Part shown: positions 1 to 64,000 of the stretch, one piece after another | How the letters are laid out: each line of letters opens with the position of its first letter | How positions within the stretch are numbered: the stretch's first letter is position 1 | Assembly (NCBI GenBank): GCA_963965975.1 | Contig: OZ014421.1 | Location: forward strand, 6,749,413 to 6,813,412 | DNA length: 64,000 nt | Source of the DNA: Xestospongia bergquistia | Lineage: Eukaryota; Porifera; Demospongiae; Haplosclerida; Petrosiidae | Direction: 5' to 3' | Translations under genes and position numbers: made by a program | The notes under the pieces: model-generated | Databases searched by the model: none | What the model was told of the DNA's origin: nothing | What the model saw: only the letters and a program-made list of their open reading frames with translations

Positions 1-3000
1 GATGTGTACATGGATCATGTAGTGCAGGCACTTGCATGTAAGTTTAAGACTACTGTTAACTATACAATTACGTTAGGAATATACTTGGTGTATGTTTGCG
101 TATTAGGGTGGCAATTAGAAAAAGTAATAGAACCTGTTATTAACCACCTGTAATATATATTGTCCTAATATATGTTGTGTACATGTATTTGCTAGTTTCT
201 GTTAACAAGATTGTAATCTTTACCTTTATCGGCGGATGACGTACATACCACGCCTGAAGTACCACTGTTATCTAGCAGTCCTGAAGCAGCTGTGATGAAA
301 TTCATACTTTAAACTGTCTCAAGAGGCCTTGATATCCAACCCTAAGCATTGTATTCCCTCCCTCCTCCCTCCCTTTTGAAACATTTGATCTATGCTCAAA
401 TGTGATTACAAAGTGAACACTTGTCTTCTTGACCTTTGTTGCACATCGATGTCCTCACTAACAGTCTTACTGTTTTTCTCCTTTTTTTAACAATGATATT
501 TACTAGCTTCTTGCTAGTCTTACATTAATCTTGTTGAGGTTGTATTTCTAACTTGTATGATTTAACACTACAAACTTTAGACAACCACCTAACAAGTATC
601 CATGAAACCTTACAAATCAGTCTCAGACTTACTATCTACACATATGATAATTTTTCCCTTCTTTATTCTCTTATTTCACAATCACTAGTCAATGTTTGGT
701 TTGCTAAGAAGCACCTACCTGTTTAGTGAAATATTTGCACATACTTGTTGTGATTATTACATCAATGCAATTGTTCATATTTTGTGCACACAATGATCTA
801 ATATGTTTAATGTATAGTGTTTGCTGTGATTATACTATACCTCTGACACAGTAATGTCATTGTGTTGTTGGGCAATAGGTCAGAGTACCCTAGTGATCAC
901 ATTTATTTTTTGAAGTATTCTTAAACAAGACAACAGAATTTGCTCTCCCATTAGATATAAATTCCATTAATAGTAATTTAATTATCTCGTCTTGTTATAT
1001 TATTTGTAGTGTATTTTTTGTTATCTAACTCTCTTTTGTTGTGCTTGATTTAAAATAGATGTGTGGGTAGTGTTATGTTGTGATCTTGGCAGTGTGTTTC
1101 GGCAAAGATGATTGAACTAACTAGATACTAATATGTCTTAATTGAAGTTATGCATTCCACAATGTGACTTAACTAGCAATAAACAATTACTATGATGTTA
1201 TTCATTTCATTTTAATTCTGTAGGTGTGATGCTAATTGGTTTGGTGAAAATTGTACTACGTTTGTATGTGACACAGCCACTCAACCTTGTCTTAATGGTG
1301 GTACTTGTGGTCAGGGTGAAGGAGATAACTTTGTCTGCAATTGTCCTGAAGGATATGAAGGAACCCTTTGTGATTGTGTTGATGGTAAGTTGAGAGAGAG
1401 AGACTAATAGATACATGTACATCAAGGGAACAAACGCTAATTGACTTGTACTTTTGTCTTAACAATTAGCAGACGTTATTTTTATTACATTAATAGTGTA
1501 TGTATTGAAAACACATTACATTCACATGTAAAATTATAAGTGATATTCATAATGACCCCCATTACAGTTATAAGCAGAGGGGGTATCGAGTTACTGCTAG
1601 TCCTCTAAACTCATGGGAAGTGTGTACTAAGATAGGAGGCCATTACCCACGAGACACTTGATCTGTGTTTAAAAAATAAAGCTGTTATTATGTTTATTAA
1701 GTCACTTTGATGTGTGACAGTGGTTTGGTTGTGCTGTACCGAGCGACAGCTGCTACTACCTCTTATTGTCACTGTTAAATATTAACAATATCGTCATCAG
1801 ACCTATGACATTAATCAGTTAATAAGCCATAACTATATAAAGAGTTGACAAAATTCTTAGTAACTAATTTTATAGGTTATATTTACTGTATTGTTATTGG
1901 GTTATGGGGTTAAGTACGTGGGATGTACCTCATTTATTTTGGTATTTGTCCTGTGTCCATATATGGAGGAACCATGAACTTTGTGTTTTCCTTTATTATT
2001 AATGTTGCCAGCTATTGAATGGGAAATCAACATATTTTGGTAAATCATATTATGACTTCACATCATTGGATGTATTGCTTGTATATAGTATAGTTTGTGT
2101 GAACAGTCTCTAAAATGTCAACAGAAGGTTTGAAAATGACACAACATTACAAATCTAAAATAAATGAATTAATTTGTCTTATTCTGATTGGTTTTCATGA
2201 CATTATAATGTAAATAACTGATATTAAGTAAATACATTAATTATAAACTGCACTCAATGCTGTCTGGATTACAAAAGTATCTCATTGTAGCTTTTTCTTG
2301 CACTTTTTCAACTCTTTCTAAATTTATGGAGTTAGTTATGACAGACTTACTATTATTACTTGCTTAATTTATATGGGAGAATATGAAGGGAAGGTGGAAA
2401 GGACAGTTATGTCTGCTCCCAGACAAATAGTGATAGTGCAGCTTTGTTGATATAGTCTAACATTGAAGTATGGTATAGTAGATTGGTGTAATATTGTGTT
2501 TTAAGATAAACTAAATGGTGTGATTGAGAGTGATAGTGGCAAGCATTCCTAGTAGTGGTGTCAAGACTGATTGTATTTAAGCTGACTTAACTTGCTATGG
2601 ATATAATATGGTGTGGTATTGTGCACAGTGTGCATAGCTTGCCTTATTTGTGTTAAGTCTATAGATTTGTTGGTATATTCTTACATTGATGGTATGTTGA
2701 TGTGGTTGGGTTTGTAGGTCATTTTGGGTGATGCTCTCTGTCTCTCTGTCTCTGTCTGTCTCTCTCTCTCTCAAAATAATCTTGTTTAATTAAACTTCTA
2801 CTAATGAACAACATTCATTTCTAACAAAACTGAAGACATCTGTACTCCTCTGACTTGTGAATATTGGGCATTGATTGTCATGAATACTTTATAAATGTAT
2901 GAATATCATTAGTCACGACACACAGATGTAAACAGCTATAAAGTATTGTCTACATATTGTGTATACATAAAGGAACCACACCCATTTTGTTAGACTGGTA

Positions 3001-6000
3001 AATGTACACACATGAATAGAGAGGGAGGGAGAGAGAGAGAGAGAGAGAGAGAGGTGGAATTTGGAGACTTATAGTCTAGTTATGGTCTAGTAATGGTGTA
3101 AATTTCTCGTTTGAGTAATTACATCCTCTCACCAATTAATTTTTTTTTTGCAGCTGGCTTTCAAAAATATTGGTTTGTAGAGAGACAATTTGCTCTAACC
3201 CAATATGGCATACTACTTAACAAATTTAGAGGGAGAATTTCACAAACACAATCATACCACCAGCTGTAAACATACTGTAAGTAGTGAAGCTGTCTAGCTA
3301 ACCCAAGGCATATCAGTGTAACAGAATGTTTGTTTCACACATACTGTCCATATTTAAAGAGTTGATTTATATATCAAAGGTTCATTATATGATGACCTGT
3401 TAGTTAGTGGTCCACATATCATTATTGTTGTCATTGACATTGATAAATACCATAACAATTACTGTAAAAGAGCTATTTCTTAGCTGTGGTGAACTACATT
3501 GTTTAGACTTCAGAGATAAAGAAACAGATGTGAAGCCACCTTAGTTTCATAGCTCTTTACTTCCTGTTCTTTATTTCTCTGGGGAGAAACCTAAATTAAA
3601 CCACATAGCTACCCACAAACAGTATTGTAGAGATTTACATGGTTATCTGAAAGAATTATTTAATTTTTCTTAGTCACACCAATATTGCATGATTTGTTTC
3701 ATATACACATACGGTTTTTAGTGTACACTTTCTCATAAAAGTTTACATCTTACTCACATACTACAATACTGTCTTTTGATCACAGCTACTCTGAGTTCTT
3801 AATCAACACAATAGAATTAGCATACCCTAACTAAACACTCCACCCACTTCCCTCTCTCTCTACTCCCCTAACCACCTGATAGTTTTATAATAATATAATA
3901 CCATAATAATATAATACCAGCTGTCCACTTAGTTGGCTCCACATTGGAATGTAAGTTCCTCTGTTCTCTAATCATCAACAAGACCTTATATAAACTTCTT
4001 GTGAAGAAGCCCTAGCTACACCTGCCAAAGACTGCCCCCTTTTTCTCCAGTCTCCTCCTATCCATGTGTCTTACCACAAAGTGGTTGTTGAAACAAAATC
4101 TCTCTGTGGATAAGTTCTTTCATTTTCCTTGATAGGAGGAAATCAGTTGGATTTGAAGCCATTTTCCCTTGCTCTGTCTGAAATAGCCTGTAAATTTTGA
4201 TGAGAGAGAGAATGAAGAGACAAGATTAACATACCTTGAATAGAATAGTGGATTGATCCTTCATTTCTTAAACAATGTGACTACTTCCCTGATCATCCAC
4301 AATTTTAATATGTGTATAAATGACACAACATTTGCAATAAATAATAATAATATACATTTATGATACTAATGATAGTTTGTGTGTGTGTGTGTGTGTATGT
4401 TTGACATTAGTTGTACTAGATATTATAATTACTATGATGTTTGTGGTATAATTTTTACTGTTTGTGCTCTAACAATACATTTGGAATTTCATTTAACATT
4501 CTGGTCTCTTGAGAAAAACATCAATCAATCAGAGAGTAAAGACATCATTGACAAAGCCTCCCATTCACTATAGTATTGACTTTAATACTGTTCTTCTTAA
4601 TGTTCTTCTTTGTTAACATTTGAAAATAGAAACATTTTCTTTCAATAATCTCTTTTGTAGGGAAATAAATAATTTCCCTGGGAAATTTTATAACATCTAT
4701 CATCTTTTGACTCAATTAGAGTCATTGTGTAATGAAAATTGTACTAAAAACTACTTTATCTGTGTTATCTTGTTGTCATGGCTTTGTAGTGCAATGATAT
4801 GTCAGCACATTAAAAGAGTACCATACAACATAGTTGTCATTAGTTGTCATTATTAGTATATCCCAAAATGGTCTCTGTTTGCGTCTAATTGTAAGAAATC
4901 TTACTGGTTCGTATGATATAATGTATCATAACTTATGTAGTTTAAAGTTCATTTAACTCCTGTAATTATAGCACATATTTCTATGGTATATTATATTATG
5001 TTTGCCTTTTTTAGGTGCTCTAGGCCAGTCCAAGAATAACCTCTGTCTTCCCAGTGATCCCCCAAAGTGTAGCGGTCATGGTACCTGTATCATCGACTCT
5101 TTCACAGACAATGAAACATGTGTGTGTGCAGCTGGATGGGGAGGAGATGATTGCTCAAAAGAAGTAAACTATTGTCTTTCTAGAGGCTGTAGTAATGGAG
5201 GCGCATGCACCTTGACGACTGACTTTTTCAACTGCAGCTGTCCTGTGGGATATAAATATGAGACTCAATGTAAAGATCCATTCTATGACTCATGTTTTTA
5301 TACACCTTGCAAAAATGGTGGCACGTGTAGTCTTCCTGTACCTCATTACAATAAAACTTATATCTGTCACTGTCCTCCAGGTTAGTAGACAATGGAAGAG
5401 AGCACTCTATAAGTTGATAAGATATAGATATAAAGTTTCAGTGAGGTTGGTTGCATGCTAGCATTACAATAATACACCTAGATAAGGATTGTTTCTATTT
5501 GTCTAATATTTCATCAAGGTGGAGTCTGCCATATTTAGCCCACCAGGTGTCCTTGCTTCTCTTAAAATTAATTTAATCACAATTTTTTTGCTTTTTCTGA
5601 GAATGCCTTTTATATAAGTATTTGTTATGTGAACAACTTTGATACTCTCCCTCTCTTCCTTCCTCCCTCCCTCTCTTTCTCCTTCTCTCTCTCTAGGTTA
5701 TAGTGGTATTAACTGTAGTGAACATTTCAGTCACTGTGATAGTAATCCATGCTCAAATGGTGGCAACTGCTCCCAATTATCTGATTTTTCTGGATACCAA
5801 TGTTCGTGTCCTCCCTACTATACTGGTCTCAATTGTCAAACTCACGTTAACCCTTGTCAAGGGAAATTGTGTTTCAATCAAGGTCTCTGTAACTCTAATT
5901 ATACAGAATATAGTGGAAAATACAACTACTCAACCAGCTGTAACTGTACTAATGGTTTCACTGGTTCTCAGTGTGAAACTGATATTGATGAATGTCTCAA

Positions 6001-7733
6001 TAGTGATCTCTGCCATAATGGAGCCACTTGTATCAATCTTTTTGGTAGTTATCTTTGCCTGTGTCAACAAGGCTTCACAGGAGAACACTGTGATATCAAT
6101 ATCAATGACTGCGACCCTAATCCTTGCCAAAATGGAGGTGCATGTCATGATGGTAACAGTTCTTATAAATGTGATTGTTCTCAGACTTCATACACTGGAC
6201 AACATTGTGAAGTTCATAAGAATGAAACTTGTTTAATTCAAGGCTGTTATTTTGGTGGGCAATGCAACAAAGATTTAGAACAACCTAACTGTATCTGTCA
6301 AACCGGTTTTACTGGCAAGTTATGCTTGTTCAAACATCAATCTTGCATGGAAAATGGTTGTACTATCAATGGAACTAGCCATTGTGACATATCAGGAACT
6401 AAATGCATATGTAGACCGGGTTATACTGGATCACTCTGTGACACTACAATCAATGAGCCCTGTGCTAGTAGTCCGTGTGCTCATAGAGCTACTTGTACTA
6501 ATAATGGGTTTGATTTTGAATGTCACTGTCCTCCCGGAATGACGGGGAAATTATGTGATGTCCCTTTATACGAAACATGCCAGGGAAGCCTCACTTGTTT
6601 GAACAATGGTATTTGTATAAGACACTTAAACTTCGAATCTTGTTTATGCAGTTCTGGATGGGGTGGTGAGGATTGCTCCTATGATATTGATGAATGCTCT
6701 CAGACACCTTGTCAAAATGGAGGAACTTGTATTGATGGTAATGGTAACTATACTTGTTCTTGTCGTGCTAATTTTACTGGGAAGCATTGCGATGTCATAC
6801 GTGGATCATGTGACTCTGTTGAGTGTCAAAATGGAGGAAGTTGTGTGCTGAATGATACCATCAACCAACCAGTTTGCATCTGTAATGATGGATACAGAGG
6901 AGCCTTCTGTGAGAATGAAGGTAATGAGAAAAGAGAATGATGGATGAATAGATCTACAGTGTTTTGCTTGTTTGTGGTTACTTTTTATTAAATAAGTTTT
7001 TTTGACCCCCACAATTGCATTATATTCATAATTATTATGAATTTAGTTATCTTTGAAGTAAGATCAAGGTTTAATTATTTGTTACTACATTAAAGAGAGT
7101 AACAATTCTTTTATTACATCATCATAATTATTGTAACCTCTATTTATTTCTCAACAGTATGTCCTTATGCAAATTGCTCCCAGCTGGCTAACAATGGTGA
7201 ATGTGATGTAAGTTCAGTTGTTACTATAGTTACTACAGTTATTATAAGTTAAGTAACAATGATGATTGTAATGTAAGTCCAGTTGTTGCTATAGTTACTA
7301 TAGTTTTATAAATGTAGTAATTGAGGAGTATAATATTATGTTATTGCAAAATTGACCAGTTATTACAAAGATAGACTCAATCTTGTTTATTTTCACATTT
7401 TGTATGTCTTATGACTGTAACGCCTTTATTTAACCCTTTGTTAACCTATTCTTTAATCAATTGAAATCTCATACAAACACATAAACAATTTCCTTTTATT
7501 TCTCTTCTGTTTGGTCTGAGTTAGTATTATGAATCACACCTAGTGACATTATTGAATTGGCAGACATACCTAACACTAGTGAATCTTCACTTGAGAATGT
7601 TCTCATTGAGGCATTCTAGTTTTGACCCTCACTATGGTAATAATGGAGGGTTTGTCAAATAGGCGCATAGCTAGTAGACATTTTAAATGTCAAAGCTTTT
7701 GTTATAGGTCTGAAAGGACAGAAGCTTAATGTT

Positions 7734-7779
<46 letters not shown>

Positions 7780-9816
7780 CAGTGGCATTGTTTCATCAAG
7801 GCTTGCAATTTTGATGGACGAAAAGACCAATGTTTCACTCATAACATCAAACCTTGGTCAAATTGTTCAGATCCCTCTTTTTGTAGACGTAACTATAACA
7901 ATGGATATTGTGATCAAAAATGTAACAATGCATTGTGTCTGTTTGATGGTAATGACTGTGATCCTCCTACAACTGAATGTCCAACAACGTAAGTAGTTTT
8001 ATACTAGTTAGATAACATTATTAATAACATTGATATATTAAACATTATTAATAACATTGATATATTAAACATTATTAATAACATTGATATATTAAACTGT
8101 TTTAATTTTATTTTTTTTCTTTTAATTCCATTAGTATTGTAGACATCTGTTCAGAAAAGGTCAATGATGGTTCCTGTGATGAGCTATGTAACACACCACA
8201 GTGTCCTATAGACACTATTGACTGTGGTGGACAACTTTATGTAAGGAGCTGTTTTCCTGCACCAGTAATGATGTATTTTATTTTCTCTTATATATAGTTA
8301 CCTGGTAGCCTTGTTTTAATACTTGTTTCACCTTACAATGTTCAATTTAATGAAGACACAATCAACGAATTTGAAATAGCCCTAGGTCGTCTCATACATG
8401 CTAGAGCTGATGTTGTACAATACTCAGAAATAACAGCTGATGAGTTAACTCGTGGAGGCTATAATACTAACATTGTGCCATTAACTAACTCTATTAATAC
8501 TACTGGTAGAATCAAGTAAGTTTTATTCTTAATATCAATATAATGATGAATTTATTATAAAAATGCTGACTTCCTTTAATAACTATTTATAGGTATTGGA
8601 AAGTTACCATACGAGTTGATATTCAGTATTGTCAGTCGGCGTGTCCAACTTCAATGCGACAGGTACAATTTTATTACAGCATTGAATAATGTCATTGAAA
8701 TGATCTTAGGTTTTGAGGACAATTGAAGCTGCTTACAGTTCTGGTCGTGTGAAAATTGCTGATTTTGGAATTGTTGATGCTGCATCACGTAAGAATTATT
8801 TTAATTTCAAATAATTATTAATTTTTAACCCATTGTCATGGTTCATTTGTTTCTCTTTTCTTACAGAGGGACCAACTACAGATGATAACTCATCATCAAA
8901 TGATAGTGGAAAGATAGCACTATACGTTTCTCTTCCTGTTGGTATTGTTCTGTTACTTATAGTAGTCGTCGTACTTGGTAAAAGGGTTCGTGATAACGGA
9001 GGAATAAAGGAAACGATTAAGAAAATCAAAGTTCGACGAACATGGCAAATACCTGGATCAACTCCAGAACCGGACTCTTCTCCCCAAACTCGAGATCCAA
9101 GTTTATCAGAGAGGCGCTCTTCATCTATGGATACTATCATTGAATCTTCCCCTCGTTCCCAAAGAAGGAGTGGCACTCACTTCACATGGAACCCCATAGA
9201 AGTGGCTGTCAGTTCAGGCTCCAATGGTGAATCTGTTGCTGTGATTGGAGAAAGAGGAAAAGACAGTCGGAAATGGACACCTCTCCATTGTGAAGCAGCT
9301 GCTCATCATGCTAGTAGCAATCTAAAGGAATTGTTCTCTACTTCGGACATCAATGCTAAGGGTCCTGGAGGTATGACACCCCTCATGATAGCCATTATAT
9401 CTGAAGACAAAGAACAGTCGTCAAAACACAAACTTCGTCCAGCAGGACCAGTCCGATCAGATTCCTCATCAGAGAGCGAACACAGTGAACACGATGCTTT
9501 CTTGATCTCCCGCAGTCCCAAACTTTTTCATCGTGGACAAGGCATGATGTTCTCTTCAGCTCACTGTCCTTCGCATTCTCGTGTGACACTCTTCATCACA
9601 CCTCAAACAGATCTCAATATACCTAATGATCGTGGTCAAACTGCTCTCCATCTTGCAGCTAAACATGGTCGTGAGGATTACGTTCGACTACTTCTCCAAG
9701 CAAAAGCAGATCCTAATCTTCAAGATATATGGGGTCAGGCTCCTATTCATGTAACAATAGGTGCAGCCACAGACAGGGCATTTGAGGTATTAGATTTAAT
9801 AATTGATATGGTTTCA

Positions 9817-9893
<77 letters not shown>

Positions 9894-11536
9894 GTATTTT
9901 ATTAGGCTTTGTTGGAACATCCAAAAACAAGTCTTGAATTGAAAAGTCTTGGCGGGATTACCCCTCTAATAATGGCTGTCAAGATGGCCAACCAGTCTAT
10001 GTTGAATCAACTGGTTGCAAAGAATGCTGACATTGCTGCTACTGATAATGAAGGTAAGAATGTTAACAAAACTCCATAATATGGAGAATGATTGTCTTCT
10101 TTTCTCCAGGTCGAACAGCAGTCCATTGGGCAGCCATGATCAACAATGTGGAAGCATTAAAGATACTTATCACCAAAGGTCCCGACAACATCAAAGATGC
10201 ACCTAATGGACGTGGTGAGACGGCTCTTTTCCTTGCTTGTCGTGAAGGTTCTGCTGCCTCTGTAAAATATTTGCTTGAAAACTATGCTAATGCAACTTTG
10301 CTGGACAGCCTAGATAAATCTCCTCTCCAGATTGCTTTTGAACGGCAACATGCAGATATTGTAGAGATGCTCCATCAAGCAAACCAAACCCCTAATCTTC
10401 CACCCCCTTTATATAATGAAAAACTCCCTCAAGTGTCCTTGGTTAATGTCCGTAATCCTATGTTTAACAGAGGTGGTAGTATTAAGTTGGAACCAGGCAT
10501 GTCTCATGGCCCTCCCACATACCCACAGTCCCTCCCTAATGGTCTTCCTCCTATGGGAATGACTTTACCACATTACCAACAAAGAGATTACTCACAAATG
10601 ACTTACACAACTGCCGGACCATCTGTTACTACAATGCCTCGTATTCCATCTATTGAAGCTGAACTTGACAGTTTAGTTTCCTTAGCTCTTTATCCTTTTT
10701 ATAATCCTTCTCAAAACCCTAGACCTTATTATACCTCTTCTCACTTTGGACCCCATACCTCATCTCCCACAGTTAGTCAGGGCCAGAATGTCCCTCTTAT
10801 GCCCAACGGAGTCAATATGATGGATGGAAATCAGACATCCCCTGGACAAAGCTCTTCAGATGGAGTTTCTCCAGGAGTCTCAATTCATCATGAGCCTATC
10901 ACTTATTCTCCTTCAAACTCTACCTCACCTATGTATCCTATATCAAATCAGTCCACGCCCACTACTGTTCACATGACAACAGCTCAAGATTTGGGTACAG
11001 GATCACAACCTCTTCAACACTTACCATATGAAGTGACCTCATCTCTACAACCTGTGTCGACTTCAATAGACCACACCCATCAACCAACACCATATAATAC
11101 TGCCTTACAATCTATTAACCATTCACAATTACCAGGTGGTCATAGCCCGCCTTTAGCTCAAACAGTCTCTCCTAATCCTCCACTCACCATTGTTCCAGCA
11201 CAGCAATCTGGTTTCTCACCACAACAGGTAGTAGCAACAGAAAATCAGAGTCCATTATCAGGCTATCACGGCTTTCCTTCTCCCCCAAAAGAAGCCGGTG
11301 AGTATCCTTTTAGTGGAGCTTGCACCTATCCTTCAGACATCATAAACAGTTTGACGCCATCTCCAGAAGATTATAGTGCACAACATCCTAACGAGGGTTC
11401 TCCCCCTCAACAACAACAACAAGCTACTATAAATGGACATTATATATATGCCATGCAGCCTCATTACGACTTCCAAACCCACATTCCTGGAATATCGGTA
11501 ACTTTTAATGCACCAAGACATGAGAGTACAGTATGA
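1..11536 (+). CDS. NOTCH: Notch receptor (5' end outside window)
   Basis: Single-pass receptor of the Delta/Notch pathway. Exons (GT-AG, phases agree): 1-37, 1224-1384, 5015-5380, 5697-6920, 7158-7207, 7783-7988, 8135-8240, 8298-8515, 8593-8662, 8710-8788, 8867-9786, 9906-10053, 10110-11536; about 1,669 residues lie in the window. Order: 15 EGF-like repeats up to about 6920, several with the DIDEC/NINDC calcium-binding form; three LNR modules (7158-8240), each with six Cys; NOD/HD region (8298-8788); membrane segment at about 8915-8980 (LPVGIVLLLIVVVVLG); ankyrin repeats from about 9265 (KWTPLHCEAA); a Pro/Ser/Gln-rich C-tail with a PPLY motif near 10405 and QQQQQ near the end. No clear furin RxRR site and no DSL domain are seen. 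The upstream start and signal peptide are missing. Exon 1 is only a fragment. Identity is certain from the domain order, which is unique to Notch. Confidence 0.96.
1385..5014 (+). other. Large Notch intron
   Basis: A 3.6-kb intron between EGF-coding exons (phase 1 at both ends). It holds short simple repeats: CT-rich at about 2739-2773, (GA)n at about 3018-3052 and (GT)n at 4379-4396. Short open frames in it have no recognisable domain. I see no exon with EGF-type cysteine spacing, but a small one could be missed. Confidence 0.6.
8019..8098. repeat. 27-bp tandem repeat, about 3 copies
   Basis: A unit of about 27 bp (ATTATTAATAACATTGATAT followed by ATTAAAC) is repeated three times in the Notch intron between two LNR-coding exons. 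Confidence 0.85.
9818..9892. repeat. (ATT)n microsatellite filling a Notch intron
   Basis: About 25 uninterrupted ATT units occupy most of the 119-bp intron (9787-9905) between two ankyrin-coding exons. Only about 30 bp at the donor side and 13 bp at the acceptor side are not repeat. Confidence 0.95.
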
Positions 11537-11984
11537 TATAGTAAACTAGTTGAGATGGTAAGTAGTTACAATACGTGTAATGGCATATTGTAATATAACC
11601 AGTCCATGACATTTATTTAAAAATATTGACTGTAATGATTGTATCTTTTGTGACCTCAAACCGTCTTTTTTAAGTCTTAAAAATGTATCATCTTCTTACC
11701 TTTTCTTTTTCTTTTAAATTCCATATTTGTCTACAGATACCATTTCATCCTTTTCCTTTAATTATTATCATAATTGATTCCTCCACGTTCTCTCTATATC
11801 AATTAATTAGTTATTGCTAATTAATATTATTTTTGTTGTTCATTAATAATTATTATTAGTATTAAATAAATCAATACAAATTTTATATAAAATTGTGGGA
11901 AAATTACTAATTCTATCAAAATATTACAGAATATTGGAGATATAGTTAATAATAGAGAGGAATGTTGCATAATATTGTAGCTGG
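11537..11984. other. Convergent intergenic gap, Notch / SRD5A3-like
   Basis: AT-rich DNA between the two stop codons, serving as both 3' UTRs. It has several TTAATTAATT-like stretches and an AATAAA at about 11865. No coding signal was seen. Confidence 0.6.
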
Positions 11985-13052
11985 TTAATAAATCCATGGA
12001 AATATTACATAACGTTGTGGATAGTTAACAAATTTTTTCATATACCACTTTTGTGTGTTTCTAGCACTAAGAGAGAGAGTAATTGCTGTGCTAAGTATAA
12101 CTAGAAGCCATTTATAATTTATACAGCCAGAAGCAAGGAAAATTGCACAATATATAAGTACTTCAGCTAAATAATGAGGACAAGTGGTCATTTCAAACCA
12201 ATCTCCTCTAGGGATGGCATAAATTGATGACTGATCATTGCTAGAGGAGCTTGTCTGTCTAATATTTGCCAAGATCACATGACACTTGTGTTGGTGTTTG
12301 GTAGCCCAGAGAAATAATAAAATAGCTAAAATGTGGTACCAATGATGCAAAAGGATCGTCCACCATGTAATGTGATTGGTTGGAACTGAAATGGTAATTT
12401 TTAGAGTATACTAATTAAAGTACCAGCTTACCAGTCTTGAGTTGGTACAATGCCAGAGGTCCAAGAGATGTATAAAAAAACATTCCATATATAAAATGAA
12501 CAATATGCATGTTGTTGTGACCGAAAGCTGTGATAAACAAGCTCTCGTATGATCGCCTAGCAACCTGAATACACACCAATACTAGAACTAATAGAGTCTC
12601 GATGAATATATCAGTTGGTATGGATGATGAAATGATAGGACCATCTGTAGGAAAATATAGAAATGAAATAATCATTTGCAAAGGTTTGATATTTGCTCCA
12701 ATAACTTGATGTTCTGCAGTGATAAACATTGAAGGATTCCCTGGCAATAAAAGGTCATAATATTGTGATATAACACAATATAATATAACTGTATTCCACA
12801 GGAAACCCCAGTAATAAAAATATTGGAAAAAGCTAGAAAAATAAGAAAAATAAATAATTCGTGTATATTTGTAATCATCTACCTTCTTGGAACAGATAAA
12901 TATGACCACTTTAAAGAATAACCTTCACGACTTTTTCCATAAATAAGAATTTCATAGATGAAAGATGGAAACAATTGTTTCCATGGCAATGATATGTGAA
13001 ACAAGATGCCAATAAAAATAAGAATGTACCAAATCAAGCACTGTACATCCAT
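11985..13052 (-). CDS. SRD5A3: Polyprenol reductase (steroid 5-alpha-reductase 3-like)
   Basis: Reduces polyprenol to dolichol in the ER membrane for N-glycosylation. Three exons: 13052-12883, 12832-12432, 12385-11985; 323 residues, against 318 in human. The C-terminal domain has the family signatures: HQHKCHVILANIR, IPRGDWFEMTTCPHYLAE and the terminal KFVNYPQRY segment. Several hydrophobic segments occur, including ETLLVLVLVCIQVA and AEVLIYCAIFLASG. The N-terminal match includes VPRSFFQYFYYWGFLWN, joined across intron 1. The start ATG at 13052 opens a hydrophobic N-terminus (MDVQCLIWYILIFIGIL). The gene is divergent from EDEM3-like, whose product also acts in ER glycoprotein handling, with 274 bp between the start codons. 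Confidence 0.9.
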
Positions 13053-13326
13053 TACTATGAACCGTAATTGTTTTAATTAACTGAATATAATACTTATGGT
13101 TTCATTCTGTAATATTGAAATTGATAGGATGTCCTTTATCATGGCAACCGACCATGAATTCTTTTGCTGACGAGCAAAACAGATCATGGAATGAAGAAAT
13201 ACTGACTGAAGAATAAGAAATCATATAGAACTCAAATATTCGAGGGTGCTATCCATCCTCCTTCCCTCCAATCAACACTCCACAGTGATTAGTTATATTA
13301 TATTAGTACCATATGTGTTAGTAAAT

Positions 13327-15777
13327 ATGAGTAGTTTAACACTACTATTGCTACTCAACTTAACATGTTGGCCATTGGGCCTGTTAGCCATGTCAAGTTC
13401 AGAGAAGTCACACTACAGGTAAATAAATGTTTTAAAAGTTTGAACACAACTTCCTTCTCATTATCACTTCATACATATTCTAAAAATAGACTGTTACTAT
13501 TTATAGAATATCTGTACTTCAATTTAACAATACACACATCATTCCTCTCTTAGGGAACGTGTTATTGAGATGTTCTTCCATGCTTATGACAACTATATGG
13601 TAAGACACACCCCATTTAATGCACTATTGCTATGCCTCTTCAGGAACATGCATATCCAGCTGACGAATTAATGCCATTGAGTTGTAAAGGACGAGTTCGA
13701 GGGAGGGAACCCAGTCGTGGGGACATTGATGAATGTTTAGGGAGGTATGAGGGATTTTCTTAAAATTATTATGTTTCTTTTCTTTCTCAGTTTTTCGCTT
13801 ACTCTTATTGACAGCCTTGACACTTTAGCTGTGAGTATAGACACTTTATATATGAATTATACTAAAGTTTACAAAGTTTTACTGAGTTTTTACTAGAGTA
13901 ATTTACTGGTAAAGTTTACAAAGTTTTACTGAGTTTTACTAGACTAATTTACTGGTATATGCACATTTAGATATTAGGTGCTATAGAAGAATTCAATGAA
14001 GCAATACAGCTGGTTATTAGAGATGTCAAATTTGACGCCGATCTTGTTGTGTCTGTCTTTGAGACAAACATCAGAGTCTTAGGGTAATTACCTTTAGTTA
14101 ACTATATCAATAACATTGATTATTTAATTATTATAGTGGGCTTCTCGGTGGTCATTTTGCTGCCAAATCACTTTATAATCAGGGACATCCTCTTCTTCAG
14201 TGGTACAATGATGAATTAGTTGACTTGGCTAAACAGGTTGGAGATAAACTGTTACCAGCATTTAATACCTCAACTGGAATACCATATGCTCGAGTAAATT
14301 GATATTTGTTGTACAATCATAATTCACAATTTCTTAATCAAATCACTTTATTTTAATCTTAATTTTGTCTTAACACACCTTCAAATCCTAATCCTATCTT
14401 AACACACTTTTAACATATTCTTAATGCAATCTTAACACACTTTTAACATATTCTAAATGCAATCTTAACACACTTTTAATACATAATCTTTTCAGATCAA
14501 TTTACGTCATGGTATTAATGGTACTAATGGTAGAATAACAGGAGATACTACATGTACTGCTTGTGCTGGAACAATGTTGATGGAATTTGCTGCCTTGAGT
14601 CGACTCACAGGAAATCCAGAATATGAGGTAAGTACTCTGACATAACATTATTGTCATTGATATGTTAATAATAATAACATATAGTTGAGAGCACATCATG
14701 CTATGGAAGCCATTTGGAATAAACGTCATAAAACATTTGGTCTCGTTGGTACTGTTATTAATGTACACAATGGAGAATGGACAAGAAAAGGTATTGTTTA
14801 GTTAGTAAGTGTTGTAAACTAACATCTTATTATAGATAGCGGTGTTGGTGCTGGTATTGACTCTTATTATGAGTATTGTCTCAAATCTTACATCTTACTG
14901 GGAAATAAAGTGTATCTGAAAAGGTTTACTACAGTAAGTGGAAAACTGTTTTTTAAACCAGTTCTATTTACTTGTTTGACCAGTTATATCACTTGTTTTA
15001 AGTTCAATTAATTTGTTTAACTAGTCTTAGTTTCTTCTTTTACATCTACATTATAAATAACTAGTCTAATTATTATTATTGTTGTTATTGTTGTTGTTGT
15101 TATTATTATTATTGTTGTTATTATTATTGTTGTTGTTATTATTGTTTTGGTTCATCCTAGCACTATTCTGCTGTAAAGAGATTTATATCCAATGGACCAT
15201 TTCTGTTAGATGTACACATGAACTCACCTGGAAAACCATCTCGTCACATGATGGATTCCCTGCTAGCTTTCTGGCCCGGTCTTCAGGTACATATTATCAT
15301 ATGATGATCTATATAACATTAACATTTTTAGGTTTTGTGGGGTGATGTTAACTCAGCCATCCGCACTCATAATCTCCTTTATCAAGTGATACAACAACAT
15401 AAATTCCTTCCAGAGGTAATGTAATATTTATCTCTTTTATTATTAACTTCCCTCTCATCTTCTTTAGGCCTTCTCTACTGATCAAACATTTAAACCAATA
15501 TGGCCACAGCATCCTTTGAGACCTGAATTTATAGAGAGTACTTATTTCTTATACAAAGTAATGTCAAAACAAAACCCAGTAATTGTTAATAATTGTTAAT
15601 AACTTCTATCTCTCTCTTTAGGCTACAAGTGATCCCTATTATTTAGATGTTGCTAAATCAGTTATTGATAATTTAAACAGTTATGCTAGAGTTAAATGTG
15701 GATTTGCCTCTATTGGTAATGTGAAAATGAACACCCAGGAGGATAGGTAACCATATAAAGTAAGAGTGTTTATGTGT

Positions 15778-15849
<72 letters not shown>

Positions 15850-15886
15850 TCCCTCTCCCTCTCCCTCTCCCTCCCCCTCCCTCCCT

Positions 15887-15955
<69 letters not shown>

Positions 15956-16056
15956 TCCCTCTCCCTCTCCCTCTCCCTCTCCCTCTCCCTCTCCCTCTCC
16001 CTCCCCCTCCCTCCCCCTCCCTCCCCCTCCCTCCCCCTCCCTCCCCCTCCCTCCCC

Positions 16057-16087
<31 letters not shown>

Positions 16088-19000
16088 ACACACAGAATGG
16101 ACTCCTATGTTCTTGCTGAAACATTCAAATATCTTTTTCTTCTCTTTGCCGAAGAAGGAGATGTTCCATTTAACATGGACGACTTTATCTTTACAACAGA
16201 AGCTCACATATTACCTCTATCACTTTCAAAATTACACAACATTTCCAAACCAAGAGGACAGTTTTCAGACCCTACAATCTCTGAAAAATTCAAGATCCCC
16301 TCTCAATGTTCCTCTATCAAAGTCCCATGGATGGAGACTGACAAGTTTTTAAAGTTAATAGCAAAACAATGTACTAGTTCTCGTTATCTTTTTCCATTAT
16401 CAGAGGGAATATACAGGTCAGCTGTAATATATTATGTGTTGTTTGTGGTTTAATAACTACTCTAACTATTAATATCATATGAATTTTATTGTGGTTAGTC
16501 AATTTGGCATATTGCTTTCAAAATTTTATGTTGATAGGTTAAATTTTTTATTGATTTATGAAGTTATTGTTAAGAAATACAAAAATTATAAGTTTAGGAT
16601 CAAAAATTTTGGAAAATTTGTAAAATATCAACAAATTTAAAATGTAGTCAATTTGACCTTATATACAGAATAGCTTACACTGATAGGAATACTATTCTAT
16701 TGATATAATATTTTAGTTGTGCAAACAATTATTTTTGACTCCCTGTTATAGTTTATATAACTATTAAACTTTATATTTATAATATATTTTGTTAGTTAAT
16801 GGGGATTTGTTGTTTTAAAAGAGACAGACTATTTAACAACAATCTGTAAATATTGATGTTCTCTAATAAATGTTGATAACCTCAATTAAATTAATAATAT
16901 AATATTAATGGTTATCACTTACAATATCTCTGCCTGCCTTGACTCTATTTGTGTCTATTCTGGTTTAATATTATATTAATAGTTATCACATACAATATCT
17001 CTGCCTGCCTTGACTCTATTTGTGTCTATTCTGGTTTAATATTATATTAATAGTTATCACATACAATATCTCTGCCTGCCTTGACTCTATTTGTGTCTAT
17101 TCTGGTTTAATATTATATTAATAGTTATCACATACAATATCTCTGCCTGCCTTGACTCTATTTGTGTCTATTCTGGTTTAATATTATATTAATAGTTATC
17201 ACATACAATATCTCTGCCTGCCTTGACTCTATTTGTGTCTATTCTGGTTTAATATTATATTAATAGTTATCACATACAATATCTCTGCCTGCCTTGACTC
17301 TATTTGTGTCTATTCTGGTTTAATATTATATTAATAGTTATCACATACAATATCTCTGCCTGCCTTGACTCTATTTGTGTCTATTCTGGTTTAATATTAT
17401 ATTAATAGAGGAGAATGGTAATAAAATGTTAATGGTACAAGGTTCTCTATTGGTACAACAAGACATGGTCATGTGACTGTCACTTCCTGCCTTGGTGTGT
17501 CTAATGTCTATTCTGGTTTAATATTATATTAATAGAGGAGAATGATAATGAAATGTTAATGGTACAAAGTTCTCTATTGGTACAAGACATGGTCATGTGA
17601 CTGTCTCTGCCTGCCTTGATGTGTCTAGTGTCTATTCTGGTTTTATATTATATTAATAGAGGACTATGTTAATGAAATGTTAATGATCTAAGTTCTCTAT
17701 TGGTACAACAAGACATGGTCATGTGACTGTCACTGACCTTTGATAATAGGAAGTTAAAGTTTTAGGAAGTGACATCCTCTTATATTAGTAGTATATTAAA
17801 CTTTATGTGTAAAGTTATTATATTATAATATACATGTACTATAATATATAATACATGTACTATAATATATAATACAGTTATTATAATATACATGTACTAT
17901 AGTAAATAATACAGTTATCATGTAATATTGTAAATGACATGTTACCTTCATGTTACACTCTCTACTTTTAACTTGTCTACTAGTTCTACTTATTAGGTAA
18001 TTCCCTATTTCATCATTTGCTGAATATTTGCTTCATGTATCAATTTAAATGGCTTTAATTTCACAAACACAACCCTTATTGTAAAGGTTTCTTAATAATC
18101 AAGACTGTCCATAATGATTTTCTTTTTTATGGAATATTAATGTACCATACATTATATGTAGGCTTGTTTGTATTTTAGTAACCATAGAATTGATAGCTCA
18201 CTATGTCAAGTATGGTCATTGTTGAAGGATGTGAGTGTGCTTTTTGTACCAATGTTGATAGAATGACATGTTTATTAAGTGGGCTTTGATATATATATTT
18301 GCACATGTGTGTTTATGCTAGAATAGCAACGTCAGGTGTTAACAAATTAACTTTTTTTGCTTTTGGTTATTTAGTATTGTATTGAATGATTGTTGTCGTT
18401 ATATTGTTTTGTTGTTTTGTCTTTAATTGTTTATTGTTGTTATCATTGTTTTATTAAATATAGACTAATCATATTGTTTATTAACTTTTTTATTAATTAT
18501 TTATTTGTAGTTAGCGCCTTTGCCTTGTTATAGAGTTTTTAAAAACATTTATTATGTTATATACAATATCATTAGTTAATATATGATCTAGTCTTGTATC
18601 TTTTCTTACAGAAAAACTATCACAAAACAATCTAAATCTGGTTTAAATCTCAGAGTCTTAGATTTCTCTAATCCAGAACATATTGTTCAGCTTAAGGACA
18701 TGGGTATATCATTTGAGTTCCAGGAAGGAGGCAAAGTCATGTTGTCACATAACCCTATTAATGTAAGACGGGGTTTTGCTTTCTTGTCATTCTCTCTCTC
18801 CCTCCCTCCCTCTCCCCTCAGGCCGCTTCTAGGACAGCTGCTCGTGAAGGTGCTGAGCTAATACATGAGGTTCTTAAAATGATGCAAATTACAGGAAACC
18901 CTAGTATGTCAATACCTTAAAGTACTATTTGTTGACATGACAACCTGAGACCACTTCCATTATATTACTATGTATGTATTAATTAGCTACTATGTACAAG

Positions 19001-20265
19001 AATAACTTGAGTAATTGTTTTCAGCTGCTTTACCTTAAATATTATAATATCTTCAATAAATGTCCATATTACATGGACCATCTCTACATTGACTTTTTAT
19101 TATAACTTGAGTAATTGTTTTCAGCTGCTTTACCTTAAATATTATAATATCTTCAATAAATGTCCATATTACATGGACCATCTCTACATTGACTTTTTAT
19201 TATAACTTGAGTAATTGTTTTCAGCTGCTTTACCTTAAATATTATAATATCTTCAATAAATGTCCATATTACATGGACCATCTTTACATTGACTTTTTAT
19301 TATAACTTGGTATGGTACTATTAACTTTACTTACTGCCTTCTCAAGTTAACTGAACTCTCAAAATGTATTCACAGATAAGAGAGAGGTGAAAATGTTAAG
19401 GATTATTGAGCCAAAAGATAAAAAGAAAGATTTTATAGCAGGTCCTGCTCAATTTGGTCCTGATTTAGGAGGGGAAACCCAATATCAGGTACAATGATAT
19501 CACATGACTTATTATGCATGTCACATGATGTATTGTTTACTATAGGTGACTGGTAAACTTATTCTACCCAAATCACCTTTAGACGGTTGTGATATTTTTA
19601 GTGATGATGACGAGAACCAGATCAAAGGAAATATTCCACTAATATTACGTGGTGGTTGTATGTTCATTAATAAGGTATGTTCTTAATTGTAGATAAAATA
19701 AACCATTGTTTCTTTAGGTTCGAAATGCTCAGAGGAGTGGTGCAATTGCAGCTGTAATATATGGTATGTATAGTTGTGTCTATGTCCATTACTCCAGACC
19801 TATTATTTCATGTTAGATAACAATGCACAGCCTCAGACTAATACTTCTAGTCCCATGTTCCCATTCTCAATGAGTGGAGATGGTACCAGTGATGTTCACA
19901 TTCCATCCTTGTTTATCTCTAATAATGATGGTCTTTATTTAATAAGTCTCCTACAAAATGAAGTAGTAAATGTGTTATTAACTTGGGCAACCATTGAGGA
20001 CTTGAAGAAACATAATCTTTCACATTCAAATGCGTCTCCTAAAGAAGGTAACTCTGTAAATACTAAAGAAGACTCGCAAAACAGCGAACCCACTGCTAAT
20101 AAACCTAAACCTACCAGTGGTATATCTTCTTCCCATCCTTTTAAGTCATTGTTTGACTCAGGTGATGGTGAAAGTAGTGAGAGATGTGAGGATGAGAGTT
20201 GTGTAGATAAAAGTCAAGACTCAATGGCAACCCCCCAAGCTGTTGATAATATTAATAATCCATAA
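13327..20265 (+). CDS. EDEM3: ER degradation-enhancing alpha-mannosidase-like protein 3
   Basis: GH47-family mannosidase that trims misfolded glycoproteins for ER-associated degradation. Twenty exons give 866 residues: 13327-13418, 13554-13599, 13644-13744, 13791-13830, 13971-14083, 14137-14293, 14496-14627, 14685-14790, 14836-14933, 15161-15286, 15332-15415, 15468-15557, 15622-15746, 16096-16416, 18612-18762, 18822-18903, 19376-19488, 19546-19674, 19718-19763, 19817-20265. A hydrophobic signal peptide ([18 protein letters not shown]) starts the protein. The GH47 domain runs from [18 protein letters not shown] through SLIDSLDTL and [16 protein letters not shown] to [18 protein letters not shown] protease-associated (PA) domain follows ([20 protein letters not shown]), the feature that separates EDEM3 from EDEM1/2. 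The acidic Ser-rich tail ends in NNP, so no KDEL-type retrieval signal is visible. Confidence 0.93.
13864..13961. repeat. 48-bp tandem duplication in an EDEM3 intron
   Basis: The segment beginning AGTTTACAAAGTTTTACTGA and ending TTTACTGGTA occurs twice in a row, immediately before the acceptor of the exon at 13971. Confidence 0.85.
15071..15147. repeat. (TTG/TTA)n microsatellite
   Basis: Interrupted run of TTG and TTA triplets in the EDEM3 intron 14934-15160. It produces a spurious leucine-rich open frame that is not a gene. Confidence 0.9.
15779..16083. repeat. 300-bp polypyrimidine (CT)n / (CCCTCT)n tract
   Basis: A nearly pure pyrimidine tract fills the EDEM3 intron 15747-16095: CT dinucleotides, then CCCTCT hexamers, CT again, then CCCTCC octamers. 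It runs almost to the 3' splice site and may act as an extended polypyrimidine tract. Frames through it encode only Ser/Leu/Pro or Arg/Glu runs. Confidence 0.95.
16417..18611 (+). other. Large EDEM3 intron
   Basis: A 2.2-kb intron, far longer than its neighbours, sits between the end of the mannosidase domain and the PA-side exons. It holds the 71-bp and about 125-bp tandem arrays (16896-17740). The rest is AT-rich with no recognisable feature. Confidence 0.8.
16896..17740. repeat. 71-bp tandem array (7 copies) grading into a 125-bp array (3 copies)
   Basis: The mark ACAATATCTCTGCCTGCC recurs at 16921, 16992, 17063, 17134, 17205, 17276 and 17347, exactly 71 bp apart. Copies 2-7 look identical and copy 1 is slightly diverged. 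From about 17381 the unit lengthens to 124-127 bp (CTATTCTGG at 17381, 17508, 17632). An insert containing AAGACATGGTCATGTGACTG then replaces the ATCACATACAATAT part. Confidence 0.95.
19001..19309. repeat. 100-bp tandem triplication in an EDEM3 intron
   Basis: The unit starting TATAACTTGAGTAATTG and ending CATTGACTTTTTAT begins at about 19001, 19101 and 19201. The three copies are almost identical (one C/T difference noted in copy 3). Confidence 0.93.
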
Positions 20266-21789
20266 TTAAATATGAGGTAGACCATCCAGGTCTTCTCTGT
20301 CCTCATTCATACAAAATTGTGATTTATTTTTTAATTTTAATATCATTATTATAGTTATTTATTATCACAATTTTTCGTACATCATATATTATTATTTTCA
20401 TAATTTAATAATAATTTGGTTATTAATGGTGAGACATGGATATTAAATTTACTTTAATAACCAAAGACATCTATTAATAAAACAATTAAAAATCTGTGAG
20501 AATGAGTCCCTAACAATTCATCCAACTCCCAATAACCATAAATTGTTTCATACTAGCTGTGTCATCAGACTCATCACATCTGTTACTTCCTTTGTTGTTG
20601 GGAAGTTGTAGAGGCTGAGTTGTTAAGGTAGAGAGAGATGATTAGTCTGTTGTGGTTAGTCTATTATCACTAATATAGTTATCGGTATGTGTTAACGTAG
20701 TTTTACTAGCTCAAATCTCTTTAGTAGTTGTTTGTTGGGAAAGGACTGCATTTTGTTGTGATCAACAACAAAAGATCACATGAAAATACTAAATCTTGCT
20801 TTTAATTAGTTAATTTTCCCTTTTCTTTGATAATAATTATAAATCCTCACATGATCTATTTCTTAGTACTAAGTTGTAATATTACATGGTATTACATGGT
20901 CTAGCTCCTTTCATCAATATTCAGATACGTACAGGTAATTATATAAGTACATATTACATTCATAAAGATTGTATAGTCTCCTAGTTAATTTGTGTAGTGC
21001 AGATTAACAATAAAGATGTAGGTTTGCATGCAAATATTGTACATTTGATTTTGTTATTATTATGATTAACGATAAACTATATTCTTTCAACTGTTATTTC
21101 ATTTTAAGGCGTGAATGTAGTATATTTTGTCTGACATTCTTATCATCATCTGTGTATTCTTTAGTCTAGTGTCATCTTTTAATCAAACAGCCTTTCTTTT
21201 ATTGAATATGGAATGCATTCTTTCAATGAACAATAAATAATTGATAAGACCGATTTAGAAATACTTTCAATGCCTAAACATGTTTCTTGAACGAAGTCGC
21301 AACATTTATCAGGTTTAAACCCAACCATTACTGGTAATATTTAATAGATATGAAGTAATGCTAGCTACACGGCAGGTGTGCTGGGAAATTGCACAGGAAA
21401 TGACTTGGTTTATTTTAGATAACACAGTCTTTCAGCATCAACATAACATTAGTGATGTACACATGCCACATGAATAATTATAATAAAACAAATTAATATT
21501 ATTTGATGCTCTTACTAATATTCCTAACTGGTTCCTGTGTATGTATATTATAATATCATTTGTGTATTGTATATATAAAATTAAATTCAGTTCCAATGAA
21601 TTGATTTCTTTTAAAATAGTTACAGGATCAGTGATAAAAATTGAATAGCATATAATAACAAGAAAATATATTTAATTTGTAAGTGATAAGTACAGATTAA
21701 AATGAAGTCAATATATAATACAGAATTTATAGAAATGACAAAAGAGAATATAGTTGTATAATAATTAGTGATATATTTTGACTGACATT
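20266..21789. other. Intergenic region, EDEM3 / ankyrin gene (convergent)
   Basis: 1.5 kb of AT-rich sequence between two convergent genes. It contains an AATAAA near 20476 and no open frame with a recognisable domain. No RNA gene was recognised. Confidence 0.55.
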
Positions 21790-22593
21790 TTAGACAGCAG
21801 GAATTTCTAGTACATGATAATAAGCTCTTGCTCGAAGATCAGCAAGTTTAATAATAAGAATCTTAGTTTCTGAGGATTTAGCAACTGCAGCACATGTTCT
21901 ACCTAAGACGTCTACTTCATTAGGATTAGCTCCTAATCTCATTAATGCATCTACTGCTGGTTTGTTATCTGTTCTGGCAGCAAAATGGAGTGGAGTTGCT
22001 TGATTAAAATCTTTGCTGTTGACATTACAGCCTCCCTTGACCAGTGCCAATAAACTCTCGTCAACTCTTTGTTCTTCAGACATTCCTGGATGAGAGTTGA
22101 TGACCACCCAATGTAAAGGTGAAAAACCTCCTTTCATATCATAGGCGTCGACATTAGCTCCGTATTGTATTAAAAGTTCTATCATGTTTGGTCTTGCGTG
22201 CATTGCAGCATAATGTAAAGCTGTCAGATAGTTGCCATCTGTGGCATTGACATCAACACCATGGCTTAGCAGATTGCAGACAGCTTCTTCATCCCCTCTT
22301 ACCACAGCTGCAAAAAGTTCTTGCTTGCCTTCAGTTGTTATCTTTTCTTTCTCCATTGCTAGCCATTGTTCTGCCTTTTGTCTTCTTTGGTTACTCTTCC
22401 AACTGGAAAGTTTTCTCGACATAGTGAATTCTCCTGATAATGACTGTGATCGGCGTCGGCGATGAATTCTCTGTGCAGAATTGCGACGATAAAGGTTAGT
22501 GGATCTCGTAAGTTGACTTGGTCCGTCAGTTGAGTCTTGTATTCTTTTCAAAACACTTTCTGTTGTAGAACTGGATTGATTACCCATACTCAT
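21790..22593 (-). CDS. Intronless ankyrin-repeat protein, family not assigned
   Basis: A 267-residue single-exon protein; no orthologue is recognised. Residues 1-85 are Ser/Arg-rich and probably disordered, with a basic patch (RIHRRRRSQSLSG) suggesting kinase sites. Four ankyrin repeats follow at about 89-118, 120-152, 155-195 and 198-230 (motifs LTALHYAAMHARPNMIELL, SPLHWVV, ATPLHFAARTDNKPAV). Two ATGs lie 6 bp apart. The first gives MSMGNQ; the second, at 22587, has a better context (A at -3, G at +4) and would give MGNQSSS, a plausible N-myristoylation signal. The gene is divergent from AFMID, with 149 bp between starts. Being intronless among intron-rich neighbours may point to retroposition, but this is inference. 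Confidence 0.85.
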   Translation of the reverse strand: MSMGNQSSSTTESVLKRIQDSTDGPSQLTRSTNLYRRNSAQRIHRRRRSQSLSGEFTMSRKLSSWKSNQRRQKAEQWLAMEKEKITTEGKQELFAAVVRGDEEAVCNLLSHGVDVNATDGNYLTALHYAAMHARPNMIELLIQYGANVDAYDMKGGFSPLHWVVINSHPGMSEEQRVDESLLALVKGGCNVNSKDFNQATPLHFAARTDNKPAVDALMRLGANPNEVDVLGRTCAAVAKSSETKILIIKLADLRARAYYHVLEIPAV

Positions 22594-22742
22594 GTTCTGA
22601 CCAACACAGCGACCGTACTTATATAGTGAATGAACACCTCAACCCCCCACGTCCGTCCCACACCCTTTCAACGCGTGTCAATTAGGTAAGTGATTGGGGG
22701 TAACCTTTGTGATTTTTTTTGATTTTTACAGAAACGAGAGGT

Positions 22743-25700
22743 ATGGCAGATGGCCAGCTTCCAGAGAAAGATTTAAATTATTTATATTCCCCGAGTCAAT
22801 TCACTAAGAAATATCGCCCTGATGAAGTAGTTGACCGTCACTTGAACAATACTGTAAAAGGTTCAATAGTTGATTTTTAAAAATATTAATTATCTCTCTT
22901 CTTTCCAGCAACTTCCACTGCTCGTCAAGAAGTGAGATGTGATTTGGGTATTGAGTACATACCAAATGGACAAACCGTTGACATATATTATCCATCAGAT
23001 ATTAATGGTAAGTAAGACCATTGTTACTCAAGAGCAGTTGTTAAACCATTAATTCTTCAAATGAGTATTGTATTGTAATATAAATAACTTAAATGGAAAA
23101 CGATAAACCAGAAAAAAAATCCTAGTCCAGCTGGGATTGAACACGGGATTGAACCTGAGAATACAAGTAGGTAATCTTATCATCTAATCCACTGGAGTCT
23201 AGATGATCAAAGTAATCCTACATGTCAATTAATATTTGTGTATCTCTTCAAAGAATTAAATTCCAATGAAAAAGCTATTGTATCTGATAGGGTATTTACA
23301 GAAACTAGTGTGTCTTTGCCACAAGTATGGTGCAATTAATTTTAACATTTTTTAATAACTTTATTGTTTGTTTGTTAATACCATATAGGTATTAGTGAAT
23401 GATACCCTCTAGTCACGAGAGAGTCTAACAGATATATTACATGACATAAATCTTGCATAATTCTAGAATGTAAAGTAATTTATAATTTATTATTTCATGT
23501 TTATAACAAAACTTCATACATGAAAAATTGCCGGATATAATTTGGCTACTAGAAGCAGCTGCCATCTATTAGTGAAGTATTGACTGTATATGTCACAATT
23601 AAAATGTATATAAGTCATTTATAGAAACACTAAACTTGTTATAATAATTACAACTGTTTTAATGAAATTAAAGTCAGTTTGATTAACATTACAATAACTG
23701 TCTCTATAGTACTCTCAATACATCAATATGGCTTTCTCCACCCACTCAATGCTAATAGAATGTCCAAATACAGCTGGTACATACTGTTATATACATGAGT
23801 GATTTTGATGATGTTGCTTGTGATGTTGTGCTTTCCTTAGTATTACAGACACTCCATCATGTCATTGACTTATTAGGATAACAAATATCATGTGCATGTG
23901 TAATCCACGTCTACAACTGTCATGTGCATGTGTAATCCACGTCTATAAGTGTCCTCATATGTGATCATGTCTATAAGTATCATATATCCCATTACATGAT
24001 CCACTTCCTATGAAAGTTTAAAGGTGGTAGCTACTCTAGTCTATTCTACCTTAGTGTAATAATGATGGGCACACTTTAACCTTGAACCTAAATATTATAT
24101 TGATTTTACATAATGACTGTTTTATTTAATATTACCAACTTTAATGTATTAGAGTGTTCAGTACACCTATACTAGTATTCTCTGAGAAAATCTTCTGTCG
24201 TTTTGGGCAATAACTCAATATTTCAGACACTCATCTCATGGGTTGTTTAGGTAATGAGGTGACAGTTGCTAGGGACACAAGACTTCATTTAGTCTGGTTG
24301 CTATGACAATCCTATTGGCTGGCAGCTCAATGTGTAGTGAACTAACTGTGAAAAGCATTAGACATAACCAATCTTGTCTTCTCCTCATTTCTTAGCGACT
24401 TTTGTCGCTTTAATTATGCCGCTTACCACCTACGTTCTTGTCCACAGTACTGAGCATAAAGAGCAAGCCAAACCTTTGAAATCATATTACTTTCTCTTTG
24501 AAGTATAGTTCCTTTTTCATGACAAAGTTGTGTCTGATGTTTGCAGCTGTCAAAGGATTTATAAAATGAATATTTTGTTTAAGAGTCTGGTATGCAGTGG
24601 CCATCAGGAAATCACGTACAACTTGACCTCTAATGTCTTATAAATCCATACTTCTATACATGTAAACTGTTAATTTGTTCGCTACAACATATACCTTTTA
24701 AGTGAATTGGTTATTTACTTAGAATACATTTAAATTAATGTATTATTAACTCATATCTATTAAGTCAGCTGCATGTGGTTGATGAACTCATTTTTAATGA
24801 ATAGATATTGTATTTTGAGATGCAAACAAACAAGAAATAGTTAGACATTATAACCAGCTCTATATGTCTCCAACAATGTAATGATTATAATAATTGCAAT
24901 GTTGTTTGTATTAAATAATGTAATTTAATGACTGATATCATATATCCTATTTCTTTTCTCCTCTTACATTCTCATATTGCTGTCTGCCATAGATACAACA
25001 GTTGTATTTGTATACTTTCATGGAGGCTATTGGCAACTAATGGGGTAATGTTATTATAATTATAGTGGATATCAAATAACTTCTTTGTAATATAGTGTGG
25101 TTCTTATAATATGTGCCAATAAGGGACCACTTCTGTCTAAAACATTTGTCACATGATTTTTGAAAAAGGACCACTGTTAATACATCTCCAAAAACTGTTA
25201 TACATAATAGTTATCATGAATAGTTGTGTATATATAGCAGCTGTATGTATACAAAACTGTTTTTTGAGGTGTTTTAACAGTGGTCCCTTTTCAAAAATTA
25301 GATCACAAATGTTTTACCTGAAGTGGTCCCTTATTCCAAATCAGGTCACATATATATATTTAAAAATGTATTTTTTAAACAATCAATTAACAACTTTCAC
25401 AATAAGCTACATGTATGACGTGTTTAGTTACAGAAAACCTGTAACTACTAAATAAAGTATTGGCATAATATTCTATTGTCATATTGGATTTATAATTCTC
25501 TCAGCTACTATGGTCTCTATAACATACTTGTAATACACTCTATTGTCAGCCATTAATGACTGTTACCATGTTACTAATGGTTCAGTTACATATGCCATTG
25601 ATCAAATGTCATCATGTTCACATGTTTTTGTAAGGATTAAATTTTTAGCCTATGTGTTACAGCAGCTGTCAAAATTATTTAAATATTACAGATGAGAGTT

Positions 25701-27838
25701 TAGAACATGTACTGAGTTGCTGTCATCTCCTAGACTTCATTTTTCACTTGAACAAAAATGTAATCATTAAATGATTATTTATAAACACAAGTGTGTGTGT
25801 AAAATTGTTTGACATTGGAACGTTTAGTTGTATTTCCTTACATAACTAACTAAAGCAATCTGCTTGCTAGTCAGGAAATTGACAAGACAGACTTACAATG
25901 TGTACTGTCAATAATAGTTAACACTTTCTAACAATGTATCATTTTGTCTGTGGGTACATGTGTTAAAGAAGAGGTGTTAAACTAGCTGTAGTCTCCCATT
26001 ACATGTACATGGCAAGTTTTACATGTAACATTACCAATTACAGCTGGTAATCTATATCATATATAGATTAGAACATTGCGGTGTTGCTGCTATTCCTTTG
26101 ACTAAAAATAATGTTATTTTAGCAGCTGTTGGCTATGATCTAGCCCCTAAAGGTATAAGTAGTTCCACTTAACAAATTCTTTATGTTCTTTTCTTGTTAT
26201 TTATATGTAGTTAACATGACAACTATTGTAGAACAATGTCGACAAGGGTGTGCATTCATTGTTAAGAAATTTCCTGGCAAAAAGTAAGTTAGAGAACTGA
26301 GGAAACAAGGTAGTTTTGACTGCATAGAGAAGAAATTGTAAGAATGGTTACATTATAGTATTACCTGTTATTTAGCTGTGTGACATAATGTTATTTCTCT
26401 CTTAACTGCAACAGTGTTGAAAAATAACGTAGTACAATTACTTCAACTAGTTGGTACTAGATCATTATTGACATATTTCAACCTAATGTAGTTAATAGTT
26501 GCTTAGCTACTGAGAGAGAGTTACCAGGTGAGGGATATCTTCATAAAGAGATTGAAGTACAAACATATTGTCAGTCCAGGTGGTCGTATTATTAAGTTAA
26601 GGTCACATGTGGGTGTGACTCTAGACTCTACAAGTCGATCTTGTAAAGATGAGGAATTTTGTTGTTCCTTTAAAATGTTAAGGGAAAATTCCATTCCTTT
26701 TCATATCTAATCATACAGTCAGGCACCATTAGACACCACTTAGTTCATTGCTAAGCAATCTATACTTGTGGTATTACCAGTACCTCTGCACTAAGAGAGT
26801 GTAGTTTGGAGTACATGTAGTTATGAGTGACTCCATATCCACTATGATACTTACTACTTGATGTTTCTTCCTTATTCTTTGTTTTATATAGGATATTTGT
26901 TGGTGGTCATTCAGCAGGTGGACATTTAGCGGCAATGATGTTAACTACCAGCTGGTCTAATAATGGTTTACTTCCTTTCCCTCTAAGTGGTCAGTTTTCA
27001 TATCCCACGCTTTCATACTTACCCACTATAATTAATAGGGGCTGTGTTGTTAAGTGGTGTCTATGATCTTGACCCTATTCAGAAATGTTATGTCAATGAT
27101 CCATTACAATTGTCTGAGTAAGTACAGAAGAGAGAGTTATCAAATATCCTCATTAATGATTTCTCCCAGTCAAGAAGTAGAACAGTTGAGTCCTTTGAAG
27201 ACTTCTTGTAGCAGACAACTCTCTCAATTACCCTCTGGTTTTTTGTGTTTAATAGCTGAAGGAGAACAAGAATCTCCAGCATTTAAGAGGCAAAGAGAGG
27301 AATATACTGAGGTATGAAGATGGACTAAAGTAACAGTGGTTATTAAGACATTAATTATAATAACTATTACAGATATTATCTGCTAATGGAGTAAATGTAA
27401 CAGTACATGAAATATCGGATGAAGATCACTTCTCTTTAGTAGACCGGCTGGAGGAGGAGGACTATATATTGACAAAAGTAAATTCCACACCCTATAAGCA
27501 TTACATCTTATTGTTTGCCATCATCATGAAAACACCTTAAACTTCAGTAACCCATAGCAACATCACTAGTGTCTCTCTTCTATTTCCTTTCATCCAATAT
27601 AACAAGACACAATAGATCCATTATGATACCTCTTTATATCTTTAAACCTTTAGTATAAGATAGAATGTCACATTAGTCACAGCTGTTATATTTAAGATCA
27701 AGACAACATTTGTAGAGCAAAAATAATAAATGAAACAACACTGTCCATTCAAAGCCTGATGACTTTCTTGTTCAATAGTATTTCTTTAAATGTTCTCTTT
27801 TTTGCTAGATTCTGATCAAATTTCTACTTCAAAATTAA
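22743..27838 (+). CDS. AFMID: Kynurenine formamidase (arylformamidase)
   Basis: Hydrolyses N-formylkynurenine to kynurenine in tryptophan breakdown; alpha/beta-hydrolase fold, cytosolic. Ten exons: 22743-22860, 22909-23007, 24993-25044, 26067-26152, 26211-26283, 26892-26989, 27039-27117, 27170-27311, 27373-27477, 27809-27838; 293 residues, against 303 in human. The oxyanion motif HGGYW, the nucleophile elbow GGHSAGGHLAA, a following acid-side YDLDPI and the late His in DEDHFSLVDRL match the family's Ser-Asp-His triad. The exon-1 donor (G|GTTCAA) is weak but is forced by frame. The introns at 23008-24992 and 25045-26066 are long for this locus and hold repeat relics. Confidence 0.94.
23008..24992 (+). 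other. Large AFMID intron
   Basis: A 2-kb intron. It holds the tRNA-like relic (23110-23222, minus strand) and, at about 23890-23955, a two-copy direct repeat (CATGTGCATGTGTAATCCAC plus flank). The remainder is AT-rich without recognised features. Confidence 0.6.
23110..23222 (-). ncRNA. tRNA-derived (SINE-like) Pol III relic
   Basis: On the minus strand, a D-arm/A-box-like stretch (TAGACTCCAGTGGATTAGA, about 23201-23183) is followed about 27 bases later by a strong B box (GGTTCAATCCC, 23155-23145). A run of eight Ts on the minus strand (23119-23112) then follows, like a Pol III terminator. There is no clean cloverleaf or acceptor stem, so this is a relic or SINE head rather than a functional tRNA gene. 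Confidence 0.45.
25105..25358. mobile_element. Foldback/MITE-like element, copy 1
   Basis: Imperfect inverted repeat with arms of about 85 bp around a loop of about 55 bp. The left arm (AATAAGGGACCACTTCTG..., from about 25120) is matched in reverse complement by the right arm, which ends AGTGGTCCCTTATT at about 25335. The loop holds GTTATCATGAATAGTTGTG. A related copy lies at 29858-30178. It is non-coding and probably a non-autonomous DNA element in an AFMID intron. Confidence 0.75.
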
Positions 27839-27929
27839 GAAATGACACAATATTTAGTGAATATTATTTTTTATAATGTAATATTAACTCAACTTAATAA
27901 TACAATACACAAAATTGTCTTCAGTGATA

Positions 27930-28548
27930 TCATCTATTACTTGTGGGAGCTACACCAGTGACTTTCATCATAGCCTGTTGATAGTCTTGCTGTAATTTAG
28001 AGAGTTTCTCTGCAAGACTCTCTTGTTTGTTTTCCAAATCTTTATACGTCTTCTCACATCGTTCACTGTAGCATACACAAGAAATAGCATGAGGTAAAAA
28101 CATAGATAGGCCTAAAATATTAAACAATTATTTACATTTCTCGAGATATGTAATCAAGTCTCTTCTCTACTATTTGCTTGGCTTCAGATACATCTTGTTT
28201 GATAAGTGTAGGTCCTATCAGTTTGTAGACGACTGCGTCAGGCTCTAGTATGTCCAATTCCTGAAGGAAGCTGTTATCAATTAAGTGGACATTGATTATG
28301 AAGTACCTCTTTAACTGTTTTATTTTCATTGAGTTGTGTTTCTAGTTGCTTTCTTTGGGAAACACATTTCTGAATGTCTGACAAAAATGAACAGAGTATG
28401 AAATAATAAGACGGTTTTTAATAGTAACATGATTTGGTTGAATAAATTAGTGGTCTCTTTCACTCCTACCCTTTTGGATAAATTTAAATTTCTCTATTTC
28501 TTCTTGTAGCACTTTTTCTTTCTCTTTCAAAGCAGGAGCTTTAGCCAT
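27930..28548 (-). CDS. PFDN6: Prefoldin subunit 6 (beta-type)
   Basis: Subunit of the hexameric prefoldin co-chaperone that passes nascent actin and tubulin to the CCT chaperonin. Four exons: 28548-28470, 28377-28307, 28260-28136, 28065-27930; 136 residues (human 129). Layout is helix, beta-hairpin, helix: an N-terminal coiled coil (KCVSQRKQLETQLNENKTVK), the central ELDILEPDAVVYKLIGPTLI segment typical of subunit 6, and a C-terminal coiled coil (KTYKDLENKQESLAEKLSKL). The start ATG is only 50 bp from that of SURF1, and the stop is 91 bp from the AFMID stop. Confidence 0.94.
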
Positions 28549-28598
28549 TTTGGGGGTGTGGTTGATCACAAGCAACCACGTGGGTTTCCTGATAAAAA
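28549..28598. promoter_or_regulatory. 50-bp bidirectional promoter, PFDN6/SURF1, with E-box
   Basis: Only 50 bp separate the two start codons. The gap contains a palindromic CCACGTGG (28576-28583), a canonical E-box able to serve both directions. Confidence 0.6.
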
Positions 28599-30825
28599 AT
28601 GTGGTCTGCTAAAGTCTGCAGAACTTTTCTTAATTCATTAACTAAAATGAAGGGTAATTATATCTCCTCTCAAGTTGGTGGTACTGCTACAAAAGAGAAG
28701 AGACAGTTATGGTTGTTGGTAATTCCAGTCACTACATTTTGTCTTGGAACATGGCAGATATTTCGTCTTCAGTGGAAAGTAAATTTAATTGATGAACTAG
28801 AACGCAAAACAATGAAACCTCCAATTGAGATACCCTCAAAGTACACAAATTGAAAAATAACTAAATTTTTATTACTTTCTTTTAGTGTGTCTGATCAAAT
28901 GGATGAATTAGAATATTGTCGTCTGAAATTGCATGGACATTTTGATCACTCCACAGAACTCCTCATGTGGCCTCGAACTCGACTTGACGAGGGACAAGGT
29001 GTTAATACAAGAAGGGGAAGTGAACCAGGTGCATTTGTGATAACACGATTCTTTTGTCAGGAGACAGGGTTAGAAATAATCTTGTTATAATATGATAAAA
29101 CATTTAATTTAGTTCAAGTTTTAGTAACCCATTCAATTTTTAGTTCAAGCTTTAGTAACCCATTCAATTTTTAGTTCAAGTTTTAGTAACCCATTCAATT
29201 TTTAGTTCTAGTTTTAGTAACCCATTCAATTTTTTAATTTTAATTTTAGTAGCCCATTCAATTTTTTTAGTTTTGGTTTTAGTAGTGTCTAACAATTTCT
29301 AATAGTTTTAGTTTTAATGAACTCCAAACTCTTCATACTAGTCAAAGGGGGGGGGGGGGAAGCTCTGGGGGATGCTTTCCCCTCCAAGAATTTTCCATAT
29401 ATTTTTTTTATTTTTATAATTATTTAAGTTAAGGTTCAATGTGCCAATTTTTTGACTGATTCAAAATGTACTTGCTTTCTTGAAAAGAAGTTCCCAAGGT
29501 CTATTACTCTATTTTTCCATTGTTAGTAGTACAATGACATGGAAAATACTAATGTACAACAGTTAGTGTTACATTGTGTAATACAATAAGTGATGACTAA
29601 AGAAAGAACAATGAAATACAGCATCCACAATACTACATGGGACATAAGAGACTGAATTTTTCCCCCAAAGTTCAAATACCCCTGCAGGTTATTGTCAACA
29701 TATCTTTTGTACCATTATAAGTAACTTTGTAAACTTTCTATGTTTTTAATACTTAAATATTTGTCATAATGAAACTAGTTCACATATTCAAGTAAACTTG
29801 AAATTAAATTCTTCAAGATCTTCAGCTGCCAGATTTACAAAAGTGTTTGTTATGATATTTTAACAGTGGTCCCTTTCACAAATGAGGTCACAAATATTTT
29901 GCCAGAAGTGGCCCTTATTACAAAGGAGGTCACTTATAAAGCTATTACAGCAATCACTATGTTTACTGCATTTATTATCATCATAAATGGAGTGTTTGAC
30001 TGTATCAATGTGGCTAATATATACAGCTGCTATATATACACAACTATTCATGATAACTGTAGGTATGTATATAAAACTGTTTTTTGAGATGTTTTAACTG
30101 TCGTCCTTTTTCATAAACTATGTCACAAATGTTTTGACAGAAGTGGTTCCTTATTGCAAATCAGCTTACATATATAAATTTAATTTTATTATAAGCTACT
30201 CTTATTTATAATAGGAGTTTCATCTTAGTTAATCGAGGGTGGGTCCCAAAGAGTCGTATGAATCCATACACTAGACCACATGGACAGGTACTAATAATAA
30301 TCACAAATTGACACAATTTGTTTTATGACAGATAGATGGTGATATAGAATTGACAGGTATTTTAAGAGCACAAGAAAAGGTTAATACTCTCTTCTATGTT
30401 ATCACTTGTCCCATTTCCTCCATATTTTTTCCCTCGTCTCTTCCATAGCGTGCTCCATTTAGCCCCAAGAATGATCCTGAAGCTAACCACTGGTCATGGA
30501 GAGATCTAGCAACAATGGCTCAATATGCAGCTACAGATCCAATAATGGTGGATGCTGATGCAAGTGAGCAACTTCAGTGCCTGCCTCATCTGTCTAAACC
30601 CTTGTTACCATAGCAACCACTGTACCTGGGGGTCCAATTGGAGGTCAGACAAAAGTGACGTTACGAAACGAACATTTACAATATGTTTTTACTTGGTAAG
30701 TGATTGATATTTGACAAGAGAGCTCTGTAACGGACTTCAACATAATTATTACATGTAGGTATGCTCTATCACTGGCTACTGGATACATGTTTTATCAGAT
30801 ATGGAAGAAGACAAGGAGAAGATAA
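28599..30825 (+). CDS. SURF1: SURF1, cytochrome c oxidase assembly factor
   Basis: Inner mitochondrial membrane protein needed for early assembly of complex IV. Seven exons: 28599-28840, 28886-29068, 30215-30287, 30332-30379, 30449-30563, 30614-30695, 30759-30825; 269 residues (human 300). Two membrane segments flank the intermembrane domain as in the family: [20 protein letters not shown] near the N-terminus and [15 protein letters not shown] near the C-terminus. Family motifs include [28 protein letters not shown] and the late [20 protein letters not shown]. The third intron exon boundary is preceded by a 1.1-kb intron carrying repeats and the second foldback element. Its tail-to-tail neighbour is MED22 (SURF5). 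Confidence 0.94.
29103..29292. repeat. About 33-bp tandem repeat, 5 degenerate copies, then a poly-G tract
   Basis: In SURF1 intron 2 the unit TTTTAGTAACCCATTCAATT plus TTTAGTTCAAG recurs about five times with increasing decay. A run of 13 Gs follows at about 29347-29359, unusual in this AT-rich locus. Confidence 0.85.
29858..30178. mobile_element. Foldback/MITE-like element, copy 2
   Basis: Arms match copy 1 (AACAGTGGTCCCTTT at about 29865; the right arm ends near 30150 with GTGGTTCCTTATTGCAAATC). The loop word is inverted relative to copy 1 (CACAACTATTCATGATAAC). There is also extra sequence of about 90 bp between the left arm and the loop. It lies in SURF1 intron 2. Confidence 0.7.
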
Positions 30826-30928
30826 TACTTAATGACATTTACTGGAAGTAGTATTAATTAGTTGTGTATTTTGTGTGTAGTTTTGTTTATTTTCTAACAT
30901 CAAATTAACAATAAAAGTTGATTTCATT

Positions 30929-31431
30929 TTATGAATAGCTAACAGCATCAAGTGATTTCAATTGTGCTTGTCCATTGTTGTCATAAAGTGTTTGTACTTC
31001 ATTTAACATTGTTTCTTTGGCCTTCTCAAGTTCTAACGTGCGTTGTGTAACAGATTCATTGATAGCCGAAAAATCATTGAGAATTAAATATTCTTTAAGT
31101 TCAGCTACTAATCTTGACAATGCTTCAGCTGCTCTTACCTAATGCATTTAAGATAACAAAGGGTTAAAAATACAGTCTTCATACCATGTTTGCAGCACGT
31201 ATTTCAATTTCATTTTCAGCATGATAAATAGTTGCATCATATTCATTGCTTTGACCTTCTCCTTTAGTTACCTAATACATGACAATCACATGACTTGTAG
31301 CATGTATCACGTGATATTACTTTGGCTGCTTTCAATATCTCTCCATAGTTATCTAAGATAGATTTAATATTGTCTCGAAGACGTCTGGAATACGACGATA
31401 TCTGTAGAACTTCTCTTTTTGTACCTGCCAT
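30929..31431 (-). CDS. MED22: Mediator complex subunit 22 (SURF5)
   Basis: Head-module subunit of Mediator, the RNA polymerase II coactivator. Three exons: 31431-31321, 31271-31185, 31138-30929; 135 residues. Conserved features include the N-terminal helix RRLRDNIKSILDNYGEILKAAK, the central EIRAANMVRAAEALSRLVAELK and KEYLILNDFSAINESV, which parallels the family's LKQFLILNDFPSVNEAI. The length fits the short core isoform of the family; the longer vertebrate tail is absent. It is tail-to-tail with SURF1 (103 bp between stops) and head-to-head with RPL7A (96 bp between starts), an arrangement also seen in the vertebrate surfeit locus. Confidence 0.94.
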
Positions 31432-31527
31432 TAATTATGTACATTTACCACGTGTGCTCTTTATTTAGAAATATTTAACCAATACTATTTTGGGCTCACC
31501 CTTTCCACGTGTCTTCTCCGGCGAAAG
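31432..31527. promoter_or_regulatory. MED22/RPL7A bidirectional promoter with two E-boxes and a TOP-like tract
   Basis: The 96-bp gap holds CACGTG at 31449-31454 and 31506-31511 and a CCAAT at about 31479. A pyrimidine tract CCCTTTCC (31499-31506) is positioned like a 5'TOP transcription start for the ribosomal protein gene. Confidence 0.6.
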
Positions 31528-32833
31528 ATGGTAAGTATCTCTTTCAATCTTGTAGTCTGTAGATATTTCTCTAATACTTTGTTAATGGCCAGCTGACTGG
31601 GTTGTTGTATTTTTTTATTAATTAATTTCTCTATTTTTCTATTAGGCTCCAAAGACGAAGAGAGTCGTTAAGAAGACAACAAAGTCAAAAAAAGTAGCAC
31701 CAGCTCCTTTTATACCAAAAGAGGAGAAAGTTAAGAAGAAGAAGCCTAGAAATCCATTGATCGAGAAGAGAACACGTAACTATGGCATAGGTATGTTAAA
31801 AGGAGACCATTTTCTTCATAATAATATATGTCCCTACAGGTGGACATATACAACCAAAGAGAGATCTGACCCGCTTTGTTAAGTGGCCCAAATATGTTCG
31901 TATCCAACGTCAACGTCGTATACTTTACCAGCGTCTTAAAGTCCCTCCAAGTATTTATCAGTTCACACAAACACTGGAGAAACCAACAGGTACACAATTG
32001 TAAACCTATTTATTCTAATGTTAGAGATATTGCATTCCTTTTATAAGTTATAATTTGATGATTGTAGTGATTTAAAATTATTATAGATTCAACAAAAAAA
32101 TTATTGATGTCATATTTGTACTTTCTTATACACTATTTATTTATAGTCACACAGCTGTTTAAATTAATGCACAAATATCGTCCTGAATCAAAAATACAAA
32201 AAAGAGAGAGATTACGTAACTTGGCACAACTCAAAGCTAAGGGTCAGCAGCTGCCAATGGTGAAGAAGACGATTGCTGTAAAATATGGCATCCATAATAT
32301 TACCAGATTAGTGGAACAGAAGAAAGCATTACTGGTTGTCATAGCTCATGATGTCGACCCTATTGAGGTAGGCCAGTAATATTAACCCTTATATGATAAT
32401 ATCGTCACTTATTGACAGCTGGTAGTCTGGTTGCCTACACTGTGTCGGAGAATGGATATACCTTATTGTATAGTTAAAGGCAAATCAAGGTGGGTGTGGC
32501 ATTGTTCTAATTATGAATATTGAAAATATAATTTTATATCTTTTAAAGACTTGGTCGACTTGTACATAAGAAGACAGCAACTGCTGTGGCAATTACTCAA
32601 ATCAAACCGTATGCTAAATTAATGTTTTACTACCTTTTACCAAACTCTCTTTCTCTAGTGAAGATAAAAGTTCCTTTAATAATATGTTAGAGGCTATTAG
32701 GACCAACTATAATGAACGTTATGATGAGATTAGGAAACGATGGGGTGGTGGTCTAGTTGGTCCAAAGGCTCAAGCTGCTCGTAATAAAGTTGAGAAATTA
32801 AAAGCTAAAGAAATGGCAGCTGCTGTAATGTGA
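31528..32833 (+). CDS. RPL7A: 60S ribosomal protein L7a / eL8 (SURF3)
   Basis: Large-subunit ribosomal protein of the eL8 family. Seven exons: 31528-31530, 31646-31790, 31840-31989, 32147-32367, 32419-32489, 32549-32608, 32659-32833; 274 residues (human 266). Exon 1 carries only the ATG codon, a layout common in ribosomal protein genes. Conserved segments are [72 protein letters not shown] and the C-terminal [17 protein letters not shown]. The basic Lys-rich N-terminus ([14 protein letters not shown]) is typical. I scanned the introns for box C/D snoRNA pairs, which vertebrate RPL7A hosts, and found none convincing. Confidence 0.97.
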
Positions 32834-32982
32834 ACACTAACTGGGCGTGTCTTTCTAATAAAAGATTTTGTGGATTTTAAAATTATGAAAAAAAAAACTT
32901 TATGATTGTCACAAGACAAAACAAAGCAACAACTATATGTTAAAGAAATGTGTGTAGTTTAAGTCAATCAATTTGAGATCAA

Positions 32983-34246
32983 TTATTTGTTACCAAGAAG
33001 CTTGAACATGAGATCTACTGGTAGAGGGAACACATAGGTGTGGTTATTCTGACCAGCAATCGCATTAAGGGTCTGCAAATAACGTAGCTGGAGAGAAGCA
33101 GGTGACTCATCCATGATGTTAGCTGCCTCGCGCAAGACACGAGAAGCATTTTGTTCACCCTCAGCAGAAATTACCTATACAGAACAGAAATCCCATAAAT
33201 TCAATCATTGACAATTATTTTAATACCTTAGCTCTAGCTTCTCTGGAAGCTTCAGCTTCAGCTGCCATAGCTCGTTGCAGCTGCTGAGGCAAGCTCACAT
33301 CCTTACTATTAGGGGAAGGTAATATAATGAGATGTTAATTGAAGGGGTAACTTACATTTCCACCCGTTCCACTTTAACTCCCCACGGATCAGTTGCTTCA
33401 TCCAAAATATGCTACAAAAAACGAATATAAACAGCTGTATTATAATTATATTATCTATTTCTAACCTGCATTTCATCACTGATATCCTCTCTCTCAGTCA
33501 ATAGCTCTCCTAGTTTCTTAGTGCCAAGAACATTCCTCAGAGTAGTCTGAGCAACATAGTAGGTAGCTGAATTAGCATTTTCAACATTAATAACTGCCAT
33601 AGTTGGATTATAGATACGATAAAATACAACAGCGTCCACACGTACTGTCACACTGTCTTTGGTGAGGATCTAGTAAAGATAGTATATTAAGAGAACATTA
33701 GCAACTGTTTTATTTACCTCTTGCGGTGGAATGTCCAACGTAATTGTCCTCAAATCAATTTTGTTGACAGTATCAGTGCATGGAATTACGAAGAACAATC
33801 CTAACCAAATTATACTATTAAATTGAAATTGTTTTGTTGAGGACTTACCTGGTCCTTTAGCTTTCTTTGAGGAAAGGCGACCCAGACGCAATATCACAGC
33901 TCTCTCATACTCTGTCACAATCTGTGTATGAAGATGTAGGGTAAGCATGTGTGTGTTATTGAGCTAGTACCTTAAGTGTGTATAGCAAGGATAAAGGAAA
34001 GAATATGATAATAAGAATAAAAGATAATCCTGCTAAAACATAAAAGGTCACTCCAACAGAAGAGTCATCTGCACGGATATCTGCACAGTGAGAGAGAAGG
34101 GAGGAGGATATATAAATATTTGCAAACTACCTAGCTAGCTTTTAAATATATGATCATGCAATATATTAGTATGTGGTCATAATATTACCTTGTTGCTCTC
34201 GTGGTTGAGTCTCCATCACTAGCGAAGTCTCTCCGCCAGTTGCCAT
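32983..34246 (-). CDS. STOM: Stomatin (band 7/SPFH), tandem copy A
   Basis: Integral monotopic membrane protein that scaffolds lipid rafts and modulates channels. Eight exons: 34246-34189, 34080-33971, 33921-33849, 33800-33718, 33669-33466, 33411-33356, 33305-33227, 33174-32983; 284 residues (human STOM 288). A hydrophobic hairpin segment (FYVLAGLSFILIIIFFPLSL) includes the conserved Pro. Band-7 motifs follow: EYERAVILRLGRL, DLRTITLDIPPQEILTKDSV, VDAVVFYRIYNP, TTLRNVLGTKKLGELL, ATDPWGVKVERVEIKDVSLP and QRAMAAEAEASREARAKVISA. Six consecutive exons have the same lengths as in copy B (73, 83, 204, 56, 79, 192 bp), so the pair arose by tandem duplication. Confidence 0.95.
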
Positions 34247-34655
34247 TTCTAGTCGGTTGCAGCGAATCGACCTTTTAATGCCGTATATGTTCGAATTATA
34301 CGAAAATATGTTTAGCAAATTGCATTCCAAATCAGTATGCCTTCTATCTAGCTAAGAACCTATATGTGTATCAATTTTATGTAATAGTATAGCACTTCTC
34401 TACCATATATCCCTTACTAGTTCAAAAAATAAATTTGTATTAATTATTTTTATTTTTAACACAATGAACCAACGTAGTCATACAAAATGTTAACACCTTG
34501 AATCAATAGAAAAATGAATTGTTGAACAAAAATGTTATTATAAAGGTGTTCATGTGTATATATGTATGTGTGTGTATGTGAACAGGGCTATCTTAAACAC
34601 ATACAAGGTCTTTCAAAACAAGCTATTGATAGCAAATGTTCATTGCTTGGTTGTA

Positions 34656-36228
34656 TTATATAGGAGGTTGATCCTCCAATGGTGGGCTTCCACCGCCACC
34701 AGCCTGAAGATAAAGAGAGAAAGAGAAAGGGGGGAGGAGAGGAGGATACATAGTAATAATAACCACAAAATTGTAACAAATAGTATCATATTTAATTATC
34801 AATCTAAAATTAAAATTAATACTATGTTACTATTTATAGTTAAATACTCTGTTACTATTTATAGTTAAAGCCATATAAGGAAGTTAACCCTGACACTTAC
34901 CCCTCCCCAGTTACCCATCCCACCAAGGACATCCATCGGGATGGGGAACAAAATAGTTGACCCCCTCTCAGCAGCAATGAAATTCAGTGTCTGCAAGTAA
35001 CGCAGCTGCAAAGCCGTGGGAGAATTAGTGATAACTTCAGCAGCTTCCTTCAGTGCACGAGCAGCATTCATTTCCCCTTCAGCAGCAATAACCTAGTTTA
35101 GAGAGAGAGGGGAGACCTACAGATATTTCAAAGTTAAGACTCACTTTAGCACGAGCTTCTCTAGAAGCTTCAGCTTCTGCAGCCATAGCTCGTTGGAGAT
35201 TTTGAGGTAAACGAACATCCTTACTAAAAAGACAAGGTCATATTATACATATAGAATGTATTATAAAGTATATCATAACATACATTTCAACTCTCTCCAC
35301 TTTGACACCCCATGGATCAGTAGCATGATCTAAATCAGACTAAAAAATGGAACAATTATTTAAAATCAATTCATTTTCCTTGGAAAAAACCTGAAGTTTA
35401 GCAGCAATGACTTCACGACTTGTCATGGCTTCTCCAAGAGAATGAGTACCCAGTACATTACGTAACATTGTTTGAGCTAAGAGGCGTGTACCCCAACCAG
35501 CATCTCGAATATTTGTAATAGAAATGACGGGGTCAAATATTTTATAATAGACCACAGCGTCCACAAAGATGGTAACACTATCTTTTGTTAAGATCTAAGA
35601 CAAACAAGAGAAAATGAATTACATTTCAAAAATGTCTAGTCTTACATTTTGAGGTGGCACATCAAAAGACTTTGTCCTCAAATCTACTGTGATGTATTTA
35701 TCCATACAAGGCAGAATGAAAAAAGTACCTAGCAAATTGAGATATCATACATTATATTAAGAGAGACTTTATAGTACCAGGTCCTTTAGCTTCACGATCC
35801 AGTAATCGACCTAATCTAAAGATCACAGCACGTTCATATTCTGGTACAACCTGTAAAAGGGAGATATTGAAGTTGATATCAGTGTGTGTGTGTGTGGAGT
35901 GACCTTGATCAAAAAGATGAGAGAAAATGGGAAGAATATAATGACAAGGACGATAGAAATAATCATTAAGACTACTGAGCAGCAGGATGAAGCACAACCA
36001 GTAGCTTCATCTTGATCATCTTCTCCGTGAATAGGATGGGAGGTTTTCGCTTTTTCTGTAGATGAGATTTGCAGCTTGCATTAAAAGTTAATTATAGAGC
36101 ATATATATTGCAAACTGTTTGTGTCATTATTATTAAAGATGCATCATTGGAAAGGTCTGTATTTGCCACTCACCTTTTACCGGCTGATAATCGTCCCTGG
36201 AGGCCATGTCTTCTAACTCTTGGGACAT
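34656..36228 (-). CDS. STOM: Stomatin (band 7/SPFH), tandem copy B
   Basis: Second band-7 gene, nine exons: 36228-36174, 36055-35904, 35850-35778, 35728-35646, 35594-35391, 35339-35284, 35223-35145, 35092-34901, 34703-34656; 313 residues. The N-terminus is acidic with a Cys cluster just before the hydrophobic hairpin (GCASSCCSVV), likely palmitoylation sites. The core matches copy A (EYERAVIFRLGRLLDREAKG, VDAVVYYKIFDP, ATDPWGVKVERVEMKDVRLP). An extra last exon adds a Gly/Pro-rich tail (GGAGGGGSPPLEDQPPI). An in-frame downstream ATG at 36207 (MASRDDY) is an alternative start. The first exon has a decayed sister copy at about 37265-37372. Confidence 0.94.
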
Positions 36229-36333
36229 AAGTGGACGAGAATAACCGGAATGTTGAAAAGGTCAGAAATGTAAGCTATTTAACTTATTATTGCAAGACGA
36301 AATGGGTGTGACTTAATAACTAATAATTATGTA
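36229..36333. promoter_or_regulatory. Bidirectional promoter, stomatin B / DNAJC4-like
   Basis: 105 bp between divergent start codons. Assigned by position only; no strong motif was recognised. Confidence 0.4.
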
Positions 36334-37077
36334 ATGTCTTCTTATTGTAGGCTTTTAAAGACATTCTCATGTGGACCAGTGTTTCCATGGAGACTTACTC
36401 CATGCAGTTATCAACATCTTCATTTTATTATACCTATCTCTTCACTGTCTTCCTCAAGAAATAGATCCAAAACGTTTTATGATATTTTGAGCGTACCAAG
36501 ACATGCTTCTAAACATGACATCAAAGCAGCATATGTTAAATTATCCAAACAGTACCATCCTGACCTCAACCCAGACAATCCGACTGCCAAAGAACACTTT
36601 GTGGAGATCAATGAGGCATACAGCACTCTTATAGAACCTTCATCACGTTATGAATACGACCTCAAACTGCATACAATAGCAGCTTATCAAATGTCTTTGA
36701 TAAACAGATCATATGCTGGTAGTAGTCAGTATACAAGAACAAGACATTCCAGTTTTCATGATAATGTCGATTACAATTATTATTATAATCCAAGTAATAC
36801 TTTTACTGGAGGACAATATACTTACTCAAACACTCGTAGACATGTTAGTCACGGTCGTATCATAATATATTTAGTATTAATGATGTTATTAGCTACTGGT
36901 GTTCATTCCTTTAGAATTCACTGGGCACATAAGGACTTTCAAAGACATAGTGAAGAAGAGAGTATGAGAAATCAGGCTATTTATAGTGAAGTGAGAGAGA
37001 AAGCTAAAAACTCAACTGTTCAACAGCAGCTGGCTATACTAAGTTCAAGATATGCAGAGACAACTTCAAAAAAGTAA
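36334..37077 (+). CDS. DNAJC4: J-domain protein, DNAJC4-like, membrane-anchored
   Basis: Hsp70 co-chaperone. Intronless, 247 residues. The basic N-terminal stretch (residues 1-45) could be a mitochondrial presequence. The J domain at about 47-110 has TFYDILSVPRHASKHDIKAA, the essential HPD in YHPDLNPDNP and FVEINEAYSTL. A single membrane segment near residue 178 (IIIYLVLMMLLATGVHSF) is followed by a helical basic tail (YSEVREKAKNSTVQQQLAIL). The J domain followed by a C-terminal membrane anchor and YNEARARA-type tail resembles human DNAJC4 more than DNAJC30, which is the alternative. It is divergent from stomatin B. Confidence 0.75.
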   Translation: MSSYCRLLKTFSCGPVFPWRLTPCSYQHLHFIIPISSLSSSRNRSKTFYDILSVPRHASKHDIKAAYVKLSKQYHPDLNPDNPTAKEHFVEINEAYSTLIEPSSRYEYDLKLHTIAAYQMSLINRSYAGSSQYTRTRHSSFHDNVDYNYYYNPSNTFTGGQYTYSNTRRHVSHGRIIIYLVLMMLLATGVHSFRIHWAHKDFQRHSEEESMRNQAIYSEVREKAKNSTVQQQLAILSSRYAETTSKK

Positions 37078-37264
37078 AGTAATTATTAATAGCAAATTTT
37101 TATTTCTTGAACCTTAACCTGTAATTCTGATAATAATTATAAGGAAGAAATTTAGCACACAGGTGTTATAATTTTAATAATGCTAAGGACAACCAGGCAA
37201 CCACTACAATCACTGGGCAACAACATGATACACAACTATTCAACTAATAGCTTCGACAAATGAT

Positions 37265-37372
37265 ACTGTAATTCATCATTGGAAAATCCTGTCTATATTT
37301 TCTACTCAACTTTAATTTCAACAGTTGATCCCTGTCCCTGGAAGCCATATCTTCTAAAAGGGAGACATTGAC
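37265..37372 (-). pseudogene. Orphan, decayed copy of stomatin exon 1
   Basis: Around 37290-37362 the minus strand reads ATGGCTTCCAGGGAC, giving MASRDRDQL. This parallels MASRDDYQP of stomatin B (36207 downward). Flanks also match: CATCATTGGAAA occurs here at about 37275 and near 36142. No downstream stomatin exons are found on the minus strand, because DNAJC4-like lies there, so it is a fragment. Confidence 0.6.
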
Positions 37373-37838
37373 ATCACACTTTGGTCCACCTCAGTATAGA
37401 TAGAAATTATCTGTTGTCCAATTAATCAAACTCAATTTTGATAGCTATGTTGTAACTTTCCATAAACTTTCACTTTTTGTGATTGATATATTCTGTTGTA
37501 TTGTTGAATTGAAAACTATAAAGAACTAAAAGGACATCAATGATTTAAACTGAAATAATACAGTAATATATATAATTATATATAAATGTAATAGCTAGAA
37601 ATGTTTTGAAAAAGTGTAGAAAACAAATTATAACATGTTTTCAAGTCTTGAATCTGTTAGTAAGAATTACTCTGTGTAATGTATTCTATTATCTCATTCT
37701 TGATAGTTTAATTCCTGCTCTACTGAGTCAATAACTTTAATTGTTACAGTTTTCTGTAACTGACTATAATAACACAGTTATCGTGTTGGTTATCATAATG
37801 TAAGACATGATAATTATTAATAATTTCTCCAGGCAAGT

Positions 37839-37852
37839 GTTGCTATGGCAAC
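37839..37852. promoter_or_regulatory. RFX X-box upstream of LRRIQ3
   Basis: GTTGCTATGGCAAC, an almost perfect inverted-repeat X-box (GTNRCC-N(0-3)-RGYAAC), ends 11 bp before the LRRIQ3 start codon. It overlaps an out-of-frame ATG. Confidence 0.65.
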
Positions 37853-37863
37853 AAAGCAACTAA

Positions 37864-40706
37864 ATGGCCACTCCACAATGGGTACTCGTACAACGCCGTC
37901 TGGAGCCTCGAGAGAAATCGACAGAGAGCCTGTTCGAGAGAAATGCGAGAAAAAGACAAAAGCAAGCTGTTAGATCTGCAATAAAGAAAGGAATTCTTAG
38001 AATACTAGATCAGAAACTGATATTAAAGACAGCACAGGTTGTAATCCTCATATATTAGATCTACCATTATTATTGACCACTTTCATAACCTCTAGATAAA
38101 ATCACTTAGTGTGGTAGAGACAGAACATATTGATTACTTATCACTGCCTTCTTCCTCAATACAAACAATAGATGAACTAGCTATCCTATCTTGCCCTCAG
38201 CTTTCCATTGTAAATCTTCCATACAACTACTTAACAGATATATCTGCATTTCATTCCTGTATCAACCTCATTAAACTAGATGTGTCCGGAAATCAAGTGA
38301 GTCCTATTTACACAAAGCCCCACATAATCTCATATACAGATAGAAGTGTTACCTGAATCGGATTTCTGGGTCTCCTTGAAGGCATTGAAAGTTCTCTATC
38401 TTAATGGCAACTTGATCACTAACAAAGAATGTTTGCTTAAGCTCAGCTCATGTCCTCAGCTCCAGATACTTACCTTGCATGATACTCCAGTGTCTTTACT
38501 GTCCAACTATCGCCATATTACAGTGAATTGGTTAGTGAGATAACTGGATAGTTTAGCTTACTAATGGTGCTGATCTTTCTGTAGCATAATGTCTCTTAAA
38601 GCGTTGGATCATCATGTCATTTCTGATGAAGAAATTATCGAAAATTTACATCTGTCAGGAAAATTTAGAGCATTAGCTCGACCATTTCATCGTCTGCTTT
38701 ATCAACCAATTGATAAAGTTAGTTAATTTATAATGACAGGAGTCCATAAAATTTATATTGAATGTAGGATGATACTCGTGTCACTGAATTAAAGAGGCTA
38801 TATTCTCTGTTGTTAGTAGTTGATAGTGTTTTGGCTCATTATAGTCCAGTTATCATCATACAAAGATGGATTCGAGGATGGATGGTTAGAAAAGAACTGG
38901 CCAATAATCCTAATCCTAAATTAAGGTATAGAATATCATTTTGTTCTTATATTGTTATATTCTACCAGAGCTTTAGTGCAGAATAGATACAAAAAAGGTA
39001 CTGAAGTTCACTTTATTCTTCGAAAAGCATTGTCTCACAGTACACCAAGCCTTAGTAGTCATGGATTACCTTTGATACAAGAAACAGGACATCTTCCTCC
39101 TCCTCCTCCTTCTTCTCCAAATCGACAACCAACCCCTCTGATATTCCCAGAGAACATGAAGGAAACTATTAAGCCACTGACCACTACTGCTGATCTTGAA
39201 AAAGCTATTCGTGATGCAAAAACAGTGCTAAAAAAAGAACCAGTTAAGAAGAAGAAGGCACCTAAAAAGAGAGTGTGTTTTAGTCGGGACTTGTTGCAAG
39301 AGAAGTCAACAGAATTAAGTATCAGAGGAGAGCATCAATCAATAGAATTTGTGAACAAAGGAGATGAGAAACAACACTTGATACAAGATGGTGCAAATGA
39401 ACTTAGAGAAGCTAAGAAAGAGATTAAAATAATTTTATCTGAACTAAGACAAGTCCCAGAGATTGATCTTGATAAAATTAAACCGGAGATAACAAAAGAT
39501 GCACATAGTTTTACACGAGGACATACCACTATGTCACTTTCTACACTGAGAGCTTTAGATAAAATGTACCAATACAATCGTAAAGCAAATGATTTAGCAG
39601 CTAAAACAAATATAGTAGCTCAAATAAGACATGAGAGAGATATTAGAAGAGAGAGAATTTTAGAACATCAACAGATGATTAAGGAAACTGTTATAAATTG
39701 GAAAATGTCTGAGGAACTGCGTCTTGAGAAGGAGAGAAAAAAACTGGAAACCAAGCGAAAGCAAAATCATATGAAGCATGTAGCTTGTCTGCAAGCTATG
39801 ACTGATGCAGTTCATAGAAGACAAGATAGGGAGAAATTTGCTAGTGACTTCAGACAGCAACATACCATGATAGAAAATACTATCAATAGAGAGAAAAGAA
39901 AGTAAGTTTAGATATTGCATTGGAATTGATCTATTCTTTATAGATTTGAACAAAAGGCAACTTCAGAAGCTATAAAAGAAACAGTTCAGTTAATGAAAGA
40001 AGCTACATTTGAGCAACATGATATTGTAAGGCAATTTATGGAATTCAGAGAAGAGAAATTGAGACATGATAATCTTCAGGCAAAAAATCAACTAAATGCT
40101 CAAATGATACAGGTATTGTAAATTGGTTGTCACATGTCTGGTTTATTGATATCTTAGATTGCTTCTCAACAATTAATGGAAGCTAAGCAAAGAGTGGCCA
40201 AAGAAAAGGCAAGGAAAAAAGCTGCAAAAGATACTATAATTCCTCCATCAGATTTTCCTATGAGAATGGAGTCTATAACATCTGCTAGACTAGATTTATC
40301 AGATGTATTGCACTCTATACCTGAAGCCACTGTTGTAGAAACAGGTCTCCTAGGTCCCTTGTTACGAGCATGTGAGAACCCACATGAGGGATATAGTCCC
40401 AAACATATGAAGGGTGCTACACGTGAATCTCATTGGACATGGCAACGTGGTAGTCATGTGATCCAAGGAACACACCCACACTTTCCTCAAATTGAAAACT
40501 CTACTGATAAGACTCCTTTGACATACAACATGTTCCGTCCAATTTCCTACTTGCACAGCATGGGAACCACACCTTTAAACTCACTACATACATCAATTTC
40601 TAATACAAGAGCAGTTACTTCTCCTATCTTAGAAGCACCTACAACAGTAACATGTTACCAACTAAGAAGTCATAGTGATAAATTGTTAAAAGCAACAACT
40701 AGTTGA
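37864..40706 (+). CDS. LRRIQ3: LRRIQ3 (leucine-rich repeat and IQ motif protein 3)
   Basis: Cilium-associated protein. Eight exons: 37864-38037, 38096-38296, 38340-38530, 38585-38717, 38768-38925, 38969-39901, 39944-40112, 40158-40706; 835 residues. The N-terminus has leucine-rich repeats (SCPQLSIVNLPYNYLTDISA, LKALKVLYLNGNLITNKE) capped by an LRRcap-like ALDHHVISDEEII, a stretch identical to one in human LRRIQ3. An IQ motif follows (VIIIQRWIRGWMVRK). The C-terminal half is mostly charged coiled coil with a short Pro-rich linker (HLPPPPPSS). The chosen start begins MATPQWVLVQRR; an ATG 20 bp upstream is out of frame and falls inside the X-box. Its stop is only 30 bp from the CCDC15-like stop. 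Confidence 0.93.
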
Positions 40707-40736
40707 TTTGACAATTAAGTCATAGAAAAATAAATT

Positions 40737-42162
40737 TTATGAGATATTTAAAGATTGTAAAAGAGAAGAGAGTTCATTAGCAAATCCTATAATAATTATA
40801 ATATCAAAATGAGAACATATTTGTAGTACTTACTCGTAGGGTTGTGGTGAAATTGACAATTAGTAGCACATGACATAGGGTCTGTCTCCCATACAGAACT
40901 ATGACAAGGACAGAGAGGGGGAAGATCAGGATGTTTCTCACGGAGTTGATGTTTTAATGCTTGGCAATATCTAAGAGAGATAATGTACTATAGAGTGTAT
41001 TATAACTAGTTAACCTATATAGTTCTTTTTGCTTTGCTAATTTTTGATGTCTTCTTTCTAATGCCACCATTTCCAGCCATTCTTGAGCTCTCTCTTTCTC
41101 ATCTGCTGATTCCTGCATAACAATTAATATCTAGTACTACTGATTAGTAGGGTCTACCTCTTCATCATGATCCAAGTAAAGATTTTCAATGTGTCTTCTC
41201 TCTTCCTCTCTCAGTTGTCTCCTCTTTTTTGCAGCCACTCTTTGTTGTTTGTTATGTACACTAATTCTTGACTGTTGACGTTCTATAGCAGAATACATTC
41301 TCCTAACAGCCAAATGATGAGTAGCTGTCTATTATAATGAGAGCAATTCTCTTCACTATGGCTACAATTCACTCACTTCTTTCTTTTCTGCTAATTTGAG
41401 CTCATTTTCTGAGATAAAATGAGAAGATCTTTTAGGTAGAACAAGTGATGGTATAGTTTGTAATTGAGAACTGATTTTAACAGTTTCTTCCTTCTTGTTT
41501 TGAGCACTTGGTTGTTGTATGTGATTGACAGGAGTATTTTGAAGGGAAGGTGTCTCATTAAGTTGATCAGCCTATGTAGATAGATCAGTTCATCAGGAGA
41601 GTATTGTAATGTGCTGCTGACTTTTTTGCTGAAAGACAGAAGTTTCTTGAATGCTTTATCACGATCATTGTTGCCAATAACTATCACTACATCATGATGA
41701 TCTCTGTCAGATGACACTGGTCCTTCTTCCTATAATTCTAATGATAATAAATACTTCATTACTCTTCCTTACATTTAAAGATGGGACATGTTTTTCAACT
41801 ACGACAAGATCTTTATCACAACTTTCATATTTTTGTTTCTTTAAACGTTCGTGAACTCTCTTTTGAAACTTTTCTAACTCTAATGATTGTTGGTGTAATT
41901 TTTGATGCAACTGAGCTTCAACCATCAAAGCTAATAACTAAATAACAATAGCTTATTAATAACAATTATTATTTATTAATGACAAAAATAAATTAATGAT
42001 TCCAATGTAATTGTTTATTACCCTGGGATCTTCGGGATAATACTGGGACGTACAAGGTTCCGCTTTGGCGCCCACAGACTCAATGGGAACGTTACAAGAA
42101 GCAATATGGCCTCGAGGATGTCTCTCTATTCTCAAACTGGCCCGCTCTTTCTTGTTAGCCAT
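40737..42162 (-). CDS. CCDC15: CCDC15-like centrosomal coiled-coil protein
   Basis: Eight exons: 42162-42022, 41937-41773, 41729-41622, 41571-41377, 41328-41158, 41112-41015, 40970-40834, 40786-40737; 354 residues. The N-terminal region contains a 'VGAKAEP' motif and then a coiled coil (MVEAQLHQKLHQQSLELEKF). The middle is low-complexity. A basic helical region (QRVAAKKRRQLREEERRHIE) precedes a C-terminal Cys motif: LPPLCPCHSSVWETDPMSC, then ATNCQFHHNP. This arrangement (CxC, Trp, C, CxF) resembles the end of vertebrate CCDC15. It is much shorter than human CCDC15 (about 950 residues), so orthology is likely but not certain. An X-box sits just upstream of the start. Confidence 0.65.
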
Positions 42163-42167
42163 GTTCA

Positions 42168-42181
42168 GTTGGTATGGTAAC
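42168..42181. promoter_or_regulatory. RFX X-box upstream of CCDC15-like
   Basis: On the minus strand GTTACCATACCAAC matches GTNRCC-N2-RGYAAC at 11 of 12 positions. It begins 6 bp upstream of the CCDC15-like ATG, inside the 79-bp gap shared with TBC1D23. Confidence 0.55.
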
Positions 42182-42241
42182 AGTGTGTTGTTCTAATTAT
42201 AGCCCATATTCTCTCCACCTATCATTTCATTAGCAACAACA

Positions 42242-45333
<3,092 letters not shown>

Positions 45334-45412
45334 GGTTCTATCATTTTAATATTTCAATGCAATTATTTGTCAATATAATATATACATGATGTACCAAGTC
45401 AATGTTGCTTGC

Positions 45413-47701
45413 TTAACGTCTCTTTCCTTTGCCTTTTTTGTCCTCTTCTTCGTCGTCATCTTGAGGTTTCTTTTTCGTCTTTGACTCAACAAGTTGTTGT
45501 GTTTCACGTTTCATTAATTCTCGAGTAGTATCTTCATCATCGCTATCACTCTCATCTGTCAAAGAGATGTACATTGTATGACTGAGTACTGAAGTTAATA
45601 TACTTACCATATAATGCTCCTTGTGATCCTTCTTTAGGTAAAGTGATACGAATATTAGCACTAGCTCCTCCTTCAATGGTTTGACGGAACTGCAGTACCA
45701 AACTAATGATTAGATTGAAGGGGCAGATATTACTCTTACCTCTTCATCTTCCATTTCTTTTTGAATTGTGTCCAAATCACGAGAGCCTAGTTCTTCGACA
45801 AGTGAGACTAGTTTCTGTTCACAATCACCAAGTTGTTCTATGATAGCTTCCTCACTCTCAGGATCCAAATGGGGTCTCAAAATATGAGTATGAGGCTGTT
45901 ACAAGAGTAGATACAGGATAGCATATTTGAGATATCTTACAACTTTAATATTTTGTAGTTTCTCTGCAAGATGACCTATCCCTGTCTTGACTTGACCTAG
46001 TAACCGGCCAGCTCGATCTGCTTTAGCTTCACTATCAACACATCTGTAAAACAACAGAATTAGTAATCTATAAATTTGAAAGAGTCTAACTTTTTCTTTG
46101 CTTCTTCTAAATGATTTTGAACTTCTTCTAACATGCGTTGACCACTTGACATTCGTGCCTCTCCTGAGTACTTCATCTCTTCAAATTGAGCTTGTAATTT
46201 ATCCTATGTCATATCTCTTTTATTGTTAATATGCTCGATAATAACAAACCTTTTCCTCTTTAAGTCGAGCTAACTGTTTAGAGTGTTCTTCTCTCAATTG
46301 TTCTAAATGTTTACGAGTTTCTCGCTGATTTAAGAAACGGTCCACTACCTCCTACATAATGATCATGTTTTAACCACCACTAGTACAACTGCATTACTTG
46401 AATATCAGAGACTCCTGTGGCATCTTTAATTTTTGCAAAAGCCTCCTCATAAGACGTGATCTTCTCCTCTTGTTCTTGAATGCTTTGGTCATCTCCTTCA
46501 GACACTGCAGCATAATGCAAGATAGTACAATTGATTATTACAATATTAGACTTACATTGTCCTATAGATTCCTGTGCAATAGATATTCTACGCAATTGTA
46601 CCTAATAACTAAATAATTCATTGAAATGTGAAAAAATCACTCACTCTTTTCTCTACTTTCTCAGCAAAATCTTTCTTCTGTTCTGCCTTCTTTCGATAAC
46701 TTTCAAGGATTTTCTCTCTCTCTTTCTTCTTCTCAGCCACAGTCACTTCTTGACGTTGTAGTTCATTCTACATCAGTAGTATTAACACATAATGTAAGAA
46801 TTAATAGTCTATACTTTAGCCACATCACGTGTTCCTTCTGCTTCTTTGTGCATGCCTTGAAAGTCTTGAAGATTTTTCTTTCGTAAATTGATAGCTCTTT
46901 CAAGTTCAGCTATTTCATTGTCAAAATTCAACCTTTCCTATATCCAATGAAATATAAACAATTAATATTGCTACATATTCTTGTCCTCACTTGTTGCAAT
47001 TTTTCCAATATTCCTTCGTAGATCTTGCGAATATGAGTAGTTTCGCTACACTTTATTATAGCTCTGTCAAGATCATTCTCCAAATTTCTGAGTTGTCTTG
47101 AAGCTGTACTCTCTCCTACAGATGTGGTCTTGATGGCTCTAGTCTCTTCTTCCATGTGAGCTAGCTGTCTCTGAAGGGACTCAAGTTGCTTCTGACGACT
47201 TCTTGCAACATGTTGGAGAGCATTGCGCCGTTTTATAAGCTCACAGACTGTGTGATCAAATTTCTTCACAGCTGCCTGCAATGGAATACGTCACAATATT
47301 GTTTGTGGTTTAATATTGGAAACTGACTTGTCCTGTAAGTCCTCTCAGTTCAGCTGGAGGTCTCATATTATAAGCTTTGAACACATCCATCACTACATCA
47401 TCATCAGCCTATAGTATTGATGTAATACAATATATATACGAGAGTGGAGAGCAGGCTCACCGCCATTTTTTTAGAAAGCTTAGCTCTAAGATCTTTGTTC
47501 TCTTGTCGAAGTTTTTGTATCTGAACACGATTACGTTCCATATCCCATTGTGTGTTCTCAAAGTAAGCACGTTTATCACCATCTAGTGAGGGGATGAGAT
47601 AGCAACAGGACCTCATTATATATATATGGCGTACCAATAAGTGTTAGCTTTTTCTTGAGTTCATCAATTTCATCTTTTATCGAGTCTACTCGTCTAGTCA
47701 T
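45413..47701 (-). CDS. ODAD3: Outer dynein arm docking complex subunit 3 (CCDC151)
   Basis: Docks outer dynein arms on ciliary doublets. Fourteen exons: 47701-47635, 47582-47461, 47408-47328, 47275-46991, 46937-46815, 46767-46645, 46601-46556, 46504-46398, 46351-46250, 46203-46091, 46043-45941, 45895-45740, 45689-45608, 45555-45413; 550 residues (human 595), almost entirely coiled coil. Family matches are DGDKRAYFENTQWDMERNRV near the start, MRNLENRLE-like QLRNLENDLDRAIIKCSE, AFAKIKDATGVSDIQ in the middle and an acidic C-terminus (LTDESDSDDEDTTREL) followed by a Lys/Arg-rich end. It is divergent from the PLPP6-like gene (201 bp between starts). Confidence 0.93.
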
Positions 47702-47754
47702 CTTGCACAGCACTTAGTACAGTAACTTGTATCGTAGTTGCTAAGTGACCACAT

Positions 47755-47767
47755 GTTGCATAGCAAC
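47755..47767. promoter_or_regulatory. RFX X-box upstream of ODAD3
   Basis: GTTGCATAGCAAC, a near-palindromic X-box (GTTGCA-T-AGCAAC) with one mismatch to consensus, lies 53 bp upstream of the ODAD3 start codon. Confidence 0.6.
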
Positions 47768-47902
47768 ACGTCAACCACACCCCAAATGAACATGTGAACA
47801 GCTCGTGTAAAATTCATGTAAATCGTACCACCCGGGGGTTAATTATTGACCTCAATAGCATCATTCTTTCGAGTCCTCTGTAATGGAAAGGATGAGGTCT
47901 TG

Positions 47903-48680
47903 ATGGCACAGGTTTTGACGTTGTATATCAGACGGTCCTTCACCGCCATGTCAAGTCTAACGACAAGTTTCTTCTTGCAAGAGAGTCGCCAGCCCAGTCT
48001 AACGAAATCGGAGACGACCGCTGAAACAAAAGTTGCTGAGGGGGACGTAAATATCGAAGTAAATTAAAGTAAACTGTTATTGTTTTTATCAGATTTGTCT
48101 TCCCACACAGAACTCGTCGCTATTGGATCTCGTTCTTTCCTTAGACGAACACTTTACTCATTTAATAGCAATTTGTGCACACCCTCGAACAACTGCTCAA
48201 AAATATCTCAGATATCTGTGCTATTTATTAGAGATATCAGGACATGGTGTGCTATGGTTTGTTCTGTGTGGATTGCTGGGTTTAGTCTATCTTATTACAC
48301 AACAGGATGCATACTGGACGTATGGACTTAATATCTTTTCCATCTTGATTGCTGATGTTATTTTGATAGCACCAGTGAAGTTATATTTCCAAAGACCACG
48401 ACCAAATATTAATCATGGAAAAATTCCACTCTCTGTGTCATCTGTTGACAAATATGCATTTCCATCTGGTCACACTTCAAGATGTGTTGCATTAGCAGCA
48501 TATTTTTACTGTATAGCACCATTTAACATAAAGACTCAAATTTGGGGAGTGTGGGCTCTCTCTGTGTCACTTTCAAGAGTGCTTATTGGTCGACACCATA
48601 TATCTGATGTTCTAGCTGGTATTTTAGCTGGACTTATTGTTTTTGAGACAATCCACCATAGTTGTCTTGTTTTACTGTAA
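47903..48680 (+). CDS. PLPP6: PAP2-type lipid phosphatase, PLPP6-like
   Basis: Membrane phosphatase acting on polyisoprenoid diphosphates or related lipids. Two exons: 47903-48058, 48093-48680; 247 residues. All three PAP2 catalytic motifs are intact: KLYFQRPRP (KX6RP), FPSGHTSR (PSGH) and SRVLIGRHHISD (SRX5HX3D). Hydrophobic segments include GVLWFVLCGLLGLVYLI, IFSILIADVILIAPV and VLAGILAGLIVFETI. The N-terminal 50 residues are Ser/Thr-rich and cytosolic. The start at 47903 (MAQVLTLY) is the first ATG in frame; ATG 47948 (MSSLTTS) is an alternative. PLPP7 is the competing assignment, but that vertebrate paralogue lacks some catalytic residues. Confidence 0.85.
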
Positions 48681-48851
48681 TAATAGTTTCAACTCATATT
48701 AGGGTTTTAAAATGATTTCAATTTTTATATATATATATAATATATGTCCCTCAATACATTCCCTTCCAATGCTTTTGTTCATTTTTAATGATTTAATAAT
48801 GATATCATTATTGTTATTGTTATGAGAATAAGTCAGTAATAACTATGACAA

Positions 48852-50655
48852 TTAAAATACACGGTCATGAACATGACCGGCTACCACATTTGAGGGTGGT
48901 TGACCAGGTCGTGGAGCAACTACTGGTCTATGACTTCCAGTATGCATTACAAACATTGAACTGCGGAGTGCTGATAAAGTACGAGTGAGATCTGTTGGAA
49001 ACGGATCTTTCCAAAAGAAATCATGTTCCAAAGTGGCATCAGCATCAATTCTTTTTTTAGGATCCAATACCAGAAGTTTCTCAATGAGATCTAGTGCATA
49101 AGGATCTTCAACAAAATGACGGAGACGTTCTCGTACTTTCCTATTCTCTTTAGCTGGCAGTTCTAACTTTTGATAATGTTCAAGTTTATCAACTCCTGGC
49201 CATTCCTCTGGTATAATTGATCCACACAATTGACATATAAGAGTGATTTGTTTTTGTTCAGTATCTCCTTGCATTATCGGACGTCGAGTCCACATCTCAG
49301 CCATAATACATCCAGCACCCCACATATCAACTGGAGGGCCATAATTTCGTTCACCCAAGAAGAGTTCAGGAGGACGATACCACAATGTTACTACTCTGTT
49401 AGTGTAACGTTGATTTTGGCCTTTGTTTAATGCACGAGCTAGTCCAAAGTCTGCAAGCTTCAGTTCTCCAGTACGTGTCATCAAAATATTGCATGACTTC
49501 ATGTCACGATGTAGTATGTTATTACCATGTATATAAGAAAGAGCATTAAAGAGTTGTTGCATAATATTTTTGATTTCACCCAGAGAGAAATGGACTTCTT
49601 TACATTCAAGAAGACCAGCCAAATCATGTTCACAGAAATCCAATACCAAGTAAATACTTCCTTTGTCTCTATTATAAGGAGTAGCTGTAGAAAAGATGTA
49701 ATCATAACAACAATGGTGTCTTTGTGTGTAGTAAGGGTTACCTTTGGCACGACATATTTCAACCAAATTGACGATGTTTTTATGTTTTAGTAACTGCAGT
49801 ATACGTATTTCTCTCAATGCCGTCATTGGAAACTAATATTAAGGAAATTTATTAATAACATGTACATAATTATAATAACCTCAATATAGTAAGTATTAGT
49901 ACTTGTCTAGTGCCTTACAACACATTTGACAGTTAAATAGGTTAGCTCATTAAGTTATAACTAGTTATTAAATTATAACTCCATATTGCTAGCACAAACT
50001 ACTGTCATAAGCAGGATATCATTGTTAGACAATATTTCAAAATATTACACTATACTTCATCCATGTGTTGTATGCTCATTGCAAACTAGTATGTTTTCAA
50101 GCACAGGTGTATTTGTAAGTGGGAAGAGGTAGGAAACCCACAGACCACATTATGTGGTCGTGTGTACTACATAGAGTAAACATCATGACTATATTAACTC
50201 TAGTATAAGAATATTAAATCTAGTATAAGAGAATTGTCACCACATCAAGTGATATTATATAAACTGTGGATTGAGTCCTAGTAGATAGAAATATGCTTTA
50301 ATGTAACATTAACATTTACATTCCAAATTAATTATAATTTAAGGCCATTCCAGAATTACTAATACAACATGATGTTTATACTTACTCCTTCTTTCTCGTT
50401 GTCCATACATACTTTCTTTAAAGCTACAAGACGACCTGTCTTGCGATCTCGTGCCTTGAATACCTCTCTAAAAATATATCAAGATTCAATTAATTTATAG
50501 ATAATTTATATCTATTCAAATAAAAGATCTTTCCTGTTCATGACTTACCCAAATGTTCCTTGACCAACTTTTGCTAGTTTTTCATATTTAGAGACTTCTG
50601 GACAATATGGAAAATTGGCAGAACCACGAACTGGTCCAACTGAACTGCCACTCAT
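48852..50655 (-). CDS. CDK9: Cyclin-dependent kinase 9 (P-TEFb kinase)
   Basis: Phosphorylates the RNA polymerase II C-terminal domain and pause factors to release elongation. Four exons: 50655-50549, 50467-50386, 49832-49743, 49685-48852; 370 residues (human 372). Kinase motifs: glycine loop KVGQGTFGEVFKARD, VALKK lysine, the cyclin-binding helix PMTALRE (PITALRE in human), HRDMKSCNIL catalytic loop, ADFGLARAL and the T-loop RYTNRVVTLWYRPPELFLGE with the activating Thr. The C-terminal DPYALDLIEKLLVLDPKKRI and final DRVF (human ERVF) also match. An intron of 57 bp (49686-49742) can be read through in frame but would interrupt the kinase domain, so it is spliced. It is divergent from ARPC5 with 187 bp between starts. 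Confidence 0.97.
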
Positions 50656-50842
50656 AATTGCTGAAGCTCCACCTTTGACCACATCTACAGTCGTTCGGAG
50701 AAACGGGAGAATATACGGAACAACCACGGACGCAGCTAAAGGGAGGAGAGAAACCACTAATTCAAATAGCCACTACATCTCTTAGTCTTTTTTTTTATTA
50801 TTATTATTTACTGTTAAAAGTCTTTCTTAACCTCCCGCCAAT

Positions 50843-51526
50843 ATGTCCAAGGCAACATTGAGTACAGAATTCAGAAAAGTAAGTTAATTGTATATGAAAA
50901 ATTTCCCCAGATTAAGAGCCTACCTATCACGTGATAGGTAGATGTCGATGAGTTAGACGAGGAGAAGTATCAGGACGAACCAGAGGGTGGACAAAATGAT
51001 GATTCAGATGCTATTGCTAAGAGGTGTGGTTTTGTCTTGTTAAATTATTATTAATCGATGCATCAAACAGAGAATCTGAAGTCAAGAGATTAACGTCAAG
51101 TGGTAAGAATTTGGATGCTTTGAAAGCAGCTCTAGCAGATCCACCATTAAGTAACAAAGATGATGATGCTAAAGTTTGTTTTGTCAACATGTACTAATTT
51201 CATATTAACAATGTTTATTTATATTAGAAACGAAACTTTGCAATTGTGTTAGATGTTCTAACACGATTTCGTCAGTCAGAAGTTGAAGAAGCTGTTAATA
51301 AACTGAGCAATGATGAAGTTGATACACTTATGAAGTACATACATCGGGGATTTGCTGAACCAACAGAGAACTCTTGTGGTATCCTACTGGTTTGGCATCA
51401 ATTTGTAAGAATTCTATGCAAGTAGACGTTATTGTGAACACAACTCTCTCTCTCTCTCTCTAGGCTGTTGCCTCAGGAGGTGTGGGCTCAATAATTCGAG
51501 TAATGACATCTAGAAAAACTGTTTAG
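50843..51526 (+). CDS. ARPC5: Arp2/3 complex subunit 5 (p16-Arc)
   Basis: Small subunit of the actin-nucleating Arp2/3 complex. Five exons: 50843-50878, 50938-51023, 51071-51173, 51228-51404, 51464-51526; 154 residues (human 151). The N-terminus MSKATLSTEFRKVDVDELDE and C-terminus GGVGSIIRVMTSRKTV are near-identical in pattern to vertebrate ARPC5. LMKYIHRGFAEPTENS and LLVWHQFAVAS complete the core. The acidic linker (EPEGGQNDDSDAI) is typical. As the single copy here it could represent the ancestor of ARPC5 and ARPC5L. Confidence 0.96.
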
Positions 51527-51901
51527 AAACAGTGTATGTCACAATTTGTATTAAATTAAACTGACAGATAGTTCAGGTTTGTCTCTTACTGCTCTAGTTA
51601 TATTTCGTAGTGTGAATACAATTATCTGATACTAGTTGATAAGAGTAGATAAAATTTGCTGTTTTTTTCAATTTTTTATACGATTACAGTATAAAATTTT
51701 ATCCATTTGAGTTCAGTTGATAAAAAAAATTTACAAAAGTAAATGTTTACATGTCTTAAAGTAATGATTTGATAACAAATAACATTTGATATAATGGAAT
51801 ATAGTATATATAACTATATATAAATGTGTATTGTAATGTATTATGTACATGTAATACCATACCATATAAAATACCACCTGTAATGACCATATTAGGAAAT
51901 T
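51527..51901. other. Convergent intergenic gap, ARPC5 / WDR13
   Basis: 375 bp of AT-rich 3'-flanking sequence. No coding or structured feature was recognised. Confidence 0.5.
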
Positions 51902-54029
<2,128 letters not shown>

Positions 54030-54299
54030 AAAAGTCACCTTTGTTAGTTGACATAGCCAATTACTCCACCCACATGAAGTAAGGGACAATTCCTTGATGA
54101 AAAGAAGTTGTAACAGTTTATTACCAAATATGGTAACATACATATCTCTTACCTTACGATGGGTAGTCGTTGGGAGCCTCTCTAAGGTCTGAACTTATTT
54201 GTGTAAACACAAGCTTAGTATACGGAGTAATTATTTCCTCGCATTATATTTCTATATGAATTTCAGAATGTTTCCGTTCACTCTCGTAAACTCATTACC

Positions 54300-54305
54300 C
54301 ACGTG
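54300..54305. promoter_or_regulatory. E-box CACGTG upstream of WDR46
   Basis: CACGTG lies 13 bp upstream of the WDR46 ATG. The same hexamer occurs in the MED22/RPL7A and PFDN6/SURF1 promoters. Confidence 0.45.
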
Positions 54306-54318
54306 TAAGTCTTAGAGT

Positions 54319-56489
54319 ATGTTGTCCACTCAACCTGAGGAAAGAAGAGCTAGAGAACTCGAGAGAGAAGTAAGAGCACTTAAAGATGGAGGAACGAGAA
54401 GAAAAGTTGCTAAATATGACAGGATAAAAAAGGAACTGTGGAATGTATGAAATATTTCAGTACATCTTAAACTAATTTATGATTTCAAATTAGGACAATG
54501 ATACTCATCTCAGGTTTAAAAAGACATTAAAAGGCAAATATGCTAAAGGTCACAAATCAGCAACTCATGCTGCTCGAGCAGAGTTAATTCATCATCAAGA
54601 AAAGCCAGGGTATACAAATGATATATACAAAATTGAATATAACTATCTCTTTAGATTGATTGAGACAGATAAAATGGAGAAGACTTATCAATTAACTCAA
54701 GAAAAAATTATAGAAGCTGCTCCATTAGCTGCTAGTCAACAGGTTGATCACATGACTATCACATGAAATATTTATATATCAATTTTGTGTAGTATTTTAA
54801 TCTCTCACTAAATGAACTGGGTCCTTATGCAATCAACTATTCCCGAAGTGGGAGGTAGATTTATTGATGTATTAATAGTACTGTATCCATTTTTAATAGG
54901 TACCTTCTTCTCGGAGGTCAAAAAGGTCACCTTGCTTCTTTTGATTGGCGCTATAAGAAGTTAGACTGTGAAGTGCAAGTTCGACAAACTACACGTGATA
55001 TTCAGTAAGAAAATAAAAAAAGATACAATTTTTATCCGACTCTTTTCTTCCTCTAGTTATTTACATACTGAGAAAATGTTTGCAGCTGCTCAGAAGAATT
55101 TTGTGTACATTTATGATAATTCTGGAACTGAGATACATTGTATGAAGAAAATGGAGTGTGTCAATAAATTGACATTCCTTCCTTACCACTTCCTTCTCGT
55201 CTCTGCTGTAAGACTCTGTTGTTAATTATTATAAAATATCTCTTTCTCCCCTAGAGTGAGTTCAGTTGTCTAAGTTATTTGGATGTCTCTATTGGACAAT
55301 TTGTTGTACGCCATTGGACTGGTCTTGGTCCTCTAAGGACACTCTGTCACAATCTTCATAATGGTGTAGTACATTTGGGACATCACAATGGAACTGTTAC
55401 ACTATGGACACCTAACATGAAGAAACCAGCTGTGAAAATGCTCTGCCATCGAGGACATGTTACTGGGATAGCTATGGATCGTGAAGGACGGTAAATTAAA
55501 TTATGATATACTTTTCAAATTTTGATTTTAATCACCAAAATGATTGATATTGAAGGAAATATCTATTTTATAGTATATCTGTCTTTATCTAGGTACATGG
55601 TTACCACTGGAATGGATGCACAAATGAAAGTATGGGACATTAGACAATACAAACCATTACATGGTTTCTATACACATCGTCCAGCATCTTCTCTAGCCAT
55701 AAGTCAACGTGGACTAGTAGCACTAGGGTATGGCACAAAATGTGAAGTAAGAAAGATGATAACTTAATTTGAAATGCCAAATGTATTTTTCTTCTGTATA
55801 GATTTGGCAAGATGTTTTCACTAATCCTGATCGACGTCCTCCTTATCTCAAATATCATCTATCAGGACAGCTGCATCAATTGCAGTTCTGTCCTTATGAA
55901 GATTGTCTAGGAATAGGACATAGCAAAGGTTTTACAAGTATTATCACACCAGGTGGGTATGTCCCTATAACTATAGCTCATTAAGTAACTTAATTAGGTG
56001 CTGGGGAGCCCAACATTGATGCACTAGAAGTTAACCCTTATCAAACTAAAAGGCAGAGACAAGAGTGGGAAGTCAAAAGTCTTTTGGAAAAGATACCAGC
56101 TGAATTGATAATGTTAGAACCCCAACAGATTGTTCAATTTCATGATTCCAAAATTGAAAAAGAAGAGACAACTGCAGTAGAAGCTCAAGTATGTACTTTT
56201 GTTAATTTTTACTTACATACTTTCTCTCTCTTATAGGCTAATAAAGCAACTTACAAGTTTAAGAAAAAAGGTCGAAGTACTCCTGCAAAGATGGCTGCAA
56301 AGAAACAACAAATGAAGGACAAGATAGCAAGGGTAAGAGGACATTTTATTTTATCGATTGTGTAATGTGTATTTAAAGGCTTTGAGACAACAAAAAGTGA
56401 GAGCGTCAAAATTAAGAGCTCAAGAGAGGGCATCTCAAAGAGACAATGAACAACAGAACATGACATCAATTTTAGATCGCTTCAAATAA
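54319..56489 (+). CDS. WDR46: WD repeat protein 46 (BING4; small-subunit ribosome biogenesis)
   Basis: Nucleolar beta-propeller scaffold of 18S rRNA processing (yeast Utp7). Twelve exons: 54319-54444, 54494-54609, 54655-54742, 54793-54854, 54900-55004, 55057-55207, 55255-55490, 55593-55746, 55802-55952, 55998-56188, 56237-56332, 56379-56489; 528 residues. Motifs: a charged N-terminus, GPYAINYSRSGRYLLLGGQK, GHLASFDWRYKKLDCEVQV, TEKMFAAAQKNFVYIYDNSG, NGVVHLGHHNGTVTLWTPN, MVTTGMDAQMKVWDIRQY and the BING4CT domain (GFTSIITPGAGEPNIDALEV then NPYQTKRQRQEWEVKSLLEK). A basic C-terminal coiled region closes the protein. The AATAAA signal overlaps the stop codon, and GOLGA2-like ends 41 bp away. Confidence 0.94.
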
Positions 56490-56530
56490 AATTATAACTG
56501 TATTATTCAAAATTTTATTCTGTCCCTCTT

Positions 56531-59743
<3,213 letters not shown>

Positions 59744-60354
59744 AACACAAAGCGCCTAACAAAAAGAATATATTTTTCAATATTACTTTAAAGTAATTTA
59801 TTATTCGTTTAAATAGGAATGTCACAGCAAAAGTAGTCCCACCCAAAAGTGGTCTTAATCCACTTTGATAATTGATCCCCCAGATCATTTTTGGCTGCTA
59901 AAATGATTTCAAAAGTTTAAAGTTATGTTACACCACCACTTCTTATAAAATTGATGAACAAAATTACAAATGCCTATTTTAGTATTAACTGTTATATAAA
60001 CAGTCTTAGGTTGACCCTATATAATAAGCTAATCATGGCTAAAACAAGGTAGCCATTAGCTGGAGAAAGTTATCCAAAGCTGGAGCACTCAAGGAACGAA
60101 AGGAGCTGTTATAAATTTAGATGGAAGGTAATGAAGAGTGTTCAGGTAATGATTTTTATTTCTTAAGCCTCTATAAAATTAAATAATATTATGATAAAAA
60201 TTATTATAATTAGTAGTGTTAGTTGTAGTTTGCTTTAAGTAGGACTAGTTTTATTCTTGGCTCTAGCTTTAATTATTTTAACAGTCATCGATGCTAATAA
60301 TCATATTCATAGTTGTCGTTAATGAGATTCATAAGCATACACAGTGCCGCCCCA
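59744..60354. other. Intergenic region upstream of GOLGA2-like
   Basis: AT-rich sequence with no recognisable coding or RNA feature. It presumably includes the GOLGA2-like promoter. Confidence 0.5.
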
Positions 60355-60399
60355 CAATAGCATGAAGACAAAATCGTAAGTACATATAAAAGGAAACTT

Positions 60400-60765
60400 G
60401 AACAGTCATGAGTGCCAGTGTGTTGTGGGCCAGCGTTCTGCAATGCATCAGACCTCTGAGATGGTTACCAGCATACTCTACGGAGTATCCGAAAGGCCGA
60501 CTAGGATAGGGCTGGTAGTCTCCCTTTAAACGAGACGAGGCTGGTGTATTTGTAGTTCCCGGTTCCTGAATGCGACATTCCCTAAGAGCTGGAATCCCGT
60601 ACGGCTGGTTTTAAGTTAGGGCGACGCTCCAGCCAGGATTACCTCGCGAAGACGAGGGTTACCAAGCCAGGTGGCGGTCCCAGCAATAGCAGGGAATCCT
60701 GGAGCCTAAGTGGAAGCCTGAGTGGGTGAGCGAGTAGGAATCGTTTGGGCAACACACAAGGGTTT
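60400..60765. other. GC-rich, hairpin-rich island of unknown nature
   Basis: About 365 bp with clearly higher GC than its surroundings. Visible stems: TACCAGC (60466-60472) with GCTGGTA (60511-60517) enclosing ATACTC-TACG-GAGTAT (60473-60488); GTCTC/GAGAC (60518-60536); ATTCC/GGAAT (about 60577-60595); GGCTGG (60603-60608) with CCAGCC (60629-60634); CCTCG-CGAAGA-CGAGG (60642-60657). Open frames are short in all directions. An A/T-rich tail of TTTTATTTTATTTTATTT follows at 60762. I could not match it to 5S, SRP, RNase P/MRP, U snRNA or tRNA. It may be a non-coding RNA or the structured end of a retroelement. Confidence 0.4.
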
Positions 60766-61550
60766 TATTTTATTTTATTTTATAAATTAGATTTATTTAA
60801 AATTACTGGGAAACCTGTTTTTTTTTTTTATTTTATAAGTTAGATTTATCTAAAACTACTAGGAAACTACCTGTCAGTAGAACTGGCCCTCAGACTGTCA
60901 TAGAGAACATTTCACGGATTTGCTTAAGTTGTATGGTATATACAAAATATGCAATTGGTATTATGAACATAAAACTGGTTTAACCAGTTTGATTTGTTTA
61001 TTAGATGTATTCAAATCTTGAGATTGGTTACCTCATCACGAATTTGTTTAATCCTGTTATATGACAACATCAAGTGAAGAAATCATTGACAATTATTGGA
61101 TTTATAAAAGTTTGACACCCAAGCAACAACAACAACAATAATAATAAGAGAGGGAAAAGAGTTAATTAATGAGCAATTAAAATAATATAGATATTGTCTT
61201 AAGAGCGACATGGGACTTAGCTATATAAATATGTTTACAAGATTTAAGATTACAAACATCACAAAAGAGCAATTGTATCATTACCGCTATATAAAAATTA
61301 TAATTATTTATAACTACACTTATATACTTAGTGAATCACTAATAATAAATAGCTTTCCTACATGATATAACCTGGTTTAGCAAAAAATGGAGACAGTACC
61401 TTTAATGATATCCTTACAACAACACATCACACTTATCCAGTTCCTTTTAGTAATGTTTGGTTTATAATTGCTTATAAAAGAAGTTAAAAGAAGAAAATAT
61501 GCATCAAAACAATTCAAACACACTCTAGATCCGTAAGATGTTAATGTGAT
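60766..61550. other. Intergenic AT-rich region with a two-copy repeat
   Basis: From about 60763 to 60875 a segment of about 60 bp (TTTTATAARTTAGATTTATY, TAAAAYTACTRGGAAAC) occurs twice, directly after the GC-rich island. The rest is AT-rich with no recognised feature. Confidence 0.55.
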
Positions 61551-61554
61551 TAAT

Positions 61555-61750
61555 TTCTTCTTCTTTTCCAATTTGACACCAAAATATGACACTTACATAC
61601 CATCTCTTGAACATCTTTTACCATCTTTGGCCACATAAAACGCTCGATAATTCAGTTTAGTGTACAATTGATTTTGGATCCATGTGGCATACACTCAGAA
61701 TTTTTACTCTATCCTCCAAATTAGACACATATTTTACTTCTACAACCTGA
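61555..61750 (-). pseudogene. Decayed integrase zinc-binding (H2C2) fragment
   Basis: Minus-strand frames from about 61743 down encode VEVKYVSNLEDRVKILSVCH then MDPKS. In another frame (61645 down) they encode ERFMWPKMVKDVQEMVCKCH. Together these resemble the HHCC zinc-binding domain of Ty3/gypsy- or Ginger-type integrases (CHxDP...RFxWPxMxxDV...CxxC). Stops and a frameshift separate the two halves and no catalytic core follows, so it is a dead fragment. Confidence 0.5.
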
Positions 61751-62067
61751 ATGAATATTAAATAACTATTTGTAAGTAGTTAAATTGAAATTGTTTATAC
61801 ATCTCTAGTTTCATAAGTAAAGACAGTTACTTATAAAGAAATTATCTTTCTTTTCTGCTTTTCTTGAACAACATCTCTCCGTTCTTCAATACAAATTTGC
61901 TGCTTTTTTCTTATAATTCGCTTTCTTTTTTTCACATCATTCTGGATTCCACCTTTAGTGGTAACCCTCTTTCACTAAGAAATCTGATGTAGGACACGCG
62001 GACCGATAATAGCAACCAAATTTGGTCCGCCCCGTCTGGGACCGAAATTATCGTGACAGGAAAATAA

Positions 62068-63545
62068 ATGAATTTGAGAACACTCAGAGCTACAACTCTC
62101 AACTTATTACTACGATATTGTAAAAACTATTTTTGCAGACAACAGTCTTACTTTCTTCCTAGTATGGCATCAGGAAAGTTAGACACACCTCATTTCCATG
62201 CCATTCTAACTCCAGGTAAGCCTTGGACAGTAAAGTGGTTAATATATCATTGTATTCAGATCTCCTTAGGTTGGGTCAACTTTTTAAATCAGAAGGTTAC
62301 TCACTAAGATTAGTTGGGGGAGTAGTTCGAGACTTGTTGCTAGGATGTAAACCCAAAGATGTTGACCTAGCAACGGAATGTACTCCCGATGAAATGATTC
62401 GTCTTTTTGAACGGGAAGGTATACGTCATATCCCTACTGGATTACAACATGGTACCATTACCGCCCACATAAACAATGTCGATTATGAGATAACTACATT
62501 ACGAGTAGATCATTTGACTGATGGACGTCATGCTGTAGTTGAATTTACATCAGATTGGAAGACAGATGCAGAGAGACGTGATCTGACTATTAATGCTATG
62601 AGTTTAAATTTTGATGGAGTTTTATATGATTATTTTGATGGACAACGTCATTTAGCTGAACATAAAATATGTTTTGTTGGTGACTCTCGTTCAAGAATTA
62701 AAGAGGATTACCTTCGAATTCTACGCTATTTCAGGTAAGGTGCATTTGTGTTTAGTTACTAAAAATAACTTGATGTTTGATGACATCATAGTCACTAACT
62801 ATATTTAGGTTTTATGGTCGTATTGCTTTGTCTCCTGATGGACATGATGCAGACACTCTTGCTGCTATTAAAGAAACAGCTGAAGGACTTTCAGGGATAT
62901 CTGTTGAAAGAGTTTGGATGGAAATGAAGAGGATTCTTGTAGGAAGACATACCCCACATCTTATTAATTTGATGTACCAAGTGGGTGTGGCTCATTATAT
63001 TAGTAAGTCAAAAAGTTTTAAATAGCATATAGATATATATTTATTTCTCTCTAGATCTTCCTAGTGATGGTAATTTACAAGAACTTACTAACGTTTGGAA
63101 GAGAATGCAAGGAAGATATCACTTACAACCAGTAAGTGTTCTGGTTAGTTTAACACATACATCACAGGAAGCTGAGGAACTTGGACGAAGATGGAAACTT
63201 TCAAATACAGAGAGAAAATTAGGAATATTTGTAGCTGAACAACGAGAGAAAGGATACCAAGACACACCTCTGAAATATTATCAAGATTTATTGGTAGATG
63301 GAGTATCACTTGAGCACATTACTGAGGTATTACGTTATTGTGGACGTGTTGAACAAGCTTCAGAGCTTGAAAGATGGACTGTACCCATCTTTCCATTAAA
63401 TGGTAAACATTTAGCAGCTGTAGGTCTGACAGCTGGTCCACAAATGGGTAGAGTATTAAAAATGGCAAAGGAAAAATGGAAAGATAGTTTCTATACTCTT
63501 AACAAAGAAGAATTGTTAGAAATGACAGTTAAAAATTGTAGATAA
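62068..63545 (+). CDS. TRNT1: CCA tRNA nucleotidyltransferase 1
   Basis: Adds and repairs the CCA end of tRNAs in mitochondria and cytosol/nucleus. Four exons: 62068-62215, 62260-62734, 62809-63003, 63056-63545; 435 residues (human 434). Class II nucleotidyltransferase motifs: LRLVGGVVRDLLLG followed by KDVDLATE (metal-binding DxD), TLRVDHLTDGRHAVVEFTSD, RRDLTINAMS and the RIKEDYLRILRYFRFYGRIA segment. The first 26 residues (MNLRTLRATTLNLLLRYCKN...) look like a mitochondrial presequence. An in-frame internal ATG at 62164 (MASGKLDTPHF) would give a cytosolic/nuclear form, a dual-targeting layout known for this enzyme. The C-terminal body domain is complete. Confidence 0.95.
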
Positions 63546-63683
63546 TAATAATAGAAATCATTTTTAGTGTTTTCAATGATCTAAAGATTAAAGTAAGAAT
63601 GTCATAATAATTTATAAAACTGATGTATGTTTTAATATAATACTATGAAAGGGACCAATGGAGGAGGATGATCTGGTCATGAT

Positions 63684-63991
63684 TTATGACAGCTGCTGAG
63701 ACTTGCCCAATTCCTTCAAAGCCCATTGTTTATTTTCAATGTCCAATTTTATTTGATGATACTCTTGACTTAGTGAAACAAAGTTAGCACCCAAGGTCTG
63801 ATAATGATCAAGCGCTTGGCGAGTTTCTATCAGCTGTGACTCCAGCTGGTGTTGGGTAGCATCTAAATAAGCTCTATGAATGGGCAGAGACTAAAAGAAC
63901 AATTCTGTGAATTATTATTTACCTGATATGTTTAAGAGCCCCCACTTTATCTGGCGAATAAGTTGCCACCATTAACTGGAGTTTAATAACA
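63684..63991 (-). CDS. HAUS4: HAUS4-like (augmin subunit) C-terminal end, truncated by window
   Basis: Only the last two exons are present: 63991-63923 and 63873-63684. They encode a helical, coiled-coil-like segment: VIKLQLMVATYSPDKVGALK, HIRAYLDATQHQLESQLIET, then YQTLGANFVSLSQEYHQIK and a conserved-looking ENKQWALKELGKS end. The pattern 'LG..F..L..EY......ENK.WAL..L' resembles the end of HAUS augmin-like complex subunit 4, which helps nucleate spindle microtubules. The match is by memory of the family end only. The 5' part lies beyond the right edge. TRNT1 ends 138 bp away, tail to tail. Confidence 0.5.
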
Positions 63992-64000
63992 CTAATATAG

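Follow-up and report, generated by a model that had tools for sequence, protein, structure and literature searches.

Why does a short stretch of a sponge genome carry relatives of genes that in human are spread over the four regions of the MHC paralogon? The window, by which we mean the whole stretch analysed, comprises 64,000 nt of Xestospongia bergquistia (GCA_963965975.1, contig OZ014421.1, 6,749,413-6,813,412, forward strand). A first-pass annotation had seen in it part of a pre-duplication linkage group, surviving at gene-neighbour scale. Our results support the view that the genes are part of one such group, and we put at roughly 0.88 the probability that the window and its contig (C11; 7.25 Mb, 4.95% of the genome) belong to a demosponge chromosome whose origin is the linkage group ancestral to the MHC paralogon. 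Gene content, gene orientation and the placement of markers on the contig are observations; descent from one ancestral chromosome is what we infer from them.

Genes were modelled with a splice-aware finder that trained itself on the window plus its ±100 kb flanks, and it called about 24 genes in the 64-kb window. Names were assigned from Pfam families and best named homologues, some of them provisionally or by eye. Together with one open frame, the models contain all 13 genes that the first-pass annotation had named. The window reads as follows.

4972..11536, + strand: Notch, with EGF repeats, three LNR repeats (Pfam Notch LNR, 78 bits), transmembrane segment and ankyrin repeats.
13390..20265, + strand: EDEM3, GH47 (386 bits) and PA domain.
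21790..22593, - strand: ankyrin-repeat gene (Ank, Ank_2), human orthologue unassigned and so left out of the count.
22743..27442, + strand: AFMID-like alpha/beta hydrolase in two model fragments, Abhydrolase_3 in the second; outside the paralogon.
27930..28548, - strand: PFDN6, Prefoldin_2 (93 bits), head-to-head with SURF1.
28647..30851, + strand: SURF1, SURF1 family (129 bits).
30929..31431, - strand: MED22 (SURF5), Med22 (85 bits), tail-to-tail with SURF1 and head-to-head with RPL7A.
31528..32833, + strand: RPL7A (SURF3), Ribosomal_L7Ae (84 bits), a broad family; named RPL7A by eye.
32983-34246 and 34656-36228, - strand: two tandem stomatin-family genes, Band_7 (127 bits, second copy scanned); counted once.
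36250..40706, + strand: a DnaJ gene and an LRRIQ3-like gene (DnaJ, LRR, IQ), merged by the gene finder; counted outside.
40737..41925, - strand: CCDC15-like, without a Pfam match, name provisional; counted outside.
42083..45333, + strand: TBC1D23, TBC1D23_C (99 bits); outside the paralogon.
45413..47701, - strand: ODAD3 (CCDC151), 73% identical to its top named homologue, the CCDC151-like protein of Amphimedon.
48063..48680, + strand: PLPP6-like PAP2 phosphatase, PAP2 (77 bits; Amphimedon PLPP6-like, 56%); counted outside.
48852..50655, - strand: CDK9 (536 bits, against 330 for CDK12).
50843..51526, + strand: ARPC5/ARPC5L, P16-Arc (135 bits; ARPC5L 119 against ARPC5 117 bits).
51902..53392, - strand: WDR13-like WD40 gene, name provisional; outside the paralogon.
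53429..56489, + strand: WDR46, BING4CT (118 bits).
56531..61636, - strand: GOLGA2, PF15070 (GOLGA2L5 family; 168 bits in a scan of the C-terminal 392 residues).
62068..63545, + strand: TRNT1, PolyA_pol (113 bits), name provisional; outside the paralogon.
63684..64000 (running on to 64941), - strand: HAUS4, 3' part only (98 bits); outside the paralogon.

Of the 120 homologues listed for the EDEM3 gene, those with a name are mostly EDEM3, and many among those listed for the ODAD3 gene bear that name. The PLPP6-like gene is the single open frame that the gene finder missed. The Notch model begins at 5147, and open frame 4972-5385 holds an exon that encodes EGF residues and others resembling a signal peptide. 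The Pfam NOD domain was not detected in this Notch by an exon-wise family search; as that search came back empty although Notch is present, an empty family search is not evidence of absence. The genes had been described as single-copy relatives, which is wrong for stomatin with its two tandem copies. Strand alternates in 20 of 22 neighbouring gene pairs, and 9 of 10 divergent gaps are shorter than 500 bp.

The human positions assumed are 9q34, 1p12, 19p13 and 6p21 for NOTCH1-4; 1q25.3 for EDEM3; 6p21.32 for PFDN6 and WDR46, neighbours there; 9q34 for SURF1; 9q33 for STOM and 1q25 for NPHS2; 19p13.2 for ODAD3; 9q34.11 for CDK9 and GOLGA2; and 1q25.3 for ARPC5, with ARPC5L at 9q33.3. Presumably outside the paralogon regions is PLPP6 (9p24); LRRIQ3, TBC1D23, WDR13, TRNT1 and HAUS4 are assigned on the same assumption to 1p31, 3q12, Xp11, 3p26 and 14q11. 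For the AFMID-like gene, both the name and the human placement at 17q25 are assumed.

With the ankyrin gene and one stomatin copy set aside, 12 of 21 scored loci map to the four paralogon regions (P = 3.5e-7 at an assumed background of 11%, 1.9e-4 at 20%; the background share was assumed like the bands, and values of 4-20% were tried). The claimed co-occurrence of MHC-paralogon relatives is thus borne out. Nine loci lie elsewhere in human (AFMID, DnaJ, LRRIQ3, CCDC15, TBC1D23, WDR13, TRNT1, HAUS4 and PLPP6), and of these only the PLPP6 relative had been on the earlier list. These nine would fit a coincidence that was magnified because the matching genes were picked out for listing and because some gene families have several human copies; NOTCH, STOM and ARPC5, each with several human copies, do have a higher chance of matching. 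However, when only one-to-one genes are scored, 9 of 18 still match (P = 4.5e-5 at 11%, 0.0043 at 20%). Counting the SURF trio once leaves 7 of 16 (P = 9e-4 at 11%), and at a 20% background the window by itself then reaches no better than P = 0.027. The ±100 kb flanks, unseen by the earlier reader, give 15 of 28 (P = 3.8e-8 and 8.4e-5), and markers sought in the whole genome fall on the window's own contig. On the locus counts and marker P values we reject chance alone, and coincidence in this enlarged form strikes us as extremely improbable.

Many flank genes are putative one-to-one orthologues, named from a domain match plus a provisional assignment. The strict count leaves out four positives whose assignment was provisional only, namely IER and FAM78 (no Pfam match) and EVI5L and PRSS16/DPP7 (broad family only); with these the count is 19 of 32. 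Among the 13 flank negatives, CFAP44, AP5B1 and KIFBP had no Pfam match in 170-residue pieces, and HLCS and a kinesin were named in part provisionally. Dropped as unassigned were START, DED/caspase-like, WD40, golgin-like, TRAF-like, DHHC and FASTK-like genes, a fragment resembling taperin/phostensin, and models that scored low or had no recognisable identity; threonine aldolase-like and epimerase-like genes were dropped as presumed missing in human. Three stretches on other contigs (80 kb) yielded one recognised gene in all, too few for a control: C14 (30 kb) had no gene calls, C2 (30 kb) had six with no human orthologue recognised, and C8 (20 kb) had four, one of them a proteasome alpha subunit.

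Markers placed by whole-genome family searches extend the pattern along the contig. Framework genes of the MHC paralogon, as named in PMC10751288, include notch, pbx and rxr; brd and psmb5/6/7-like genes are further expected members of the linkage group. Notch lies within the window and hence on C11. A same-chromosome check of PBX, RXR, BRD, proteasome beta subunits, COL5/11 and TAP/ABCB had been proposed, and it came out in part: BRD/BET (best match in the genome), PSMB7 (293 bits against 248 for PSMB10; of the psmb5/6/7-like genes, the one located) and fibrillar collagen (COLFI; 8 of 11 exon matches, the others being two on C2 and one weak match on C15) are on C11. The PBC domain of PBX had no match anywhere in the genome, in the kind of exon-wise search that had likewise failed to find a NOD domain; the genome's single nuclear-receptor match, at most a candidate RXR, lies on C14; and ABC transporters are uninformative, with 14 of 85 matches on C11 and the rest over many contigs. 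SURF4, TSC1 and PRRC2 (BAT2_N) each matched at one place in the genome, on C11, with TSC1 at its far end (35 kb). Six of seven markers on C11 give P ~1e-7 if independent, and five of six without SURF4 give P = 1.7e-6, with the qualification that we picked SURF4, TSC1 and PRRC2 once the window count was known, and singled out PSMB7 from the proteasome matches after viewing them. For the informative markers named beforehand, the figure is 3 of 4 (P = 4.7e-4).

Marker matches on C11 range from 35 kb to 5.6 Mb. As the flanks are as rich as the window and the markers reach the contig's far end, the window seems to sample its chromosome and not to be a preserved island, and survival "at gene-neighbour scale" is not borne out. 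An isolated preserved block is likewise rejected, the flanks and distant markers showing a like pattern. Most likely, then, the 64-kb stretch samples known ancestral macrosynteny along the chromosome and is not a special block. An ancestral linkage group would have been duplicated twice in vertebrates to give the MHC paralogon on human chromosomes 1, 6, 9 and 19. Rearrangement within the chromosome would have shuffled gene order while exchange between chromosomes was rare, so that the genes stayed together and counterparts of 9q33-34, 6p21, 1q25 and 19p13 became intermixed in the sponge. Loci mapping elsewhere may have moved away later during vertebrate evolution, or been gained by the chromosome in the sponge lineage.

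Could the region instead be a proto-MHC by function, with genes for immunity or stress already assembled in an early complex? PSMB7 is on C11, as are a polyubiquitin gene and, beside it, a PSMB1-like gene (both by eye), the latter not a paralogon gene; the flanks hold DED/caspase-like and TRAF-like genes (one TRAF-like gene checked, the others by eye). The window genes, however, are ciliary, Golgi, ribosomal, transcriptional and signalling genes, and no MHC, TAP, immunoproteasome or C3-like gene was recognised by annotation among the window gene calls, in agreement with the first-pass annotation. With no recognised antigen-processing genes in the window, we reject the functional reading, which we consider highly unlikely. 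"Proto-MHC" is a label of position only, and the finding says nothing on the origin of the MHC genes themselves.

SURF1-MED22-RPL7A is the one neighbour set found common to the sponge window and mammals. In the mouse Surfeit locus, as described in PMC9929512, the same three genes are adjacent, MED22 and RPL7A are divergent, and SURF1 converges with its 3' neighbour within 70-80 bp. The sponge gaps are 78 bp (SURF1-MED22, convergent) and 97 bp (MED22-RPL7A, divergent), but the pair is flipped: SURF1 meets MED22 in the sponge and RPL7A in the mouse. SURF4, in contrast, lies ~1.2 Mb from SURF1 on C11, and the Surfeit cluster is therefore not preserved in full. A shared promoter of the divergent MED22/RPL7A pair would be the likely cause of the conserved adjacency. 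The trio offers a specific, testable case, in which a gene pair may have been promoter-bound since early animals.

Selection could have acted more widely, with shared regulation of housekeeping and stress genes keeping the block together at gene-neighbour scale, beyond chromosome-level linkage. The very tight, strand-alternating packing of the window and the trio adjoining in both sponge and mouse would fit, as would the Amphimedon ODAD3-like and PLPP6-like genes, since each is listed with a 207,355-base contig. Yet the paralogon share of the flanks equals that of the window, and the markers are spread along C11. WDR46 and PFDN6, which we take to be neighbours in human, stand 25 kb apart in the sponge. 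Amphimedon EDEM3 is listed with another contig (404,746 bases), and head-to-head packing is general in Amphimedon (PMC4773876). We therefore think such selection unlikely, and favour chromosome-level descent. A further reading, speculative and also unlikely, is that the linkage group has at this end of C11 a core that is denser than the remaining chromosome and bound by regulation, and that MED22/RPL7A beside SURF1 forms a promoter unit shared by sponges and mammals through conservation. Some neighbourhoods of the vertebrate MHC paralogon would then be left over from gene pairs of early animals and not be vertebrate assemblies.

Together, these findings lay out, gene by gene, the pre-duplication linkage group of the MHC paralogon in an animal that is neither bilaterian nor cnidarian. 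They suggest an ancient chromosome held together since early animals, whose human counterparts are split over four regions including the MHC, and that the non-immune MHC framework (Notch, BRD, RGL, WDR46, PFDN6, CSNK2B, DDX39B, PPP1R11) was linked with 9q34-type genes before the sponge-vertebrate split. That ancestral linkage has been kept since early animals is already known in principle, and the sponge window is a clear new example.

A proto-MHC of placozoans has reportedly been described (Suurvali 2014, going by its title), likewise with MHC-region relatives in an early-branching animal, there a placozoan and here a sponge. Sponge chromosomes are stated to carry bilaterian-cnidarian-sponge ancestral linkage groups (PMC10232365), and a pre-1R chromosome 9, or ancestral linkage group, to have given the vertebrate MHC paralogon (PMC6193309). 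Our account agrees with those in that relatives of this set of genes share a single chromosome; unlike them, it follows one demosponge contig gene by gene. In Ephydatia muelleri, macrosynteny with Trichoplax, Nematostella and amphioxus is described, with gene order not kept (PMC7385117), so that sponge-chordate linkage without collinearity is common to both studies. The main text of the Ephydatia paper has no mention of the MHC, whereas we connect the group with the MHC paralogon.

Twelve of the 21 loci scored in the window (Notch, EDEM3, PFDN6, SURF1, MED22, RPL7A, stomatin, ODAD3, CDK9, ARPC5/ARPC5L, WDR46 and GOLGA2) have a human counterpart in the MHC-paralogon regions, scored as 9q32-34, 6p21-22, 1q21-25/1p12-13 and 19p13. 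The human map positions and the background share of these regions are assumed. An ankyrin gene was left out of the scoring, and the stomatin pair was counted as one locus. The nine loci outside the paralogon are AFMID, DnaJ, LRRIQ3, CCDC15, TBC1D23, PLPP6, WDR13, TRNT1 and HAUS4. Under assumed backgrounds of 4%, 11%, 15% and 20%, the binomial P for 12/21 is 3.5e-12, 3.5e-7, 1e-5 and 1.9e-4, respectively, which bears out the excess of paralogon counterparts proposed in the first-pass annotation. With the same assumed backgrounds, the one-to-one genes alone give 9/18 (P 4.5e-5 at 11%, 0.0043 at 20%), and counting the SURF trio as one gives 7/16 (P 9e-4 at 11%, 0.027 at 20%).

These counts rest on models from a splice-aware gene finder, self-trained on the region (the window and 100 kb on each side), which predicts about 24 genes for the window; the median intron across the region is 57 bases. 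The finder fused the DnaJ and LRRIQ3-like genes into one model and missed a gene that was recovered from its open frame:

Window 48,063-48,680: PLPP6-like gene, single exon

Names were assigned through Pfam, PDB sequence searches (CDK9, ARPC5) and homologue searches (ODAD3, PLPP6, EDEM3); those of AFMID, WDR13, LRRIQ3, CCDC15, TRNT1 and RPL7A go beyond the domain evidence and are our presumptive assignments by eye. For ODAD3, the best named homologue is from Amphimedon queenslandica (73% identity), followed by that of another sponge, Halichondria panicea (59% over 78%). The window Notch combines three LNR repeats with EGF and ankyrin repeats; the Pfam NOD domain was not found in it, and an exon-wise family search returned no NOD match anywhere in the sponge's own genome. 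The EDEM3 model spans tandem arrays, presumably intronic, at window 16,895-17,735 and 19,002-19,309, with units of 71 bp (x7.2, 99% matches), 124 bp (x3.0, 88%) and 100 bp (x3.1, 99%).

In the flanks, 100 kb on either side and unseen by the first-pass annotation, 15 of 28 scored loci fall in the paralogon (P 3.8e-8 at 11% and 8.4e-5 at 20%, assumed backgrounds). The pattern is therefore not special to the window, nor is it confined to it.

Scored flank loci by position of the human counterpart
In the paralogon (15): SET, POLE3-like, CSNK2B, Sec1/STXBP gene, PTPA, EXOSC2, PPP1R11, DDX39B, NDOR1, BBLN/UPF0184, RalGDS/RGL gene, PRDX6, SLC31-type copper transporters, FKBP15-like, FPGS-like
Outside the paralogon (13): UBE2F-like, DNTTIP2 (Fcf2), COG7, kinesin, HLCS-like (BPL_N), BMS1, CFAP44-like, glomulin-like, RPL28, TYW3, CFAP20, AP5B1-like, KIFBP-like

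The families of the paralogon loci were tested, with the precise human orthologue often chosen by eye; DDX39B was named from its best PDB match. Three of the 13 loci outside had no Pfam match in the scanned pieces and carry presumptive names. Including positives whose names are presumptive only (IER, EVI5L, FAM78, PRSS16/DPP7) gives 19/32. Near the window, the right flank also holds TRAF-like (MATH) genes, one tested and two more identified by eye, and the left flank two DED/caspase-like genes (by eye).

Marker genes were placed by family searches of the sponge's own genome (146,460,797 bases, 21 contigs) and counted as exon matches. The window's contig, OZ014421.1 (C11), comprises 7,250,912 bases, or 4.95% of the genome, and the window occupies C11:6,749,413-6,813,412. 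A BET match lies on C11 at 5.16 Mb; a weaker one on C10 resembles a YEATS-type protein by eye. The proteasome family gave 23 exon matches on eight contigs, among them PSMB7 on C11 (PDB 293 bits versus 248 for PSMB10) and a second C11 gene, PSMB1-like by eye. Of 11 COLFI exon matches, eight fall on C11 between 4.33 and 4.46 Mb; C2 has two and C15 a single weak one. SURF4 (three exon matches) and Hamartin/TSC1 (four, at 35-38 kb) were found only on C11, which also carries the single BAT2_N/PRRC2 match. The nuclear-receptor ligand domain gave two overlapping matches, only on C14, and the exon-wise search for PBC/PBX gave none in this genome. ABC_membrane, with 14 of 85 matches on C11, is uninformative for linkage. 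Three further features were observed:

C11 about 4.887 Mb (L023:132-2661, a fetched stretch): polyubiquitin gene of five units, about 460 bp upstream of the PSMB1-like gene, same strand, by eye
C11:4,334,409-4,455,974: clustered exons for the C-propeptide of fibrillar collagen, on the window's own contig
C14:3,000,001-3,030,000 (L025-L027): no gene call in 30 kb, in contrast to the gene-dense C11 region

Six of the seven informative markers lie on C11 (P about 1e-7 if independent), and five of six without SURF4 (P 1.7e-6), although three of the six C11 markers were picked once the window result was known, SURF4 does not count independently of the window SURF genes, and PSMB7 was singled out from among the proteasome matches. 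For informative markers named in the first-pass annotation, which had proposed looking for them on the same chromosome, the count is 3/4 (P 4.7e-4): BET, PSMB7 and most COLFI matches lie on C11, the nuclear-receptor match on C14.

Along the 23 genes called between Notch and BMS1, the latter lying just beyond the window, strand switches in 20 of 22 adjacent pairs; over 264 kb it does so in 56 of 70. Nine of ten divergent gaps are shorter than 500 bp (22-432 bp; window 5,147-64,000 on to 69,217), the tenth being long because a low-scoring first AFMID fragment was omitted. Given this alternation and the short gaps, many window genes may share bidirectional promoters. Amphimedon is known for such packing, with 11,379 head-to-head genes reported within 1 kb (PMC4773876). 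For Amphimedon, a contig of exactly 207,355 bases is given for the ODAD3-like as well as the PLPP6-like protein, so this neighbour pair (window 45,413-48,680) may have been kept between the two sponges. Amphimedon EDEM3 is listed with a different contig, of 404,746 bases; the block was therefore not seen on one Amphimedon contig in the ODAD3, PLPP6 and EDEM3 homologue listings.

Chromosome-level linkage most likely lasts because genes move within chromosomes more commonly than between them. In Ephydatia, sponge-chordate macrosynteny without gene order is described as consistent with within-chromosome movement (PMC7385117), a vertebrate karyotype reconstructed for the time before the duplications places all four human MHC regions on a single ancestral chromosome, pre-1R chromosome 9 (PMC6193309), and bilaterian-cnidarian-sponge linkage groups are reported on sponge chromosomes (PMC10232365). 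The window fits these published facts in combination. According to one reconstruction, a wider proto-MHC chromosome including the NK and leukocyte-receptor complexes is an artefact (PMC8302630), and we make no such claim for the sponge window. The principle of such linkage is already published; no description of MHC-paralogon linkage in a sponge was found among the open-licence titles and abstract openings listed, and this instance may be unpublished.

Survival at gene-neighbour scale, as the first-pass annotation had it, is supported for SURF1-MED22-RPL7A but not for the block at large, whose pattern the flanks share. SURF4 lies about 1.2 Mb from the trio, so the full Surfeit cluster is not retained. 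By modelled coding ends, 78 bp separate the ends of SURF1 (+) and MED22 (−), and 97 bp the starts of MED22 (−) and RPL7A (+); we infer a shared promoter as the cause of the latter pairing. In the mouse locus as described (PMC9929512), 70 bp separate the ends of RPL7A (Surf3) and Surf1, while Surf3 and Surf5 (MED22) form a divergently transcribed pair. Both loci thus set a divergent MED22/RPL7A pair beside SURF1, but in the sponge that pair is inverted as a unit relative to the mouse arrangement (PMC9929512).
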